DNA of 49,387 nucleotides, from the NCBI GenBank assembly GCA_943327105.2, contig CALPVV020000006.1, positions 1 to 49,387 on the forward strand. Direction: 5' to 3'. The translations under genes and the position numbers were made by a program. This DNA is from Nitrosovibrio sp. Nv4 (lineage in GTDB: Bacteria; Bdellovibrionota; UBA1018; CAIMNF01). The notes beneath the pieces were generated by a model. It was not told the DNA's origin. It worked only from the letters and a program-made list of their open reading frames with translations, and searched no databases. Positions 1-49,387 of this stretch are shown piece by piece. Numbering within the stretch: the stretch's first letter is position 1; each line of letters opens with the position of its first letter.

Positions 1-50
1 CTCATGCCTGCACCAAGTTAGTCTTTTAAAAAACTTTTATATGCTTTCGT

Positions 51-84
51 TTGCAATCCCTGTTTTTCTGGTTACGATAAAAGT
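51..84 (+). promoter_or_regulatory. sigma70-type promoter, leaderless start of PEBP gene
   Basis: TTGCAA (51-56), a 16-bp spacer and TACGAT (73-78) are followed by only 6 nt before the ATG at 85. The predicted transcription start is the A of the ATG. No Shine-Dalgarno sequence is visible. Confidence 0.6.
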
Positions 85-705
85 ATGAATAAATTTTCTT
101 TAATTATTTCATTTATTTCTGTTTTTTCGATTGAATCATTCGCTCAAAATAAGCCAATCATTGCAAATAATGGATTTACTTTGACGAGTCCCAATCTGCA
201 AGAGAACGGTACGATTCAAATGAAACATGTCTTTGATGGTTTTGGTTGCACTGGCAATAATATTTCACCCGAATTGAATTGGGTGAATCCGCCAGAAGGA
301 ACCAAAAGTTTTGCGCTGACCGTTTATGACCCGGATGCACCCACTGGAAGTGGTTGGTGGCATTGGACGGTTTTCAATATTCCAGCAAACATTCGTTCCT
401 TAAGAGCCGGAGAAAAATTTACCCCGATTAAAACTAAAGGAGGAGTTGTTTCTTTTGGCGCAGTTGGAGAAGGTCGTACTGATTTTGGTAAGCCCGGTTA
501 TGGTGGTCCATGCCCACCGGAAGGTGATAAGCCGCATCGTTATATTTTTACAATTTACGCACTGAAAGAGCCGAAGCTGTTATTGAATCGTGATTCCTCG
601 GGTGCAATGGTTGGTTATACCCTGAATGCAAATCAGCTTGGTAAGGCTTCGATCACCGCATTGTTCGGAAGAGCCGCAAAGCAAGAAACCAAACCTAAAA
701 AATAA
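85..705 (+). CDS. YbhB/YbcL-family (PEBP/Raf kinase inhibitor-like) secreted protein
   Basis: A 206-residue protein with an N-terminal signal peptide (hydrophobic core about 5-18, likely cleavage after the Ala at 20). The phosphatidylethanolamine-binding fold is shown by DPDAP at 82-86, the following GSGWWHWTVFNIP segment and a glycine-rich GYGGPCPP-type loop, the anion-pocket signature of bacterial YbhB/YbcL proteins. The length is normal for the family plus a signal peptide. The bacterial function is poorly defined; ligand binding in the periplasm is the usual assumption. The start is fixed by the promoter 6 nt upstream. The 3' end overlaps the convergent dehydrogenase gene by 11 bp. Confidence 0.9.
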   Translation: MNKFSLIISFISVFSIESFAQNKPIIANNGFTLTSPNLQENGTIQMKHVFDGFGCTGNNISPELNWVNPPEGTKSFALTVYDPDAPTGSGWWHWTVFNIPANIRSLRAGEKFTPIKTKGGVVSFGAVGEGRTDFGKPGYGGPCPPEGDKPHRYIFTIYALKEPKLLLNRDSSGAMVGYTLNANQLGKASITALFGRAAKQETKPKK

Positions 706-1741
706 CGCTGATTTTGCCGATGCTCTTTCTGGTTTCAAGAAGTTCGTGAGCCATCGCTAATTGACTGATTGGAAATTGGCCGTTGTGAACCGTATCAACC
801 AATGGCTTGATCTGACCTTGATTGAAGAGCTCAATGACCTCAGTTAAGATTTCTTTAAATAAAAGAGGATGATGATCGGCCACCCTTAACATATTTACAC
901 CGATCAGATTATTTCCATTCATCATCATCAATGGGGGCGAGAGAAATCCAAAGCCGAGAAGGGTTTTGATTCCGGTGAGCAATGGCCCTCCTTTTGATTG
1001 AGTGTTTTCAGCTACACCGTAGGCGCAAAGCGTTCCCGAAGGCATTAAAAGTGACATGCTTTTTCTGAAGTTTTTTCCACCAATAGCATCGAAAACGGCC
1101 ATCATCGGTTTCAATCCGTGCCTAAGTTCGATTTCTTTTTTGAAATCTTCCTCGCTGTAAAGAATGACTTCATCGGCACCGATTTTTTTTGCGATTTCAG
1201 ATTTGTTCTTCGAACCTACCGTCGTAATGACATAAGCCTTTTTTCTTTTAGCCAGTTGAATCAATGCAGATCCGACACCGCCTGCTCCTGAGTGAACCAA
1301 CACTTTATCGTTTTCAAGAATGCGCATGCTTTTTTCAATCATGTATTGAGCAGTGCAGAACTGTGTTGCCAATGCGCAAGCAACCGAAACAGGTGTCTCA
1401 AGGGTTATCTTTGCACAGGCGAATTCCTGAGCAATTGAATATTGGGCATAACCACCAAATCGGGTGAGTGCGACCACGCGATCGCCAATTTTCAGATGCT
1501 GCACTTTCTCGCCAAGAGCCGTGATAGTTCCGACGACGTCATAGCCAAGAACTGCTGGAAGGGGAGGGGTATCTTGATAGAGTCCTCTTCGGGCCATTAC
1601 ATCGGCAAAATTGAGACCGAAGCCTTCGACTTTGATCAAAACTTCCGTACCGGTTGGTGTCGGAACATCAAGTTCTCGTTCTTCGAATGCCTCATGAGCA
1701 TTTCCGTAGCGAATCAGAGGAAAGGCTTTCATTTTTTTCAT
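695..1741 (-). CDS. zinc-independent MDR oxidoreductase (quinone oxidoreductase/VAT-1-like)
   Basis: A medium-chain dehydrogenase/reductase with the GroES-like N-terminal half (LNFADVMARRGLY, PLPAVLGYDVVGTI) and a Rossmann NADP-binding motif AGGVGSALIQLA. The structural and catalytic zinc cysteines of alcohol dehydrogenases are absent, as in quinone oxidoreductases and VAT-1 homologues. It probably reduces quinones or enones with NADPH in the cytoplasm. I start it at the ATG at 1741 (348 aa) rather than at 1765: TATAGT ends 7 nt before 1741, and the residues in between look unlike the family, which begins near the MKAFPLIRYG segment. It is divergent from pgeF with overlapping -10 elements. 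Confidence 0.85.
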   Translation of the reverse strand: MKKMKAFPLIRYGNAHEAFEERELDVPTPTGTEVLIKVEGFGLNFADVMARRGLYQDTPPLPAVLGYDVVGTITALGEKVQHLKIGDRVVALTRFGGYAQYSIAQEFACAKITLETPVSVACALATQFCTAQYMIEKSMRILENDKVLVHSGAGGVGSALIQLAKRKKAYVITTVGSKNKSEIAKKIGADEVILYSEEDFKKEIELRHGLKPMMAVFDAIGGKNFRKSMSLLMPSGTLCAYGVAENTQSKGGPLLTGIKTLLGFGFLSPPLMMMNGNNLIGVNMLRVADHHPLLFKEILTEVIELFNQGQIKPLVDTVHNGQFPISQLAMAHELLETRKSIGKISVIF

Positions 1742-1748
1742 AGTCCCG

Positions 1749-1756
1749 ACTATACT
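1749..1756. promoter_or_regulatory. bidirectional -10 element for the dehydrogenase gene and pgeF
   Basis: On the plus strand TATACT occupies 1751-1756, 7 nt before the pgeF ATG (1764). On the minus strand TATAGT occupies 1754-1749, 7 nt before the dehydrogenase ATG (1741). The hexamers share four base pairs. Both geometries predict leaderless transcripts. Clear -35 boxes are not obvious on either side. Confidence 0.55.
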
Positions 1757-1763
1757 CGAATGC

Positions 1764-2390
1764 ATGGAATTTGCATTGTTCCAATTTAGCTCAAAAGAAA
1801 AGCAGATTCAGATCGAATCAGGTGTTTTGCCGCATTGGAAACAAGTGCACGGCAAAACGGTGATTGAAGTACTTGGACCCGATCAAGAATGTGGAAACGT
1901 CGATGGGCTTTGGACCTGCGTTCCCCGTCAAAAAGTTGCTGTGGTAACGGCTGATTGTGTACCGATTCTATTAATGAATCGAAAACTTGGAGCCGTTGCC
2001 GCTCTTCATGCTGGTTGGAGGGGTACTCAACAAAGAATCGTGGAATCTTTTTTTCAATCCCTTCCGCCTGAGTTTTCGAATCCAAAAGAGTGGAGCGTTC
2101 TTTTTGGCCCTTCCATTCGTGCTTGTTGTTATGAGGTCAGTGAAGAATTGATTGCCCAATTCAAATCTGAATTTGGAGATTTGAACCCGTCTTTGATTGA
2201 ACCAGAGCACCGTAAGTTAGATCTTCTCGAGGTGAATATTCACCAATTGCAGAAACTGGGTGTCGAAGAGCTCGTTGTACATCCTGATTGTACTTGTTGT
2301 GCCAAATCATCGAATGGCGATTTTAAATACTTCAGTTATCGTCGTGGTGATCGTGATGCTCGGCAATATTCAATCATTTGGCTAAAATAA
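1764..2390 (+). CDS. pgeF: purine nucleoside phosphorylase/polyphenol oxidase PgeF (YfiH family)
   Basis: A 208-residue Cu-oxidase_4/YfiH-family protein. The family motifs are KQVHG (His29), TADCVPIL (Cys65), HAGWRGT (His82) and GPSIRACCYEV, with a C-terminal CTCC segment. The conserved His/Cys/His set binds the metal. Homologues are described both as laccase-like enzymes and as purine nucleoside phosphorylases acting on adenosine and inosine, and as editing enzymes that keep peptidoglycan precursors correct. The N-terminus is short compared with about 240-aa homologues, but the motifs are complete. It starts 7 nt after TATACT and has no Shine-Dalgarno sequence. Confidence 0.9.
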   Translation: MEFALFQFSSKEKQIQIESGVLPHWKQVHGKTVIEVLGPDQECGNVDGLWTCVPRQKVAVVTADCVPILLMNRKLGAVAALHAGWRGTQQRIVESFFQSLPPEFSNPKEWSVLFGPSIRACCYEVSEELIAQFKSEFGDLNPSLIEPEHRKLDLLEVNIHQLQKLGVEELVVHPDCTCCAKSSNGDFKYFSYRRGDRDARQYSIIWLK

Positions 2391-2416
2391 CGCACCTCTT
2401 CAGGTTGCAAATCGGC

Positions 2417-2430
2417 TATCATTGATAGTC
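2417..2430 (+). promoter_or_regulatory. -10-like element before pepF
   Basis: TATCAT (2417-2422) lies 8 nt before the ATG at 2431. There is no good -35 box and no Shine-Dalgarno sequence in the 40-bp gap after pgeF. It fits the leaderless pattern of the window, but weakly on its own. Confidence 0.35.
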
Positions 2431-4236
2431 ATGAGCGAACAATTCCAAAACCGCAACGATGTCCCCGAAAAATACCGCTGGAACCTGGATCTGATGTATT
2501 CCGATCAGGAAGCGTGGGAAAAAGATTTCAAAAAAATTGATGAACTGACTGCAGCTTCAGAGTTGTTCCGTGGAAAGCTTGCGGAAAGTGCAGTGACTTT
2601 GAAAAAAGCCTTCGATGCCGAAACAGAGTTGAATATTCTCATCGAAAATCTTTACAGCTTTGCAAGTCATCGCTCTGATGAAGATACCCGCAATGCGAAT
2701 AACCTGGGTATAGTCGGACGCATCACTTCAAAGTCAGTTGAAGTCAGTGCTCGTTTGTCGTGGATGGATCCTGAATTGCTGGAAGCACCGGTTGAAAAGT
2801 TAAAACAGTTTCAAAATGATTCATTGTTAAAGGACTACTCCCGTAAAATTGAAAATCTGATTCGTTCAAAACCCCATCAGAGAAGTGCTGAAGTAGAAGA
2901 GATCCTTTCGCTTGCTTCTGACCCGATGGGTGGTGCTCATCATACGTTCAGTTTGCTTGAAAATGCAGATATGCCCATGCCTAAGATCAAGGATTCAAAC
3001 GGCAATGAGATTGAAATCAATCACGGCACCTATTTTTCTGTTTTGGAATCACCCGACCGTGAATTTAGAAAGCGCGGTTTTGAAGCCTATATTGGTGCTT
3101 TTTCACAATATAAAAACACCTACGCATCCACGCTGGAAACGAACGTCAAGAACCATGTTTTCAATGCCAAGGTAAGAAGATTTCCAAGTGCGATTGAGGC
3201 TAGTTTATTCAGTGATGCGATTCCACTCAGCGTTTACAATGGCTTGATTGATACGGTACATGCCCATTTACCTTTATTGCATCGATTGGTGAGTTTGAGA
3301 AAAAGATTACTCGGTGTTGAGCAGTTGCAAATGTACGACTTGTTCGTACCGATGGTAAAGCCCGCACAGATTGAAATCAATTATGATGAAGCCTGCAAGA
3401 TGGTAACCGAGGCGGTTGAGCCGCTTGGGAAGCAATACGTGAATGACCTTAAGAAGTCATTCGATGAGCGTTGGATCGATGTGTATTACACATCAGGTAA
3501 GCGTTCTGGTGCGTATTCAGGCGGAACTTACCAGTCGAAACCGTATATTTTGTTGAACCATCAACACAATCTCGGAAGCGCGTTCACATTGGCGCATGAA
3601 TTGGGCCATTCATTGCACTCGTATTATTCGAAACAACAGTCGTATGCAAAATCACATTATCCGATTTTCTTGGCTGAGATCGCTTCCACGACGAACGAGA
3701 TGCTGTTGCACTTTCATCTTTATGAGAAAGCCCAAAGCCGTGAAATGAAAATGTATCTGCTTGATCATTTGTTCACGCAGTTCAGGGCAACGCTTTTCCG
3801 TCAGGTTCAGTTTGCCGAATTCGAACGCGATATTCATGCGATGGTCGAGCGCGGAGAACCTCTAACTTCACAAAGCTTATGTGAACATTACGGTAAAATG
3901 AATGCCAAGTATTATGGCCCGGACATGTCTGGTAATGGGTCTGATGAGAATGATCCGATTCGTTTTGAATGGTCACGAATCCCACACTTCTATTACAACT
4001 TCTATGTTTATAAGTATTCGACCAGTTTTGCCGCTTCTCAATACTTTGCGCGTAAGATTCAAGATGGCGATCAGGCAACCCGTGAGAAATACCTCGAGTT
4101 CCTCGCTTCAGGATGCAGCATGGATCCGCTTGATACCATGATCCGTGCCGGAATGGATCTTCGTGATTCAAAACCGATCGAAGCAGCGTTCAAGATCTTC
4201 GAAGAAGCGCTGGATGAATTCGAGAAGCTGATTTAG
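2431..4236 (+). CDS. pepF: oligoendopeptidase F (M3B metallopeptidase)
   Basis: A 601-residue M3-family oligoendopeptidase. It has the N-terminal all-helical PepF domain and the catalytic HELGH zinc motif (His389, Glu390, His393), with the downstream LAEIASTTNE segment supplying the third ligand Glu. It degrades short cytosolic peptides. The length matches typical PepF (about 600). A TTG in frame at 2422 would add three residues, but the ATG at 2431 is preferred because homologues start near the RNDVPEKYRW segment and a -10-like hexamer lies 8 nt before it. Its stop codon overlaps the stop of the convergent dioxygenase gene. Confidence 0.93.
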   Translation: MSEQFQNRNDVPEKYRWNLDLMYSDQEAWEKDFKKIDELTAASELFRGKLAESAVTLKKAFDAETELNILIENLYSFASHRSDEDTRNANNLGIVGRITSKSVEVSARLSWMDPELLEAPVEKLKQFQNDSLLKDYSRKIENLIRSKPHQRSAEVEEILSLASDPMGGAHHTFSLLENADMPMPKIKDSNGNEIEINHGTYFSVLESPDREFRKRGFEAYIGAFSQYKNTYASTLETNVKNHVFNAKVRRFPSAIEASLFSDAIPLSVYNGLIDTVHAHLPLLHRLVSLRKRLLGVEQLQMYDLFVPMVKPAQIEINYDEACKMVTEAVEPLGKQYVNDLKKSFDERWIDVYYTSGKRSGAYSGGTYQSKPYILLNHQHNLGSAFTLAHELGHSLHSYYSKQQSYAKSHYPIFLAEIASTTNEMLLHFHLYEKAQSREMKMYLLDHLFTQFRATLFRQVQFAEFERDIHAMVERGEPLTSQSLCEHYGKMNAKYYGPDMSGNGSDENDPIRFEWSRIPHFYYNFYVYKYSTSFAASQYFARKIQDGDQATREKYLEFLASGCSMDPLDTMIRAGMDLRDSKPIEAAFKIFEEALDEFEKLI

Positions 4237-5057
4237 TGAAACGATCTGCTGTGTTCATCGGTGTTTTTTGAATTCAATGCAAATGAAAGCATGGAAAGAC
4301 TGAAATATTCCACGCCTCGATGCAGTATCTTGAGTTCATCACCCGGTAGAGCGGCACCAATAGCACAAATAATCGGTAAAAAATGTTCTTCTGAAGGATG
4401 CGATAAGTAAAAGTGCGGATGTTCTTCGGCATTGACCAGGGAATCAACGTCTTTTTTCTCAATCGTTTTGATCAGCCACTCTTCGAACTCTTTTGCCCAT
4501 GATGCGCCTTCAAGTGTTTTATGTGACCATTTCAGTTCACGTAGGTTATGAACGGCACCACCACTCGAAATGATCATGACGCCTTCTTCGCGTAAAGATG
4601 CCAGCGAATAGCCCATTTTGAGAATCTTTGCCGGAGTAAGATTGAGCGGAAGACTGATTTTCACCACAGGAACATCACCTTTTGGATAAAGGTGTTTCAT
4701 CGGTACCCAAATACCATGATCGAGGGGAGAGTCGGTTTCAATCTTCGTTTGAAATCCATTTTTCTTGAGCAATTGTACGATCTGATCGGAAAGTTCGGGT
4801 GCTCCGTTGCAGTCATATTCGATCTTGTAAAGTTCAGGTGGAAAACCGTTGAAATCATGAATGATGCGGTTCTTTTCAGTTTTGAGTACATGAACCGTAT
4901 CAGACGAAACCGAGTGAGCAGAAATGAACACGATGGCCTTGGGTTTTGGGAAGGAGCTGGAATAATTTTCCAGCATTTCTGAAAATTGATCTTCACCGAA
5001 TGCAAGCATCGGGGAACCGTGGCTGATAAACATGCTTGGATAACGAAATGTACTCAT
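4233..5057 (-). CDS. ygiD: extradiol ring-cleavage dioxygenase, YgiD/LigB type (4,5-DOPA dioxygenase-like)
   Basis: A 274-residue class III extradiol dioxygenase. Visible family motifs are FISHGSP near residue 13, ISAHSV, SPLDHGIWVP and the C-terminal HPSEEHFLP. The histidines are those that bind non-haem Fe(II) or Zn in LigB-type enzymes. YgiD converts L-DOPA to 4,5-seco-DOPA in other bacteria; the substrate here is unknown. It is transcribed divergently from a LysR-family gene, the usual arrangement of a LysR regulator and its target. Its start is 6 nt after a TTGATT-17-TAGGAT promoter, so the mRNA should be leaderless. Confidence 0.88.
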   Translation of the reverse strand: MSTFRYPSMFISHGSPMLAFGEDQFSEMLENYSSSFPKPKAIVFISAHSVSSDTVHVLKTEKNRIIHDFNGFPPELYKIEYDCNGAPELSDQIVQLLKKNGFQTKIETDSPLDHGIWVPMKHLYPKGDVPVVKISLPLNLTPAKILKMGYSLASLREEGVMIISSGGAVHNLRELKWSHKTLEGASWAKEFEEWLIKTIEKKDVDSLVNAEEHPHFYLSHPSEEHFLPIICAIGAALPGDELKILHRGVEYFSLSMLSFALNSKNTDEHSRSFH

Positions 5058-5106
5058 TCGACAATCCTATTTGAAAGCGTGTCTCCAATCAAGTTAGGAT
5101 ATGGGT
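5058..5106. promoter_or_regulatory. interleaved divergent promoters of the dioxygenase and lysR genes
   Basis: Minus strand: TTGATT (5092-5087), 17 bp, TAGGAT (5069-5064), then 6 nt to the ATG at 5057. Plus strand: TTGAAA (5071-5076), 18 bp, TAGGAT (5095-5100), then 6 nt to the ATG at 5107. Each -35 lies inside the other promoter's spacer, and together they form an inverted repeat TTGA-N14-TCAA. Two polymerases could not sit here together. Confidence 0.7.
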
Positions 5107-5979
5107 ATGGCACTCCAATCTCATCATCTAGAAGCATTTGTAATGATTTCGCGAGTTCAGAATTTCTCCAAAGCGGCTGAATCTCTGAATGTGACGCAAT
5201 CTGCGCTTTCACATCGCATCTCGGCTTTGGAAGCCGAGCTCGGTGCACCGTTATTCATCCGTGATAAAAAGGGCATCAGATTAACTGAATTGGGCGATGA
5301 GCTACTTCGTTACGTTCAAATGAAGACGACCCTGGAAGATGAGTTTCTTTCCAAGATCAAGGCATCAAAAGGTGATCCGCTGAAGGGAGTTCTAAGGGTA
5401 GGGTGTTATGCGAGTATCGGAAGGTCGATTGTTCTGAAGGTACTGGGCCCATTTCTGTTGCAAAACCCTGGGGTTCAACTTTTTTTCCTGATGCGTGAAA
5501 TGAAAGTTCTTCCAGAGTTATTAAAGTCTGGCGAGGCTGATTTCATTTTTCTAGATTATGAGTTCAATAAGGGTAAAGTCCTTTCCCATTTCATGGGAGA
5601 GGAAGAGTACGTCATGGTTGAATCGATTAACGGTTGTCGCGATGAAAATGTGTTTTTAAATCATGACGAAGAAGACTTCATGACCTATCGTTTTTTTGAA
5701 AAGCAAGGCGAGTCAGAAGTTCACATTCGTCGCTCTTATCTCGATGAAATCTATAGTTGTATTGATGGTGTTGCACAGGGAATTGGGCGAAGTGTTTTGC
5801 CATTGCATCTGGTAAAAGACGATGTGCGAATTCGCATTCATCAGGAATTCAACAGTTTGAAAATGCCTGTCTATTTGCACTATTTTCAAAAGCCAGTTCG
5901 ATCGGAACTCGAAAAAGAGGTTATTGAATTATTCCAGCAAGAGATGCCCCGACAGCTAGCACTCCACCGCTCAGTATGA
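5107..5979 (+). CDS. LysR-family transcriptional regulator
   Basis: A 290-residue LysR-type regulator. The N-terminal winged helix-turn-helix is clear (about residues 1-60: FSKAAESLNVTQSALSHRI followed by LEAELGAPLF), and the C-terminal substrate-binding domain runs from about 85 to the end. The likely target is the divergent dioxygenase gene, whose promoter shares the same 37 bp, and its own gene by autoregulation. An in-frame ATG lies at 5101, but 5107 sits exactly 6 nt after TAGGAT. The last 59 bp overlap the convergent chromate-transporter gene. The inducer is unknown. Confidence 0.9.
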   Translation: MALQSHHLEAFVMISRVQNFSKAAESLNVTQSALSHRISALEAELGAPLFIRDKKGIRLTELGDELLRYVQMKTTLEDEFLSKIKASKGDPLKGVLRVGCYASIGRSIVLKVLGPFLLQNPGVQLFFLMREMKVLPELLKSGEADFIFLDYEFNKGKVLSHFMGEEEYVMVESINGCRDENVFLNHDEEDFMTYRFFEKQGESEVHIRRSYLDEIYSCIDGVAQGIGRSVLPLHLVKDDVRIRIHQEFNSLKMPVYLHYFQKPVRSELEKEVIELFQQEMPRQLALHRSV

Positions 5980-7021
5980 TGATGAGGGAATGCGGGTCTT
6001 TGATCAGTCCGAGTGCTAACAGGAAAATAAACATAAGAATACGAATTGAATCGAATCCTGCATCCCCATTTTCGAAAGCATAAAGGCAGAGTCGAATGAC
6101 CGAACCGATGATTGCTCCACCTACGGCGGGAAGCATGCCTGCAAAAAAGGTTTTCAGTAAGGGAGCTTGTAGCAACTTTCGTTCAAATACAGGCATGAGC
6201 AGGATGCCGAAAACAAAAGTGGGTAAAAATGTTCCAAGAGATGCGAAAATCGCTCCTGAAATACCTGCAACCTGATGTCCGAGAGAAGCGTTGAAAATGA
6301 CCAATGGGCCCGGGGTCATCTGGCCCAGGCTTAATGAGGTGAGAAAATCATTGTTGGTGACCCAATGATGTTGATCAAGATAAGCGGCCTTCAGTGCGGG
6401 CACAATTGCGATACCGGAACCAAACGTAAAGAGTGATGCCTTGAGTGATTCTAAAAAAAGTGGAATCAAGAATGTGCTGGCGCCTTCAAAAACTAGATGC
6501 TTGAAACGATGGTGCAGTAACGAAAGGATTCCACAACCGATTAAAAAATAAATTTCATGGCTGGGGTGCAAATAAGTGAGAATGCCGCTGATTAAAAAAT
6601 AAAATGCAGTATTTGGTGAAACCAGTGGTCTTGCAAATCGAAACGCCGCCATGGCTGAAAGGGTTAAGCCACCAAGATTGAGGCCGGTAATGAGTGCGGA
6701 CCAGATCACTGAAGGAGTGGTGCGAGATTGAAAAAAAAACTCACTCAAGGCAATGATCATCAAGAAAGCCGGAAGAATCAGCCCAATGCCGGCAAGCATT
6801 CCACCCTTCCAGCCATGGGAAGCATGCCCGATTCGAACTGCAATCAACGTGGCAAGTGGGCCGGGGAAAAGTTTGGCCGATGCTACATATCTTTGAAAGT
6901 CGACATCGGTAATGCTTTTTGTTTTGCGAACAAAGTGTTTTTCCATGAGTCCGATCAAAGCGATTGGACCACCAAAGCCAGTTGCACCTAACCTTAAAAA
7001 GTATCTGAAAAGTTCTTCCAC
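5921..7021 (-). CDS. chrA: chromate transporter ChrA (two CHR domains)
   Basis: A 366-residue CHR-superfamily membrane protein with both halves. The N-terminal half has GATGFGGPIALIGLMEKHFV and GPLATLIAVRIG; the C-terminal half has the parallel TFGSGIAIVPAL and GQMTPGPLVIF. About ten to twelve hydrophobic segments are present. Family members export chromate, or exchange it with sulfate, across the inner membrane. The start codon is GTG at 7021, 7 nt after TAAACT. The 3' end overlaps the LysR gene by 59 bp. A perfect 7-bp inverted repeat lies over the -35 region. Whether it moves chromate here cannot be read from sequence. Confidence 0.88.
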   Translation of the reverse strand: MEELFRYFLRLGATGFGGPIALIGLMEKHFVRKTKSITDVDFQRYVASAKLFPGPLATLIAVRIGHASHGWKGGMLAGIGLILPAFLMIIALSEFFFQSRTTPSVIWSALITGLNLGGLTLSAMAAFRFARPLVSPNTAFYFLISGILTYLHPSHEIYFLIGCGILSLLHHRFKHLVFEGASTFLIPLFLESLKASLFTFGSGIAIVPALKAAYLDQHHWVTNNDFLTSLSLGQMTPGPLVIFNASLGHQVAGISGAIFASLGTFLPTFVFGILLMPVFERKLLQAPLLKTFFAGMLPAVGGAIIGSVIRLCLYAFENGDAGFDSIRILMFIFLLALGLIKDPHSLIIILSGGVLAVGASLAGIIQ

Positions 7022-7034
7022 TACCGATAGTTTA
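7022..7034 (-). promoter_or_regulatory. -10 element of the chrA promoter, leaderless GTG start
   Basis: TAAACT (7034-7029 on the minus strand) is followed by 7 nt and the GTG start at 7021. The -35 position falls within the inverted repeat at 7042-7063 and resembles the consensus poorly. Confidence 0.5.
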
Positions 7035-7041
7035 TCTGATG

Positions 7042-7063
7042 TTACCGGAATTAAAACCGGTAA
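7042..7063. repeat. perfect inverted repeat, candidate operator of chrA
   Basis: TTACCGG (7042-7048) and CCGGTAA (7057-7063) are separated by the 8-nt AATTAAAA. The repeat covers the stop codon of the upstream minus-strand gene and the -35 region of chrA. Neither strand shows a T-run after it, so an operator is more likely than an intrinsic terminator. Confidence 0.5.
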
Positions 7064-8724
7064 AAGAGATTCAACCTGCCGAATGCAGAGGCTTCAAGGC
7101 GGGAGTTCGAAAGTTCAACGTCTTTCAGCACCGGCAGATCAAGATCAACTACGGTTTGCCCATTCACGGTTTTGGACATTTCCAGAATCATTCGGGCGAT
7201 TTTTTTACGAACTCCCGGTATCAAACGGCTGGGGAGTTCATATTCAGGTATGCCATTGATGATTTCATCAAGGCCAGAGACCACTTCTTTCGCGCGGATG
7301 ATCAAGTGCGGAATATTGTCTTGATTCGTAAATTCAAGGTCTGTGCTGATTCGAAGTGGAAAACGCAATGGTTTACGGTTATTGATCAAAAGCTTCTGAA
7401 CACCCTTGCCATCACCTGAGTAGATAAGGTCGAGAAAAAGTTCCGGATTCCTTGTTTTCTGATTGAAGACAATGAATGCCCCTTTGGGCCCAACAGAAAG
7501 ATGCTGTTCCTGAAGCGCTTCGTTCCAGAGTTCGGCCCGGATGGTGGTATGGATGAATCGATTCAGATATTCTTCAGAAAGGCTCAAAACCATGTCACTT
7601 TCACCGCTAGCAAGGCTGGTGCTGATTTCATTGGTGGCATTTTCACGATCTTGATCAGAGAAAGAACGGATGGGAGCAGGAAAAGACATTTTTTGCTGAC
7701 ATTGATCACCTTCTTTTTGAAAAAGCGAATTGGTGCAGAGTTCACCGGTAATGCCAAGACTAAGCTGGCTTGAGGTGGGTTGAGAAAAACCTGAAGTGAG
7801 AAACCTTGTATAAAGATATTCATTGCTGATGATGAGATCACTACGCGATTTATTCGTAAAAATTGTGCTTAAAATTTTCGGACCGATCGATTTTTGCAAT
7901 GAAATACCGAGCTCAGAAAAGATTTTGGTAAGAATTCCATTCATCTTTTTTTGTACGATTGGTTTGAAAGTATCGAAAGTAAGTGTTCTGGTGAACATTC
8001 CATTCAATTTGATGGTGATCGGGTTCACTGAAATACTATCGGCTGAAAAGCGCTTGTTTTTGTTCAGGTCTAGAATCGCGAACTTATCGATATTGCGATT
8101 TACCATTCCTGGAATGGAGCTTAAGTTGTAGTTTTTCAGGGTGTAGTAGAAGTCCTGATCACGTCTGGTTTCAAAGTCTACATCGAACGAAATGGGTTCG
8201 ATCGTGTTTGGAACGGTGAGTGCAATCGGGTTAACCTGACCTGAAAGAATCGAGAATTCTTTTTTTGATTTCGGGTCAGTCACGATCAAATCAATTTTGA
8301 GTCCAGTGGGGAGTGCGATTTCAAGTCCATCCAAAAATGCTGTGAGGTGAAGATCGAGTACCGGGTCATTGACTTGCAGGTTGATCGGCTTAACGCGCAC
8401 TTTGTTGATTTTATAATCTATTTTTGAAATGCCGACCTTGATTTTTGCGCTCTTCAAATCGAGCCCGAATACTGAAGTAAAAGCAGCAGCAAATTTGCGA
8501 TAGTTGTCGCTGGTGACCAGTTCGTCGATCGTGAAGCTTGCATCTGAATCATAATCAACACGACCACTGAGTTGATCGGCGATATCATTGTTTTTCAAGA
8601 CAACACGTGTTTTGTCAATCAGGTTAGTCAGGGTGTTTTGTTCAACCCTGGTTTGAAGAATCAGGTCTTGGGCATGTACGTGAACACTTGAAAAAAATAA
8701 TAAAGCGCACAGTGTTTTATTCAT
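7051..8724 (-). CDS. secreted protein of unknown function, downstream member of a tandem pair (TULIP-like by inference)
   Basis: A 557-residue protein with a signal peptide (cleavage near the HAQ at 17-19). The rest is long amphipathic beta-strand-like segments broken by a few helices, with no transmembrane segment and no catalytic motif I recognise. It shares a layout with the upstream gene product: a mid-protein helix FKPIVQKKMNGILTKIF aligns with TTIVQKKLAKIIRQEF there; both have a Cys-containing linker, a later strand-helix (SEEYLNRFI versus YESWLQNII) and a C-terminal strand pair. The start ATG overlaps the upstream stop as ATGA, so the two are translationally coupled. A tubular lipid-binding (BPI-like) fold is my inference only. 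Confidence 0.75.
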   Translation of the reverse strand: MNKTLCALLFFSSVHVHAQDLILQTRVEQNTLTNLIDKTRVVLKNNDIADQLSGRVDYDSDASFTIDELVTSDNYRKFAAAFTSVFGLDLKSAKIKVGISKIDYKINKVRVKPINLQVNDPVLDLHLTAFLDGLEIALPTGLKIDLIVTDPKSKKEFSILSGQVNPIALTVPNTIEPISFDVDFETRRDQDFYYTLKNYNLSSIPGMVNRNIDKFAILDLNKNKRFSADSISVNPITIKLNGMFTRTLTFDTFKPIVQKKMNGILTKIFSELGISLQKSIGPKILSTIFTNKSRSDLIISNEYLYTRFLTSGFSQPTSSQLSLGITGELCTNSLFQKEGDQCQQKMSFPAPIRSFSDQDRENATNEISTSLASGESDMVLSLSEEYLNRFIHTTIRAELWNEALQEQHLSVGPKGAFIVFNQKTRNPELFLDLIYSGDGKGVQKLLINNRKPLRFPLRISTDLEFTNQDNIPHLIIRAKEVVSGLDEIINGIPEYELPSRLIPGVRKKIARMILEMSKTVNGQTVVDLDLPVLKDVELSNSRLEASAFGRLNLFYRF

Positions 8725-10439
8725 GGAATGCTCCCGCTGATCAATAAGCCTTTATTTTTTGTGATTTTTGCCTGGTTGATGAAGAACTCAAGACCATTGA
8801 ATCGGATCGGCTCTCCTGTTGAAATGTGTATCGAGCGGGGTATTGCATTTTTGATCTGAGCTTGAATGGCATTCAAAAGCTCGGTTCTGATGCCTGAATT
8901 CATCTCATGAACGTTGCTGGGATATTGATAGGTGTTCGTGATTGTTCCATTTTTGCTGAATGGATATTCAGTGACCACTTCGATGAAGTGCTTTCCGGTC
9001 TTGTCTATTGAGGCTTGCTTCAAGATAAAATTCAATTCTACGGGAACAATCACATAGGCCCCTGATCCGGCGAATTGTTCCCACCAGTCAGCAACTTGCT
9101 TTTTGCCATAGCTCAGGAATGCTGCCCAAGAATCCATGGCTTTTGATGCGTCAGAGGTTTCCTTGATGTCGATTTTCAGATTGATCACTGCAGCGATTGA
9201 GTTTCGCTTCGGGTTGAAGTGAATTCGAATGCCAAGTTTTCCCAAGTCAATACCCGGAATGTTGATCGAAGTTTTATAATATTTTCTGATTCTTTTTTGA
9301 AATGGAGCCGCGTTGATGATGTTTTGAAGCCAGGATTCATAGAGAATGATTCCGCCATCATCTGAACCCAACGCGGTCAGGTCTTCAGTGGTGATATCGG
9401 TTGTTTTTGCTGTGTTTGAAAGGCAGGTCGAATCGATACAAAGGTGAGTCGATGCCTGTGTGCTGAACAGGTTCTGCTTCGGAAGTTCTTGAATATAGCT
9501 GAAGAGAAAATCACCCGATATGTTTCGAAGCAGCGAGTCTGCCACATCGTTTTTGTATGAATAGCGGTTGAGAATCTCGTTGGTATCGAATGGAATCTTA
9601 AATGGTTCTTCTTTTTCAAGTTTTTGAGAGATGATTGCAAATTCTTGACGGATGATCTTGGCCAGTTTTTTCTGCACGATAGTGGTGATTTGAGATTCGA
9701 ATTTCTTCAATTCACCCCGAATAGTGCGTTCGTCGGTTTTGATGGTTTTTCCATTGGTGATGATTTCAAGTTCAAGCGGGCGTCCAGCGGTTGTCAGTAG
9801 GCCAAGCTGCATTTGCAAACGCGATCGGTGATCATCAAGATTGGTGGAAAATGAATTCAATTCGAATGTTGAACCTTCGTCGGTGAGTTTTGCGGTTAGA
9901 TTCAAGTCGGCCGAGATGGGTCCTTTATTCGCAATCATGGCAATTTTAACCGGTGAAGAGGTGATCGTGAATGGTCTGTCAAAAATGCCCTTCGGAACTC
10001 TGATCTTCAGCGATGAGCTTTCTGATTTGATTTCCTTGATTTCCCAGTGAGCATGGATCTTGAAAAGGTTGTTGTCTTTCTTGATGACGTCGATTTGGAA
10101 TGACTCCGGACCGAAATTGATCGAGGTCTGGATCGGATCAATTTCAATGCTCAATTCATTCTGAATGCCAAGGTTCCTCAGGATCTCTTTCAGCAGAGCA
10201 CTTTCAGGGATTTGAAGGCTATGCTGTGAGGCTTCGGTTTCAATTTTCAAGCCGTTGATACCATTGCGTGCATCGATGGTTTTCTGAAGGCTTTTGATGA
10301 TGACTTGTTTTGTGATTTTTTGGATTGTCTTGGCGGTTAATATCGCATTCCCGCTGGCAATGGTTTCACTTTTGGTTTCAGCGTTTGAAACACTGGAAAC
10401 CAGGCCGAGAATCAGTGATGGAAGAAGCATCCAATTCAT
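8721..10439 (-). CDS. secreted protein of unknown function, upstream member of a tandem pair (TULIP-like by inference)
   Basis: A 572-residue protein with a signal peptide (about 1-20, SVSNAETK). It is rich in predicted beta strands, with a Lys-rich amphipathic helix around residues 240-270 (FESQITTIVQKKLAKI) and a two-Cys segment CIDSTC. The C-terminus ends in two strands, FFINQAKI and GLLISGSI, an arrangement seen in BPI/LBP-like and other TULIP proteins. No enzyme motif is visible. It is co-transcribed with its probable paralogue downstream (ATGA overlap) and divergent from a secreted Pro/Ala-rich protein. A TTAAAT hexamer lies 8 nt before the ATG, within a direct repeat. A periplasmic lipid-carrier role is possible but unproven. 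Confidence 0.75.
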   Translation of the reverse strand: MNWMLLPSLILGLVSSVSNAETKSETIASGNAILTAKTIQKITKQVIIKSLQKTIDARNGINGLKIETEASQHSLQIPESALLKEILRNLGIQNELSIEIDPIQTSINFGPESFQIDVIKKDNNLFKIHAHWEIKEIKSESSSLKIRVPKGIFDRPFTITSSPVKIAMIANKGPISADLNLTAKLTDEGSTFELNSFSTNLDDHRSRLQMQLGLLTTAGRPLELEIITNGKTIKTDERTIRGELKKFESQITTIVQKKLAKIIRQEFAIISQKLEKEEPFKIPFDTNEILNRYSYKNDVADSLLRNISGDFLFSYIQELPKQNLFSTQASTHLCIDSTCLSNTAKTTDITTEDLTALGSDDGGIILYESWLQNIINAAPFQKRIRKYYKTSINIPGIDLGKLGIRIHFNPKRNSIAAVINLKIDIKETSDASKAMDSWAAFLSYGKKQVADWWEQFAGSGAYVIVPVELNFILKQASIDKTGKHFIEVVTEYPFSKNGTITNTYQYPSNVHEMNSGIRTELLNAIQAQIKNAIPRSIHISTGEPIRFNGLEFFINQAKITKNKGLLISGSIP

Positions 10440-10618
10440 GATGGCTTATTTAACAATCATGGTTTAACAAGTAAACTAATTTTATTTAAAATATTCATTT
10501 TTTTGAACTGTCTGATTGTTGTACACCTGGGAACCAAGTTGTCGGTTTTGTCGACGCTTAAAAATCAAAGTTATTGGAATGATTGAATAAGTCCGGTGGC
10601 ATACTGTCTGCTTTTCCA
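10440..10618. promoter_or_regulatory. 179-bp divergent intergenic region with direct and inverted repeats
   Basis: This is the longest gap in the window. Next to the minus-strand gene are two TTTAACAA copies (10449-10456 and 10463-10470, 14 bp apart) and GTTTA-N5-TAAAC (10462-10476), in an AT-rich tract up to about 10505. On the plus side an extended -10, TGG then CATACT (10600-10605), lies about 13 nt before the ATG at 10619. No RNA gene is recognised here. Confidence 0.45.
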
Positions 10619-11809
10619 ATGTCAATGAACATGAGTCACCTTTATAAAACGCTGTTTTTTCTTGGTCTTGGAGCTGCTGGTTTTCATTCGTATGGAACCA
10701 TGAAGGATCAAGATCTGGATTCCGGTCGCGTTCCATCACCGATTGCGGATTCAAGTGCTAGACAGATGACCGTTCAAAACCAAGAAATCAAGTTTCAACA
10801 GCCCCATTTTTCAGCTGAAGCTCCGGCACTTGCCGTGAGCCCCGTGGTTCAGCCCGGTGAGGTGGCCATTCAATCAGATGTGCCACCTGTCTTCACCGTT
10901 GAAGAAGGCAAGGAAGGGGAACTTGCACAGTCGGGTGATGTTTCATTTCCTGATCAGGCGCCCATGCCAGCATTACCGATGAACACCAACCAATCGATTC
11001 ATCAAGAACAAGCATCTGTTGAGCAGCCAAAAGATTTGCCACTTTTACCAAATGCATTGCCATCACCGGCACCAAAAGCATCGGCTTCTTCTTTTGGTGG
11101 TTCCAGTCATGCCGGTACCACAAAAGAAAGTGCTTCTCTTGGTTTGAAAACAGAAGATTATGCTGCCTTAATTTCACCATGGAAGGCCTCGTTTGATGAT
11201 GTGATGAAAAATGAAGGTGGCTTGATCTGTGCAGGTGATGCCGCTTCTTGTTCTCCAAGTGTCAGTACCCCCGTTCATTCTTTGCGTTGGAGTATGGAAG
11301 AAGGTCTGAGAAAAGATGTTTCATTTGTCATCAAGTCGATCGGCCCCTCGCTCCAGTTCGATATCAACTTCAAGATTCAAAAGTCGGCTACCGTAGAAGA
11401 ATCAGTGCAATTGCAATTGAGTCCTTTGAATATTTTCGTGAGCAATGAATCCAAAAATGGAAAAAATTTCCGCAAAATCGATTTTCACTTTGCTGATTTT
11501 TCGGTTCGTGGTGAATCCATGAAGAATGTGCATGCCAGTATGCTATTTGAAGTAACCGATTCGGGCTTGGTTCCGACCACTGATTCGACTTTTACTTTTT
11601 CGCGTTCAAAAGTGAGTGTCTCACTTGCGAAATGGGATCCAAGCTCCACTCCATTCATAAACCCCATGGATACGCCTGTATTTGCCGATAATGGTGTGCC
11701 GGGATCCGTTTGGAATGAACCCTTGAATCGTACACCTGCGGCCGAGATTCCTTCTTACTTGATTGTCGATGAGCTTGATTTCTCAATCAAGGTTGAGAAA
11801 TCACTGTAG
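10619..11809 (+). CDS. secreted or membrane-anchored protein with Pro/Ala-rich linker, function unknown
   Basis: A 396-residue protein starting at the ATG at 10619; in-frame ATGs at 10625 and 10631 are alternatives, and a TTG at 10583 would lie upstream of the apparent promoter. Residues about 6-26 form a hydrophobic signal or anchor. Residues about 30-170 are low complexity, rich in Pro, Ala, Ser, Gln and Glu, as in periplasm-spanning linkers. The C-terminal ~220 residues look like a beta-rich globular domain with one Cys pair (CAGDAASC). It is divergent from the tandem secreted pair, so the three may act together. The last 55 bp overlap the convergent aat gene. Confidence 0.7.
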   Translation: MSMNMSHLYKTLFFLGLGAAGFHSYGTMKDQDLDSGRVPSPIADSSARQMTVQNQEIKFQQPHFSAEAPALAVSPVVQPGEVAIQSDVPPVFTVEEGKEGELAQSGDVSFPDQAPMPALPMNTNQSIHQEQASVEQPKDLPLLPNALPSPAPKASASSFGGSSHAGTTKESASLGLKTEDYAALISPWKASFDDVMKNEGGLICAGDAASCSPSVSTPVHSLRWSMEEGLRKDVSFVIKSIGPSLQFDINFKIQKSATVEESVQLQLSPLNIFVSNESKNGKNFRKIDFHFADFSVRGESMKNVHASMLFEVTDSGLVPTTDSTFTFSRSKVSVSLAKWDPSSTPFINPMDTPVFADNGVPGSVWNEPLNRTPAAEIPSYLIVDELDFSIKVEKSL

Positions 11810-12453
11810 ACATAACGGTCTTTGATTTCAGAATGGTTGAACGGCTTCAGTCCTGAGCCGAGTTTCTGGGCACTCCCTGCCTCTACAACAAGCGAGAGAA
11901 ATTTTTTTCTGCTGATCTCATCTGCCCCGAAGGCTTCCATGTGGGGAGTCATCACTTGGATGTCCATCCATTTGCGTCCGACCGATTTCAAGAGCGCTAC
12001 AGTGAAAAGTATCGCTGCTTTTGAAGCGTTGTCTTCCCGGTGAAACATGCTTTCACCTGCAAAATAGCCAGCAATGTCGACTCCATATAGTCCACCAACA
12101 AGCTCGCTTCCATTCCAGATTTCTACACTATGGGCATGACCCAAACGGTGAAGTTCGCAATAGGCCTCTTTCATTTCAGCGGTGATCCATGTACCTTCTT
12201 GGCCGCGATCTTGCGATTCAGTGATCACGCGTTCAAATTCCTTGTCGACAGTATAGGTCCAAGGTGCATTTCGCAGGTATTGTTTTAATCTTTTGGAATA
12301 ATGAAGTTCATCGAAAAAAAGCACCGCCCGGCGAACCGGACAGTGCCATAAAAGGGGAAGATCTTCGCAAGGCCACGGAAACACGCCTTGAGAATAGGCA
12401 CTGATCAAAGTCGAAGGCTTCAGGTCTAGGCCGACCGCAACGACGTCTTTCAA
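11755..12453 (-). CDS. aat: leucyl/phenylalanyl-tRNA--protein transferase
   Basis: Aat transfers Leu or Phe from its tRNA to N-terminal Arg or Lys of proteins, creating an N-degron read by ClpS/ClpAP. The family motifs are complete: YSQGVFPWPCE, LLWHCPVRRAVL, EGTWITAEMKEAY, LGHAHSVEIW, ELVGGLYGV, GESMFHREDNASK and MDIQVMTPHMEAFGA. I start at the TTG at 12453, which overlaps the thiolase stop as TTGA and gives 232 aa (E. coli Aat is 234). The longer frame also begins with TTG (12498) and would overlap thiolase by 49 bp. The 3' end overlaps the convergent secreted-protein gene by 55 bp. Confidence 0.92.
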   Translation of the reverse strand: MKDVVAVGLDLKPSTLISAYSQGVFPWPCEDLPLLWHCPVRRAVLFFDELHYSKRLKQYLRNAPWTYTVDKEFERVITESQDRGQEGTWITAEMKEAYCELHRLGHAHSVEIWNGSELVGGLYGVDIAGYFAGESMFHREDNASKAAILFTVALLKSVGRKWMDIQVMTPHMEAFGADEISRKKFLSLVVEAGSAQKLGSGLKPFNHSEIKDRYVYSDFSTLIEKSSSSTIK

Positions 12454-13703
12454 GTGCGTTCTAAAATCATGACTGAACCGATTCCGCCTGCTGCGCAAAC
12501 AGAAATAAGACCATACTGTTTGTTCATCTCTTTCAGTTCGTGAAGGGTTTGAAGAATCATTCGACCACCGGTTGCGCCGAATGGGTGACCGATGGCGATA
12601 CTGCCGCCATGCGGGTTCACTTTGCTCATATCGACTTTTCCGATGTTGAACTTTTCAGATTCGATTGCACGAACAGTTGCCAGCACCTGACCGGCGAACG
12701 CTTCGTGAATTTCAATCAGGTCAAGCTGATCCCAAGTGAGGCCAGCCATCTTGAGCGCTTTCGGAATTGCATAAACGGGTCCGATCAAAAGGGGTTCTGT
12801 TTGAATATCAACCGCTGCTGCCGCATAACTTTTAAGAAATCCGAGTGGTTTTAGTCCCAGCTCTTTTGCTTTGCTTTCTTTCATCATCAATAGTGCAGAA
12901 GCGCCATCGGTGAGTGGGCTGGCATTACCGGCAGAGATGGTTCCGTCTTTATAAAAAACTGGTTTCAGCTTGCCGAGCTTTTCCATGCTTGAGTCAGAGC
13001 GTACATCGGTATCACGATCGACCACTTTGCCTTCTGGTGTGGCCACTTTGCAAACGTGAGATTGGAAAAATCCTTTTTCCCATGCTTTAGACGCATTGTT
13101 GTGGGAGGCAAGCGCGAATTGATCTTGTTCTTCACGACCAACTTTGTATTCGCGGGCCATGAGGTCGGCAGATTGTCCCATGGTCAAGCCAGTCGTCGCT
13201 TCCTTGATTCCGGGAGCATTCGGCGCAAGGTAGGAAGCTTTGAAATTTGCCAACATACCAAGGCGTTGGCCCATGGTCTTTGCTTTTGCAAGGTCTTGAA
13301 AGAAGTCAGTTGCTTCAGAACTGAAGAGTGCGCGAACCGAACTAATCGATTCAACACCGCCTGCAAGGCCGATCTCAATTTGGCCGGATTGAATTTTTGC
13401 AGCGATTCCTGCTGCTGCTTCCATTGCGGATGCACAATAGCGGTTTACGGTTGTGCAGGGAATGCTGGGTGAAAGACCAGAGTCGAAAAGTGCTTCACGT
13501 GCAACGTTTGAACCTTCCGCTGGTGCACTCACGATTCCAAAATAAACTTCATCAATCAATTTCGGATCGATACCGGTGCGACTTACCGTTTCACGAAGAA
13601 CAACGCCTCCGAGATTTGCGGCTGACATTTTATGAAACACGCTTCTTGCGCGTGCAAACGGTGTACGAACTCCATCAATAATCGCAATTCTTTCCTGGCT
13701 CAT
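12450..13703 (-). CDS. acetyl-CoA acyltransferase (thiolase, FadI/FadA-like)
   Basis: A 417-residue thiolase. The nucleophile is Cys90 in NRYCASAMEA; NPHGGSIAIGHPFGATG (His365, His373) and Cys403 in SVCAAGGIG complete the active site. These enzymes cleave 3-ketoacyl-CoA in beta-oxidation or condense acetyl-CoA. The length is closer to the FadI/trifunctional type than to 390-aa AtoB. No other beta-oxidation gene is nearby. It is one of few genes here with a strong Shine-Dalgarno sequence (AAGGAG, 5 nt before the ATG), and a TAAAAT hexamer (13729-13734 on the minus strand) gives a leader of about 20 nt. aat is coupled downstream. Confidence 0.93.
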   Translation of the reverse strand: MSQERIAIIDGVRTPFARARSVFHKMSAANLGGVVLRETVSRTGIDPKLIDEVYFGIVSAPAEGSNVAREALFDSGLSPSIPCTTVNRYCASAMEAAAGIAAKIQSGQIEIGLAGGVESISSVRALFSSEATDFFQDLAKAKTMGQRLGMLANFKASYLAPNAPGIKEATTGLTMGQSADLMAREYKVGREEQDQFALASHNNASKAWEKGFFQSHVCKVATPEGKVVDRDTDVRSDSSMEKLGKLKPVFYKDGTISAGNASPLTDGASALLMMKESKAKELGLKPLGFLKSYAAAAVDIQTEPLLIGPVYAIPKALKMAGLTWDQLDLIEIHEAFAGQVLATVRAIESEKFNIGKVDMSKVNPHGGSIAIGHPFGATGGRMILQTLHELKEMNKQYGLISVCAAGGIGSVMILERT

Positions 13704-13752
13704 TTTATCTCCTTGGTGTTTTTAAATTTTATCACAACCCTTGGCTCATTGG

Positions 13753-15039
13753 TTAAAGATATGGACTCCATTTTGAACCAGAGCAATTACCCAATCCAAA
13801 AGTCAATCGTCTGACATTGGTGCCATCGGCGTTCATCACATAGATGGCTTTTTCTTTATTGGCACGATTCGAACTGAAAGCGATCATTGAGCCATCCGGG
13901 CTGAAAGAAGGATCTTCATTGTTGCCTTCGTTCTTGGTGAAGCGTTCGATTTTCGCGCCATCAGCGGTAATGGAGAAAATATCAAAATGGCCCTCGATCC
14001 AACCGGCGAATACGATTTTTTTCGAATCAGGTGACCAGTTCGGAGTAGCGTTGTAACTTCCGGCAAAAGTGATTCTTTTTACATCACCGGGATGAGCAAC
14101 ACTCATGGTGTAAACCATCGGTTTACCTGCGCGGGAAGAAACAAAGGCAATCTTGCTGCCATCCGGACTGAATGCCGGGTCAACATCAAAGCCTGCTGAT
14201 TTGGTGAGTTGATAGACGGTTCGATTTTCAAGATTCAAAAGATAGATATCGGGGTTACCTGCATAGCTCAGAGTTAGAGCCAGTTGTTTTCCGTTAGGGT
14301 GATAGCTGGCACCCGAGTTGAGTCCTTTTCGGTTGCTCAACATACGAAGGTTTCCGTTTTTAAAATTATATTCAAACAAATCGATGTTTCGGGTGTTGTC
14401 TTCATGGCGGTTGAAAACAGAATAAGAAATTCTTGTACCGTCGGTGCTCCAGCTTGGCCCAAGCGAAATCGAGCGATTGCGGGTGATTTGTCTCACATCA
14501 CTTCCATCAAAGTTCATCGTGTAGATTTCTTTTTTTCCGGTACGGTCACAGGCAAATGCGATTCGAGTGAGGAAGATGCCTTTTTTTCCGGTGATGGCCA
14601 TCACGATATCGTTGGCAATCAGGTGGGCGAGGGTTTTGTAATCATCGCGATCGCTCTGGTAGCGCTTACCAAGGATGTCTTGTTCGTTGCCAGTTTGTTT
14701 CAAGTGAAATTCATAAGAAATTCGACCATTTTCCAGTTTGATGGAACCATTCGAACGGTAGTCCGCTTTTTCTTTTTCTGAATCAGGCGTGCTGCGAAAC
14801 AGATCGGTAAATGCCAGATCGCTCGCAATTGTTTTTTGAATCTGGCTGATTTCAGCAGTGAGTTCATTTCCAGTTGAGGTCGGTGACGCAAGATGAATGT
14901 CTGGTTTCTTGGTCTTTGCTTCACCTACAGAGATCGAGGTGGTTTGTGCGTGTGCGTTGAATGCCGAAGCGGTGATCGCGCAAGAAATCAAAAGCGTGTT
15001 GAGAATCGTTTTTTGAGAGAGAAAATTGAATTTCATCAT
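13753..15039 (-). CDS. tolB: Tol-Pal system periplasmic protein TolB
   Basis: A 428-residue protein with a signal peptide (cleavage near NAHAQ at 28-32), an N-terminal alpha/beta TolB domain (about 35-170) and a six-bladed beta-propeller with repeated SPDGSKIAF-type blades (IYTMNFDGSDVRQIT, PAFSPDGSKIAFVSSR, NWSPDSKKIVFAG, SFSPDGSMIAFSSNRA). TolB binds Pal and is displaced by TolA during outer-membrane constriction. It lies 68 bp after tolA. A TATTCT hexamer 6 nt before the ATG suggests an additional leaderless transcript. pal, which usually follows, is absent; a thiolase gene is next. Confidence 0.95.
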   Translation of the reverse strand: MMKFNFLSQKTILNTLLISCAITASAFNAHAQTTSISVGEAKTKKPDIHLASPTSTGNELTAEISQIQKTIASDLAFTDLFRSTPDSEKEKADYRSNGSIKLENGRISYEFHLKQTGNEQDILGKRYQSDRDDYKTLAHLIANDIVMAITGKKGIFLTRIAFACDRTGKKEIYTMNFDGSDVRQITRNRSISLGPSWSTDGTRISYSVFNRHEDNTRNIDLFEYNFKNGNLRMLSNRKGLNSGASYHPNGKQLALTLSYAGNPDIYLLNLENRTVYQLTKSAGFDVDPAFSPDGSKIAFVSSRAGKPMVYTMSVAHPGDVKRITFAGSYNATPNWSPDSKKIVFAGWIEGHFDIFSITADGAKIERFTKNEGNNEDPSFSPDGSMIAFSSNRANKEKAIYVMNADGTNVRRLTFGLGNCSGSKWSPYL

Positions 15040-15051
15040 GGGTTTAGAATA
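15040..15051 (-). promoter_or_regulatory. -10-like element before tolB
   Basis: TATTCT (15051-15046, minus strand) is 6 nt before the tolB ATG. A weak -35 (TTCAAT) lies 18 bp upstream. It would allow tolB to be transcribed separately from tolQRA as a leaderless mRNA. Confidence 0.4.
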
Positions 15052-15107
15052 ATCGAAATGTTCGAATTATTGAAGCCTATACGGCTAAGCCAAAGCATTG
15101 GCGGTGA

Positions 15108-15866
15108 TTAGTCTGCAAGAGGAAAGCCAAGTACAATGCCGTCCTGAGAAACGCTTGGCAGCACAGCAATTGGCGGCACGGGCAATGGTGAGGCGATTTG
15201 AAGTGTACGTTTCACTGCGGCATCAAACTGTGCGTTACCGGAATTTTTTAAAAACCGCACAATCGAGATCATTCCGCGGCGATCAATTTTGACCAGAACT
15301 TTTGCCGAAAAATTCTTATCTTGAAGCCATTGGGGAAGTTCCCATTCCGAACTGATCTTGTCGCGAACGACATCCATATAAATGGTTTCAGCGCTTTCGG
15401 TGGTGACGCCTTTAGCTGAAGAGCCCTTCATGACTTTATTGCCCTTGATGGTTTCTCCGGCTTTGATTTTTTCAAGAGCCTTGATCCGTGCAAGCGCGCT
15501 ATTCATTTTGTCTTGATGCTCTTCTTTTTTCTTTTGCTCTTTGGTTTTCGGAAGAGTTTTTTTCTTGAGTGCGAAATCGTCATCATCTGCCTTGGGTGCG
15601 ACAGGTTCAGGTTTTGAAGTTGGTTTGGCTTCTTCAGGCAAGGCGGGCTGAGTGGGTGTCACGACTTCTGACACTTTTTTATCGGGTAGGGCGACCAGGT
15701 CGACTTTTAGTGACGGAAGATATTCTTTAGTCACGATTGCCGAGGGCATGACGAGGTCTTTCAGTATGAGCAAGACAAAAACGGCAACATGAATGGCGAT
15801 TGAAACTTTAATCGCTTTAGAAAGTGAGTCCTGACTACTCGATGCTGAGTTTCTAGAAGAAATCAT
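15108..15866 (-). CDS. tolA: TolA/TonB-family energy transducer
   Basis: A 252-residue protein. One N-terminal transmembrane helix (about 21-40, VSIAIHVAVFVLLILKDL) is followed by a Pro/Lys/Glu-rich periplasm-spanning region (about 60-150) and a TonB_C-like C-terminal domain (about 160-252: VKIDRRGMISIVRFLKNSG, FDAAVKRTLQ, LPVPP). It transmits proton-motive force from TolQR to TolB and Pal at the outer membrane. It is shorter than E. coli TolA (421) and its C-terminal domain is closer to TonB, as is common outside Gammaproteobacteria. It overlaps tolR by ATGA. Its place in tolQRAB makes the TolA assignment firm. Confidence 0.9.
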   Translation of the reverse strand: MISSRNSASSSQDSLSKAIKVSIAIHVAVFVLLILKDLVMPSAIVTKEYLPSLKVDLVALPDKKVSEVVTPTQPALPEEAKPTSKPEPVAPKADDDDFALKKKTLPKTKEQKKKEEHQDKMNSALARIKALEKIKAGETIKGNKVMKGSSAKGVTTESAETIYMDVVRDKISSEWELPQWLQDKNFSAKVLVKIDRRGMISIVRFLKNSGNAQFDAAVKRTLQIASPLPVPPIAVLPSVSQDGIVLGFPLAD

Positions 15867-16294
15867 TTTTCAGGTTCGGTCACCAAGCCGACACGGGTAA
15901 AATGCGCGCGTTTCAGTTCGGCCATTACTTTCGCAACCACTCCGTAATTCACCGCTTGATCGGCTTGTACCAGGATTTGTGTATTGGGCTTCGATGCCGC
16001 AAGCGAGGTGAGCTTTGCTCCCAATGTCTTCGCATTGTAGCTTTTTTGGTTATAAATGATGGTTGAGTCGCGTTGAATCGAGATCACGATCGGCTCTTCA
16101 CTTTGTTGAAGGGCGCTTGCATTGGCTTTAGGTAAATTGACCTCTACACCCTGCTGCATGAGTGGTGCCGAGACCATGAAGACGATCAATAGAACCAACA
16201 TGACATCGACCATTGGAGTGACGTTGATTTCGGCAAGAGCAGTGCGGCCGCCTCGAGCAAGCGAGTTAGATGTTTTGTTCTGATTCATTGCCAT
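15863..16294 (-). CDS. tolR: TolR/ExbD-family proton-channel protein
   Basis: A 143-residue biopolymer-transport protein. The single transmembrane helix (about 24-44) carries the conserved aspartate in TPMVDVMLVLLIVFMVSAPL, which conducts protons with TolQ. The periplasmic domain contains the family segments VEVNLPKA and ILVQADQAVNYG. The start ATG at 16294 lies inside the end of tolQ (29-bp overlap); an in-frame ATG at 16288 is an alternative. An AAGG stands 9 nt upstream as a modest ribosome-binding site. It acts in the inner membrane. Confidence 0.94.
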   Translation of the reverse strand: MAMNQNKTSNSLARGGRTALAEINVTPMVDVMLVLLIVFMVSAPLMQQGVEVNLPKANASALQQSEEPIVISIQRDSTIIYNQKSYNAKTLGAKLTSLAASKPNTQILVQADQAVNYGVVAKVMAELKRAHFTRVGLVTEPEK

Positions 16295-16964
16295 GATGGG
16301 ATGCCTTCGTAGTTGAAGAAAGATTGCGTTGAACCATGTTCAGGAACTCTTGTGAAAAAGTTTCCATCTCGAGAGAGGTTCGCTTGATTTTTCCAAGAAT
16401 CGAATTGTACCCGATTGAAGCTGGAATCGCAGCGGCAAGGCCAACCGCAGTTGCAATCAGCGCTTCTGAAATGCCGGGAGCCACGACCGCGAGGTTTGCA
16501 GAACCGGTGGCACCGATGTTTTGGAATGAGTTCATGATTCCCCATACCGTTCCAAACAGGCCGATAAAAGGTGCTGCACTGGCAGTGGTCGCGAGCCAAT
16601 CGACGTGTTTTTCAAGTTCATCAAGCTGAACCGATTGGGCGCGGTTGAGTGAACGTTCGAGATTCGAGATTTCAGGAACGGGCATCTTGCGCAGTTCGCG
16701 ATAAGCGGAGGCAAAAACCTTGGCAACGGTCGAGTGTTCAAAGGCGTCGATGTGGTTTGAGATTTCATCGAGCGACTTTGAAGACCAGAAGTAATCGAGA
16801 AACTTCTGATCGTCTTCACGTGCGGCTTTCAGGAGTTTTGACTTTTGATAAAGAATGGCCCAAGTCAGAACCGACGCGAATAATAAAACGAGCAAAATGA
16901 GTTTGACCAACGGGCCTGAATCCATGATGAGGGTCCATGCGCTGAGCGAAGTGGTGTTGTTCAT
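16266..16964 (-). CDS. tolQ: TolQ/MotA/ExbB-family proton-channel protein
   Basis: A 232-residue inner-membrane protein with three transmembrane segments (about 15-38, 130-150 and 165-188). The MotA/TolQ/ExbB core is clear: TTASAAPFIGLFGTVWGIMNSF and APGISEALIATAVGLAAAIPASIGYN. With TolR it forms the proton-driven motor of the Tol system. Its ATG overlaps the stop of the upstream membrane-protein gene as ATGA, so that gene and tolQRA form one translationally coupled operon. Confidence 0.95.
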   Translation of the reverse strand: MNNTTSLSAWTLIMDSGPLVKLILLVLLFASVLTWAILYQKSKLLKAAREDDQKFLDYFWSSKSLDEISNHIDAFEHSTVAKVFASAYRELRKMPVPEISNLERSLNRAQSVQLDELEKHVDWLATTASAAPFIGLFGTVWGIMNSFQNIGATGSANLAVVAPGISEALIATAVGLAAAIPASIGYNSILGKIKRTSLEMETFSQEFLNMVQRNLSSTTKASHHGNESEQNI

Positions 16965-17731
16965 GTTGAGGGTTGCTCCTTCCGCTTGTTTAAAAGCGTC
17001 TTTAGTTTAGTCGTGAATAGAATGAAAAACAAACCGAGAATGAGAGCAGGACTGTGAAGGAGTGAGCCTTCATCCTGAAGCCATTTGAATTGTAGAAGTC
17101 CTGAAAACTCGTTCCCCATGAAGTTTGAACCTAAGACCGCATGAGTCAAGATGAGAACCCCTGCCATCAAACCGGTCGAGAAAAGAAAGGACGGGTTCAG
17201 AATATAGATGAAGGTGATCAGCAGGTAGTCTGAAATACCGGGCTGAAACCAGATCCAGAAGAAAAAATATTGGAGAGGGAGGCCCATCCAGTGAGGTGAG
17301 AAGCTTTTTGTGGTCGCATTCAGTGCGAATGACAAAATGAAGAGTAGGGTTGATCTCAAAATCCAGGAGTAAGATGAGAGAAAGTTCACCCCCAGCTGCG
17401 ATGAAAGTCCGAGGAAGTCGATATTGTTGGAAAGAATGGCTTGGATTGTTGCAAGCGTTACCACGACCACGGCTTGAAGTAGGCCAAATAAAAAAAGGTT
17501 TCGTGCTTGTGTCATGTCTCGAAGGCGTGACTTCCATTCGTCACGAAAGATCAACGCAAGGAGTAGGATGCTGAGGGTGGCGAAAAGAAGATGATTCTCA
17601 GACCAAAGTGAGTTGAAACTGGTTCCGCTTGAAAGATAAAAAAGTGCGGAAAGCCATAGGGAGTGAAAAATCAGGTTCCAGGCAAGGAACGCAAATTTTG
17701 CAAAATGTTGATTGAGCTTTGCTTTCCACAT
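16961..17731 (-). CDS. polytopic membrane protein of unknown function, first gene of the tol operon
   Basis: A 256-residue, strongly hydrophobic protein with roughly six to eight predicted membrane segments (about 13-33, 47-63, 78-100, 120-140, 148-165, 170-200, 228-246) and a short basic C-terminus. It has no motif I recognise. It heads the tolQRA operon with an ATGA overlap to tolQ, and its promoter overlaps that of ftsEX. That position suggests a role in cell division or the envelope, but this is inferred from context only. A TTGAGG-18-TACTTT promoter predicts a leader of about 6 nt. Confidence 0.8.
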   Translation of the reverse strand: MWKAKLNQHFAKFAFLAWNLIFHSLWLSALFYLSSGTSFNSLWSENHLLFATLSILLLALIFRDEWKSRLRDMTQARNLFLFGLLQAVVVVTLATIQAILSNNIDFLGLSSQLGVNFLSSYSWILRSTLLFILSFALNATTKSFSPHWMGLPLQYFFFWIWFQPGISDYLLITFIYILNPSFLFSTGLMAGVLILTHAVLGSNFMGNEFSGLLQFKWLQDEGSLLHSPALILGLFFILFTTKLKTLLNKRKEQPST

Positions 17732-17774
17732 AGTTACACTGTCAAAAGTACATCATGAAAAACATACTCCTCAA
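17712..17774. promoter_or_regulatory. overlapping divergent promoters of the tol and ftsEX operons
   Basis: Plus strand: TTGAGC (17712-17717), 17 bp, TACACT (17735-17740), then 14 nt to the ftsE ATG. Minus strand: TTGAGG (17774-17769), 18 bp, TACTTT (17750-17745), then 13 nt to the ATG at 17731. The two -10 boxes are 4 bp apart. Each -35 lies inside the coding sequence of the opposite gene. No Shine-Dalgarno sequence is visible on either side. Confidence 0.6.
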
Positions 17775-18432
17775 AGTTGAAAATTTATCCAAAGCCTTCA
17801 CTCCCGGCGAAATGGTTTGGCAAAATGTGAATTTCGACCTCGCACAAGGTGACTTTCTTTACATCTTGGGTGGGAGCGGTGCCGGCAAGAGCTCTCTTTT
17901 GCGTACGGTAGCCAGTTTTGAACAGCCGACTTCAGGTCAGGTTTTCTGCCAAGGCGTGAACTTTCAAAATTCGAGCAATGCCGAGCTGATGCGCTCTCGC
18001 AAGCGAATCTCATTTATTCCGCAAAATCTCGGTTTGATCCCCGATCTTACCCTTCGCGATCATATCGAGATCACTCATTTGTCACTACCGTTGATGGATC
18101 GGGTCGACAACACCACCATGCAGAACTATCTGCAACTGATGGGGCTGAAAGATAAATGGGATAAACAAGTTTCGACTTTTTCGGGCGGTGAAAAACAACG
18201 GGTGGCAATTTTACGCGCCCTGAGCAAGAAATGTGATCTTTTGATCGCTGATGAGCCAACTGGAGCCCAGGATTTTGAAATGACCTGGAAGTTGATGGAT
18301 CTTTTCGTAAAACTCAATTTGTCCGGCACTACTGTTTTGTTGGCAACCCATGATCTGGAGATGGTTCGCCGACTCCGTAAGCGTTGTGCGATCCTTCGTG
18401 ATGGCACCTTCAAAGTGGAGGAGCGCGTATGA
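17755..18432 (+). CDS. ftsE: cell division ATP-binding protein FtsE
   Basis: A 225-residue ABC ATPase. It has Walker A GGSGAGKS (39-46), the Q-loop, the signature SGGEKQR (from residue 143), Walker B LLIADEPTGA and the H-loop ATHD. With FtsX it forms the divisome complex that activates septal peptidoglycan hydrolases. The assignment as FtsE rather than a generic exporter ATPase rests on the coupled FtsX-like permease and EnvC-like protein. The ftsX ATG overlaps its stop as ATGA. Confidence 0.93.
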   Translation: MKNILLKVENLSKAFTPGEMVWQNVNFDLAQGDFLYILGGSGAGKSSLLRTVASFEQPTSGQVFCQGVNFQNSSNAELMRSRKRISFIPQNLGLIPDLTLRDHIEITHLSLPLMDRVDNTTMQNYLQLMGLKDKWDKQVSTFSGGEKQRVAILRALSKKCDLLIADEPTGAQDFEMTWKLMDLFVKLNLSGTTVLLATHDLEMVRRLRKRCAILRDGTFKVEERV

Positions 18433-19298
18433 ATAACCTGAACATGAGATTGATCGGCAAGTTGGCGATTCTTCCATTAAAGCGCTCTTGGGGGCTGCTT
18501 GGCTTGATGGTACTTTCGTTTGCTCAAGTCTTGTTGAGCCTTTGGTTTTGTGGAGCCGTTCAAAATGAAATTGGTGCGACCGCTGAATACGCATCAAAAG
18601 CGCATTTTGTGACCGTTCAGATGAAAGATGGAAACGCTTCGATTGAGCCGATTCGCGAACTTTTCAATGAGTATGACGTGAGTTTTGAAGAGCTCAAAAC
18701 CGAAGAAGTACTGAAAAAGATGGAAGCCGAGGAGCCAGAAATCGCTCAGACGGTACGCTCTATCGGTAATGAAGGGCTTCAGTTGATGCCAAGGCTGATT
18801 TCAGTTCGTGGCGTTTTTCCTGAGTCAGTGGTCGATAAGATCAAATTGATGACTGAGGTGTATCGTGTTGATTCCACACCAGTTCATCACTCTCGCTTGA
18901 AAGCATTTTTCCAGCATCTTCATGTTGAGATCAGAATTGTCGTTTTGTTGATCATGTTCCTGATCCTGGTTCAACTTTTGGCCTTCCAGCGATTGCAACG
19001 CCGTGATTTGAGCGAAGTAAACCGCAATTTGTCTGCATGGGGTGTAGATGGTTTTCAGGCTAAATTGCCAGCATTCTTCTCGCTTTTATTCTTGAGTGGA
19101 ATGTCTTTCCTGATTTCGGGCATTGAATGGTTCGGATTTCAAAAATGGGTTTGGAAGTACAATACCTTTCTCGGTGAACTCAGCTTGAATCGTAGTCTCG
19201 GTTTTCCATTCAACTGGTTCTTGATCGGTCTGGTGATCGTTTCTGCAATCGGTATCTTTCTTAGTTTTTCAATCATGGGGAGTCAGGAAAAAGCATGA
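18429..19298 (+). CDS. ftsX: cell division permease-like protein FtsX
   Basis: A 289-residue membrane protein with the FtsX layout: a cytoplasmic N-terminus, a first transmembrane helix (about 20-40), a periplasmic loop of about 130 residues and three more helices (about 172-192, 212-235, 262-285). The periplasmic loop is the site that recruits EnvC-type activators. Sequence conservation is low, as usual for FtsX, so the call leans on topology and on tight coupling (ATGA on both sides) with ftsE and the EnvC-like gene. Confidence 0.9.
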   Translation: MNNLNMRLIGKLAILPLKRSWGLLGLMVLSFAQVLLSLWFCGAVQNEIGATAEYASKAHFVTVQMKDGNASIEPIRELFNEYDVSFEELKTEEVLKKMEAEEPEIAQTVRSIGNEGLQLMPRLISVRGVFPESVVDKIKLMTEVYRVDSTPVHHSRLKAFFQHLHVEIRIVVLLIMFLILVQLLAFQRLQRRDLSEVNRNLSAWGVDGFQAKLPAFFSLLFLSGMSFLISGIEWFGFQKWVWKYNTFLGELSLNRSLGFPFNWFLIGLVIVSAIGIFLSFSIMGSQEKA

Positions 19299-20419
19299 TC
19301 TTCCTTGCGGCTTTGATTGCGACAAGTGCATTAGCTCAAAGCAATCCATCTTCACTGAACCAAAAACTGGAACAAGTGAAGACCCAGAAGCTTGCCATCG
19401 AAAAAGCGTTGATCGATGCTGAAGCAACCAAGAAAAACACGGAAGCCCAGCTTTCCCGTTTGAAATCGCTTCAAAAGCTTCAGGCTCAGGAAAAAGAGCT
19501 GACCCAGCGTCGTCTTGGTGATTTGGAGAAGTATCTCAATGAACTCAATACTCGTCGTGATGATGTTCAACGTCGTATTGATCAGACCCATGGACAGTTA
19601 AGAGTCAAATTTTCAAGATTGATTCACCCCTTGCTTTCACAAAACGAGCGACTCATGCGCGGTGAAGAGGGTGCGGGCGAAGCGCGCATCAAGGAAACCA
19701 TTCTTTCAAGCATCGTTCTGACCGAATTGAAAGAGCTTGAAACCATGCACGCGGATTTGCTCGATGTGGATGAGCTTCAGGGGCGGATTGAGCAAGAAAA
19801 ACAGCAAATTTCAAGCCTTTTGCAGGATATTTCCGAGCAGGAATCGCTCATTACTTTTCACAAGAAAATTCGTTCCGACCTGACCAGTGAAAAGCATGCC
19901 GAGCACATGAAGCAGCTCGAAGACTTCCGCAAGATCAAGGTGGCTGAGGTTGAGATTGAAAAAATGATCATTCAGTTCCAAGGGCGCCAAAAAATGGAAC
20001 AAGCCATGGACGAGAAGAAGCGAATGGTTCAGGTTCAAATCCGTCCGAAGAGTTTGCCTTGGCCGATGAAGGGTAAAGTGGTTTCAACCTACGGTCAGCA
20101 AAAAGATGAAGTTTCCGGTTTGAATATCTTCAAAAAAGGCATCGAGATTCAAACGCTTCAGGGGACCACTTCCATTCAAGCCGTTGCGGATGGAACAGTT
20201 CAGTTTTCTGGTGCGGTTCCGGGCAAAGGCAATGTCGTCATCGTTGAGCATCCGGGTTTGATTTACTCGGTTTATGGCGGGCTGCAAAATGTCATCAAGC
20301 AAACAGGTGAGTCGGTGAAGGTGTCAGAAAACCTCGGTACGATTCCACTTGAAAGCGCACTGTATTTTGAAATTCGGGTGAGAAACGTAGCCATCGACCC
20401 CGTGAAATGGTTACAATAG
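19295..20419 (+). CDS. envC: EnvC-like murein hydrolase activator (coiled coil plus degenerate LytM/M23 domain)
   Basis: A 374-residue protein with a signal peptide (about 1-14, cleavage after SALA), a long coiled coil (about 20-225) and a C-terminal M23/LytM domain (about 250-374). The metal ligands of active M23 peptidases are lost: the usual HxGID segment is KKGIEI here, and HLHFEI is ALYFEI. The same losses mark E. coli EnvC, which activates amidases instead of cutting peptidoglycan. The domain ends with the EnvC-like VAIDPVKWL. It is coupled to ftsX by ATGA. Confidence 0.9.
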   Translation: MIFLAALIATSALAQSNPSSLNQKLEQVKTQKLAIEKALIDAEATKKNTEAQLSRLKSLQKLQAQEKELTQRRLGDLEKYLNELNTRRDDVQRRIDQTHGQLRVKFSRLIHPLLSQNERLMRGEEGAGEARIKETILSSIVLTELKELETMHADLLDVDELQGRIEQEKQQISSLLQDISEQESLITFHKKIRSDLTSEKHAEHMKQLEDFRKIKVAEVEIEKMIIQFQGRQKMEQAMDEKKRMVQVQIRPKSLPWPMKGKVVSTYGQQKDEVSGLNIFKKGIEIQTLQGTTSIQAVADGTVQFSGAVPGKGNVVIVEHPGLIYSVYGGLQNVIKQTGESVKVSENLGTIPLESALYFEIRVRNVAIDPVKWLQ

Positions 20420-20424
20420 TATCC
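20412..20424 (+). promoter_or_regulatory. -10 element inside the envC 3' end, before the ctp gene
   Basis: TACAAT (20412-20417), five of six matches to the consensus, lies exactly 7 nt before the ATG at 20425, overlapping the envC stop codon. The -35 region is poor. It could give ctp, xseA and the SH3/barrel gene their own leaderless transcript. Confidence 0.4.
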
Positions 20425-21801
20425 ATGAAATGGATCCTGTTCGCTCTCGTCTCCAGTTATTCTTCCATCGCAGTATCACATGCAGTTTCTCACGGCACTC
20501 AGGTAGGGCCGTTGATGAACGATCGCTACAAGAACCTTGAATTGTTTCAAAAGGTTTTGAGCTTTGTTGAAAAAAATTACGTAGACACCGTGAAGAATGA
20601 TGCGCTGATGACCGGTGCAATCAAGGGCATGCTTGAAACGCTTGACCCGCACTCAAATTTCCTGACCCCGGAAGTATTCCGTGATGTGAAGATTGATACG
20701 AGCGGAAAGTTCCCTGGTGTCGGAATTGAAGTTGTCGTGAAAGATGATGTGCTGACCGTCTTGGCGCCGATGGAGGGTTCTCCGGCTTGGAAAGCGGGAA
20801 TTCAGGCGGGTGATAAAATTGTAAAAATCAATGGTGATAGTACAAAAGGATTTTCACTTGCCGAAGCAGTTCAAAAAATGCGCGGTAAAAACGGTAGTCC
20901 GGTTACCTTTACCATCTTTCGCAAAGGTTGGCAGAAGTTTAAGAATATCACGGTCAAACGCGATATTGTGAAAGTAGTAGCTGTGAAATCGGACGACCTT
21001 GAGCCGGGCTATGGTTATATTCGATTGGCTCAATTCACTGAAACTGCGGCCAAAGATGTTGAGTCGGCGCTGGAAAAGTTGGAAAAGAAAAACGGCAAAG
21101 AAGGGTTAAGAGGAATCGTTTTTGACCTTCGAACCAATCCGGGCGGATTGCTTGAACAGGCAGTTGAAGTCTCTTCTCTTTTCATTGATGAGGGTGTGGT
21201 TGTTTCGACCATCAGTCGTGACACCAACAATAAAGACGTTCGATACGCAAAAAAAGGTTCAGCAAGAAAAGATCTTCCGGTGGTAGTGCTGGTGAACAGC
21301 AGTACCGCATCAGCGGCTGAGATCGTGGCCGCGGCTCTTCAAGATCATCATCGGGCAATGATCATTGGTGATACGACTTTTGGAAAAGGTTCGGTTCAAA
21401 CCATTATTGATCTGGGTAACGAGCTTGGTCTTAAGTTGACGATTGCCCGTTATTACACTCCGAATGGGGTCAGTATTCAGGAAAAAGGCGTAGTGCCTGA
21501 TATCTTCCTTGAAGAATACGATGCAAAGTTGCTAGCCAAAGCGAAGATCAAGCGTGATGCAACCCGTGAACGCGATTTGAAGGGGCACCTGATCAATGCT
21601 CAGGGTAAGGAATCGCGTGATGAGTTCACCGTTCAGGAATTCAATGACAAGTACAAGTCAGCAGAAGCCAAGAAGGTTGAAGAAGAAGACAATTCAGAAA
21701 TGACGCCAATGACCTTCAACTCGAAAGAAGACAATCAGGTTGCACAGGCGTTGAAGTATTTGAAGTCTTACGAAGTATTCAAAAAAATCAAAAAACAATG
21801 A
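20425..21801 (+). CDS. carboxy-terminal processing peptidase (S41 family, PDZ)
   Basis: A 458-residue S41 protease with a signal peptide (about 1-19), a helical segment (LLTP-type LETLDPHSNFLTPE), a PDZ domain (about 85-170, GVGIEV to GDKIVKINGDS) and the catalytic domain. The Ser/Lys dyad is Ser296 in STASAAEI and Lys321 in TFGKGSVQT, with the expected spacing of 25. CtpA/Prc proteases trim or degrade periplasmic proteins, including peptidoglycan hydrolases. Its place after envC suggests it controls division hydrolases. An earlier in-frame ATG (20407) would extend into envC; the ATG at 20425 begins a proper signal peptide and follows TACAAT by 7 nt. Confidence 0.93.
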   Translation: MKWILFALVSSYSSIAVSHAVSHGTQVGPLMNDRYKNLELFQKVLSFVEKNYVDTVKNDALMTGAIKGMLETLDPHSNFLTPEVFRDVKIDTSGKFPGVGIEVVVKDDVLTVLAPMEGSPAWKAGIQAGDKIVKINGDSTKGFSLAEAVQKMRGKNGSPVTFTIFRKGWQKFKNITVKRDIVKVVAVKSDDLEPGYGYIRLAQFTETAAKDVESALEKLEKKNGKEGLRGIVFDLRTNPGGLLEQAVEVSSLFIDEGVVVSTISRDTNNKDVRYAKKGSARKDLPVVVLVNSSTASAAEIVAAALQDHHRAMIIGDTTFGKGSVQTIIDLGNELGLKLTIARYYTPNGVSIQEKGVVPDIFLEEYDAKLLAKAKIKRDATRERDLKGHLINAQGKESRDEFTVQEFNDKYKSAEAKKVEEEDNSEMTPMTFNSKEDNQVAQALKYLKSYEVFKKIKKQ

Positions 21802-23030
21802 GCAACGAAGATTTACCTCTGTTCCGAAATCAGAATGATTCTTCTTCGCCGGCATCAGATGCAATGACGGTGAGTTCGCTCACCATGAAGATCAAGCGTA
21901 ACCTTGAGGGTGAGTTTCGCGAAATCTGGGTGCAGGGTGAAATCAGCAATCTGAAAGAAGCCACCAGTGGGCACGCCTATTTTTCTTTGAAAGATGACGG
22001 AGCCACCATCAGTGCCGCCGCATTTGGTTGGGGAAAAAAGAAAAAAGCCGGGTTTCAATTGAAAGACGGTTTGCAGGTGATTTGCCGCGGGAATGTTTCG
22101 GTCTATGCGCCACGTGGGAATTATCAGCTTTTGGTCGATGTCATTGAGCCTCTGGGGGCGGGGGCGCTTCAACTTGCTTTTGAGCAATTGAAAGAAAAGC
22201 TGCAAAAAGACGGCCTTTTTGAGCTAGAACGAAAACGTCCATTGCCCAAGTATCCTTCTAAAATCGTAGTGATTTCTTCTCCTCAGGCAGCGGCCTTGAG
22301 GGACATTCTCACCGTGCTAAAACGTCGTGCACCCTTTGTGGAAGTGATCATTGTTCCTGCATTGGTGCAGGGTGAAGAGGCTCCGGGAAAACTGATCCAA
22401 GCGTTGAAGGTCGCGAATCATTACCGTTTAGGAGATGTGATTTTACTCAGCCGTGGTGGTGGAAGCATTGAAGATCTTTGGGCGTTCAATCATGAAGAAC
22501 TTGCTCGCACCATTGCAAGGAGCGAAATTCCAGTGGTATCAGCGGTGGGGCATGAGATTGATTTTACGATTGCCGATTTTGTCTCTGATCTTCGTGCGCC
22601 AACGCCTTCAGCCGGAGCAGAGATCATCACCCAGCACTGGGTAGAGCTTCGTGAGCGTTCACAGCAATTGAACATGCGACTGTCGCAAACGATGAGGCGT
22701 GAGATTTTATTGAAAAGGCGTTCACTCGAAGCTTTAGCCGCAAGGCTTCGCAACCCACGCGACCAACTGAGAGAAAAAGCCCAGAAGGTGGATGAGCTTT
22801 CGATGCGACTGGAGCGATTGATTGCACATTTGATTGAGCGGAAAAAAATGGCACTGGAACGACTGACCGGACAGCTGGATGCCTTGTCGCCCTTGGCGGT
22901 GCTTTCACGCGGTTATGCATTGATTCAAGACGACCAAAAGAAACTGATTCGAAGCGCATCACAGGTCAAATCAAAACAAGTCTTGCAGTTGAAATTTGCG
23001 GATGGAGAAGTGAAGGTAATAGCCGAATGA
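21798..23030 (+). CDS. xseA: exodeoxyribonuclease VII large subunit
   Basis: A 410-residue XseA with the N-terminal OB-fold (about 25-115: SSLTMKIKRNLEGEF, VQGEISNLKEATSGHAYFSLKDD) and the catalytic core (VISSPQAAALRDIL, RGGGSIEDLWAFNHEELAR, VSAVGHEIDFTIADFVSDLRAPTPSAGAE), followed by a coiled coil. It degrades single-stranded DNA to oligonucleotides when complexed with XseB. xseB, often adjacent, is not in this window. It overlaps ctp by ATGA. Confidence 0.95.
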   Translation: MSNEDLPLFRNQNDSSSPASDAMTVSSLTMKIKRNLEGEFREIWVQGEISNLKEATSGHAYFSLKDDGATISAAAFGWGKKKKAGFQLKDGLQVICRGNVSVYAPRGNYQLLVDVIEPLGAGALQLAFEQLKEKLQKDGLFELERKRPLPKYPSKIVVISSPQAAALRDILTVLKRRAPFVEVIIVPALVQGEEAPGKLIQALKVANHYRLGDVILLSRGGGSIEDLWAFNHEELARTIARSEIPVVSAVGHEIDFTIADFVSDLRAPTPSAGAEIITQHWVELRERSQQLNMRLSQTMRREILLKRRSLEALAARLRNPRDQLREKAQKVDELSMRLERLIAHLIERKKMALERLTGQLDALSPLAVLSRGYALIQDDQKKLIRSASQVKSKQVLQLKFADGEVKVIAE

Positions 23031-23896
23031 TGAGAATGAAAAAAATCATGATTGTGGTTCTACTTCAATTGATGTTGTCGGTGCTTCCAGCGCAAGCGGC
23101 TAGAAATGGCAAAGTAGTGGTCGATTCGGCCAAGATTTTTGAAAACCCAAAGCCTGGTTCTACGGTGATCGATAGCGTACCCAAGGAAACTCCGGTTCAG
23201 GTGAGCAACACCCAGACTAATGGTTATTTCAGAGTGAGGGTGCCGGGTGGAACAGTTGGCTGGATATCAGGCAACGAAATTTTCGTATCCACACCGGAAT
23301 TGAAAGCGGAACCTGAAACAGTGGCGCAAAAAACGTCCCCGGACGATGACCCTGAAAAAGAAGATCGGGCAAGAATTCAACTGACCGGTGGAATGCAGCT
23401 TTTGAACTTTACCGGCATTCCAGCAGCGATTGATGTTTCTGATGTAAAAACAGGGGTAGGTGGAACGCTAGAGATTCAACTGAAGTTGATGCCGATGATT
23501 TATCTTGCGGGTCGAGCAGAGTACTACAAGAAAAGTGGTTCGATTGTTTCATTCAGTACTTTTCCGCTCATGGCCGGCTTATCAATTGTGCCTTACAGTA
23601 CGAAGTTGTTTCGTCTCGGAATCGGTGCGTATTCGGGTGCTGCAATCATGACCAATCTGAGTATTGAGAAAGACGGAAAGAAGTCTGAATACTCCGCTTT
23701 TAATTTCACTGGTTACGGAAACATTCAAGCTAGCGTTGCTTTGTTTTCGAATACATCATTTCTTCTTGAAGGTGGTTATCGCATTCATGCATTGAATGCC
23801 CCTGAAAACACCAGCGCTGATGGTTTGCTATTGCCTGCGTTTGAGGCTGACTTTGGTGGAATCATTGCTCGAGCCGGTTTTGAATTCCGGTTTTAA
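23027..23896 (+). CDS. SH3-domain protein with C-terminal outer-membrane beta-barrel-like region
   Basis: A 289-residue protein with a signal peptide (cleavage near PAQAA at 21-25), a bacterial SH3-like domain (about 27-88: VVVDSAKIFENPKPGSTVIDSVPKE, VPGGTVGWISGNEIF), a Pro/Glu/Asp linker (about 90-115) and a C-terminal half of alternating beta strands ending in EFRF. The terminal Phe is typical of Bam-assembled barrels. SH3 domains often bind peptidoglycan, so it may link wall and outer membrane. It is the last gene of the ftsEX-envC-ctp-xseA run (ATGA after xseA) and its stop overlaps the stop of the convergent protease gene. The exact function is unknown. Confidence 0.75.
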   Translation: MMRMKKIMIVVLLQLMLSVLPAQAARNGKVVVDSAKIFENPKPGSTVIDSVPKETPVQVSNTQTNGYFRVRVPGGTVGWISGNEIFVSTPELKAEPETVAQKTSPDDDPEKEDRARIQLTGGMQLLNFTGIPAAIDVSDVKTGVGGTLEIQLKLMPMIYLAGRAEYYKKSGSIVSFSTFPLMAGLSIVPYSTKLFRLGIGAYSGAAIMTNLSIEKDGKKSEYSAFNFTGYGNIQASVALFSNTSFLLEGGYRIHALNAPENTSADGLLLPAFEADFGGIIARAGFEFRF

Positions 23897-24696
23897 ATGG
23901 CTTCGACTTCATCGATTTCGACAAAATAACAGTAAAGGTCTTTTCGTTTGCAGAGCGCGAACGGGTAGTAGTGATAGCCTTTGTCACCACATTCCGCGCC
24001 CCAGCTGTTTTTCAAAATCAAATAACCACCACCCGATACAGACGGGTCAAGATGGTAGCCCACGGCTTCAACAACATGATCGCCTCTGGTGCGTGGAGAT
24101 TTTGCATTGATCGTCGGTTTGCAATTTGAAAGATCAGCGGGCACTTGAATTGCCATGACCAACGGGTGACCCTGATCGAGTGCTTGTACGGCGGTTTCAA
24201 GATTATATTGGTGATGGGTGGTTCGGTTGATTTTGATGGAACGGTAACTCTGATAATCCGGATTACGAGTCCCGTAATCAGGCCAATATTGCAACTCAGT
24301 CACATGGTTTCGAGATGCCGCTGAAATCGCATGATCCATGTCGTAAGCGGAATACTGGCTCCATAAATCGCGTCTGGATACATCTTTATGAATGCCTTTT
24401 GAGTGAAGAACGTTTTCGATTGCTGCAGCGGTGGCAAAGGCCGAGCAGGTTCCGCCGAATTGATTCACAACAGGAGAATCAAAGTGTCTCAGGTCGACGT
24501 GATTTTGAGTCAAACCGAATGCGATCGATGCAGGTGCTCGTCCCGGTTGGGTTGATGAAAGTCGCGAAACGACTTCTTCCGTAGTTAAGAATCTGTTATG
24601 GTCGGCTTCAACTTTTGCAGCACGAGTGGTGACTGAAAAAAGAAAAAACAAACTGGCCAAGCTAAGCGCGATAAAAAATGAAAACTTCTTGCTCAT
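23893..24696 (-). CDS. papain-like (C1 family) secreted cysteine protease
   Basis: A 267-residue protein with a signal peptide (about 1-26). The papain fold is shown by VVNQFGGTCSAFATAAAIEN (catalytic Cys84, with the oxyanion Gln just before), DHVVEAVGYH (His207) and LKNSWG (Asn230): a complete triad. There is no clear propeptide, so it may be regulated differently from classical papains. GGGAG stands 4 nt before the ATG, preceded by a perfect hairpin whose 3' arm reaches this ribosome-binding site. Confidence 0.88.
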   Translation of the reverse strand: MSKKFSFFIALSLASLFFLFSVTTRAAKVEADHNRFLTTEEVVSRLSSTQPGRAPASIAFGLTQNHVDLRHFDSPVVNQFGGTCSAFATAAAIENVLHSKGIHKDVSRRDLWSQYSAYDMDHAISAASRNHVTELQYWPDYGTRNPDYQSYRSIKINRTTHHQYNLETAVQALDQGHPLVMAIQVPADLSNCKPTINAKSPRTRGDHVVEAVGYHLDPSVSGGGYLILKNSWGAECGDKGYHYYPFALCKRKDLYCYFVEIDEVEAI

Positions 24697-24703
24697 AAAA
24701 CTC

Positions 24704-24721
24704 CCGATGATTTCTCATCGG
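24704..24721 (-). promoter_or_regulatory. 5'-leader hairpin with GAAA tetraloop overlapping the ribosome-binding site
   Basis: On the minus strand CCGATGA and TCATCGG form a perfect 7-bp stem closed by GAAA, a GNRA tetraloop. The last G of the 3' arm begins the GGGAG-type ribosome-binding site of the downstream cysteine-protease gene. It may modulate translation initiation. Confidence 0.5.
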
Positions 24722-24766
24722 AAGTGTTGGTTCCTTGATTGAGCCAAAAAGCGATCTATGATCGGG

Positions 24767-26314
24767 TTATTCTGATTTCGCGTCGTGTGTATTGACGGTC
24801 AGTTTTTCGAGAATCTTGAGGACCATTGCCTCGTTCGGGCCGATGGTCGGCATTTCCGAAAACATCATTTCAAGAAGCCTGTCCCGTCCGGGGTTAGCAA
24901 GGTTGCGTTTATCGATCAGAAAGTCGAGATAGCGAAGAGTACGATCGATCAATTTTCCGTTGCTGGCGCGCACCCAGGTCATCACATTCCCTTCGTAACG
25001 ACCAACAAGGCCCATGACCATGAGTGAGTGGGTGTTCAGGATCATTTTTACGAATAATTGTTCAAGAAGCGGGTGAAGAAGCAGGTCTGACTCTGCAACC
25101 GATGAGAATTGATCAGTGAAGAATTCAAGGCGAGTTCCAAGTTTGTTCAGTGAAATCATTTTCTGTTCACATGGAAACAGTTTCAGCGCGCGTGCATTCA
25201 GGAACTTGTTGCTGAAGTCGAATTCAAGAATCGATTCACGTCCCAGTCGTCCGTTCAGTTCCGGCCACTCTAGGCCGATCGGCTGACGATTCAAGATCTC
25301 AACCCACGAGCTTTCAGAATCGTTTACTGAAGGAATGCCCAAATAACAGAGTGAATAGTGAGAAGCGTGAAAATCGCGTTGTTTTTCAAATGGGGTCAGA
25401 CTGAAAGTGGGCGATCGTTCGGTGGTGTCAGTCAGAACGGCAATCGGAAAATCTTCGGTCTGGTACATGACGAAGTTTTTTTCGCGATAAACAGTGCTTT
25501 CCCATTCCGCAACGGGTTTCAGGAATTGAGCGAGATTGAAAAGCGCGTAGCCCTCGCGTAGTCGAGAAATGAGAGATAAGTCATTCCACAGTGCTGCACC
25601 GACCGCGAGCATTTGCGAGGTTGCTGCTTGAAGACGGGTGCTTCCAGAAAGCGCCATTGGCCCGGTTTCAATGCAAAGGTTTTCAACATTTTTGTTTTCG
25701 ATCACGATACGTGAACGCTCGACGGTCTTGCACAGTAATTCAGCCGGATTGCAATAGACGAACCAGGGTTTTTGAAAGCCTTTTTCACTCGAGTGTGAAA
25801 GAGCTTCGTGAACCGTACCGATCACATAAGGTGTTTCACCACCCTCGGTGATGGCGATGAGTAAATCTCCGGTTTTAAAGCCGAGGTCATTGAGGTGTCG
25901 TCGGCCGTAGTCGGGAAAATCTTCGAAATTTTCAACTGATTTGACGAGGGCGAAATCACCGCCCGCCATCAATGCTTGAACCGAGTTTTCCTGTTCGCTG
26001 TCAGCGAATGCTTTTCGCCAGGTTGATTCGAGGGCCAGAGCAAGTCGCCCAGTGGCGCCACATCCGGAAAGAAAGATGCGATGTTTGTTTTTCAGTGTCT
26101 TCTGAATGACTTCGCTGAGTAATTGAATGCGATTGGCTTGGGCTTCGGTTTTTTCCATCGCTGCAAGGTCGATGTTTTGAACGATTTTAATTGCAGCACC
26201 AAGGTCTTGGTGTGCCAAATCAGAAAGATTTCTCGTTTCCGGATGGAATCCTTCAGTGGGTAGGTGCCCTAGGGCGAATTCACCTTGTCGTTTTAAGAAC
26301 TCTTCAAGTTGCAT
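24767..26314 (-). CDS. long MurQ/glucokinase-regulatory-protein-like SIS-domain protein
   Basis: A 515-residue protein of the MurQ/GCKR family. The N-terminal half matches MurNAc-6-phosphate etherase motifs: TRNLSDLAHQDL, a sugar-phosphate-binding SGCGATGRLALALES, VENFEDF (position of the second catalytic Glu), ITEGGETPYVIG and GPMALSGSTRLQAATSQ. The C-terminal half has a second SIS-like region ending in VRASNGKLIDRTLR. Bacterial MurQ is about 300 aa with one SIS domain; the two-SIS layout resembles eukaryotic GCKR. It may cleave MurNAc-6P in peptidoglycan recycling or sense a sugar phosphate. It is divergent from a degenerate solute-binding protein gene. Confidence 0.82.
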   Translation of the reverse strand: MQLEEFLKRQGEFALGHLPTEGFHPETRNLSDLAHQDLGAAIKIVQNIDLAAMEKTEAQANRIQLLSEVIQKTLKNKHRIFLSGCGATGRLALALESTWRKAFADSEQENSVQALMAGGDFALVKSVENFEDFPDYGRRHLNDLGFKTGDLLIAITEGGETPYVIGTVHEALSHSSEKGFQKPWFVYCNPAELLCKTVERSRIVIENKNVENLCIETGPMALSGSTRLQAATSQMLAVGAALWNDLSLISRLREGYALFNLAQFLKPVAEWESTVYREKNFVMYQTEDFPIAVLTDTTERSPTFSLTPFEKQRDFHASHYSLCYLGIPSVNDSESSWVEILNRQPIGLEWPELNGRLGRESILEFDFSNKFLNARALKLFPCEQKMISLNKLGTRLEFFTDQFSSVAESDLLLHPLLEQLFVKMILNTHSLMVMGLVGRYEGNVMTWVRASNGKLIDRTLRYLDFLIDKRNLANPGRDRLLEMMFSEMPTIGPNEAMVLKILEKLTVNTHDAKSE

Positions 26315-26344
26315 GTGATCTGTAACAAGTGTAACACAGATGAC
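26309..26344 (+). promoter_or_regulatory. candidate promoter with TGTAACA direct repeat between MurQ-like and solute-binding genes
   Basis: TTGCAT (26309-26314), 17 bp, TAACAC (26332-26337), then 7 nt to the ATG at 26345. The -10 is weak. Two TGTAACA copies (26321-26327 and 26330-26336) spaced 9 bp lie across the region, a possible operator for the divergent pair, whose starts are 30 bp apart. Confidence 0.35.
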
Positions 26345-27616
26345 ATGTCTAAAACAAAGCTAGCCTTCCTGGTTTTCGTACTCGCTTTTGGTGTCAATGT
26401 GATCGCGTTCGTCCTTTCTAAGAAGGCCTACGTGATTGAAGAGGTCAAAAATGTGTGGCTTTACGAATTGCCGATGTCGTCTTCTCCGGTTGATGCGTAT
26501 GTGGCCGAAGAATTTGGTCCTCATCAAGGAATTATTGGAACGCTGTATCATTTAAAAGAAGCCGATGAGTGGAAGCCTGAAGGTAAGCAGGCCGGAGTTT
26601 TGACTCTCCGCTTAAAAACAGGCCTTACTTTTTCAAACCAAGAACCCATTTTGCCAGAGCACTGGAAGCAATCGTTTGAGTGGGCGAAGCCTTATCTTGA
26701 AAAATGGTCGGCAGATTTGTATTGGGGCGCCTACCTTTCAGCTGAACAGCAATGGGTATCACCAACCGAAGTGCGCTTTGTATGGAAGTCTTTGCCGGCA
26801 GCATTTGATGCACAAGTTTTCATGAAGTCGGTGCTGTCGCATCCGATGGCCGGAGTCTTTCATCCCTCCAATTTGAAAGAAAAAAACCCGAAAAAGAATT
26901 GGGTTTCATCTGGACCTTATCGGGTCCGTAAATGGAATCCGAAAGAAATCACCTTGGTTTCCCGCGACGATTTTCCGGTGACGATTCCAAAACAGTTTTT
27001 CCGAACCCTCAAGTATCAAAGTGCACCGGTTAAAAATCCTTCCTGTGATTTCATGCAGGCACAGCCGGGTGAAGAAAAAGCGCTTGAAGATCACCGCGTG
27101 AATCCGGTGAATCAAACACTTCACTTGTTCTGGGCTTGTCGCTCATGGAAAGAAGCGGGATCTTTTTGTTCGAATGCTCAAAATCGAGAAAATTTCGCAA
27201 AACTCATGGGTTCATCTGGTGCAGTTTCGGGCATGAGTTTTTCGCCTTCCCAGTTGCGCTACCGCATTCCTTTCGGTTCAGACGCATTCCGAAACGAAAT
27301 TATTCAAAAAATTTCATCAGGCATGAAGGCCGCTGGTGGCAAGGTTGAAGAGATCTCTTATTTCTTCAAGCCTTCAACTGATGCCGATATCGAGCTGCTG
27401 TTTGTGGTGGCCGATTCTCGTATTTCTTCTGAAATTGCCTCAAAAATGGCTACTTTTAGTACTCGATTGGCGGTTGACGGTGTAGATGCACCAGCGAATT
27501 TGGTGGGAGAGGTTGCGCGTTATCCGCTTCAAGTGCTCATGAAAAACATGAAAGGCGATGCCTTCTCGAAAGTTTTTTTGGAGCCTGATCTCGAAGAGAA
27601 AAAATTACCGTTGTAA
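26345..27616 (+). CDS. membrane-anchored, degenerate peptide-type solute-binding protein (SBP_bac_5-like)
   Basis: A 423-residue protein with an N-terminal signal anchor (about 7-25) and no lipobox. The OppA/DppA-type motif SSGPYRVRKWNPKEITLVSRDDF (about 190-212) and an upstream VFMKSVLSHPMAGVF segment place it in the SBP_bac_5 family. It is shorter than the usual 500-550 residues and no ABC permease or ATPase genes are nearby, so it may act as a sensor or scavenger instead of a transporter subunit. Divergence from the MurQ/GCKR-like gene hints at muropeptide recycling, which is speculative. The start at 26345 is preferred over the frame opening at 26309. Confidence 0.65.
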   Translation: MSKTKLAFLVFVLAFGVNVIAFVLSKKAYVIEEVKNVWLYELPMSSSPVDAYVAEEFGPHQGIIGTLYHLKEADEWKPEGKQAGVLTLRLKTGLTFSNQEPILPEHWKQSFEWAKPYLEKWSADLYWGAYLSAEQQWVSPTEVRFVWKSLPAAFDAQVFMKSVLSHPMAGVFHPSNLKEKNPKKNWVSSGPYRVRKWNPKEITLVSRDDFPVTIPKQFFRTLKYQSAPVKNPSCDFMQAQPGEEKALEDHRVNPVNQTLHLFWACRSWKEAGSFCSNAQNRENFAKLMGSSGAVSGMSFSPSQLRYRIPFGSDAFRNEIIQKISSGMKAAGGKVEEISYFFKPSTDADIELLFVVADSRISSEIASKMATFSTRLAVDGVDAPANLVGEVARYPLQVLMKNMKGDAFSKVFLEPDLEEKKLPL

Positions 27617-27645
27617 ATTCTGAAAGATTGTCTATTTTGGTTTTC
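27611..27645 (+). promoter_or_regulatory. leaderless promoter of papain-like gene
   Basis: TTGTAA (27611-27616), 16 bp, TATTTT (27633-27638), then 7 nt to the ATG at 27646. No Shine-Dalgarno sequence is present. Confidence 0.6.
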
Positions 27646-28428
27646 ATGAAATTTTTCTTGGCTCATCTTTGCCTGATCATCGCTGGTTTGACCTGTACTA
27701 CGGTTGCCTTTGCTCAAGCTGAAAAAGGGTTGCCTTCTCACTACACGGGCTTGAATGACTATGTGGTAGAGGCTCCGAATCAGGGCCAAGTGAATACGTG
27801 TCTATTCATGGCTGCGACCGGCGCGATGGAAATCTTGCTCAGCAAGAAACTGGGGATTCGTCATCCTGAAGCCAATGGCCCTACTGATATCTCAGAGCGT
27901 TATACAATTTCGGAAAATTTTTCATCGAAGCGTTCGCGTTCTTGGTTTGAAGATGCTTTTTTGAAGTTCGATTCAGGTGAGGCAGTTTTGACCCGAGATA
28001 TGCCGTTTGAATCATTTGATGAAGATGGTGATATTAACTACAGTGTTTGGAATCGTCCTGCAAACTTCGATAGCGCACCACGCGTCAAGCTCCCTAAGAT
28101 TGAAACCATCTATCTTTTTTCTCACGACAAATACTCAAAAGGAGTTTTGAATCAAGAGCATCTTAATCATGTGAAAGAGTCTTTGGTGAATCATGAAAGT
28201 CCGATTATCACTGTCGGGAATGATGAAGACTATTGGCACGTAACCGTGATTGTCGGGTATGACGATAACCTTGTTGGCGATTGCTATGAGCTCGATTCAA
28301 GTGTTTGTGAAGGAAAAAAGGGCTCATTTTATGTGCGCGATTCTTTCGGTACCCGCATTGAAGCCCGCTCTTATGAGTGGTTTCTTCGCCGCCAAAATTC
28401 CGCTGCGATAGCGAAGCTTGCAGAGTAA
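27646..28428 (+). CDS. secreted papain-like protein with Asn-to-Asp change in the triad
   Basis: A 260-residue protein with a signal peptide (about 1-24, VAFAQ). The layout matches C1-family proteases: PNQGQVNTCLFMAATGAMEI (Cys52 with the preceding Gln), YWHVTVIVGYDD (His198) and YVRDSFG (Asp232), where papains have NSWG. The Asp for Asn change may lower or alter activity. It differs in detail from the first papain-like protein at 23893-24696. The start at 27646 gives a normal signal peptide; the frame opens earlier with a TTG at 27628 inside the promoter. Confidence 0.75.
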   Translation: MKFFLAHLCLIIAGLTCTTVAFAQAEKGLPSHYTGLNDYVVEAPNQGQVNTCLFMAATGAMEILLSKKLGIRHPEANGPTDISERYTISENFSSKRSRSWFEDAFLKFDSGEAVLTRDMPFESFDEDGDINYSVWNRPANFDSAPRVKLPKIETIYLFSHDKYSKGVLNQEHLNHVKESLVNHESPIITVGNDEDYWHVTVIVGYDDNLVGDCYELDSSVCEGKKGSFYVRDSFGTRIEARSYEWFLRRQNSAAIAKLAE

Positions 28429-28453
28429 TCGGGTGGGGGGTACACTGTTCCCC
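28418..28453 (+). promoter_or_regulatory. leaderless promoter of secreted-protein gene
   Basis: TTGCAG (28418-28423), 17 bp, TACACT (28441-28446), then 7 nt to the ATG at 28454. The -35 lies in the last codons of the upstream gene and the spacer contains the G-rich run GGGTGGGGGG. Confidence 0.65.
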
Positions 28454-29350
28454 ATGATCAAGAATCACTCATTTTCACTGGTAGTATCTGGATTATTTTT
28501 ATCATTGGCTCCGGCTTTTGCCTCTACGGCAACTGTGCCCGCAAATGGCTTGTTGATGGAAATTACAGGCCATATTTATCCAAAAGATTCATTACCGTTG
28601 AACTGTAAGGGGATATTGCAAGGCGTAAAGTGCGAAGCAAGTGCTTACGGTCGGTACCACCTTGAAGCCAAAAAAGAAGGTGAACTGATTTATAATTACG
28701 TTACTTTCAGTGGTCCTGAAGGTGATCAGGTCATTGAACAGTCGTGGGAAAAGAACGGCAAAGTTAAAAAAGCCATCATCGAAAATCGTGCAATCGGTAA
28801 GCGGTCTCAGCTTGAGGTAAAAAACGGAATTGCTTATTACGAAGTCACTGATTTGAATGATCGAAGCGTGAAAAAATCGGAAGACAATGCCGAAGACAAT
28901 CTAGTGGTTCCTTCGACCATGTTGACTTACGTAAAGGCCAATGCTGAACGCATCGCTAAAGGCGAGACTGTTCAGATCAAGATGGCGGTACTCGATCGTC
29001 GTGACTCATTCACCTTCAATGTTCACAAAATCAAAGATGACAAGTCAGCTGATGGTGAAGCAATTCAGGTTTTGGAAATGACTCCGGCTAGTTTTCTGGT
29101 GAAAGCTGCAGTTGACCCGATGTATTTTTATGTGAAGCCCAAAAACAGTGAATTGTTCGCGTTCGAGGGCGAAAGCGGACTCCGTAAAAAAATCGGAAAT
29201 ACATTTGAAAAAATGAAGGTTCGGACGTCTTATGACTATCGATACTACGGTACGATTGCCACCGAGCAACAGGCATCTAAAAAATCAGACTGTGATACTG
29301 CTGCGATGATTACTGGAAAAACCGCTGTAAAATGCGAGGTTAAACAATGA
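28454..29350 (+). CDS. secreted protein of unknown function
   Basis: A 298-residue protein with a signal peptide (about 1-23, PAFAS). The mature part looks beta-rich with two Cys pairs (CKGILQGVKC near the start, CDTAAMITGKTAVKC near the end) that could form disulfides in the periplasm. Weak layout similarity to DUF3108-type periplasmic proteins (LTYVKANAERIAKGETVQIKMAV) is the only hint; I do not assign a family. It is coupled to the transaldolase-like gene by ATGA, an odd pairing of a secreted and a cytosolic protein. Confidence 0.7.
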   Translation: MIKNHSFSLVVSGLFLSLAPAFASTATVPANGLLMEITGHIYPKDSLPLNCKGILQGVKCEASAYGRYHLEAKKEGELIYNYVTFSGPEGDQVIEQSWEKNGKVKKAIIENRAIGKRSQLEVKNGIAYYEVTDLNDRSVKKSEDNAEDNLVVPSTMLTYVKANAERIAKGETVQIKMAVLDRRDSFTFNVHKIKDDKSADGEAIQVLEMTPASFLVKAAVDPMYFYVKPKNSELFAFEGESGLRKKIGNTFEKMKVRTSYDYRYYGTIATEQQASKKSDCDTAAMITGKTAVKCEVKQ

Positions 29351-30078
29351 AATCAAAAAGAAATTATTCCATTAAAATCTACTCCGATGGCGCTGAAAAA
29401 GATTCTCTCTTGAAGATGAATCAAAACCCGCTGGTGAGTGGTATGACCACTAATCCATCTCTCATGAAGAAGGCTGGTGTGAGTGATTACGGTACTTTCT
29501 GTAAGGACATTCTCACCCATATCAAGGAAAAACCGATTTCATTCGAAGTGTTTGCCGATGATTTTGAGACGATGGAAAAACAGGCTCGTGAAATTGCGAC
29601 CTGGGGCAAGAATGTCTATGTGAAGATTCCGATTCAAAACAGCGAAGGCAAATCATCGATCGAGCTGGTGAAAACCCTGACCAAAGCCGGGATCAAACTC
29701 AACATCACGGCGCTTTATACCGTAAAGCAAGTGGTTGAGGCTTGTCAGGCAGTCGAAAAGGGTGCGCCAGCGATTATTTCTGTGTTTGCAGGAAGAGCTG
29801 CTGATCTTGGCCACGATCCGATCCCGACCATGATCGCTTCAGCGCAGATTTGTAATGCCTATGCTGAGAGTGGTGGCAACACCATCGAGTGTCTCTGGGC
29901 ATCAACTCGTGAAGTTTACAACATTTATGAAGCAGAACGTGCGGGTTGCAAAATCATCACGGTGCCTTTTGATGTACTGGCTAAACTGGATTCGGGCTTC
30001 AAAACGTTGGAAGAGTTGAGTCTGGATACGGTTCGAATCTTCAAAAAAGACTCTGAAACTGCCGGGTTCAAAATCTAG
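29347..30078 (+). CDS. transaldolase / fructose-6-phosphate aldolase family protein
   Basis: A 243-residue class I aldolase of the short transaldolase group. Family features are KIYSDGA near the N-terminus, SGMTTNPSLM, the Schiff-base lysine in VYVKIPIQN (about residue 95), LNITALYT, ISVFAGRAADLG and IECLWASTREVYN. These enzymes transfer or release dihydroxyacetone units between sugar phosphates. Short members include both true transaldolases and F6P aldolases, and sequence alone does not decide. It overlaps the upstream secreted-protein gene by ATGA. Confidence 0.9.
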   Translation: MKSKRNYSIKIYSDGAEKDSLLKMNQNPLVSGMTTNPSLMKKAGVSDYGTFCKDILTHIKEKPISFEVFADDFETMEKQAREIATWGKNVYVKIPIQNSEGKSSIELVKTLTKAGIKLNITALYTVKQVVEACQAVEKGAPAIISVFAGRAADLGHDPIPTMIASAQICNAYAESGGNTIECLWASTREVYNIYEAERAGCKIITVPFDVLAKLDSGFKTLEELSLDTVRIFKKDSETAGFKI

Positions 30079-30120
30079 CTTTTGAAGGCTTTTGCGTGGC
30101 TTTTTATCGTGTATTCATGA

Positions 30121-30133
30121 TAACTTAGCCCTC
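30121..30133 (+). promoter_or_regulatory. -10 element before lysS
   Basis: TAACTT (30121-30126) lies 7 nt before the lysS ATG at 30134. The -35 region is not convincing. No Shine-Dalgarno sequence. Confidence 0.4.
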
Positions 30134-31690
30134 ATGCAACAAGACCTTTCTCATTACCCGGAACAAGAACGCGTACGTCGTGAAAAACTTCAAAAACTCA
30201 TTGAAGCAGGCATTCCTGCTTACCCTGAGAAGTATGAAACCTCTCACTCTTTGAAAGAGGTGAAAGCGCTTCCAGACGGAACAGCAGACATTAGTGTTGC
30301 CGGCCGAATCATTGCGATTCGCCGCATGGGTAAGCTCAGTTTTCTTTCCATTCAAGATCTCGAAGGCCGAATTCAGCTTTGCATGAAGATCGATGACCTC
30401 GGCGAGAAGTATCAGCAGTTCGTTGATTATGTCGACATCGGTGACTTCGTTGGCGCAAAAGGTGAAATGTTCACTACTCGCGTAGGCGAAAAAACGGTTC
30501 AAGTGAAAGACTTCACTTTCTTGGGTAAGTGTCTTCGTCCATTGCCTGAAAAATTCCATGGCCTTCAAGATGTCGAAATCAAGTATCGTCAGCGTTACCT
30601 TGATCTCATCACCAGTGAAGAAGCGCGCGCACGTTTTGTTCTTCGCTCTAAAATTGTTCGTGAAATGAGAAACTTCCTTGAGAATGAAAATTTCCTTGAA
30701 GTTGAAACCGCGAGTTTACAGCCGAATGCTTCCGGTGCTCTCGCAAAACCATTCAAAACCCACCACAATGCGCTTGGAATCGATATGTTCCTTCGCATCG
30801 CTCCTGAAACTTATTTGAAGCGTCTGGTTGTGGGTGGTTTCCATCACGTGTTTGAATTCGCGCGTTGTTACCGCAACGAAGGCGTATCGCCGAACCATCT
30901 TCAAGAGTTCACCATGGTTGAAGGGTATTCTGCTTACTGGAATTACCAAGACAACATGGACTTGATGAAACGCTTGTTCCAAACCCTTTTCCAGAAAACT
31001 TTGGGCACCACCAAACTGAAACTCATTGCCGATGGAAAAGAAACCGAAGTTGATTTCGGTGGTGACTGGAATGTAGTGACTTTCCGTGACCTTCTTTTGC
31101 AAGATTGCGGAATCGACATTGATCAGCATAAAACAGCTCCTGAGCTTCTTGCTGCGATCAAAGACAAGCGCATCAACCTTGATGAAGAACACCCTGAAAA
31201 ATTGGGTCGTGGTAACTTGATCGATACTCTATATAAAAAAGTGAGTCGTCCAAAGATGGTGGGGCCTACGTTCTTGACCGAACACCCGATCGATCTTTCT
31301 CCGCTTGCCCGTGCAAATGATAAAAACCCTGCGTTGACTGATCGTTTTCAGCTCGTCGTGAATGGTGTTGAAATCGTGAATGCTTATTCCGAGTTGGTTG
31401 ACCCAGTTGAGCAGATGAAGCGTCTTGAAGACCAGGCAAAACTCAATGCTGCCGGTGATGAAGATGCAATGGTGAAAGATGAAGACTACGTCATGTCGAT
31501 GGAATACGGAATGCCTCCGATTTCTGGTTGGGGTATTGGTATTGATCGCTTGGTTCAATTTGTAACCAATTCTGAAAACATCAAAGACTGCGTGTTGTTC
31601 CCACTTACCCGTAAAGCACAAGGCCATGAGCTTTCAGATGCTGATGGTGTGACGGGCAGTGAGCAAAATGACTTTGATCCAAAAATCTAA
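30134..31690 (+). CDS. lysS: lysyl-tRNA synthetase, class II
   Basis: A 518-residue class II LysRS. It has the N-terminal OB-fold anticodon-binding domain (about 55-165, VAGRIIAIRRMGKLSFLSIQDLEGRIQ in pieces) and the catalytic core with motif 1 (FLEVETASLQP), motif 2 (FEFARCYRNEGVSPNHLQEF) and motif 3 (GWGIGIDRLVQ). It charges tRNA-Lys. The ATG at 30134 gives the usual N-terminus; the frame opening at 30092 would add 14 unrelated residues upstream of the -10 element. ugd follows after 20 bp. Confidence 0.96.
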   Translation: MQQDLSHYPEQERVRREKLQKLIEAGIPAYPEKYETSHSLKEVKALPDGTADISVAGRIIAIRRMGKLSFLSIQDLEGRIQLCMKIDDLGEKYQQFVDYVDIGDFVGAKGEMFTTRVGEKTVQVKDFTFLGKCLRPLPEKFHGLQDVEIKYRQRYLDLITSEEARARFVLRSKIVREMRNFLENENFLEVETASLQPNASGALAKPFKTHHNALGIDMFLRIAPETYLKRLVVGGFHHVFEFARCYRNEGVSPNHLQEFTMVEGYSAYWNYQDNMDLMKRLFQTLFQKTLGTTKLKLIADGKETEVDFGGDWNVVTFRDLLLQDCGIDIDQHKTAPELLAAIKDKRINLDEEHPEKLGRGNLIDTLYKKVSRPKMVGPTFLTEHPIDLSPLARANDKNPALTDRFQLVVNGVEIVNAYSELVDPVEQMKRLEDQAKLNAAGDEDAMVKDEDYVMSMEYGMPPISGWGIGIDRLVQFVTNSENIKDCVLFPLTRKAQGHELSDADGVTGSEQNDFDPKI

Positions 31691-31710
31691 ATAAGCGGAA
31701 AAATATATTC

Positions 31711-33078
31711 ATGAAAGTTGCAATTATCGGAACAGGCTATGTCGGACTCACTACCGGGGTGACGCTTGCGTTTCTCGGTCACGATGTCACTTGTTTAGAT
31801 GTTGATGCGGCTAAAATTGCACAACTCAATCAGGGAATCTCGCCGATTTACGAGCCTCACCTGGATGAGTTGATGGCGGCTTCCCGTTCGCGTTTGAATT
31901 TTACGACATCTGCAAAAGACGCGCTTTCGCAGGCCGAAGTGATTTTCATTGCTGTTGGTACCCCATCACTTGCTGATGGGAATCCGAATTTGGCTTACCT
32001 GAAATCTGCGGCGCAGTCAGTGGGTGAGCACATTCAAAGCCCTTATGTCGTGATTGTGAATAAATCTACCGTGCCGATCGGTTCAGGTAACTGGGTGGAG
32101 AGCCTGGTTCGTGATGCTTTCCGAGCAAAGAATGAAAATTCTAAATCACAATTCGTGGTGGCGTCTAACCCTGAGTTTTTGCGTGAGGGTTCAGCATTGA
32201 TGGACATGCTCTTTGCCGACCGCGTAGTGGTTGGTTCAGATGATGAAAAAGCGGTCTCTGTGATGCGTAAGCTTTATCAGCCATTGATCGAGCAGACTTT
32301 TACTCCGCCGTCTTTCTTGCCTCGTCCTGAAAATTTCAAGATGGTGAATTTCTTGTCGAGTGATCTTCAATCGGCTGAATTGATCAAATACGCGGCAAAT
32401 GCATTTTTGGCGCTCAAGATTTCGTTCATCAATGAAATTTCAGAACTTTCAGAAAAAGTAGGCGCCGATATCACTCACGTTGCCAAGGGGATTGGTCTTG
32501 ATTCCCGAATCGGAAACAAGTTTCTTCAAGCGGGTCTGGGCTGGGGTGGTTCTTGCTTTGGTAAAGATACGGCCGCGTTGATTTCAACCGGTAAAGAGTA
32601 CGGACTTCCGATGGTGATCACCCAGGCGGCAAAAGAAGTGAACACTCGTCAGCGCATTCGGATGGTTGAAATTCTTGCCAGTGAGTTGAAAATTTTAAAG
32701 GGTCGCAAAATCGGAATTCTTGGTCTTGCGTTCAAGCCTTTCACGGATGATCTTCGTGATGCGCCGGCATTGGATGTGGCTCAAAAGTTGATTGATCGTG
32801 GTGCCAAGGTCGTTGGCTTTGACCCGATTGCCATGAGTCGTGCGAAGAAGGAATGGGCAGATTCCGAAATTCAATTTGCCGATTCAGCTGAAGCGGTTTT
32901 TGAAGAAGCAGATGCGGTGGTCTTGGTGACTGAGTGGCCTGAGTTTCTTGATCTTGATTTCTCGAAATTGTCAAAAGACATGCGCAATGCGCTCATGCTT
33001 GATGGTCGCAATCACCTTGATGTTGCTGTCTTGAAAAAAGCCGGTATGAAAGTCATCACATTAGGCAGAAGTTCATGA
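31711..33078 (+). CDS. ugd: UDP-glucose 6-dehydrogenase
   Basis: A 455-residue UDP-glucose/GDP-mannose dehydrogenase. It has an N-terminal NAD-binding motif GTGYVGLTTGVTLAFLGH, SKSTVPIGS-type and NPEFLREGSA segments, a central domain with KYAANAFLALKISFINE, and the catalytic cysteine in GLGWGGSCFGKD. It oxidises UDP-glucose to UDP-glucuronate in the cytoplasm. The next gene converts that product to UDP-xylose and is coupled by ATGA, so the two form a clear two-step pathway for envelope polysaccharide precursors. No clear Shine-Dalgarno or -10 in the usual place, so it is probably read from lysS. Confidence 0.94.
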   Translation: MKVAIIGTGYVGLTTGVTLAFLGHDVTCLDVDAAKIAQLNQGISPIYEPHLDELMAASRSRLNFTTSAKDALSQAEVIFIAVGTPSLADGNPNLAYLKSAAQSVGEHIQSPYVVIVNKSTVPIGSGNWVESLVRDAFRAKNENSKSQFVVASNPEFLREGSALMDMLFADRVVVGSDDEKAVSVMRKLYQPLIEQTFTPPSFLPRPENFKMVNFLSSDLQSAELIKYAANAFLALKISFINEISELSEKVGADITHVAKGIGLDSRIGNKFLQAGLGWGGSCFGKDTAALISTGKEYGLPMVITQAAKEVNTRQRIRMVEILASELKILKGRKIGILGLAFKPFTDDLRDAPALDVAQKLIDRGAKVVGFDPIAMSRAKKEWADSEIQFADSAEAVFEEADAVVLVTEWPEFLDLDFSKLSKDMRNALMLDGRNHLDVAVLKKAGMKVITLGRSS

Positions 33079-34019
33079 ATATTCTGATTACCGGTGCAGC
33101 TGGTTTTATTGGTAGTCATTTGAGCAAGTATTTTGTCGATCAAGGACATTTTGTACTTGGTCTAGATAATCTATGTACCGGGCGTTTAAAGAATCTCGAC
33201 GATCTGAAAAATAATTCACTTTTTCAATTTGAAAACATCGATGTTTCGAAGCCTTTGCCTGAATCCATTGCAGGTTTGAAGAAATGGGACTGGGTGATGC
33301 ATTTTGCTTCTCCAGCGTCGCCACCGAAATACTTTGCGATTCCGATCGAGACAATGCTGGTGAATGCCGAAGGGACTCGCCACTTGCTTGATCTATGCCG
33401 TAAGATCGGTGCGAAGTTCTTTTATTCATCGACCTCTGAAGTTTATGGTGATCCGTTGGTGCACCCTCAGCCCGAAAGTTACTGGGGTAATGTAAATCCG
33501 ATCGGGGTTCGTTCCATCTATGACGAAGCCAAGCGCTATGCTGAGGCGATGATTTATTCCTATCACCGTGAGTTCAAGGTAGATGTGCGGGTGATTCGCA
33601 TTTTCAATACCTATGGCCCGAAAATGGACCCTGAAGATGGGCGCGTAGTGACTAATCTCATGTTCCAAGCGCTGAAGGGCGAGCCAATGACCATCTATGG
33701 AGATGGTAAGCAGACTAGAAGCTTTCAGTATGTTTCAGATCTGGTTGATGGCATTGATCGCTTGATGAAGTCTGATCATTGCTACCCTGTAAACCTGGGT
33801 AACCCGTCTGAATTCACCATTCTTGAATTCGCCGAATTAGTGAAGAAGATCATTCCAACTCAAAGCGAATTGGTGTTTCAAGATCTTCCCCAAGATGACC
33901 CGAAACAACGCAAGCCTGTGATTGCCCTGGCTCACAAGCTATTGGGTTGGGAGCCAAGGGTTTCGCTTGAGGCCGGTCTACGTAAGACATTGGAATATTT
34001 CAAGTTTCACGAGGCGTGA
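33075..34019 (+). CDS. uxs: UDP-glucuronate decarboxylase (UDP-xylose synthase)
   Basis: A 314-residue extended short-chain dehydrogenase. It has the N-terminal GAAGFIGSHL, the NLCTGRLKNL loop typical of UXS, the SPASPPKYF segment that marks decarboxylases, the catalytic STSEVYGDP with YDEAKRYAEA (YxxxK), and RIFNTYGPKMDPEDGRVV. It converts UDP-glucuronate to UDP-xylose with NAD. Its length and motifs match bacterial UXS. It follows ugd, which makes its substrate. Confidence 0.93.
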   Translation: MNILITGAAGFIGSHLSKYFVDQGHFVLGLDNLCTGRLKNLDDLKNNSLFQFENIDVSKPLPESIAGLKKWDWVMHFASPASPPKYFAIPIETMLVNAEGTRHLLDLCRKIGAKFFYSSTSEVYGDPLVHPQPESYWGNVNPIGVRSIYDEAKRYAEAMIYSYHREFKVDVRVIRIFNTYGPKMDPEDGRVVTNLMFQALKGEPMTIYGDGKQTRSFQYVSDLVDGIDRLMKSDHCYPVNLGNPSEFTILEFAELVKKIIPTQSELVFQDLPQDDPKQRKPVIALAHKLLGWEPRVSLEAGLRKTLEYFKFHEA

Positions 34020-34083
34020 GACATTTAATTAATTAAATATATTTAGTTGATAAATTAAACAAGTTGAGCTAATCTTCAGCCCC
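34020..34083 (+). promoter_or_regulatory. strong promoter with A/T-rich upstream tract, leaderless protease gene
   Basis: TTGATA (34047-34052), 17 bp, TAATCT (34070-34075), then 8 nt to the ATG at 34084. The 20 bp before the -35 are almost all A/T, with TTAATTAATTAA and ATATATTTA, resembling an UP element. No Shine-Dalgarno sequence. Confidence 0.65.
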
Positions 34084-35094
34084 ATGTTGATGCTCGCTGT
34101 TTTCCTGAACCTATTTAGTTCTCAATCTTCCTTGGCGCAAGGCTTTCGTTTCGAATCAAATCCTGGAATCGTTGAACCACTCGTGTCCTGGACCAAGAGT
34201 TCGATTCACGTCTGCTGGCGTGATGGCATCGACACTGACCCTGCGTATGTAAAAAATGATTTCACTGCTGCTCAAAAGAAGGCCGTTCAAGATATCATCC
34301 AGCAAGAATATACGATCAACCGCGTGGGTATCGAATATGTCGGTTGGGAAAACTGTCGTGACCTACCAGTAGGTGGTTATGATTTTGAAATCATCCAGGA
34401 TAATGAGTTTGCGCCAAGCAACCCGATCGTAAAATATTACCGTGATGCATCTGCAGAAGGAATGGCTTTTATCGGTGAGGGTGGTGGTTGTTACCGTGTG
34501 ACGGAAACCGATCCGTTTAGCCAGACATCGAAAGTCACTACAGGTTATTACAAACGAAACGACAAAAAAGATAAAAAGGTTTATCTGCTTTTCTATCCTT
34601 GGAATGATGCTTATGAAAACAGTTATTCTTCTTTAGATCGACTACAGAACACGGCACTTCACGAATTCGGTCACGTTGCCGGAATGAGGCACGAGCATAT
34701 CAACCCTGAGGCGATGAATGATCCGAATTGTCAATATATGGGGAGAAATTTCACGGTTACCGAAAAAATCTATGACACTTCGAAAATAGTTGGTGCTTAT
34801 GATCCAAACTCGATCATGAACTATTGCTGGTTGGCAACGATTGAAACCAAGGGTCGATTGATGAGAAACTTGCCGAATATCAGCGACCCGTCTCTTTACG
34901 AAAAAATCGAACGCGTTGAAGTCATTAAAAAAACAATCTACGTTGGTAAAAAACCGAACGTTAAAAAGAAGATTGTTACCGTGAATAATCCTGTAACCGA
35001 ATACCGTTTCCGCGTCGGGTTAAGTCAGCAAGACGTAATCGCGCTTCAAGATCTTTACCTTAAGAACGCTGATAATCATCTTGGTAACGAATGA
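34084..35094 (+). CDS. secreted zinc metalloprotease (astacin/matrixin-like metzincin)
   Basis: A 336-residue protein with a signal peptide (about 1-18, SLAQ). The metzincin motif HEFGHVAGMRH (His193, Glu194, His197, His203) continues as HEH, as in astacins, and the Met-turn appears as SIMNYCW. Four or more cysteines in the mature part may form disulfides. It should cleave extracellular or periplasmic proteins; no separate inhibitor propeptide is obvious. The last 35 bp overlap the convergent manC gene. The strong promoter suggests high expression. Confidence 0.87.
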   Translation: MLMLAVFLNLFSSQSSLAQGFRFESNPGIVEPLVSWTKSSIHVCWRDGIDTDPAYVKNDFTAAQKKAVQDIIQQEYTINRVGIEYVGWENCRDLPVGGYDFEIIQDNEFAPSNPIVKYYRDASAEGMAFIGEGGGCYRVTETDPFSQTSKVTTGYYKRNDKKDKKVYLLFYPWNDAYENSYSSLDRLQNTALHEFGHVAGMRHEHINPEAMNDPNCQYMGRNFTVTEKIYDTSKIVGAYDPNSIMNYCWLATIETKGRLMRNLPNISDPSLYEKIERVEVIKKTIYVGKKPNVKKKIVTVNNPVTEYRFRVGLSQQDVIALQDLYLKNADNHLGNE

Positions 35095-36427
35095 TATCGT
35101 CTTCACCGAAGTAGGAGCCGACTTGAACTTCGACAAATTCCACCACTTCACTTGGGTGAGGGTTGCGAATGCGGTGTTTGGCTCCAAGCGGAATATAGAT
35201 ATTTTCACCGGGTTTTAGCTGGTGAACCACATCATTCAATACTACTTCAGGCTGGCCTTTGATGATCACCCAGTGTTCTGCACGTTTATTATGGCTTTGA
35301 TAAGAAAGCTGTTGCCCTGGATTCACATGGATCACTTTTGATTTGAATGCGTCCGTGTCACGTAAGATTTCAAAGCGACCCCATGGACGGTATTCGAAAG
35401 GATGTTCTTGTGAGCGAAGATCTTTTGCCGCGTTCAATTGATCGACAATATGCTTCACTTTTTGTGATGAGCCTTTTTTGGTGATCAAAAGAGCATCAGC
35501 AGTATCAACCACGATCAAATCATCAACATCGACAAAACCGGCAACACGATTTTGTTTTGAATAAAAGAAGTTCCCTTTGGCTTCGGTTTCAAATTTCTTG
35601 GCAGAGTCTTGAAATGCAGCGATTTCATCCCATGAGCCGACGTCGTTCCAGCCGATGTCAGCCGGAATGCAAACTTGTTCTTTGAGTTTTTCCATCACAC
35701 CATAATCAATGCTTTGAGATGGGCAATTGGAATAAACTTCCTTCAGGTTTGAAAGATCAGCTTTGAGTGCGCTGATTGCAGCCCATGTTTCAGGCATAAG
35801 GTTTTGCAGGTGCTTGATCATGGTCGCGACTTCAAAAATAAACATGCCCGCGTTCCAGAAGTAATTTCCGGAAGCGATGAAGCTTTCGGCAGTTTTCAGG
35901 TCCGGTTTTTCCCGGAAGCCGACGGTCGGGCGAGCTTCACCGAGAAACTTGTCTTTTGAAACTTCAATATAGCCATAACCGGTTGACGGGAATGTCGGCT
36001 TGATACCAAGAGTGGCAACCATGCCTTTTTTCGCGCATTCGATACCGAGTTGAACGGCTTCGAAGAATGCGTCTTCTTTTTGAATCAAATGGTCGGAAGC
36101 AAAAATTCCAACAATATCGTTTGTACAGTTTTGCTGTTCAAGAACTTTGCAAAGCAGGGCGATCGCAGGTGCGGTGTTGTTCGCTTTTGGCTCATAAAGA
36201 GCCTGACTCACTGGAACGTTGCAATTTTTCATGACTGATTCCGTAAGAACCTTCATGGACTCATTCGTCACTACCCAGGGTGAGCCGAGTTTGTTCAAGC
36301 GGGTCAGCGTCTTTTGAAAAAGCGATTCTTCAAACAGTTCACAGAATTGTTTTGGGAACTTGGTGCGGGATACAGGCCAAAGGCGCGTGCCGCTGCCGCC
36401 AGATAGAATCGTAGGAATGAATTTCAT
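35060..36427 (-). CDS. manC: mannose-1-phosphate guanylyltransferase / mannose-6-phosphate isomerase
   Basis: A 455-residue bifunctional type II enzyme. The N-terminal nucleotidyltransferase has LSGGSGTRLWPVSR and KFPKQF plus the FREKPD signature; the C-terminal cupin (about 340-445) has RPWGRFEIL, the metal-binding HNKRAEHW and PLGAKHRI segments of phosphomannose isomerase. It makes GDP-mannose for lipopolysaccharide or capsule sugars. It sits opposite ugd-uxs but in the same sugar-nucleotide neighbourhood. An AGGGGG lies almost against the ATG, too close to be a normal ribosome-binding site. Confidence 0.95.
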   Translation of the reverse strand: MKFIPTILSGGSGTRLWPVSRTKFPKQFCELFEESLFQKTLTRLNKLGSPWVVTNESMKVLTESVMKNCNVPVSQALYEPKANNTAPAIALLCKVLEQQNCTNDIVGIFASDHLIQKEDAFFEAVQLGIECAKKGMVATLGIKPTFPSTGYGYIEVSKDKFLGEARPTVGFREKPDLKTAESFIASGNYFWNAGMFIFEVATMIKHLQNLMPETWAAISALKADLSNLKEVYSNCPSQSIDYGVMEKLKEQVCIPADIGWNDVGSWDEIAAFQDSAKKFETEAKGNFFYSKQNRVAGFVDVDDLIVVDTADALLITKKGSSQKVKHIVDQLNAAKDLRSQEHPFEYRPWGRFEILRDTDAFKSKVIHVNPGQQLSYQSHNKRAEHWVIIKGQPEVVLNDVVHQLKPGENIYIPLGAKHRIRNPHPSEVVEFVEVQVGSYFGEDDIIRYQDDYQRS

Positions 36428-36476
36428 GCCCCCTAGATTTTCAAAATTATTGGCAAATTACCAGCAAAATTAGGTC

Positions 36477-36514
36477 TTGATCAATCCATACTAAAAGGTA
36501 TAGATTAGCCGGAT
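36477..36514 (+). promoter_or_regulatory. promoter of the nfu gene, short or no leader
   Basis: TTGATC (36477-36482), 18 bp, TAGATT (36501-36506), then 8 nt to the ATG at 36515. TATAGA at 36499-36504 with a 16-bp spacer is an alternative -10. Confidence 0.5.
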
Positions 36515-37072
36515 ATGGAACAATCAGCTGTATACGTATCTTTGGAATTCACCCCAAACCCAAATACTCTTAAGTATTCGGTTAACCGCAAGCTCTTGGA
36601 AAAGGGTGCGGCAAACTTCACGAAACTCGTTGATGCCCAGGCGCGTTCGCCTTTGGCAAGCAAGCTTCTTGAGGTGGCGGGCATTTCAGGCGTCATGATT
36701 GGTAAGGACTTTGTGACCATCACCAAGTCAGAAGAAGGGGATTGGGATTACGTTCACAAAACCGCTTCTGACACGATTGAAAAACACCTGACGGCAGGTG
36801 AAGCGGTGCTCACTGGTGATGAAGCTGAAGCAACTCAGTTGTCGAGCGAAATTGAGATCAAGATTCAAAAGTTCCTGGATGAAGAAGTTCGTCCTGCAGT
36901 GGCGATGGATGGCGGCGATGTGACCTTGGATCGTTTTGAAGCGGGTGTTGCTTACCTTCAAATGCAAGGTGCATGTTCAGGTTGCCCAAGCTCATCCATG
37001 ACATTGAAGATGGGGATTGAAACTAAATTGAAAGCTGCAATTCCTGAAGTGATCGAAGTTCAGCAGGCTTAG
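36515..37072 (+). CDS. Nfu-type iron-sulfur cluster carrier (NifU-like)
   Basis: A 185-residue protein with an N-terminal Nfu_N domain (about 5-90, FTPNPNTLKYSVN) and a C-terminal NifU-like domain (about 110-182, VRPAVAMDGGDV then QGACSGCPSSSMTL). The CxxC of CSGC binds a [4Fe-4S] cluster at a dimer interface for delivery to apoproteins. The domain order matches mitochondrial and alphaproteobacterial NFU1, not E. coli NfuA. No isc or suf genes are in the window. The stop is 4 bp from the stop of the convergent unknown gene. Confidence 0.92.
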   Translation: MEQSAVYVSLEFTPNPNTLKYSVNRKLLEKGAANFTKLVDAQARSPLASKLLEVAGISGVMIGKDFVTITKSEEGDWDYVHKTASDTIEKHLTAGEAVLTGDEAEATQLSSEIEIKIQKFLDEEVRPAVAMDGGDVTLDRFEAGVAYLQMQGACSGCPSSSMTLKMGIETKLKAAIPEVIEVQQA

Positions 37073-37076
37073 AACG

Positions 37077-37742
37077 TTACCACTGGTATTCTTGTACTCC
37101 ACCATCGTCATGTTCGACGGGTGCAGCCGGCGCAGTCGGTTTTTTAGCCCTCTGTGCAGGATGTACATAAACTTGCGGTTTTACCGATGCCGGTTTTCTC
37201 ATTGAACGCGATGGCTCTGCCCCGAAACGTTGACGATCTGATGCATCGTTTTTTTGCATTTCTGTCAGCTGTTCTTTGGTAGAAGTCTCATCGTATTTTG
37301 AGCCGTCTGGTCCCCATTGTTTTGGTGGGGGTTGCATTTTATACGGGGTCCACGGTTTAGTCAGGTCCTTGTTCGATAATCCGATTTTATCAAAATCTTT
37401 TTCCGAAGTATCCACGAATGCCTTGAAGTTTCCGGTAAATGGAACTCCAAGAATTGCGCGACGAACCAGGGGTTCGCTGGAGCCATTCAAATGATAAGCA
37501 ATGACCATGACTTTTTTTCCCGATTCGCGGTCATCGAGTTTTGCGCCGATTCCCTTTAGTGAGCCCTTCGGATAAACATGAATTTCAAGATTCCCGTTCC
37601 ACTCAACAACATCGACGCGTTTTTTTGATGGGCCAGTGCCGTCAAGTCGGTCAAATACGGATTCATAAGCGAAGATCGAAAATGAAGTGAACACTCCAAA
37701 TAGTACGGCAGTCAAGGTGATGAGCGTGCGAAACGGCAGCAT
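37077..37742 (-). CDS. secreted protein of unknown function with Pro-rich C-terminus
   Basis: A 221-residue protein with a signal peptide or anchor (about 5-25). Residues about 35-135 look like a small globular domain (VEWNGNLEIHVYPKGSL, VMVIAYHLNGSSEPLVRRAILGVPF); the last 80 residues are charged and Pro/Ala-rich. I recognise no family. A Shine-Dalgarno AGAGGA lies 6 nt before the ATG, in contrast with most neighbours. It is divergent from the PHP-domain gene; the 143-bp gap between them has interleaved inverted repeats. Confidence 0.7.
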   Translation of the reverse strand: MLPFRTLITLTAVLFGVFTSFSIFAYESVFDRLDGTGPSKKRVDVVEWNGNLEIHVYPKGSLKGIGAKLDDRESGKKVMVIAYHLNGSSEPLVRRAILGVPFTGNFKAFVDTSEKDFDKIGLSNKDLTKPWTPYKMQPPPKQWGPDGSKYDETSTKEQLTEMQKNDASDRQRFGAEPSRSMRKPASVKPQVYVHPAQRAKKPTAPAAPVEHDDGGVQEYQW

Positions 37743-37789
37743 AACGATTCCTCTAGTCGCTGATCCGTTCCGTGGATTGCTTTATTCAA

Positions 37790-37818
37790 AGGGGCGATAG
37801 TCCGTGCCCCTATGGACT
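37790..37818. repeat. two interleaved inverted repeats
   Basis: AGGGGC (37790-37795) with GCCCCT (37806-37811), and AGTCC (37799-37803) with GGACT (37814-37818). Both have 10-nt spacers and they are mutually exclusive as simple hairpins. They lie between two divergent genes and about 70 bp before the plus-strand ATG. Confidence 0.4.
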
Positions 37819-37873
37819 TGTCGGCAGCGTCAAAAAAAAACTGAAATTTTATTCTCAATCCGCAAGGGGGTGT

Positions 37874-37885
37874 TATCGTTAAGGC
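37874..37885 (+). promoter_or_regulatory. -10 element before PHP-domain gene
   Basis: TATCGT (37874-37879) is 6 nt before the ATG at 37886. The -35 region is poor. AAGG lies too close to the ATG to act as a ribosome-binding site. Confidence 0.45.
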
Positions 37886-39292
37886 ATGAAAAGGCTAGGG
37901 ATTACCACGGTTTTGGCAATCTGCACTACCGCTTGTTCCAATATGGACCCAAGCCCGGGTCTGGTGAATACCCTTGAGCTGGGTACGGTACGCGGGTTTC
38001 ACTATGAGCGCGTGATCACCCACATGCATACGCCTTATTCTTTTGATGCCTGTGATGGTAAGGGTATCAACAGTGACGGCACTCTGAACCTCGACTGTCT
38101 TCATGATCTTAAAAAGGCTCTTTGTACAAACCACATCAACCTGACGTTCAATACTGATCATGTAAACTACCTTGCTCAGACTGACTTTGAAAAAATGCTG
38201 TTGCTCGAAGACGGTGAAACGGCAGTGACCAACGGTACTGGTGACCGGGTTGCAAATCGACTTGCTTGTGCTGACGGATTCAGTGCAGTCATGGCCCCGG
38301 GGCTTGAAGGCAAAATGCTTGCCCTTGGAATGGAAAAGCATGTTTCAGGTACCGTTGCTGATCGAGAGGCTGTTTACGGCGGAGAAAGTACAACTGAAAA
38401 AACGACTCTTGAATCGGCAATTGCCAGTGGCGGATCAAACGCACTCGTCGCGATTCCGCATACGGAAAGCCGTGATCTGACTTTGTTGAGATCGTTGAGT
38501 CCAGCAGCGATCGAGATCTATAACTTGCACGCCAATCTCGACCCTAAAATCAGAAAAGCATCGCTTGGGTTCAAACCTTTTGAACACATCGCGAAGTTCA
38601 TGAATTATCTTCTCGATTTTTTCAACACACAAAACCCCGATTACCTCTTTGTCGAATTCTTTCAAATGAGCGAAGTCTATCTTCAAAAGTGGAACACGCT
38701 TTTGTCTGAAAACAGGCACATCACCGGTTTGGCTGGTCACGATTCGCATGAAAATGTTTTTCCGCAAAAGGCTTCTGATGGTGAACGACTCGATCAACAT
38801 CGACGTATGACCCGTATGTTCAGTAATTTCGTGATGACCACTTCAAGTTCAATTGATTCGATCAAGACGTCGATCCGTGACGGTAAGGTCTTCTTTGTTC
38901 TAGAAGGTCTGGGTTCACCCGTTGGTTTTGATTTTCATGCCGAAGTGAATGCAAGTGTGATTGAAATGGGTTCTACCGCAACGGTCGTCCCCGGCGATAC
39001 TTCTGCCTTGGTTTTTAAGGAACCAACCGTGATTTCCTCATTTCCGGGAATGGATTCAGATGAGTCTCCGGCCATCTATTCAGAACTGCATTTCATTGAT
39101 GCGACAGGCGCTGAAAGTGTGGTGGCTTCACAAGCGGGAGGTACGCTGAATTATGCGAATCCACCGGCGGGCCATTACCGTATTCATGTGTTCATGAAGC
39201 CGCTCCATCTTGAAGATCTGGTATTCAAGAGCAACTATGTCGAAAAATATTATCCTTGGATCATTTCCAATCCGATCAGGGTGAGTCCATGA
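37886..39292 (+). CDS. exported PHP-domain phosphoesterase-like protein
   Basis: A 468-residue protein with an N-terminal signal sequence ending near TTACS; a lipoprotein modification at Cys17 is possible but the lipobox is weak. PHP-domain metal motifs are present in order: HMHTPYSFDAC (His46, His48), NTDHVNY, IPHTESRD and GHDSHEN. The last ~110 residues look like a beta-sandwich. PHP proteins are metal-dependent phosphoesterases or nucleases, usually cytosolic, so an exported one is unusual. It is coupled by ATGA to a small barrel-like protein. Confidence 0.8.
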   Translation: MKRLGITTVLAICTTACSNMDPSPGLVNTLELGTVRGFHYERVITHMHTPYSFDACDGKGINSDGTLNLDCLHDLKKALCTNHINLTFNTDHVNYLAQTDFEKMLLLEDGETAVTNGTGDRVANRLACADGFSAVMAPGLEGKMLALGMEKHVSGTVADREAVYGGESTTEKTTLESAIASGGSNALVAIPHTESRDLTLLRSLSPAAIEIYNLHANLDPKIRKASLGFKPFEHIAKFMNYLLDFFNTQNPDYLFVEFFQMSEVYLQKWNTLLSENRHITGLAGHDSHENVFPQKASDGERLDQHRRMTRMFSNFVMTTSSSIDSIKTSIRDGKVFFVLEGLGSPVGFDFHAEVNASVIEMGSTATVVPGDTSALVFKEPTVISSFPGMDSDESPAIYSELHFIDATGAESVVASQAGGTLNYANPPAGHYRIHVFMKPLHLEDLVFKSNYVEKYYPWIISNPIRVSP

Positions 39293-39924
39293 GTAAGTGT
39301 TTTTTTGCACTACTCATGATGTTATCCGCTTCGGTCGCTTCGGCATCAGCACCATCAATGTCGGCTCCGCCTTCAGTTCGACGTGCATTGACTTTGGGCC
39401 TGATGTTGCCCCAGCCGATATCGGTCGGGTATGAAACTGTTTTTCCTGGTCTTGAGCTATTTCATTTTTTTGCTGAGGGCGGTTATTTTTCGCTCCCGCT
39501 TTCAAGTCGACTAAAGAATATTTCGACTTGGAGTATCCAGGCCGGCACGCGCTATTTCCCGCTCCAAAATTGGTTATATTTGTCCGGTTCACTCGGATTC
39601 CGTCAGATCGGAGTCGGAGCTGACATTTCGAGTCTTAAAATGGATGGGGTTTCACTCGCTAATGATGCCAATCTCACGCTGAATTCAGCCATTATTGGCC
39701 TCTGCGTAGGTGGACAATGGAATCTCAATGAGTCCATGGCCCTGACTTTTGAGGCGGGTGCCCAGCTGCCATTGCCATGGTTACATGGGGGCAAAACTAC
39801 GATTGTGCAGGATGTTCCTGATGGTACCGATCTGAGTGTTGACGACTCAGATGCGTTATATCGAATTTCGGGAATGCCGGTTCCTCAAATTGCACTCGTC
39901 CGCTTCATTTGGTATGTTCTCTAG
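39289..39924 (+). CDS. small outer-membrane beta-barrel-like protein
   Basis: A 211-residue protein with a signal peptide (about 1-20, SVASASA). The rest alternates amphipathic strands and glycine turns (FAEGGYFSLPL, SIQAGTRYFPL, LYLSGSLGFRQIG, LTFEAGAQLPLPW), consistent with an eight-stranded barrel. It starts with the ATGA overlap at 39289, although the frame opens at 39256. The last 35 bp carry the ettA promoter. No function is recognised beyond likely outer-membrane location. Confidence 0.75.
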   Translation: MSKCFFALLMMLSASVASASAPSMSAPPSVRRALTLGLMLPQPISVGYETVFPGLELFHFFAEGGYFSLPLSSRLKNISTWSIQAGTRYFPLQNWLYLSGSLGFRQIGVGADISSLKMDGVSLANDANLTLNSAIIGLCVGGQWNLNESMALTFEAGAQLPLPWLHGGKTTIVQDVPDGTDLSVDDSDALYRISGMPVPQIALVRFIWYVL

Positions 39925-39926
39925 CT
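39890..39926 (+). promoter_or_regulatory. ettA promoter inside the upstream gene's 3' end, leaderless
   Basis: TTGCAC (39890-39895), 17 bp, TATGTT (39913-39918), then 8 nt to the ATG at 39927. The whole promoter lies within the last codons and stop of the barrel-protein gene. Confidence 0.6.
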
Positions 39927-41621
39927 ATGGCAAAACCTAAGTTCGCATTCTCGATGAGTCGAGTTTCCAAAATCTATCCACCCAGCAAGCAAGTTCTCCG
40001 CGATATTTCGCTTTCGTTTTTTTACGGAGCAAAAATCGGTATTCTCGGATTGAACGGCGCCGGAAAATCTACCTTGATGAAAATCATCGCGGGTGAAGAA
40101 AAAAACGTGAACGGTGAAGTGTTGCCATCGGATGGAATCACATTCGGTTACCTGAAGCAGGAACCAGAACTGGATCCGAACAAGACTGTTCGCGAAGTGG
40201 TGATGGAAGGTACAGGTGAATTGGGTCGCGATTTGAAGCGCTTTGAAGAAATCGGACTCGCCTTTGCTGATCCTGATCTTGATCCTGATATGATGACCAA
40301 ACTTTTGGAAGAACAAGCGGTCATTCAAGAACGCATCGAAGCCAAAGATGGTTGGGATATTGACCGTAAACTCGAAGTGTCGATGGAAGCCCTTCGTTGT
40401 CCTCCGGCCGATGCATTGATTAAAAATCTTTCGGGTGGTGAGCGTCGTCGTGTGGCGCTTTGTCGATTGCTCATTCAGCGTCCTGATGTACTTCTTCTCG
40501 ATGAGCCGACCAACCATTTGGATGCAGAATCCGTGTCATGGCTTGAAGACTTCCTTCAAAAGTACGAAGGCACCGTCATCGCCGTAACCCACGATCGTTA
40601 CTTCCTTGATAATATTGCAGGCTGGATTTTGGAACTTGACCGTGGTCATGGAATTCCATGGGAAGGAAACTATTCAAGCTGGCTTGAACAGAAGCAGAAT
40701 CGTTTGGCTCAAGAAGAGAAACAAGAATCAAAACGCCAAAAAACATTGGCTCGCGAGCTCGAATGGATTCGCATGAGCCCTAAAGCGCGCCAAGCAAAGA
40801 GCAAGGCCCGCGTCAGTGCATACGAGCAATTGCTTGCTGAAAACCAAGGCGGCAAGCGCGATGAAGAAATGGAAATTTTCATTCCTGCAGGCCCTCGTCT
40901 CGGTGGTGTGGTGCTTGAAGCCAATGGCATCAGCAAGAAATTCGGTGATAAAGTTCTTTTTGAAAACCTTGATCTCAAGATTCCTCCGGGAAGTATTGTC
41001 GGAATCATCGGCGGAAACGGAGCGGGTAAATCCACTCTCTTCAAGATGATGACTGGTCTTGAGACGCCTGATTCCGGAATGATTCGAGTCGGAGAAACCG
41101 TGAAGCTCGCTTACGTTGATCAATCGCGCGATACGCTTGATCCGAATGTGACTGTTTGGGAAGAAATTTCTGATGGTAAGAACGAAACCATTCTTCTGGG
41201 TAACCGCGAAGTATCTTCTCGCTCATACTGTGCACGTTTCAATTTCTCTGGTGGCGATCAGCAAAAGCAGGTTGGAATTCTTTCTGGTGGTGAGCGTAAC
41301 CGCTTGCACTTGGCAAAAATCCTGAAAGCCGGCGCTAACGTCATTCTTCTCGATGAGCCGACGAACGACCTCGACGTGAACACGCTTCGTGCGCTTGAAG
41401 AAGCACTCGTGAACTTTGCGGGAACGGCGATGGTGATTTCGCATGATCGCTGGTTCTTGAACCGCATCGCGACCCACATCATTGCCTTCGAAGGCGATTC
41501 GAAAGTGGTGTTCTTTGAAGGTAACTACCAAGATTACGAAGAAGACAAGAAACGTCGCCTTGGTCCGGATGCACTCATGCCGAAACGCATTCGCCACAAA
41601 GTGGTCGAATCCTTCCGCTAA
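39927..41621 (+). CDS. ettA: energy-dependent translational throttle protein EttA (ABC-F ATPase)
   Basis: A 564-residue ABC-F protein with two ATPase cassettes: Walker A GLNGAGKST and GGNGAGKST, signatures LSGGERRR and LSGGERNR, Walker B LLLDEPTNHLD and ILLDEPTNDLD. The linker between them (about 245-315) has the charged P-site tRNA-interaction motif region, and the end KRIRHKVVESFR resembles EttA. EttA binds the ribosomal E site and gates elongation by ATP/ADP ratio. The start at 39927 matches the family N-terminus (MAKPKFAFSM). The gene is followed by the only clear intrinsic terminator in the window. Confidence 0.95.
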   Translation: MAKPKFAFSMSRVSKIYPPSKQVLRDISLSFFYGAKIGILGLNGAGKSTLMKIIAGEEKNVNGEVLPSDGITFGYLKQEPELDPNKTVREVVMEGTGELGRDLKRFEEIGLAFADPDLDPDMMTKLLEEQAVIQERIEAKDGWDIDRKLEVSMEALRCPPADALIKNLSGGERRRVALCRLLIQRPDVLLLDEPTNHLDAESVSWLEDFLQKYEGTVIAVTHDRYFLDNIAGWILELDRGHGIPWEGNYSSWLEQKQNRLAQEEKQESKRQKTLARELEWIRMSPKARQAKSKARVSAYEQLLAENQGGKRDEEMEIFIPAGPRLGGVVLEANGISKKFGDKVLFENLDLKIPPGSIVGIIGGNGAGKSTLFKMMTGLETPDSGMIRVGETVKLAYVDQSRDTLDPNVTVWEEISDGKNETILLGNREVSSRSYCARFNFSGGDQQKQVGILSGGERNRLHLAKILKAGANVILLDEPTNDLDVNTLRALEEALVNFAGTAMVISHDRWFLNRIATHIIAFEGDSKVVFFEGNYQDYEEDKKRRLGPDALMPKRIRHKVVESFR

Positions 41622-41644
41622 AAAAAGACCCCTGGGGCTTTTTT
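41621..41644 (+). terminator. intrinsic terminator after ettA
   Basis: An A-tract (41621-41626), a short GC stem GACCC / GGGC with a bulged A and a CTG loop, then TTTTTT (41639-41644). A and T tracts extend the stem and would also allow termination from the opposite strand. Confidence 0.75.
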
Positions 41645-41683
41645 GATGCTGGGTGTGTTATTTTAAAGAATTAAAGGATCATC

Positions 41684-42454
41684 ATGTTTATCAGAAAAGA
41701 ATGGATCGATAAAACCGAGTTTCACCCTCATTCCAGTGCAGAAGTGCTGAAAGAGGTGATGGTTCGCACTCAAAAAGTGCTCGATCAAAAGAAGCTTCCG
41801 GTGGTTATCTTTGACCTCGATTCCACGCTTTTTCATGTATCTCCTCGTTCTTTTGAAATTTTAAAAGAGTGGGCGAAAGCCTCATCCGTTTCAATTCTTC
41901 CTGACTTGAAGGAAGAAGACATGGGCTATTCGATTGAAGACGTATGGGTCAAAAAGGGGCTTTCGATCGAGACCGGTGAGTCATTCAAGCACCTGAAAGA
42001 TGCAAAGGACTTTTGGCGTAAACGTTTTTTTTCAAATGAGTACATTCATCATGATCTGCCCCATGCGGGCGCGGTGGAATATGTCAGACGGCTTTATGAG
42101 ATGGGCGCGAAGATTGTATACCTTACCGGTCGCGATGTGCCGTTAATGGCCTTTGGTACTGTTGATCATCTTCGAAACTGCGGATTCCCTGTTGAAGTTG
42201 AGCGCACGCGTTTAATTTTAAAACCCAAGCGTCACATTGATGATTTGGTTTTCAAGGCCGGAGTCTGCAAAGCCGCTTCAGAGTGGGGTGAAGTCGTGGC
42301 TTCATTTGAAAACGAGCCTAAAAATCTTGTGGCAATGCAAGAAGCCCTTGGCCCAAAAGCGATGCATATTTTTTTCGAGTCAGTGAGCAGTGACCATGCT
42401 GCTCCGGCGGCGAAAGAAGTATATCGCATTCACGATTTCAAGCTCGAATCATAA
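41684..42454 (+). CDS. HAD-superfamily phosphatase-like protein
   Basis: A 256-residue cytosolic HAD hydrolase. Motif I is FDLDSTLF (Asp44 nucleophile, Asp46), motif II is YLTGRD, and a lysine in LILKPKR is motif III. Motif IV is ASFENEP instead of a DxxxD, a variant seen in some HAD groups. The C1-type helical cap lies around residues 70-120. The substrate is unknown. AAAGGA stands 6 nt before the ATG, one of the few clear Shine-Dalgarno sites here. Confidence 0.82.
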   Translation: MFIRKEWIDKTEFHPHSSAEVLKEVMVRTQKVLDQKKLPVVIFDLDSTLFHVSPRSFEILKEWAKASSVSILPDLKEEDMGYSIEDVWVKKGLSIETGESFKHLKDAKDFWRKRFFSNEYIHHDLPHAGAVEYVRRLYEMGAKIVYLTGRDVPLMAFGTVDHLRNCGFPVEVERTRLILKPKRHIDDLVFKAGVCKAASEWGEVVASFENEPKNLVAMQEALGPKAMHIFFESVSSDHAAPAAKEVYRIHDFKLES

Positions 42455-42460
42455 CTTCCG

Positions 42461-42496
42461 CTGGAAATCTGACGTGAGCGAGTTACAATTTTGGTC
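42461..42496 (+). promoter_or_regulatory. promoter of GT-C membrane protein gene, leaderless
   Basis: CTGGAA (42461-42466, weak -35), 17 bp, TACAAT (42484-42489), then 7 nt to the ATG at 42497. There is no Shine-Dalgarno sequence. Confidence 0.5.
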
Positions 42497-44080
42497 ATGA
42501 GCCTAAATCGATCGCTTAGAAATTTTCTAATCATTATCGCTGTTTCCACCATTATTTTATATCTGGTCGCCGTTAATGGACCATTCATTTACGATGATGG
42601 CGGTCAAATCGTCAATCGCACCAAGCTTCATAGTTTGTACTATTTCAAGGATGTATTGTTTTGCGGATTAAGGCAGCACCGCGTTTGGCAGAATATTTCA
42701 TTTGCGATGAACTGGATGATTTCAGATGGAAAACCATGGAGCTTCAAGGTTTTCAGTCTTGGTCTTCATCTGACCAATGCTTACATTCTGTTCCAATGGC
42801 TTAAAAAATTATTTTCTGAAAAGCCATTCGTGCCTGTCCTGACAACGGCGATGTTTCTGATTCATCCGCTGCAGACTCAGTCGGTGACTTACATCATGGG
42901 TGTGATCACCTTGATTCAGAGCTTTTTTTATCTGATTTCGATCTACTGGATTCATCAATACCGATTGACCCGAATGGGGGGGCTGGTGGCGATTTTGATC
43001 GCTTCGCTTTTCGCAAAAGAAACCTGCATGCTCATACCGATCTTGTTGTTCGGTTATGATTTCGTTGTGCTTCGCAAACCGGGTGAGAAAATCGAGTGGA
43101 AAAAATGGGCCATTATCTTTGCGGTGCCACTTCTGTTCTTTCCAATTTATCATGTATTGAAAGATCCGGTGTCGATGTACAAGGGCACTTCCGGCTTCAA
43201 TCTCTATCCGTTCTTTCTCTATCTTTCCTCTCAGCTTTATTATCAGGTTTTTTATTTTGAACTGCTTTTCAATCCGACAATTCAAAGCATCATTCATGAG
43301 GCTCCGGTGATGGGGCCAACTGAATCGGTGATGGCTTTTTTCGGAGGTTTGAGTTGGTTGATTGCGATCGGATTCATGTTTCTGAAATTCAAGAAATATC
43401 CTCGCACGGCATTTTTTCTTCTTTTGTACTTTGTGAATTACATGCCGACGAACAGCGTTTTTCAGATGATCAATCCGTTTGCAGAATATCGGTTATATTT
43501 GAGTAATATCACTTTATTCCTGGGCATTTCTGTTCTGCTTGGCCTTCTCGTTGAGTGGATGAATCAAAAAAAATGGATCAAGAATCCAGAGCTGACGCTA
43601 TCATCCTTATTGATGTTGTATTTTTCGGTCTTCACCTTTTTGACACTTTGGATCTGGCGTTCTGAAGTCAGTACTTACAGTCGAGGAGTGAATCTTTATC
43701 CCAATAGTGAATTGTTGAATGTCAATCTGGGGGGTGTGTATCACGACCAAAAAGATAACGAGTCGGCATACTTTTATTATATGAGAGTGCGAGCGATTGC
43801 GGGTTGGATGTACGGCCCAGTTGGCCAGAACTGTTTTATTGTAGCGAAAGATGCATTTGCGGCGGGGCAGCTTGAGCTGGCTTGGAAAATCGTCGATGCG
43901 CTTGACCGTGATCCGGCTAAAGACCCGATGCCGAAGGCGTTTTATGATTTGAAAGAGCAAGTGAAGAAAAAGGTGATCGAAAAAGGACTTTCGTTGGATA
44001 CTGGTTTTGATCAAATGATCAAGGATGGCCAATTATTCACGTTAAAACAGCGCCCAAAAGAGGACAAAATTCGTGACTGA
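42497..44080 (+). CDS. GT-C-type membrane glycosyltransferase-like protein with C-terminal TPR-like region
   Basis: A 527-residue protein with about ten transmembrane segments over residues 8-410, then a soluble C-terminus resembling a tetratricopeptide repeat (SELLNVNLGGVYHDQKDNESAYFYYMRV). The first periplasmic loop has the acidic pair YDDGGQI, followed by RVWQNISFAMNW and IHPLQTQSVTYIMG, the pattern of TMTC and related bacterial polyprenyl-phosphate-dependent GT-C enzymes. It may transfer a sugar from a lipid carrier to a protein or glycan outside the cytoplasm. The next gene starts inside its end (8-bp overlap). Confidence 0.78.
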   Translation: MSLNRSLRNFLIIIAVSTIILYLVAVNGPFIYDDGGQIVNRTKLHSLYYFKDVLFCGLRQHRVWQNISFAMNWMISDGKPWSFKVFSLGLHLTNAYILFQWLKKLFSEKPFVPVLTTAMFLIHPLQTQSVTYIMGVITLIQSFFYLISIYWIHQYRLTRMGGLVAILIASLFAKETCMLIPILLFGYDFVVLRKPGEKIEWKKWAIIFAVPLLFFPIYHVLKDPVSMYKGTSGFNLYPFFLYLSSQLYYQVFYFELLFNPTIQSIIHEAPVMGPTESVMAFFGGLSWLIAIGFMFLKFKKYPRTAFFLLLYFVNYMPTNSVFQMINPFAEYRLYLSNITLFLGISVLLGLLVEWMNQKKWIKNPELTLSSLLMLYFSVFTFLTLWIWRSEVSTYSRGVNLYPNSELLNVNLGGVYHDQKDNESAYFYYMRVRAIAGWMYGPVGQNCFIVAKDAFAAGQLELAWKIVDALDRDPAKDPMPKAFYDLKEQVKKKVIEKGLSLDTGFDQMIKDGQLFTLKQRPKEDKIRD

Positions 44081-44807
44081 TCTCGATCACCCTGAGCGCA
44101 TCATCGAAATTCGGCAAACGATTGAACGTAAAAAGCCGCTCAAACGAATTTATCTCGAAACTTATGAGCGTTATCGCGATTGTCTGAGTCGATGCCCGAG
44201 TGATGGGTTGATTCTTGAGCTCGGTTCTGGTGGTGGGTTTTTAAAAGAAGTGATTCCTGATGCCATCACCAGTGATGTGTTGGCTTACGATGGCGTTGAT
44301 CAAATTGTGGATGCAACACGGATGCCTTTTGCCGATCAAAGTCTACGCGCAATTTTCATGTCGAATGTGTTTCACCATATTCCCGATGTCGATGCATTTT
44401 TTAAAGAGGCCATGAGATGTCTCAAGCCGGGCGGGCGCATTCTGATCATGGATCAATACTGTGGATGGTTCAGTTCATTCATCTATCGGTATGTTCATCA
44501 TGAAGGGTTTGACCCTAAGGTGAAAGACTGGAAGTTTGAAAGCACTGGCCCGCTCAGTGGCGCGAATGGCGCATTGGCCTGCATTGTTTTTCAAAGAGAT
44601 CTTGCTAAGTTTCAGTTGAATTATGCATTGAAGATGGTTCGATTTGAGCCGCATTCACCATTTCGGTATTGGTGGGTGGGTGGGTTGAAAAGCTGGTCGT
44701 TATTACCGGCGTGGCTTGACCCATTAGCTAGTTTTTTAGACCGATTGTTGGTGAAGTGCTCACGTGAATTCGCCAGTTTTGTCGATATTGAACTTGTTAA
44801 ATCGTGA
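44073..44807 (+). CDS. class I SAM-dependent methyltransferase
   Basis: A 244-residue methyltransferase: motif I ILELGSGGGFLKEV, an acidic post-I segment, VDATRMPFADQS and the Methyltransf_11 motif FHHIPDVDAFFKEAMRCLKPGGRILIMD. The C-terminal 110 residues are less typical and contain hydrophobic Trp-rich segments (RYWWVGGLKSWSLLPAWL), perhaps for membrane association. The start is GTG at 44073, overlapping the GT-C gene by 8 bp. With its neighbours it probably modifies a glycolipid or polyprenyl-linked sugar. Its stop abuts that of the convergent GT2 gene. Confidence 0.85.
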   Translation: MTDLDHPERIIEIRQTIERKKPLKRIYLETYERYRDCLSRCPSDGLILELGSGGGFLKEVIPDAITSDVLAYDGVDQIVDATRMPFADQSLRAIFMSNVFHHIPDVDAFFKEAMRCLKPGGRILIMDQYCGWFSSFIYRYVHHEGFDPKVKDWKFESTGPLSGANGALACIVFQRDLAKFQLNYALKMVRFEPHSPFRYWWVGGLKSWSLLPAWLDPLASFLDRLLVKCSREFASFVDIELVKS

Positions 44808-46055
44808 CTAGATGAATTTGATTCTTCGTGCGGCGAATACAGTCATGCGCAACAAGATCATCCCGTGACGCCAACGTTGAATGTTGGTTTCGCCATAGGT
44901 GCGGTTTTTGTAGCGAATCGGTAATTCGACAATTTTGAGTCCGAGGCGAGCGGCACCAAACAACAAATCAAAATCTCCGAAGGGGTCGAATTCGCCGAAA
45001 TATGAGCGGTTCGCCGCCAAGCGTTCGTATTGTTTGCGGTACATGACTTTTGTTCCGCAAAGGGTATCTTTGAAGTTCTGACCCAGTAGAAAAGAAAATG
45101 CGAGAGCAAAGAATTTGTTTCCGACCATGTTGAAGAAGCGCATGGCTTCGCTCTCTTGCGGATAAACAAGGCGGCTGCCATTGATGAATTCGCCCTTGCC
45201 ACGAACGATTGCTTGATAGAATTTCGGAAGTTCTTCCGGCGGAACGGTCAGATCGGCATCGAGAATCATCAAGATGTCATTTTTGGCCATGGCAAAACCT
45301 TTACGGACAGCATCGCCTTTTCCTTTGCCTTCCTGACGAGCAATCAAACAATCGATTTTACCGTCATATTTGGCCTTCATCTTGTGCATTTCGTCCCAAG
45401 TGTGGTCGCTTGAGCCGCCTTCGATCAAAATCAATTCAGTGTGACTGCCCATTTGAGGCAATCGTTGAAAGAGAGCTTCCATGTTACCGGCTTCATTACG
45501 GGCGGCTACGATCACTGATACCGAGGGCATGTCGGCTTTGTTAATCGTGTTGTTTCCGTGATGCATGGGTTTTGCGATGGCGATGTTCACTAAGCTCATC
45601 GATTGAAAGAATGGCAGTGGGGCAAGCCAACGATTGATGAAATTGCTGATGAACGGAATCGGTAAGGGAATTAAGATATGCTGACTTCTGCTTAAGAGCT
45701 CAAAATCGGCCAGGTTGAGAAAGTTTTGAATGTCTGAGGGTGCCACCCAGTTTTCTTCACCTTGGTCTTCGCGAATTCCAAGCCAGTTGGCGAAACCGAT
45801 CAGGGGTTTCCAGAGACTGCTGTAATAAGCAATGATCACCCGCGTTTCCGGCGCGCAATGAGAACGGGTTTTTTCGAAGAGTTCTTGCAGGTCGCTAGCC
45901 GAGTGCACGATTCCATTCAATACGATGTAATCGGGTGAATTGGCCGTTTTTGCTGGAAACTCAGCATGATCACGGTCAATCCGGATGATGTTTGAGCCCG
46001 GAAGCAGGTAAAACGAAAAGTATTGTTCAAGCAGTTGCTGTAGATAACGCTTCAT
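44808..46055 (-). CDS. GT2 glycosyltransferase (dolichol-P-mannose synthase-like) fused to a vestigial methyltransferase domain
   Basis: A 415-residue protein. Residues about 176-400 form a family 2 glycosyltransferase: VSVIVAARNEAGNM, EGGSSDHTWDEM, GKGDAVRKGF, LDADLTVPPEE (DxD) and LCGTKVMYR, typical of polyprenyl-phosphate sugar synthases. Residues 1-175 resemble the second half of a class I methyltransferase (YIVLNGIVHSASDLQELFEKTR, PETRVIIAYYSSLWKPL), but motif I is reduced to NIIRIDRDH and the glycine-rich loop is missing. Homologues with both domains intact are known. It could feed the lipid-linked sugar to the neighbouring GT-C protein. Confidence 0.85.
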   Translation of the reverse strand: MKRYLQQLLEQYFSFYLLPGSNIIRIDRDHAEFPAKTANSPDYIVLNGIVHSASDLQELFEKTRSHCAPETRVIIAYYSSLWKPLIGFANWLGIREDQGEENWVAPSDIQNFLNLADFELLSRSQHILIPLPIPFISNFINRWLAPLPFFQSMSLVNIAIAKPMHHGNNTINKADMPSVSVIVAARNEAGNMEALFQRLPQMGSHTELILIEGGSSDHTWDEMHKMKAKYDGKIDCLIARQEGKGKGDAVRKGFAMAKNDILMILDADLTVPPEELPKFYQAIVRGKGEFINGSRLVYPQESEAMRFFNMVGNKFFALAFSFLLGQNFKDTLCGTKVMYRKQYERLAANRSYFGEFDPFGDFDLLFGAARLGLKIVELPIRYKNRTYGETNIQRWRHGMILLRMTVFAARRIKFI

Positions 46056-46096
46056 TTTCTAGTTGATAGCGTAATCCAGAACTCTGAGTCGGACAA
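46056..46096 (-). promoter_or_regulatory. promoter of the GT2 gene
   Basis: Minus strand: TTGTCC (46096-46091), 17 bp, TACGCT (46073-46068), 12 nt to the ATG at 46055. TATCAA (46068-46063), 7 nt before the ATG, is an alternative -10. Confidence 0.45.
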
Positions 46097-46097
46097 A

Positions 46098-46979
46098 CTA
46101 ATTATAATATTGATAACACTGCTGAACCACGAGCGCTGAGGTGATGTTGTGTGCGGTGAAAACCTTGCCTTCGTGTCTGAAGCCCGGTTTTTTTCCATCT
46201 TCAAAATAGTAGTCGTTCACAAAACCACGAGCGATGTGTTGGCCTGCAGTGAAGGCTTCTGCTCTGGCATCGGTGAAAGAGTGGTGTTCACGTGTTGCAA
46301 ATTCCTTGGTTTGCAAAGTGTAGAAGTAAGACTCGAAGCCGTGATTTTTTTCTTGGGCATGGTAGCGGCCAAGCCAGTGAAGGAACCCGGCTGTACAATC
46401 GGCGTGAAGGTCGCTTCTGGAATGATTGATCATGTTCAGTTCAAAATACAACTGATGTTGACGTTGAAGCAGGTGTGCAAAGTCATGCAAATAAACCATT
46501 TCACGTGTGCTGGCTGGAACTTCTTTCAGGTGAAGTTCTTTTTTGTGTTTGCGGGTCAGGTTTTGAAGAAAACTCTCACCGATGAGTAAGGTGTTGTTTC
46601 CGTATGCGGTGTTGCCAACGCCGATCGAGCCCACATCATCGTAAAGCGCATGACAGAATGTTTTGCCACTCAAGACAGTGTCGCCATTCTTTTCAAAGAA
46701 TGAAACCCACTTACGCAAGAAGGCTTCTGTTTGTTGGTATTCTTTTTCAACCGTTTTTTTACCCAGTCTGTTTTTCTCTAATGGAGAAACAAGGTGCAAC
46801 GAAGTTTTGAAGTCGGTTTCATCGTAAAATTCGCCCATTTGTAATGCTTTGGTGTGTGCATAGTATTCGTAAGTTCCGCATTGAGCGGCGTGGTCATAGG
46901 CGCGTAGAACTTCGGCAGCGTCAGAGTTGATGGCAAGAAGTGTGATGATGGCAGTGAGGGTGACAATTGAAATTCTCAT
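46098..46979 (-). CDS. secreted YpfJ/Zn_peptidase-like protein with HDxxH in place of HExxH
   Basis: A 293-residue protein with a signal peptide (about 1-21, NSDAA). The architecture matches neutral zinc metallopeptidases of the YpfJ group: VYLHDFAHLLQRQH (His165, Asp166, His169), SDLHADCTAGFLHWLGR (position of the third ligand) and SFTDARAEAFTAGQHIARG, with a terminal CYQYY. The catalytic Glu of HExxH is Asp, and the usual ELQADC third-ligand Glu is also Asp. It may be a weak or inactive protease. The ATG at 46979 is preferred to a TTG at 46988; GGGG lies 3 nt before it. Confidence 0.75.
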   Translation of the reverse strand: MRISIVTLTAIITLLAINSDAAEVLRAYDHAAQCGTYEYYAHTKALQMGEFYDETDFKTSLHLVSPLEKNRLGKKTVEKEYQQTEAFLRKWVSFFEKNGDTVLSGKTFCHALYDDVGSIGVGNTAYGNNTLLIGESFLQNLTRKHKKELHLKEVPASTREMVYLHDFAHLLQRQHQLYFELNMINHSRSDLHADCTAGFLHWLGRYHAQEKNHGFESYFYTLQTKEFATREHHSFTDARAEAFTAGQHIARGFVNDYYFEDGKKPGFRHEGKVFTAHNITSALVVQQCYQYYN

Positions 46980-47075
46980 TTGCCCCAAAGCTGAATGAAA
47001 GGGCAGGTGATGGCAAGTGATTTTGAAGGCAGAGCATCAAGTTAAACGGTATAGATTTAAAAAATAAACTCATTC

Positions 47076-47091
47076 TGTCAATAATCTGACA
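47076..47091. repeat. inverted repeat upstream of the radical SAM gene
   Basis: TGTCA (47076-47080) and TGACA (47087-47091) flank ATAATC, in the 148-bp gap between two divergent genes. It is a small candidate operator 37 bp before the GTG start. The rest of this AT-rich gap holds no other recognised feature. Confidence 0.35.
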
Positions 47092-47127
47092 ACTCATGAA
47101 ATGGGCTGAAGCGTCCGATGAGATTTC

Positions 47128-49002
47128 GTGAAAATACTTTCAGTCATTCCGCCTTTGGTGCAGATCAACACGCCTTATCCGGCCACGACATTCATCACTG
47201 GATTCTTGCGTTCGCGCGGAATGAATGCTTTTCAAGCTGATGTCGGTCTTGATCTCGTTCTGGAGTTGTTTTCAGCTCGTGGGCTTGCTGCTATTCGCTC
47301 TGAAATCGTGAGCGCAAAGAGTGTCACTGCCGAGTTTTTTCTGGAAGCTTTTGTAGAATATGAAAAGACGATCGATATTGTGATTCGTTTTTTACAGGGT
47401 AAGGACCCATCTATTGCTCACCGGATTGCCCATCGAACCTTGCTGCCTGAAGGGCCGCGCTTTCAAGCCCTGGCACAAGATGATTTGAATTGGGCTTTTG
47501 GTCAGATGGGTGTTCAAGATCAGGCTAAGCACTTGGCAAGTTTGTATATTGATGACCTTGCCGACTTACTGGCTTCAGAGATTGATTCGGAATTCACGTT
47601 GTCTCGTTACGGGGAAAAGCTTGCAGCCAGTCAGCCGAGTTTTGATCCGTTGATGCAAAAACTGGAATCAGATGAAAAGATGCCAACACTGATTGATCGA
47701 ATGCTCGAGCAAGTGGCACTAAAGCGGTTCAATGCCGTTGACCCAGATATATTGATCATTACCGTGCCGTTTCCGGGTTGTGTGCTTGGCGCTTTGAAGA
47801 TTGCTCGTCTTGCAAGAAAATGGAAGCCATCCATCAAAATTGCTTTAGGTGGCGGTTATGTGAATACCGAGCTCAGATCATTAAAAGATGCCAGAATATT
47901 CAATTATGTCGATGCCATCACACTTGATGATGGTGAGCGGCCTCTTGAATGTTTGCTCGACTATTGGCAGGGTAAGCGTGATCGCTCCCGATTGATGAGA
48001 GCGTTCCTGCGTTCTGATAAAATTTCAACCGCCGTCGAATATTGCAACGATGTGAGTGAGCACGACATTCCACAAAGTCAGACCGGGTATCCGACTGTTG
48101 ATGGACTTGAGGTTGGTAACTATATTTCAATGGTAGAGATGCTGAATCCGATGCATCGATTCTGGTCTGACCTATACTGGAACAAGCTGATGCTGGCTCA
48201 TGGTTGTTATTGGCATCAATGCAGTTTTTGCGATGTGAATCTTGATTATATCAAGCGCTATGAAATTTCACCGGTACAGCTCACTGTTGATCGAATGAAG
48301 CGCTTGTCACAAGAAAGTGGCTCAAGCGGCTTTCATTTTGTCGATGAAGCTGCGCCACCGGCAATTTTGAAAGACCTTTCCAAAAAATTGATCGAGCAAA
48401 AGTTGGCTTTCAGTTGGTGGGGAAATGTTCGTTTCGAAAAAAGTTTCACCTCGGAAGTTACTGAGTTGATGAGCGATGCCGGATGTGTTGCCGTTTCGGG
48501 CGGGCTTGAGGTTGCATCTGATCGATTACTGGTGAAAATGAAGAAAGGAGTGACCGTGGAGCAGGTTGCGCGGGTTGCGAAGAATTTTCGAAACTCCAAG
48601 ATCATGGTTCACGCTTACTTGATGTATGGCTTTCCAACGCAAACGGTTCAAGAAACCATCGACAGCCTTGAGCGGGTGCGCCAGATGTTCAAAGAGGGAT
48701 GTTTGACTTCTGCTTTTTGGCATCGGTTTTCGGCTACCGCTCATTCACCCATCGGTCATGCGCCGGAAGAGTTCGGCATTGAGATTGATCGAGGAGAAAC
48801 CGCTTTTTCAGAGAACGATCTTGAATTCACCGACCCCACAGGTGTTGATCATGGACAATTGGGCTTCGGACTTCGCAAAGCCGTTTATAACTTCATGCTT
48901 GGAATCGGGTTGGATGCCGATGTGCGTGAGTGGTTTGACTTTTCGGTGCCGAAGGCAAAGGTCGATAAAAATTTTATTCGTCAGGCGTTGAAGAAGGGCT
49001 AG
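47128..49002 (+). CDS. B12-binding-type radical SAM protein
   Basis: A 624-residue protein starting with GTG. Residues about 1-200 begin with the family pattern IPPLVQINTPYPATTFITGFLRSRG. Residues about 205-300 form a Rossmann-like B12-binding domain (DILIITVPFPG, IALGGGYVNTEL) without the DxHxxG cobalamin-ligand motif. The radical SAM core has a cluster motif GCYWHQCSFCD with Cys360, Cys365 and Cys368, i.e. CX4CX2C instead of CX3CX2C, then VDEAAPP and GGLEVAS segments. The substrate is unknown; relatives methylate or rearrange unactivated carbons. A lipoprotein gene follows after 8 bp. Confidence 0.88.
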   Translation: MKILSVIPPLVQINTPYPATTFITGFLRSRGMNAFQADVGLDLVLELFSARGLAAIRSEIVSAKSVTAEFFLEAFVEYEKTIDIVIRFLQGKDPSIAHRIAHRTLLPEGPRFQALAQDDLNWAFGQMGVQDQAKHLASLYIDDLADLLASEIDSEFTLSRYGEKLAASQPSFDPLMQKLESDEKMPTLIDRMLEQVALKRFNAVDPDILIITVPFPGCVLGALKIARLARKWKPSIKIALGGGYVNTELRSLKDARIFNYVDAITLDDGERPLECLLDYWQGKRDRSRLMRAFLRSDKISTAVEYCNDVSEHDIPQSQTGYPTVDGLEVGNYISMVEMLNPMHRFWSDLYWNKLMLAHGCYWHQCSFCDVNLDYIKRYEISPVQLTVDRMKRLSQESGSSGFHFVDEAAPPAILKDLSKKLIEQKLAFSWWGNVRFEKSFTSEVTELMSDAGCVAVSGGLEVASDRLLVKMKKGVTVEQVARVAKNFRNSKIMVHAYLMYGFPTQTVQETIDSLERVRQMFKEGCLTSAFWHRFSATAHSPIGHAPEEFGIEIDRGETAFSENDLEFTDPTGVDHGQLGFGLRKAVYNFMLGIGLDADVREWFDFSVPKAKVDKNFIRQALKKG

Positions 49003-49010
49003 GATGAATC

Positions 49011-49387
49011 ATGGGACTTCGTTTAATCTCAATTCTTGTTTTTTTCTTTAGTTTTCTTCAGGGGTGCGCCATCCATAAGCCATGCTCTGAGGCAGGGGAT
49101 ACTACCTGGAATCCGAAAATCTTGGGTGATAAACGATGTGCACAAAAAGTAGGGACAGAAGGTAAAATCGTGAATGATGGCCCATTCTTACAAGTTTATC
49201 AAACTAATCGTGAAGTTGCTTTACAAGGGCAGTTTTCAAACGGACAGAAAGATGGAGTTTGGCTATACTTTGGTGAAGACCGAAAACTCAAGGCAGCCAA
49301 ATTCTTTGAAAAAGGTGTAGAAAGAACACCTACTGTCGAAGCTCAAAAAGAGATTGATCTGATCATTCAGCAAAAAGCTGGCATGAA
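49011..49387 (+). CDS. lipoprotein with toxin-antitoxin-like/MORN-type repeat (partial, cut by window end)
   Basis: The frame is open from the ATG at 49011 to the last base: 125 visible residues. The N-terminus is a lipoprotein signal with lipobox LQGC (Cys19). The motif LQGQFSNGQKDGVWLYFGED (about 82-101) is the repeat of YwqK/MORN-type proteins, which often occur on the cell surface. AGGA stands 6 nt before the ATG, and TAGGAT (49000-49005) could also act as a -10 element 5 nt before it. The start follows the radical SAM stop by 8 bp, so the two may be one operon. The 3' end lies outside the window. Confidence 0.75.
   Translation, partial: MGLRLISILVFFFSFLQGCAIHKPCSEAGDTTWNPKILGDKRCAQKVGTEGKIVNDGPFLQVYQTNREVALQGQFSNGQKDGVWLYFGEDRKLKAAKFFEKGVERTPTVEAQKEIDLIIQQKAGM

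Follow-up and report, generated by a model that had tools for sequence, protein, structure and literature searches.

In the genome assembled as Nitrosovibrio sp. Nv4 (GCA_943327105.2), a minority of genes are probably transcribed from sigma-70-type promoters whose −10 hexamer (TAnnnT) ends 6–8 nt before the start codon, giving leaderless mRNAs. From the DNA sequence, the probability of this reading is put at roughly 0.88. RNA polymerase starting about 7 nt past such a −10 would begin the transcript on the start codon's A or 1–2 bases earlier, the resulting mRNA would be devoid of a Shine-Dalgarno (SD) leader, and ribosomes would bind the 5′-terminal AUG (leaderless initiation). In our judgement, this mode would concern roughly 9–20% of genes, beside SD-led genes.

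Promoter elements in the window

The window, i.e., the whole stretch of 49,387 nt that was analyzed (contig CALPVV020000006.1, positions 1–49,387), had its protein families matched to Pfam. An earlier note on this DNA had listed 17 starts preceded by TAnnnT, and all 17 hexamers were found 6–8 nt before the start codons. The TTGnnn boxes that it had placed at a spacing of 16–18 bp are likewise present for exactly the eight starts named (85, 5057, 5107, 27646, 28454, 34084, 36515, and 39927). Each line below gives the −10 (coordinates, strand), its distance to the start codon, the gene and, where present, the −35.

73–78 (+): −10 TACGAT, 6 nt before ATG 85, PEBP-family protein; −35 TTGCAA at 51–56 (+), spacing 16
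1749–1754 (−): −10 TATAGT, 7 nt before ATG 1741(−), zinc-binding dehydrogenase
1751–1756 (+): −10 TATACT, 7 nt before ATG 1764, PF02578
2417–2422 (+): extended −10 GnTATCAT, 8 nt before ATG 2431, peptidase M3, oligopeptidase F-like
5064–5069 (−): −10 TAGGAT, 6 nt before ATG 5057(−), LigB domain; −35 TTGATT at 5087–5092 (−), spacing 17
5095–5100 (+): extended −10 TAGGAT, 6 nt before ATG 5107, LysR-type regulator; −35 TTGAAA at 5071–5076 (+), spacing 18
7029–7034 (−): extended −10 TAAACT, 7 nt before GTG 7021(−), chromate transporter family
15046–15051 (−): −10 TATTCT, 6 nt before ATG 15039(−), PD40 beta-propeller repeats
20412–20417 (+): extended −10 TACAAT, 7 nt before ATG 20425, S41 peptidase
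27633–27638 (+): −10 TATTTT, 7 nt before ATG 27646, no Pfam match; −35 TTGTAA at 27611–27616 (+), spacing 16
28441–28446 (+): extended −10 TACACT, 7 nt before ATG 28454, no Pfam match; −35 TTGCAG at 28418–28423 (+), spacing 17
30121–30126 (+): extended −10 TAACTT, 7 nt before ATG 30134, class II D/K/N tRNA synthetase, taken as lysyl
34070–34075 (+): extended −10 TAATCT, 8 nt before ATG 34084, no Pfam match; −35 TTGATA at 34047–34052 (+), spacing 17
36501–36506 (+): −10 TAGATT, 8 nt before ATG 36515, Nfu/NifU scaffold; −35 TTGATC at 36477–36482 (+), spacing 18
37874–37879 (+): extended −10 TATCGT, 6 nt before ATG 37886, no Pfam match
39913–39918 (+): extended −10 TATGTT, 8 nt before ATG 39927, ABC ATPase, taken as ABC-F/EttA-like; −35 TTGCAC at 39890–39895 (+), spacing 17
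42484–42489 (+): extended −10 TACAAT, 7 nt before ATG 42497, no Pfam match

The −10s of the divergent genes 1741(−) and 1764 overlap, TATA being common to both, and the extended −10 of start 20425 sits within the 3′ end of the preceding gene. An SD core was flagged at 2 of the 17 starts (5057 and 5107), owing to the AGGA within TAGGAT.

Genome-wide hexamer peak and accompanying promoter marks

The analysis was extended to 810 kb of the same MAG, comprising 698 genes and 424 non-tight starts, i.e., starts without a closely preceding same-strand gene. The sharp genome-wide peak near start codons was found: 77 of the 424 non-tight starts carry TAnnnT at 6–8 nt versus 28.1 expected (p = 2e-14). 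This is illustrated by counts of 38, 25, and 14 at distances 6, 7, and 8, for a background of 9.35 per distance; distances 3, 4, and 5 gave 1, 9, and 2 hexamers, and distance 9 gave 14. The genome background corresponds to about 2.2 chance hexamers for the three distances among 33 starts, so that the 1.5 of the earlier note was slightly low. An unbiased gapped-pattern scan of upstream regions also supports the peak; it was substituted for an unsupervised two-motif EM, dropped when its “no signal” class went to zero. Upstream regions are A+T-rich.

About one third of the strict hits in this genome (28/77) are expected by chance. The strict-motif excess represents about 11–13% of non-tight starts, or about 9% when every one of the 698 genes in the sample is counted, and an SD core precedes 27% of non-tight starts. 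Within the widespread leaderless transcription proposed earlier, the part that stands is backed by the hexamer peak, the −35 boxes, the extended −10s, the rarer SD cores and conservation in the genus, whereas dominance of the leaderless mode is not borne out.

Several promoter marks accompany the hexamer. At 16–18 bp, 35 −35-like hits were counted in the 77 hexamer genes versus 13.7 per three other spacings, and 26 versus 6.7 in 50 genes of the relative G002; one off-spacing in the own genome, 9 bp, also had 13 −35-like hits. A G at −14 occurs at a frequency of 0.45 (own genome) and 0.50 (G002), versus 0.25 and 0.27 in control hexamers, and a pyrimidine at −1 at 0.77 and 0.88, versus 0.58 and 0.66 across all non-tight starts. 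SD cores are rarer at hexamer starts (0.06 and 0.14) than among all non-tight starts (0.27 and 0.29). The ATG share (96/100 vs 542/598, p = 0.08) is only suggestive regarding translation from a 5′-terminal start codon.

Promoters at 6–8 nt could also be compatible with leaders of 1–3 nt. Real promoters with many transcripts bearing very short leaders (about 1–5 nt), strictly leaderless mRNAs being only part of the set, are a possibility to be taken seriously, if held at clearly less than even odds; this reading overlaps the main one, and the likelihoods given to the two are not exclusive. The raised counts at distances 7, 8, and 9 (25, 14, and 14 vs 9.35) are in line with it, as is a hexamer at 8–10 nt before the ABC ATPase gene in several relatives, whereas the highest peak lies at exactly 6 in both the own genome and G002 and a pyrimidine at −1 precedes the A of the ATG. 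It is highly improbable that the hexamer has no promoter role and reflects instead a translation signal rich in T/A or the base composition around starts. The A+T-richness of upstream regions would suit such an effect, but the hexamer is accompanied by −35 boxes at promoter spacing and by the G at −14, no TAnnnT peak precedes 4378 internal in-frame ATGs, and TAnnnT is underrepresented at 6–8 nt before starts in the SD-type controls (E. coli, Bacillota, and Lachnospiraceae). On this sequence evidence, promoters abutting start codons are considered real in this genome, from which we infer leaderless mRNAs and leaderless translation.

Start calling independent of the motif

Starts were called with a dicodon-based gene caller that ignores upstream sequence; a previous caller based on single-codon usage (586 genes, 41 in the window) was too weak. 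Checked against the annotation of one E. coli stretch, the caller placed 35 of 41 starts exactly. Of the 45 genes that it called in the window, 14 carry the hexamer at 6–8 nt (2, 8, and 4 at 6, 7, and 8). The earlier note had admitted that a few starts were chosen partly by the hexamer. Three starts differ in the motif-blind calls, which favored 5101 over 5107, 15036 over 15039, and 37943 over 37886, while the other 14 of the 17 were re-found. Hexamers are more frequent among non-tight starts of the window (12/31) than in the remaining sampled sequence (65/393; Fisher p = 0.004), and the window's 17/45 should therefore not be extrapolated. Such richness and the admitted picking are what a selection artefact or a lucky window would predict, yet this explanation is very improbable, given the motif-blind starts, the caller's accuracy and a peak that persists outside the window (36, 18, and 11 hexamers at 6, 7, and 8 nt; 393 non-tight starts).

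Conservation in relatives

Comparison with related genomes showed that the hexamer is kept in the genus: it was present in 47 of 71 ortholog cells for the claimed starts versus 7 of 101 for other starts (11 same-genus genomes). For the lysyl-type tRNA synthetase gene (30134), it stands at 5–7 nt in 9/9 ortholog cells, where T, A, T, and the distance are constant and the middle bases vary. It was further found in 6/6 cells for the Nfu/NifU gene (36515), 5/6 for gene 37886, 5/7 for gene 28454, 4/8 for the peptidase M3 gene (2431), 4/11 at 5–9 nt for the ABC ATPase gene (39927), and 1/4 for the S41 peptidase gene (20425). A further 361 kb, made up of eleven previously unprofiled pieces of seven same-genus genomes that are syntenic with the window and so not independent of it, contained 35 hexamers versus 7.9 expected (p = 1.4e-12). 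Predictions P1, P2, and P4, fixed beforehand, held in these pieces, whereas P3 (divergent pairs) failed. Reciprocal best hits between the own genome and G002, a weak test, gave 4 shared among 46 pairs (p = 0.03), and no association was seen in G012, G016, and G029 (9, 21, and 15 pairs). No significant TAnnnT excess at starts was detected in G029 (p = 0.3) or G137 (p = 0.1). Some orthologs appear to have switched between leaderless and SD-led modes; the genus thereby has ortholog pairs, one apparently leaderless and the other SD-led, which would offer a view of the switch between initiation modes.

Comparison with known leaderless systems

Leaderless genes are already known in many bacteria, and they were predicted for some delta-proteobacteria in 2011: for this group, Zheng et al. 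(2011; PMC3160421) list them in 8 of 33 genomes, at a mean of 15.8% (range 5.7–20.6%). This weakens the novelty suggested earlier for a bacterium with this gene set. As here, these genes have a TA-like hexamer at a fixed distance, without SD, and form a minority mixed among SD-led genes; “Bdellovibrio” does not occur in the main text of that study. In Deinococcus-Thermus, a −10 motif lying a few bp upstream of the ORF leads to leaderless mRNA (PMC12340547), a hexamer placement like the one seen here. A Deinococcus deserti plasmid gave a positive result and resembles the own genome in having the hexamer at this distance, with a strict-motif excess of 0.114 in 200 kb versus 0.115 here. However, −35-like boxes are enriched here (35 vs 13.7) and not in the small D. 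deserti sample (1 vs 1.7, 14 genes). The extensive leaderless transcription of Mycobacterium tuberculosis was mapped by experiment (PMC3898074), whereas the leaderless genes described here are predicted.

Judged by one protein, the four nearest relatives that bear a name are MAGs of Oligoflexia, Bdellovibrionales, and Bdellovibrio, hence not Deinococcota; searching this MAG for the 16S family yielded no match. The source is presumably an uncultured relative of bacterial predators, the kinship to Bdellovibrio resting on the names of relatives. For Bdellovibrio bacteriovorus, a predator considered related on that same basis, an attack-phase TSS map reports 140 promoters, 92 of them FliA-type, and “leaderless” has no occurrence in the text consulted (PMC3627812). 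In searches of an open-licence library, no leaderless study of this predator-related lineage was found. Leaderless expression is predicted for a lineage related to bacterial predators, in which SD-oriented gene finders may misplace the starts of such genes.

Close divergent pairs and extent in the phylum

A broader and rather doubtful proposal is that leaderless −35/extended −10 promoters are an old trait of the phylum (taken as Bdellovibrionota), lost in some small-genome families, and that they permit tight head-to-head pairs in the window's species. Within this proposal, the 1741/1764 pair would be an example, with 22 nt between start codons, overlapping −10s and each −35 inside the other gene. 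In the own genome, the hexamer occurs at 17 of 28 starts of close divergent pairs (gaps of 10–45 nt) versus 19 of 136 (gaps above 100 nt), counts that are the data that suggested the prediction. The enrichment was not significant in G002 (5/22 vs 18/118, p = 0.28), a result that preceded the prediction. In the syntenic relatives, the prediction did not hold: none of 14 starts in 7 such pairs, several apparently being one orthologous locus, carried the hexamer.

The phylum-wide extent of the trait is a lead only. The whole-genome pattern ratio exceeded 1 in 12 of 12 own-genus genomes (ratio 2.23) and, beyond the class, in 81 of 87 genomes (1.44); other-phylum controls gave 1.06, with 16 of 22 also above 1.

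Gene calling and genome samples

The genome under study is a MAG of 2.31 Mb in 137 contigs with a completeness of 92%, the closest named relatives of which, from one protein compared, are four MAGs labelled Oligoflexia, Bdellovibrionales and Bdellovibrio (64–70% identity); its phylum is probably Bdellovibrionota. The window corresponds to bases 1–49387 of contig C6. Eleven same-genus genomes served for comparison. Genes were called from dicodon statistics and start-codon type only, over 810 kb comprising the window (45 genes) and 20 further contigs sampled in part or in full, which gave 698 genes. Among them, 424 had “non-tight” starts, i.e., no same-strand gene ending within 25 nt upstream. 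On one 50 kb stretch of E. coli, this caller recovered 41/41 annotated CDS, 35 with the exact start (cut and very short CDS excluded).

A promoter-like hexamer abuts start codons

The earlier note had described 17 window starts with a −10-like TAnnnT hexamer ending 6–8 nt before the start codon, eight of them with a TTGnnn box, and had proposed widespread leaderless transcription. All 17 hexamers and all eight boxes are present where described, and the dicodon caller retained 14 of the 17 starts while choosing another for the remaining three. A G lies two bases upstream of the hexamer at 11 of these starts and a pyrimidine at −1 at 15, and a Shine-Dalgarno (SD) core occurs in the tested stretch of two, both being AGGA within TAGGAT.

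The predicted genome-wide peak was found when starts were aligned: TAnnnT ended 6–8 nt before 77 of the 424 non-tight starts, for 28.1 expected (p = 2e-14; background of 9.35 per distance, averaged over distances 12–45). Counts at distances 3 to 10 were 1, 9, 2, 38, 25, 14, 14, and 7; across all 698 genes, distances 6, 7, and 8 gave 53, 30, and 17. No peak of this kind was detected at internal in-frame ATGs (n = 4378). Further upstream, TAnnnT was mildly raised at distances 37–39 (18, 16, and 19 of the 698 starts vs. about 12 per distance), perhaps reflecting promoters of leadered genes.

All three-base gapped patterns opening a six-base frame were also scanned at distances 0–13 (17,920 tests). 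SD patterns topped the list, GnTAnn at the extended −10 position ranked fourth (59 vs. 14.0), and TAnnnT at 6–8 ranked tenth (77 vs. 25.7, p = 2.5e-16), ahead of every other pattern lacking a G. For the relative G002, scanned over its first 200 kb, TAnnnT at 6–8 ranked first overall (17 vs. 3.5); no comparable non-G pattern was obtained in G012, G016, and G029.

Promoter anatomy was compared between the 77 genes and 50 genes from 600 kb of G002. In both genomes the hexamer is accompanied by a G at −14, a pyrimidine at −1 and −35-like boxes, which are most frequent at a spacing of 17 bp (18 per genome); the own genome also has 13 at 16 bp and 13 at 9 bp, the latter off the expected spacing. The base five positions before the hexamer was T at a frequency of 0.57 (own) and 0.50 (G002) vs. 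0.34 and 0.40. When position-weight matrices from either genome were tested on the other, low thresholds yielded an excess of 12–13% of non-tight starts in both, and thresholds 2–4 an excess of 4–7% of tight starts.

Conservation within the genus

Orthologs of window genes were sought by tblastn in 21 pieces of the 11 same-genus genomes, keeping the best match if it reached 40% identity and covered the N-terminus; their starts were picked by alignment and codon type, independently of the hexamer. Individual genes considered here are:

2431, forward strand, oligopeptidase F gene
20425, forward strand, S41 peptidase gene
30134, forward strand, lysyl-type tRNA synthetase gene
29347 and 31711, neighbours of the lysyl-type tRNA synthetase gene

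Fourteen of the 17 claimed genes were matched, those at 85, 1741(−), and 42497 having no match in these pieces. TAnnnT was found at 5–9 nt in 47 of 71 ortholog cells (0.09 expected per cell from distances 15–34), vs. 7 of 101 cells (0.05 expected) for the other window genes, 22 of 28 of which were matched; these cells are not independent, because the relatives share ancestry. SD cores occurred in 0.24 of cells for the claimed genes vs. 0.53 for the others. The lysyl-type tRNA synthetase gene carried the hexamer in 9/9 cells, with variable middle bases (in one cell the chosen start lay 18 nt inside the aligned position), and its neighbours in 1/7 (29347) and 0/9 (31711). The S41 peptidase gene kept it in just one of four cells. 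The oligopeptidase F gene is preceded by the hexamer in some relatives and by an SD-like stretch in others, which reads as turnover between initiation modes. Among 46 reciprocal best hits between the sampled genome and 600 kb of G002, the hexamer was present in 7 and 10 genes, respectively, and shared in 4 (p = 0.03); no association was seen with G012, G016, or G029.

Breadth across the phylum

Whole genomes were counted for TGnTAnnnT placed 6 nt before ATG and for the identical pattern at 12 nt (Table).

Table. Pattern counts at 6 vs. 12 nt.
Own genome: 64 vs. 41 (p = 0.016), a smaller excess than in the genus
Own genus: 862 vs. 387; ratio >1 in 12/12 genomes
Family f2, same order: 1584 vs. 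872; >1 in 34/35
Phylum outside the class, 87 genomes: 6267 vs. 4359; >1 in 81/87
Other phyla, 22 genomes: 3491 vs. 3305 (1.06); >1 in 16/22, single genomes up to 1.88

At the family level, 15 of 24 families exceeded 1 at p < 0.05, and four (f9, f11, f12, f19) were near or below 1. Unlike most other families, these four, with genomes of 1.2–2.0 Mb, lack the excess; one small genome (f17, 1.4 Mb) has it. Since the control phyla are mostly Bacillota and include zero proteobacteria, the phylum-wide extent of the pattern is a lead.

Start-based profiles gave an excess in G012, G014, and G016 (p = 0.002 to 0.006), which was not significant in G029 (p = 0.3) and G137 (p = 0.1). Observed vs. expected counts were 3 vs. 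7.4 in E. coli, 6 vs. 32.7 in Bacillota, 4 vs. 13.2 in Lachnospiraceae and 2 vs. 6.6 in Lentisphaerae-type sequence, all negative controls, and 14 vs. 1.7 for the D. deserti plasmid, the positive control.

Probable leaderless initiation as a minority mode

The reading of the abutting hexamers as promoters is strongly supported at the sequence level. Because sigma-70 geometry puts the transcript start at or next to such start codons, the mRNAs would be leaderless, and we infer leaderless translation of the genes concerned. The proposal of widespread leaderless transcription holds for the promoters, and is narrowed in extent to a minority mode beside SD initiation. We judge its share to be roughly 9–20% of genes, a range that takes into account miscalled starts as well as promoters lacking one of the three fixed bases.

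Leaderless genes were predicted for 8 of 33 delta-proteobacterial genomes (Zheng, 2011; PMC3160421), leaderless transcription was predicted for 21.6% of bacterial species, as cited by StartLink (PMC9581028), and Deinococcus-Thermus is the subject of PMC12340547. The word “leaderless” is absent from the text of a Bdellovibrio TSS paper (PMC3627812) and occurs in PMC9753608 solely in a reference title. Searches of open-licence articles found no study of leaderless genes in Bdellovibrio or Bdellovibrionota, judging by titles and abstract openings.

Closely spaced divergent genes

The divergent starts 1741(−) and 1764(+) (region 1739–1766) are separated by 22 nt and have a TATA in common through which the two −10 elements overlap; therefore, the −35 region of each gene lies inside the other. 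Across the sampled genome, 13 of 14 divergent pairs with 10–45 nt between starts have the hexamer at one start at least, four at both, a pattern not confirmed in the relatives examined. The space at 26315–26344, upstream of 26314(−) and of a possible start at 26345(+), contains a near-palindrome around TGTTACACTTGTTACA that may be an operator; in relatives, the short gaps separating divergent genes carry similar TTACACT elements.
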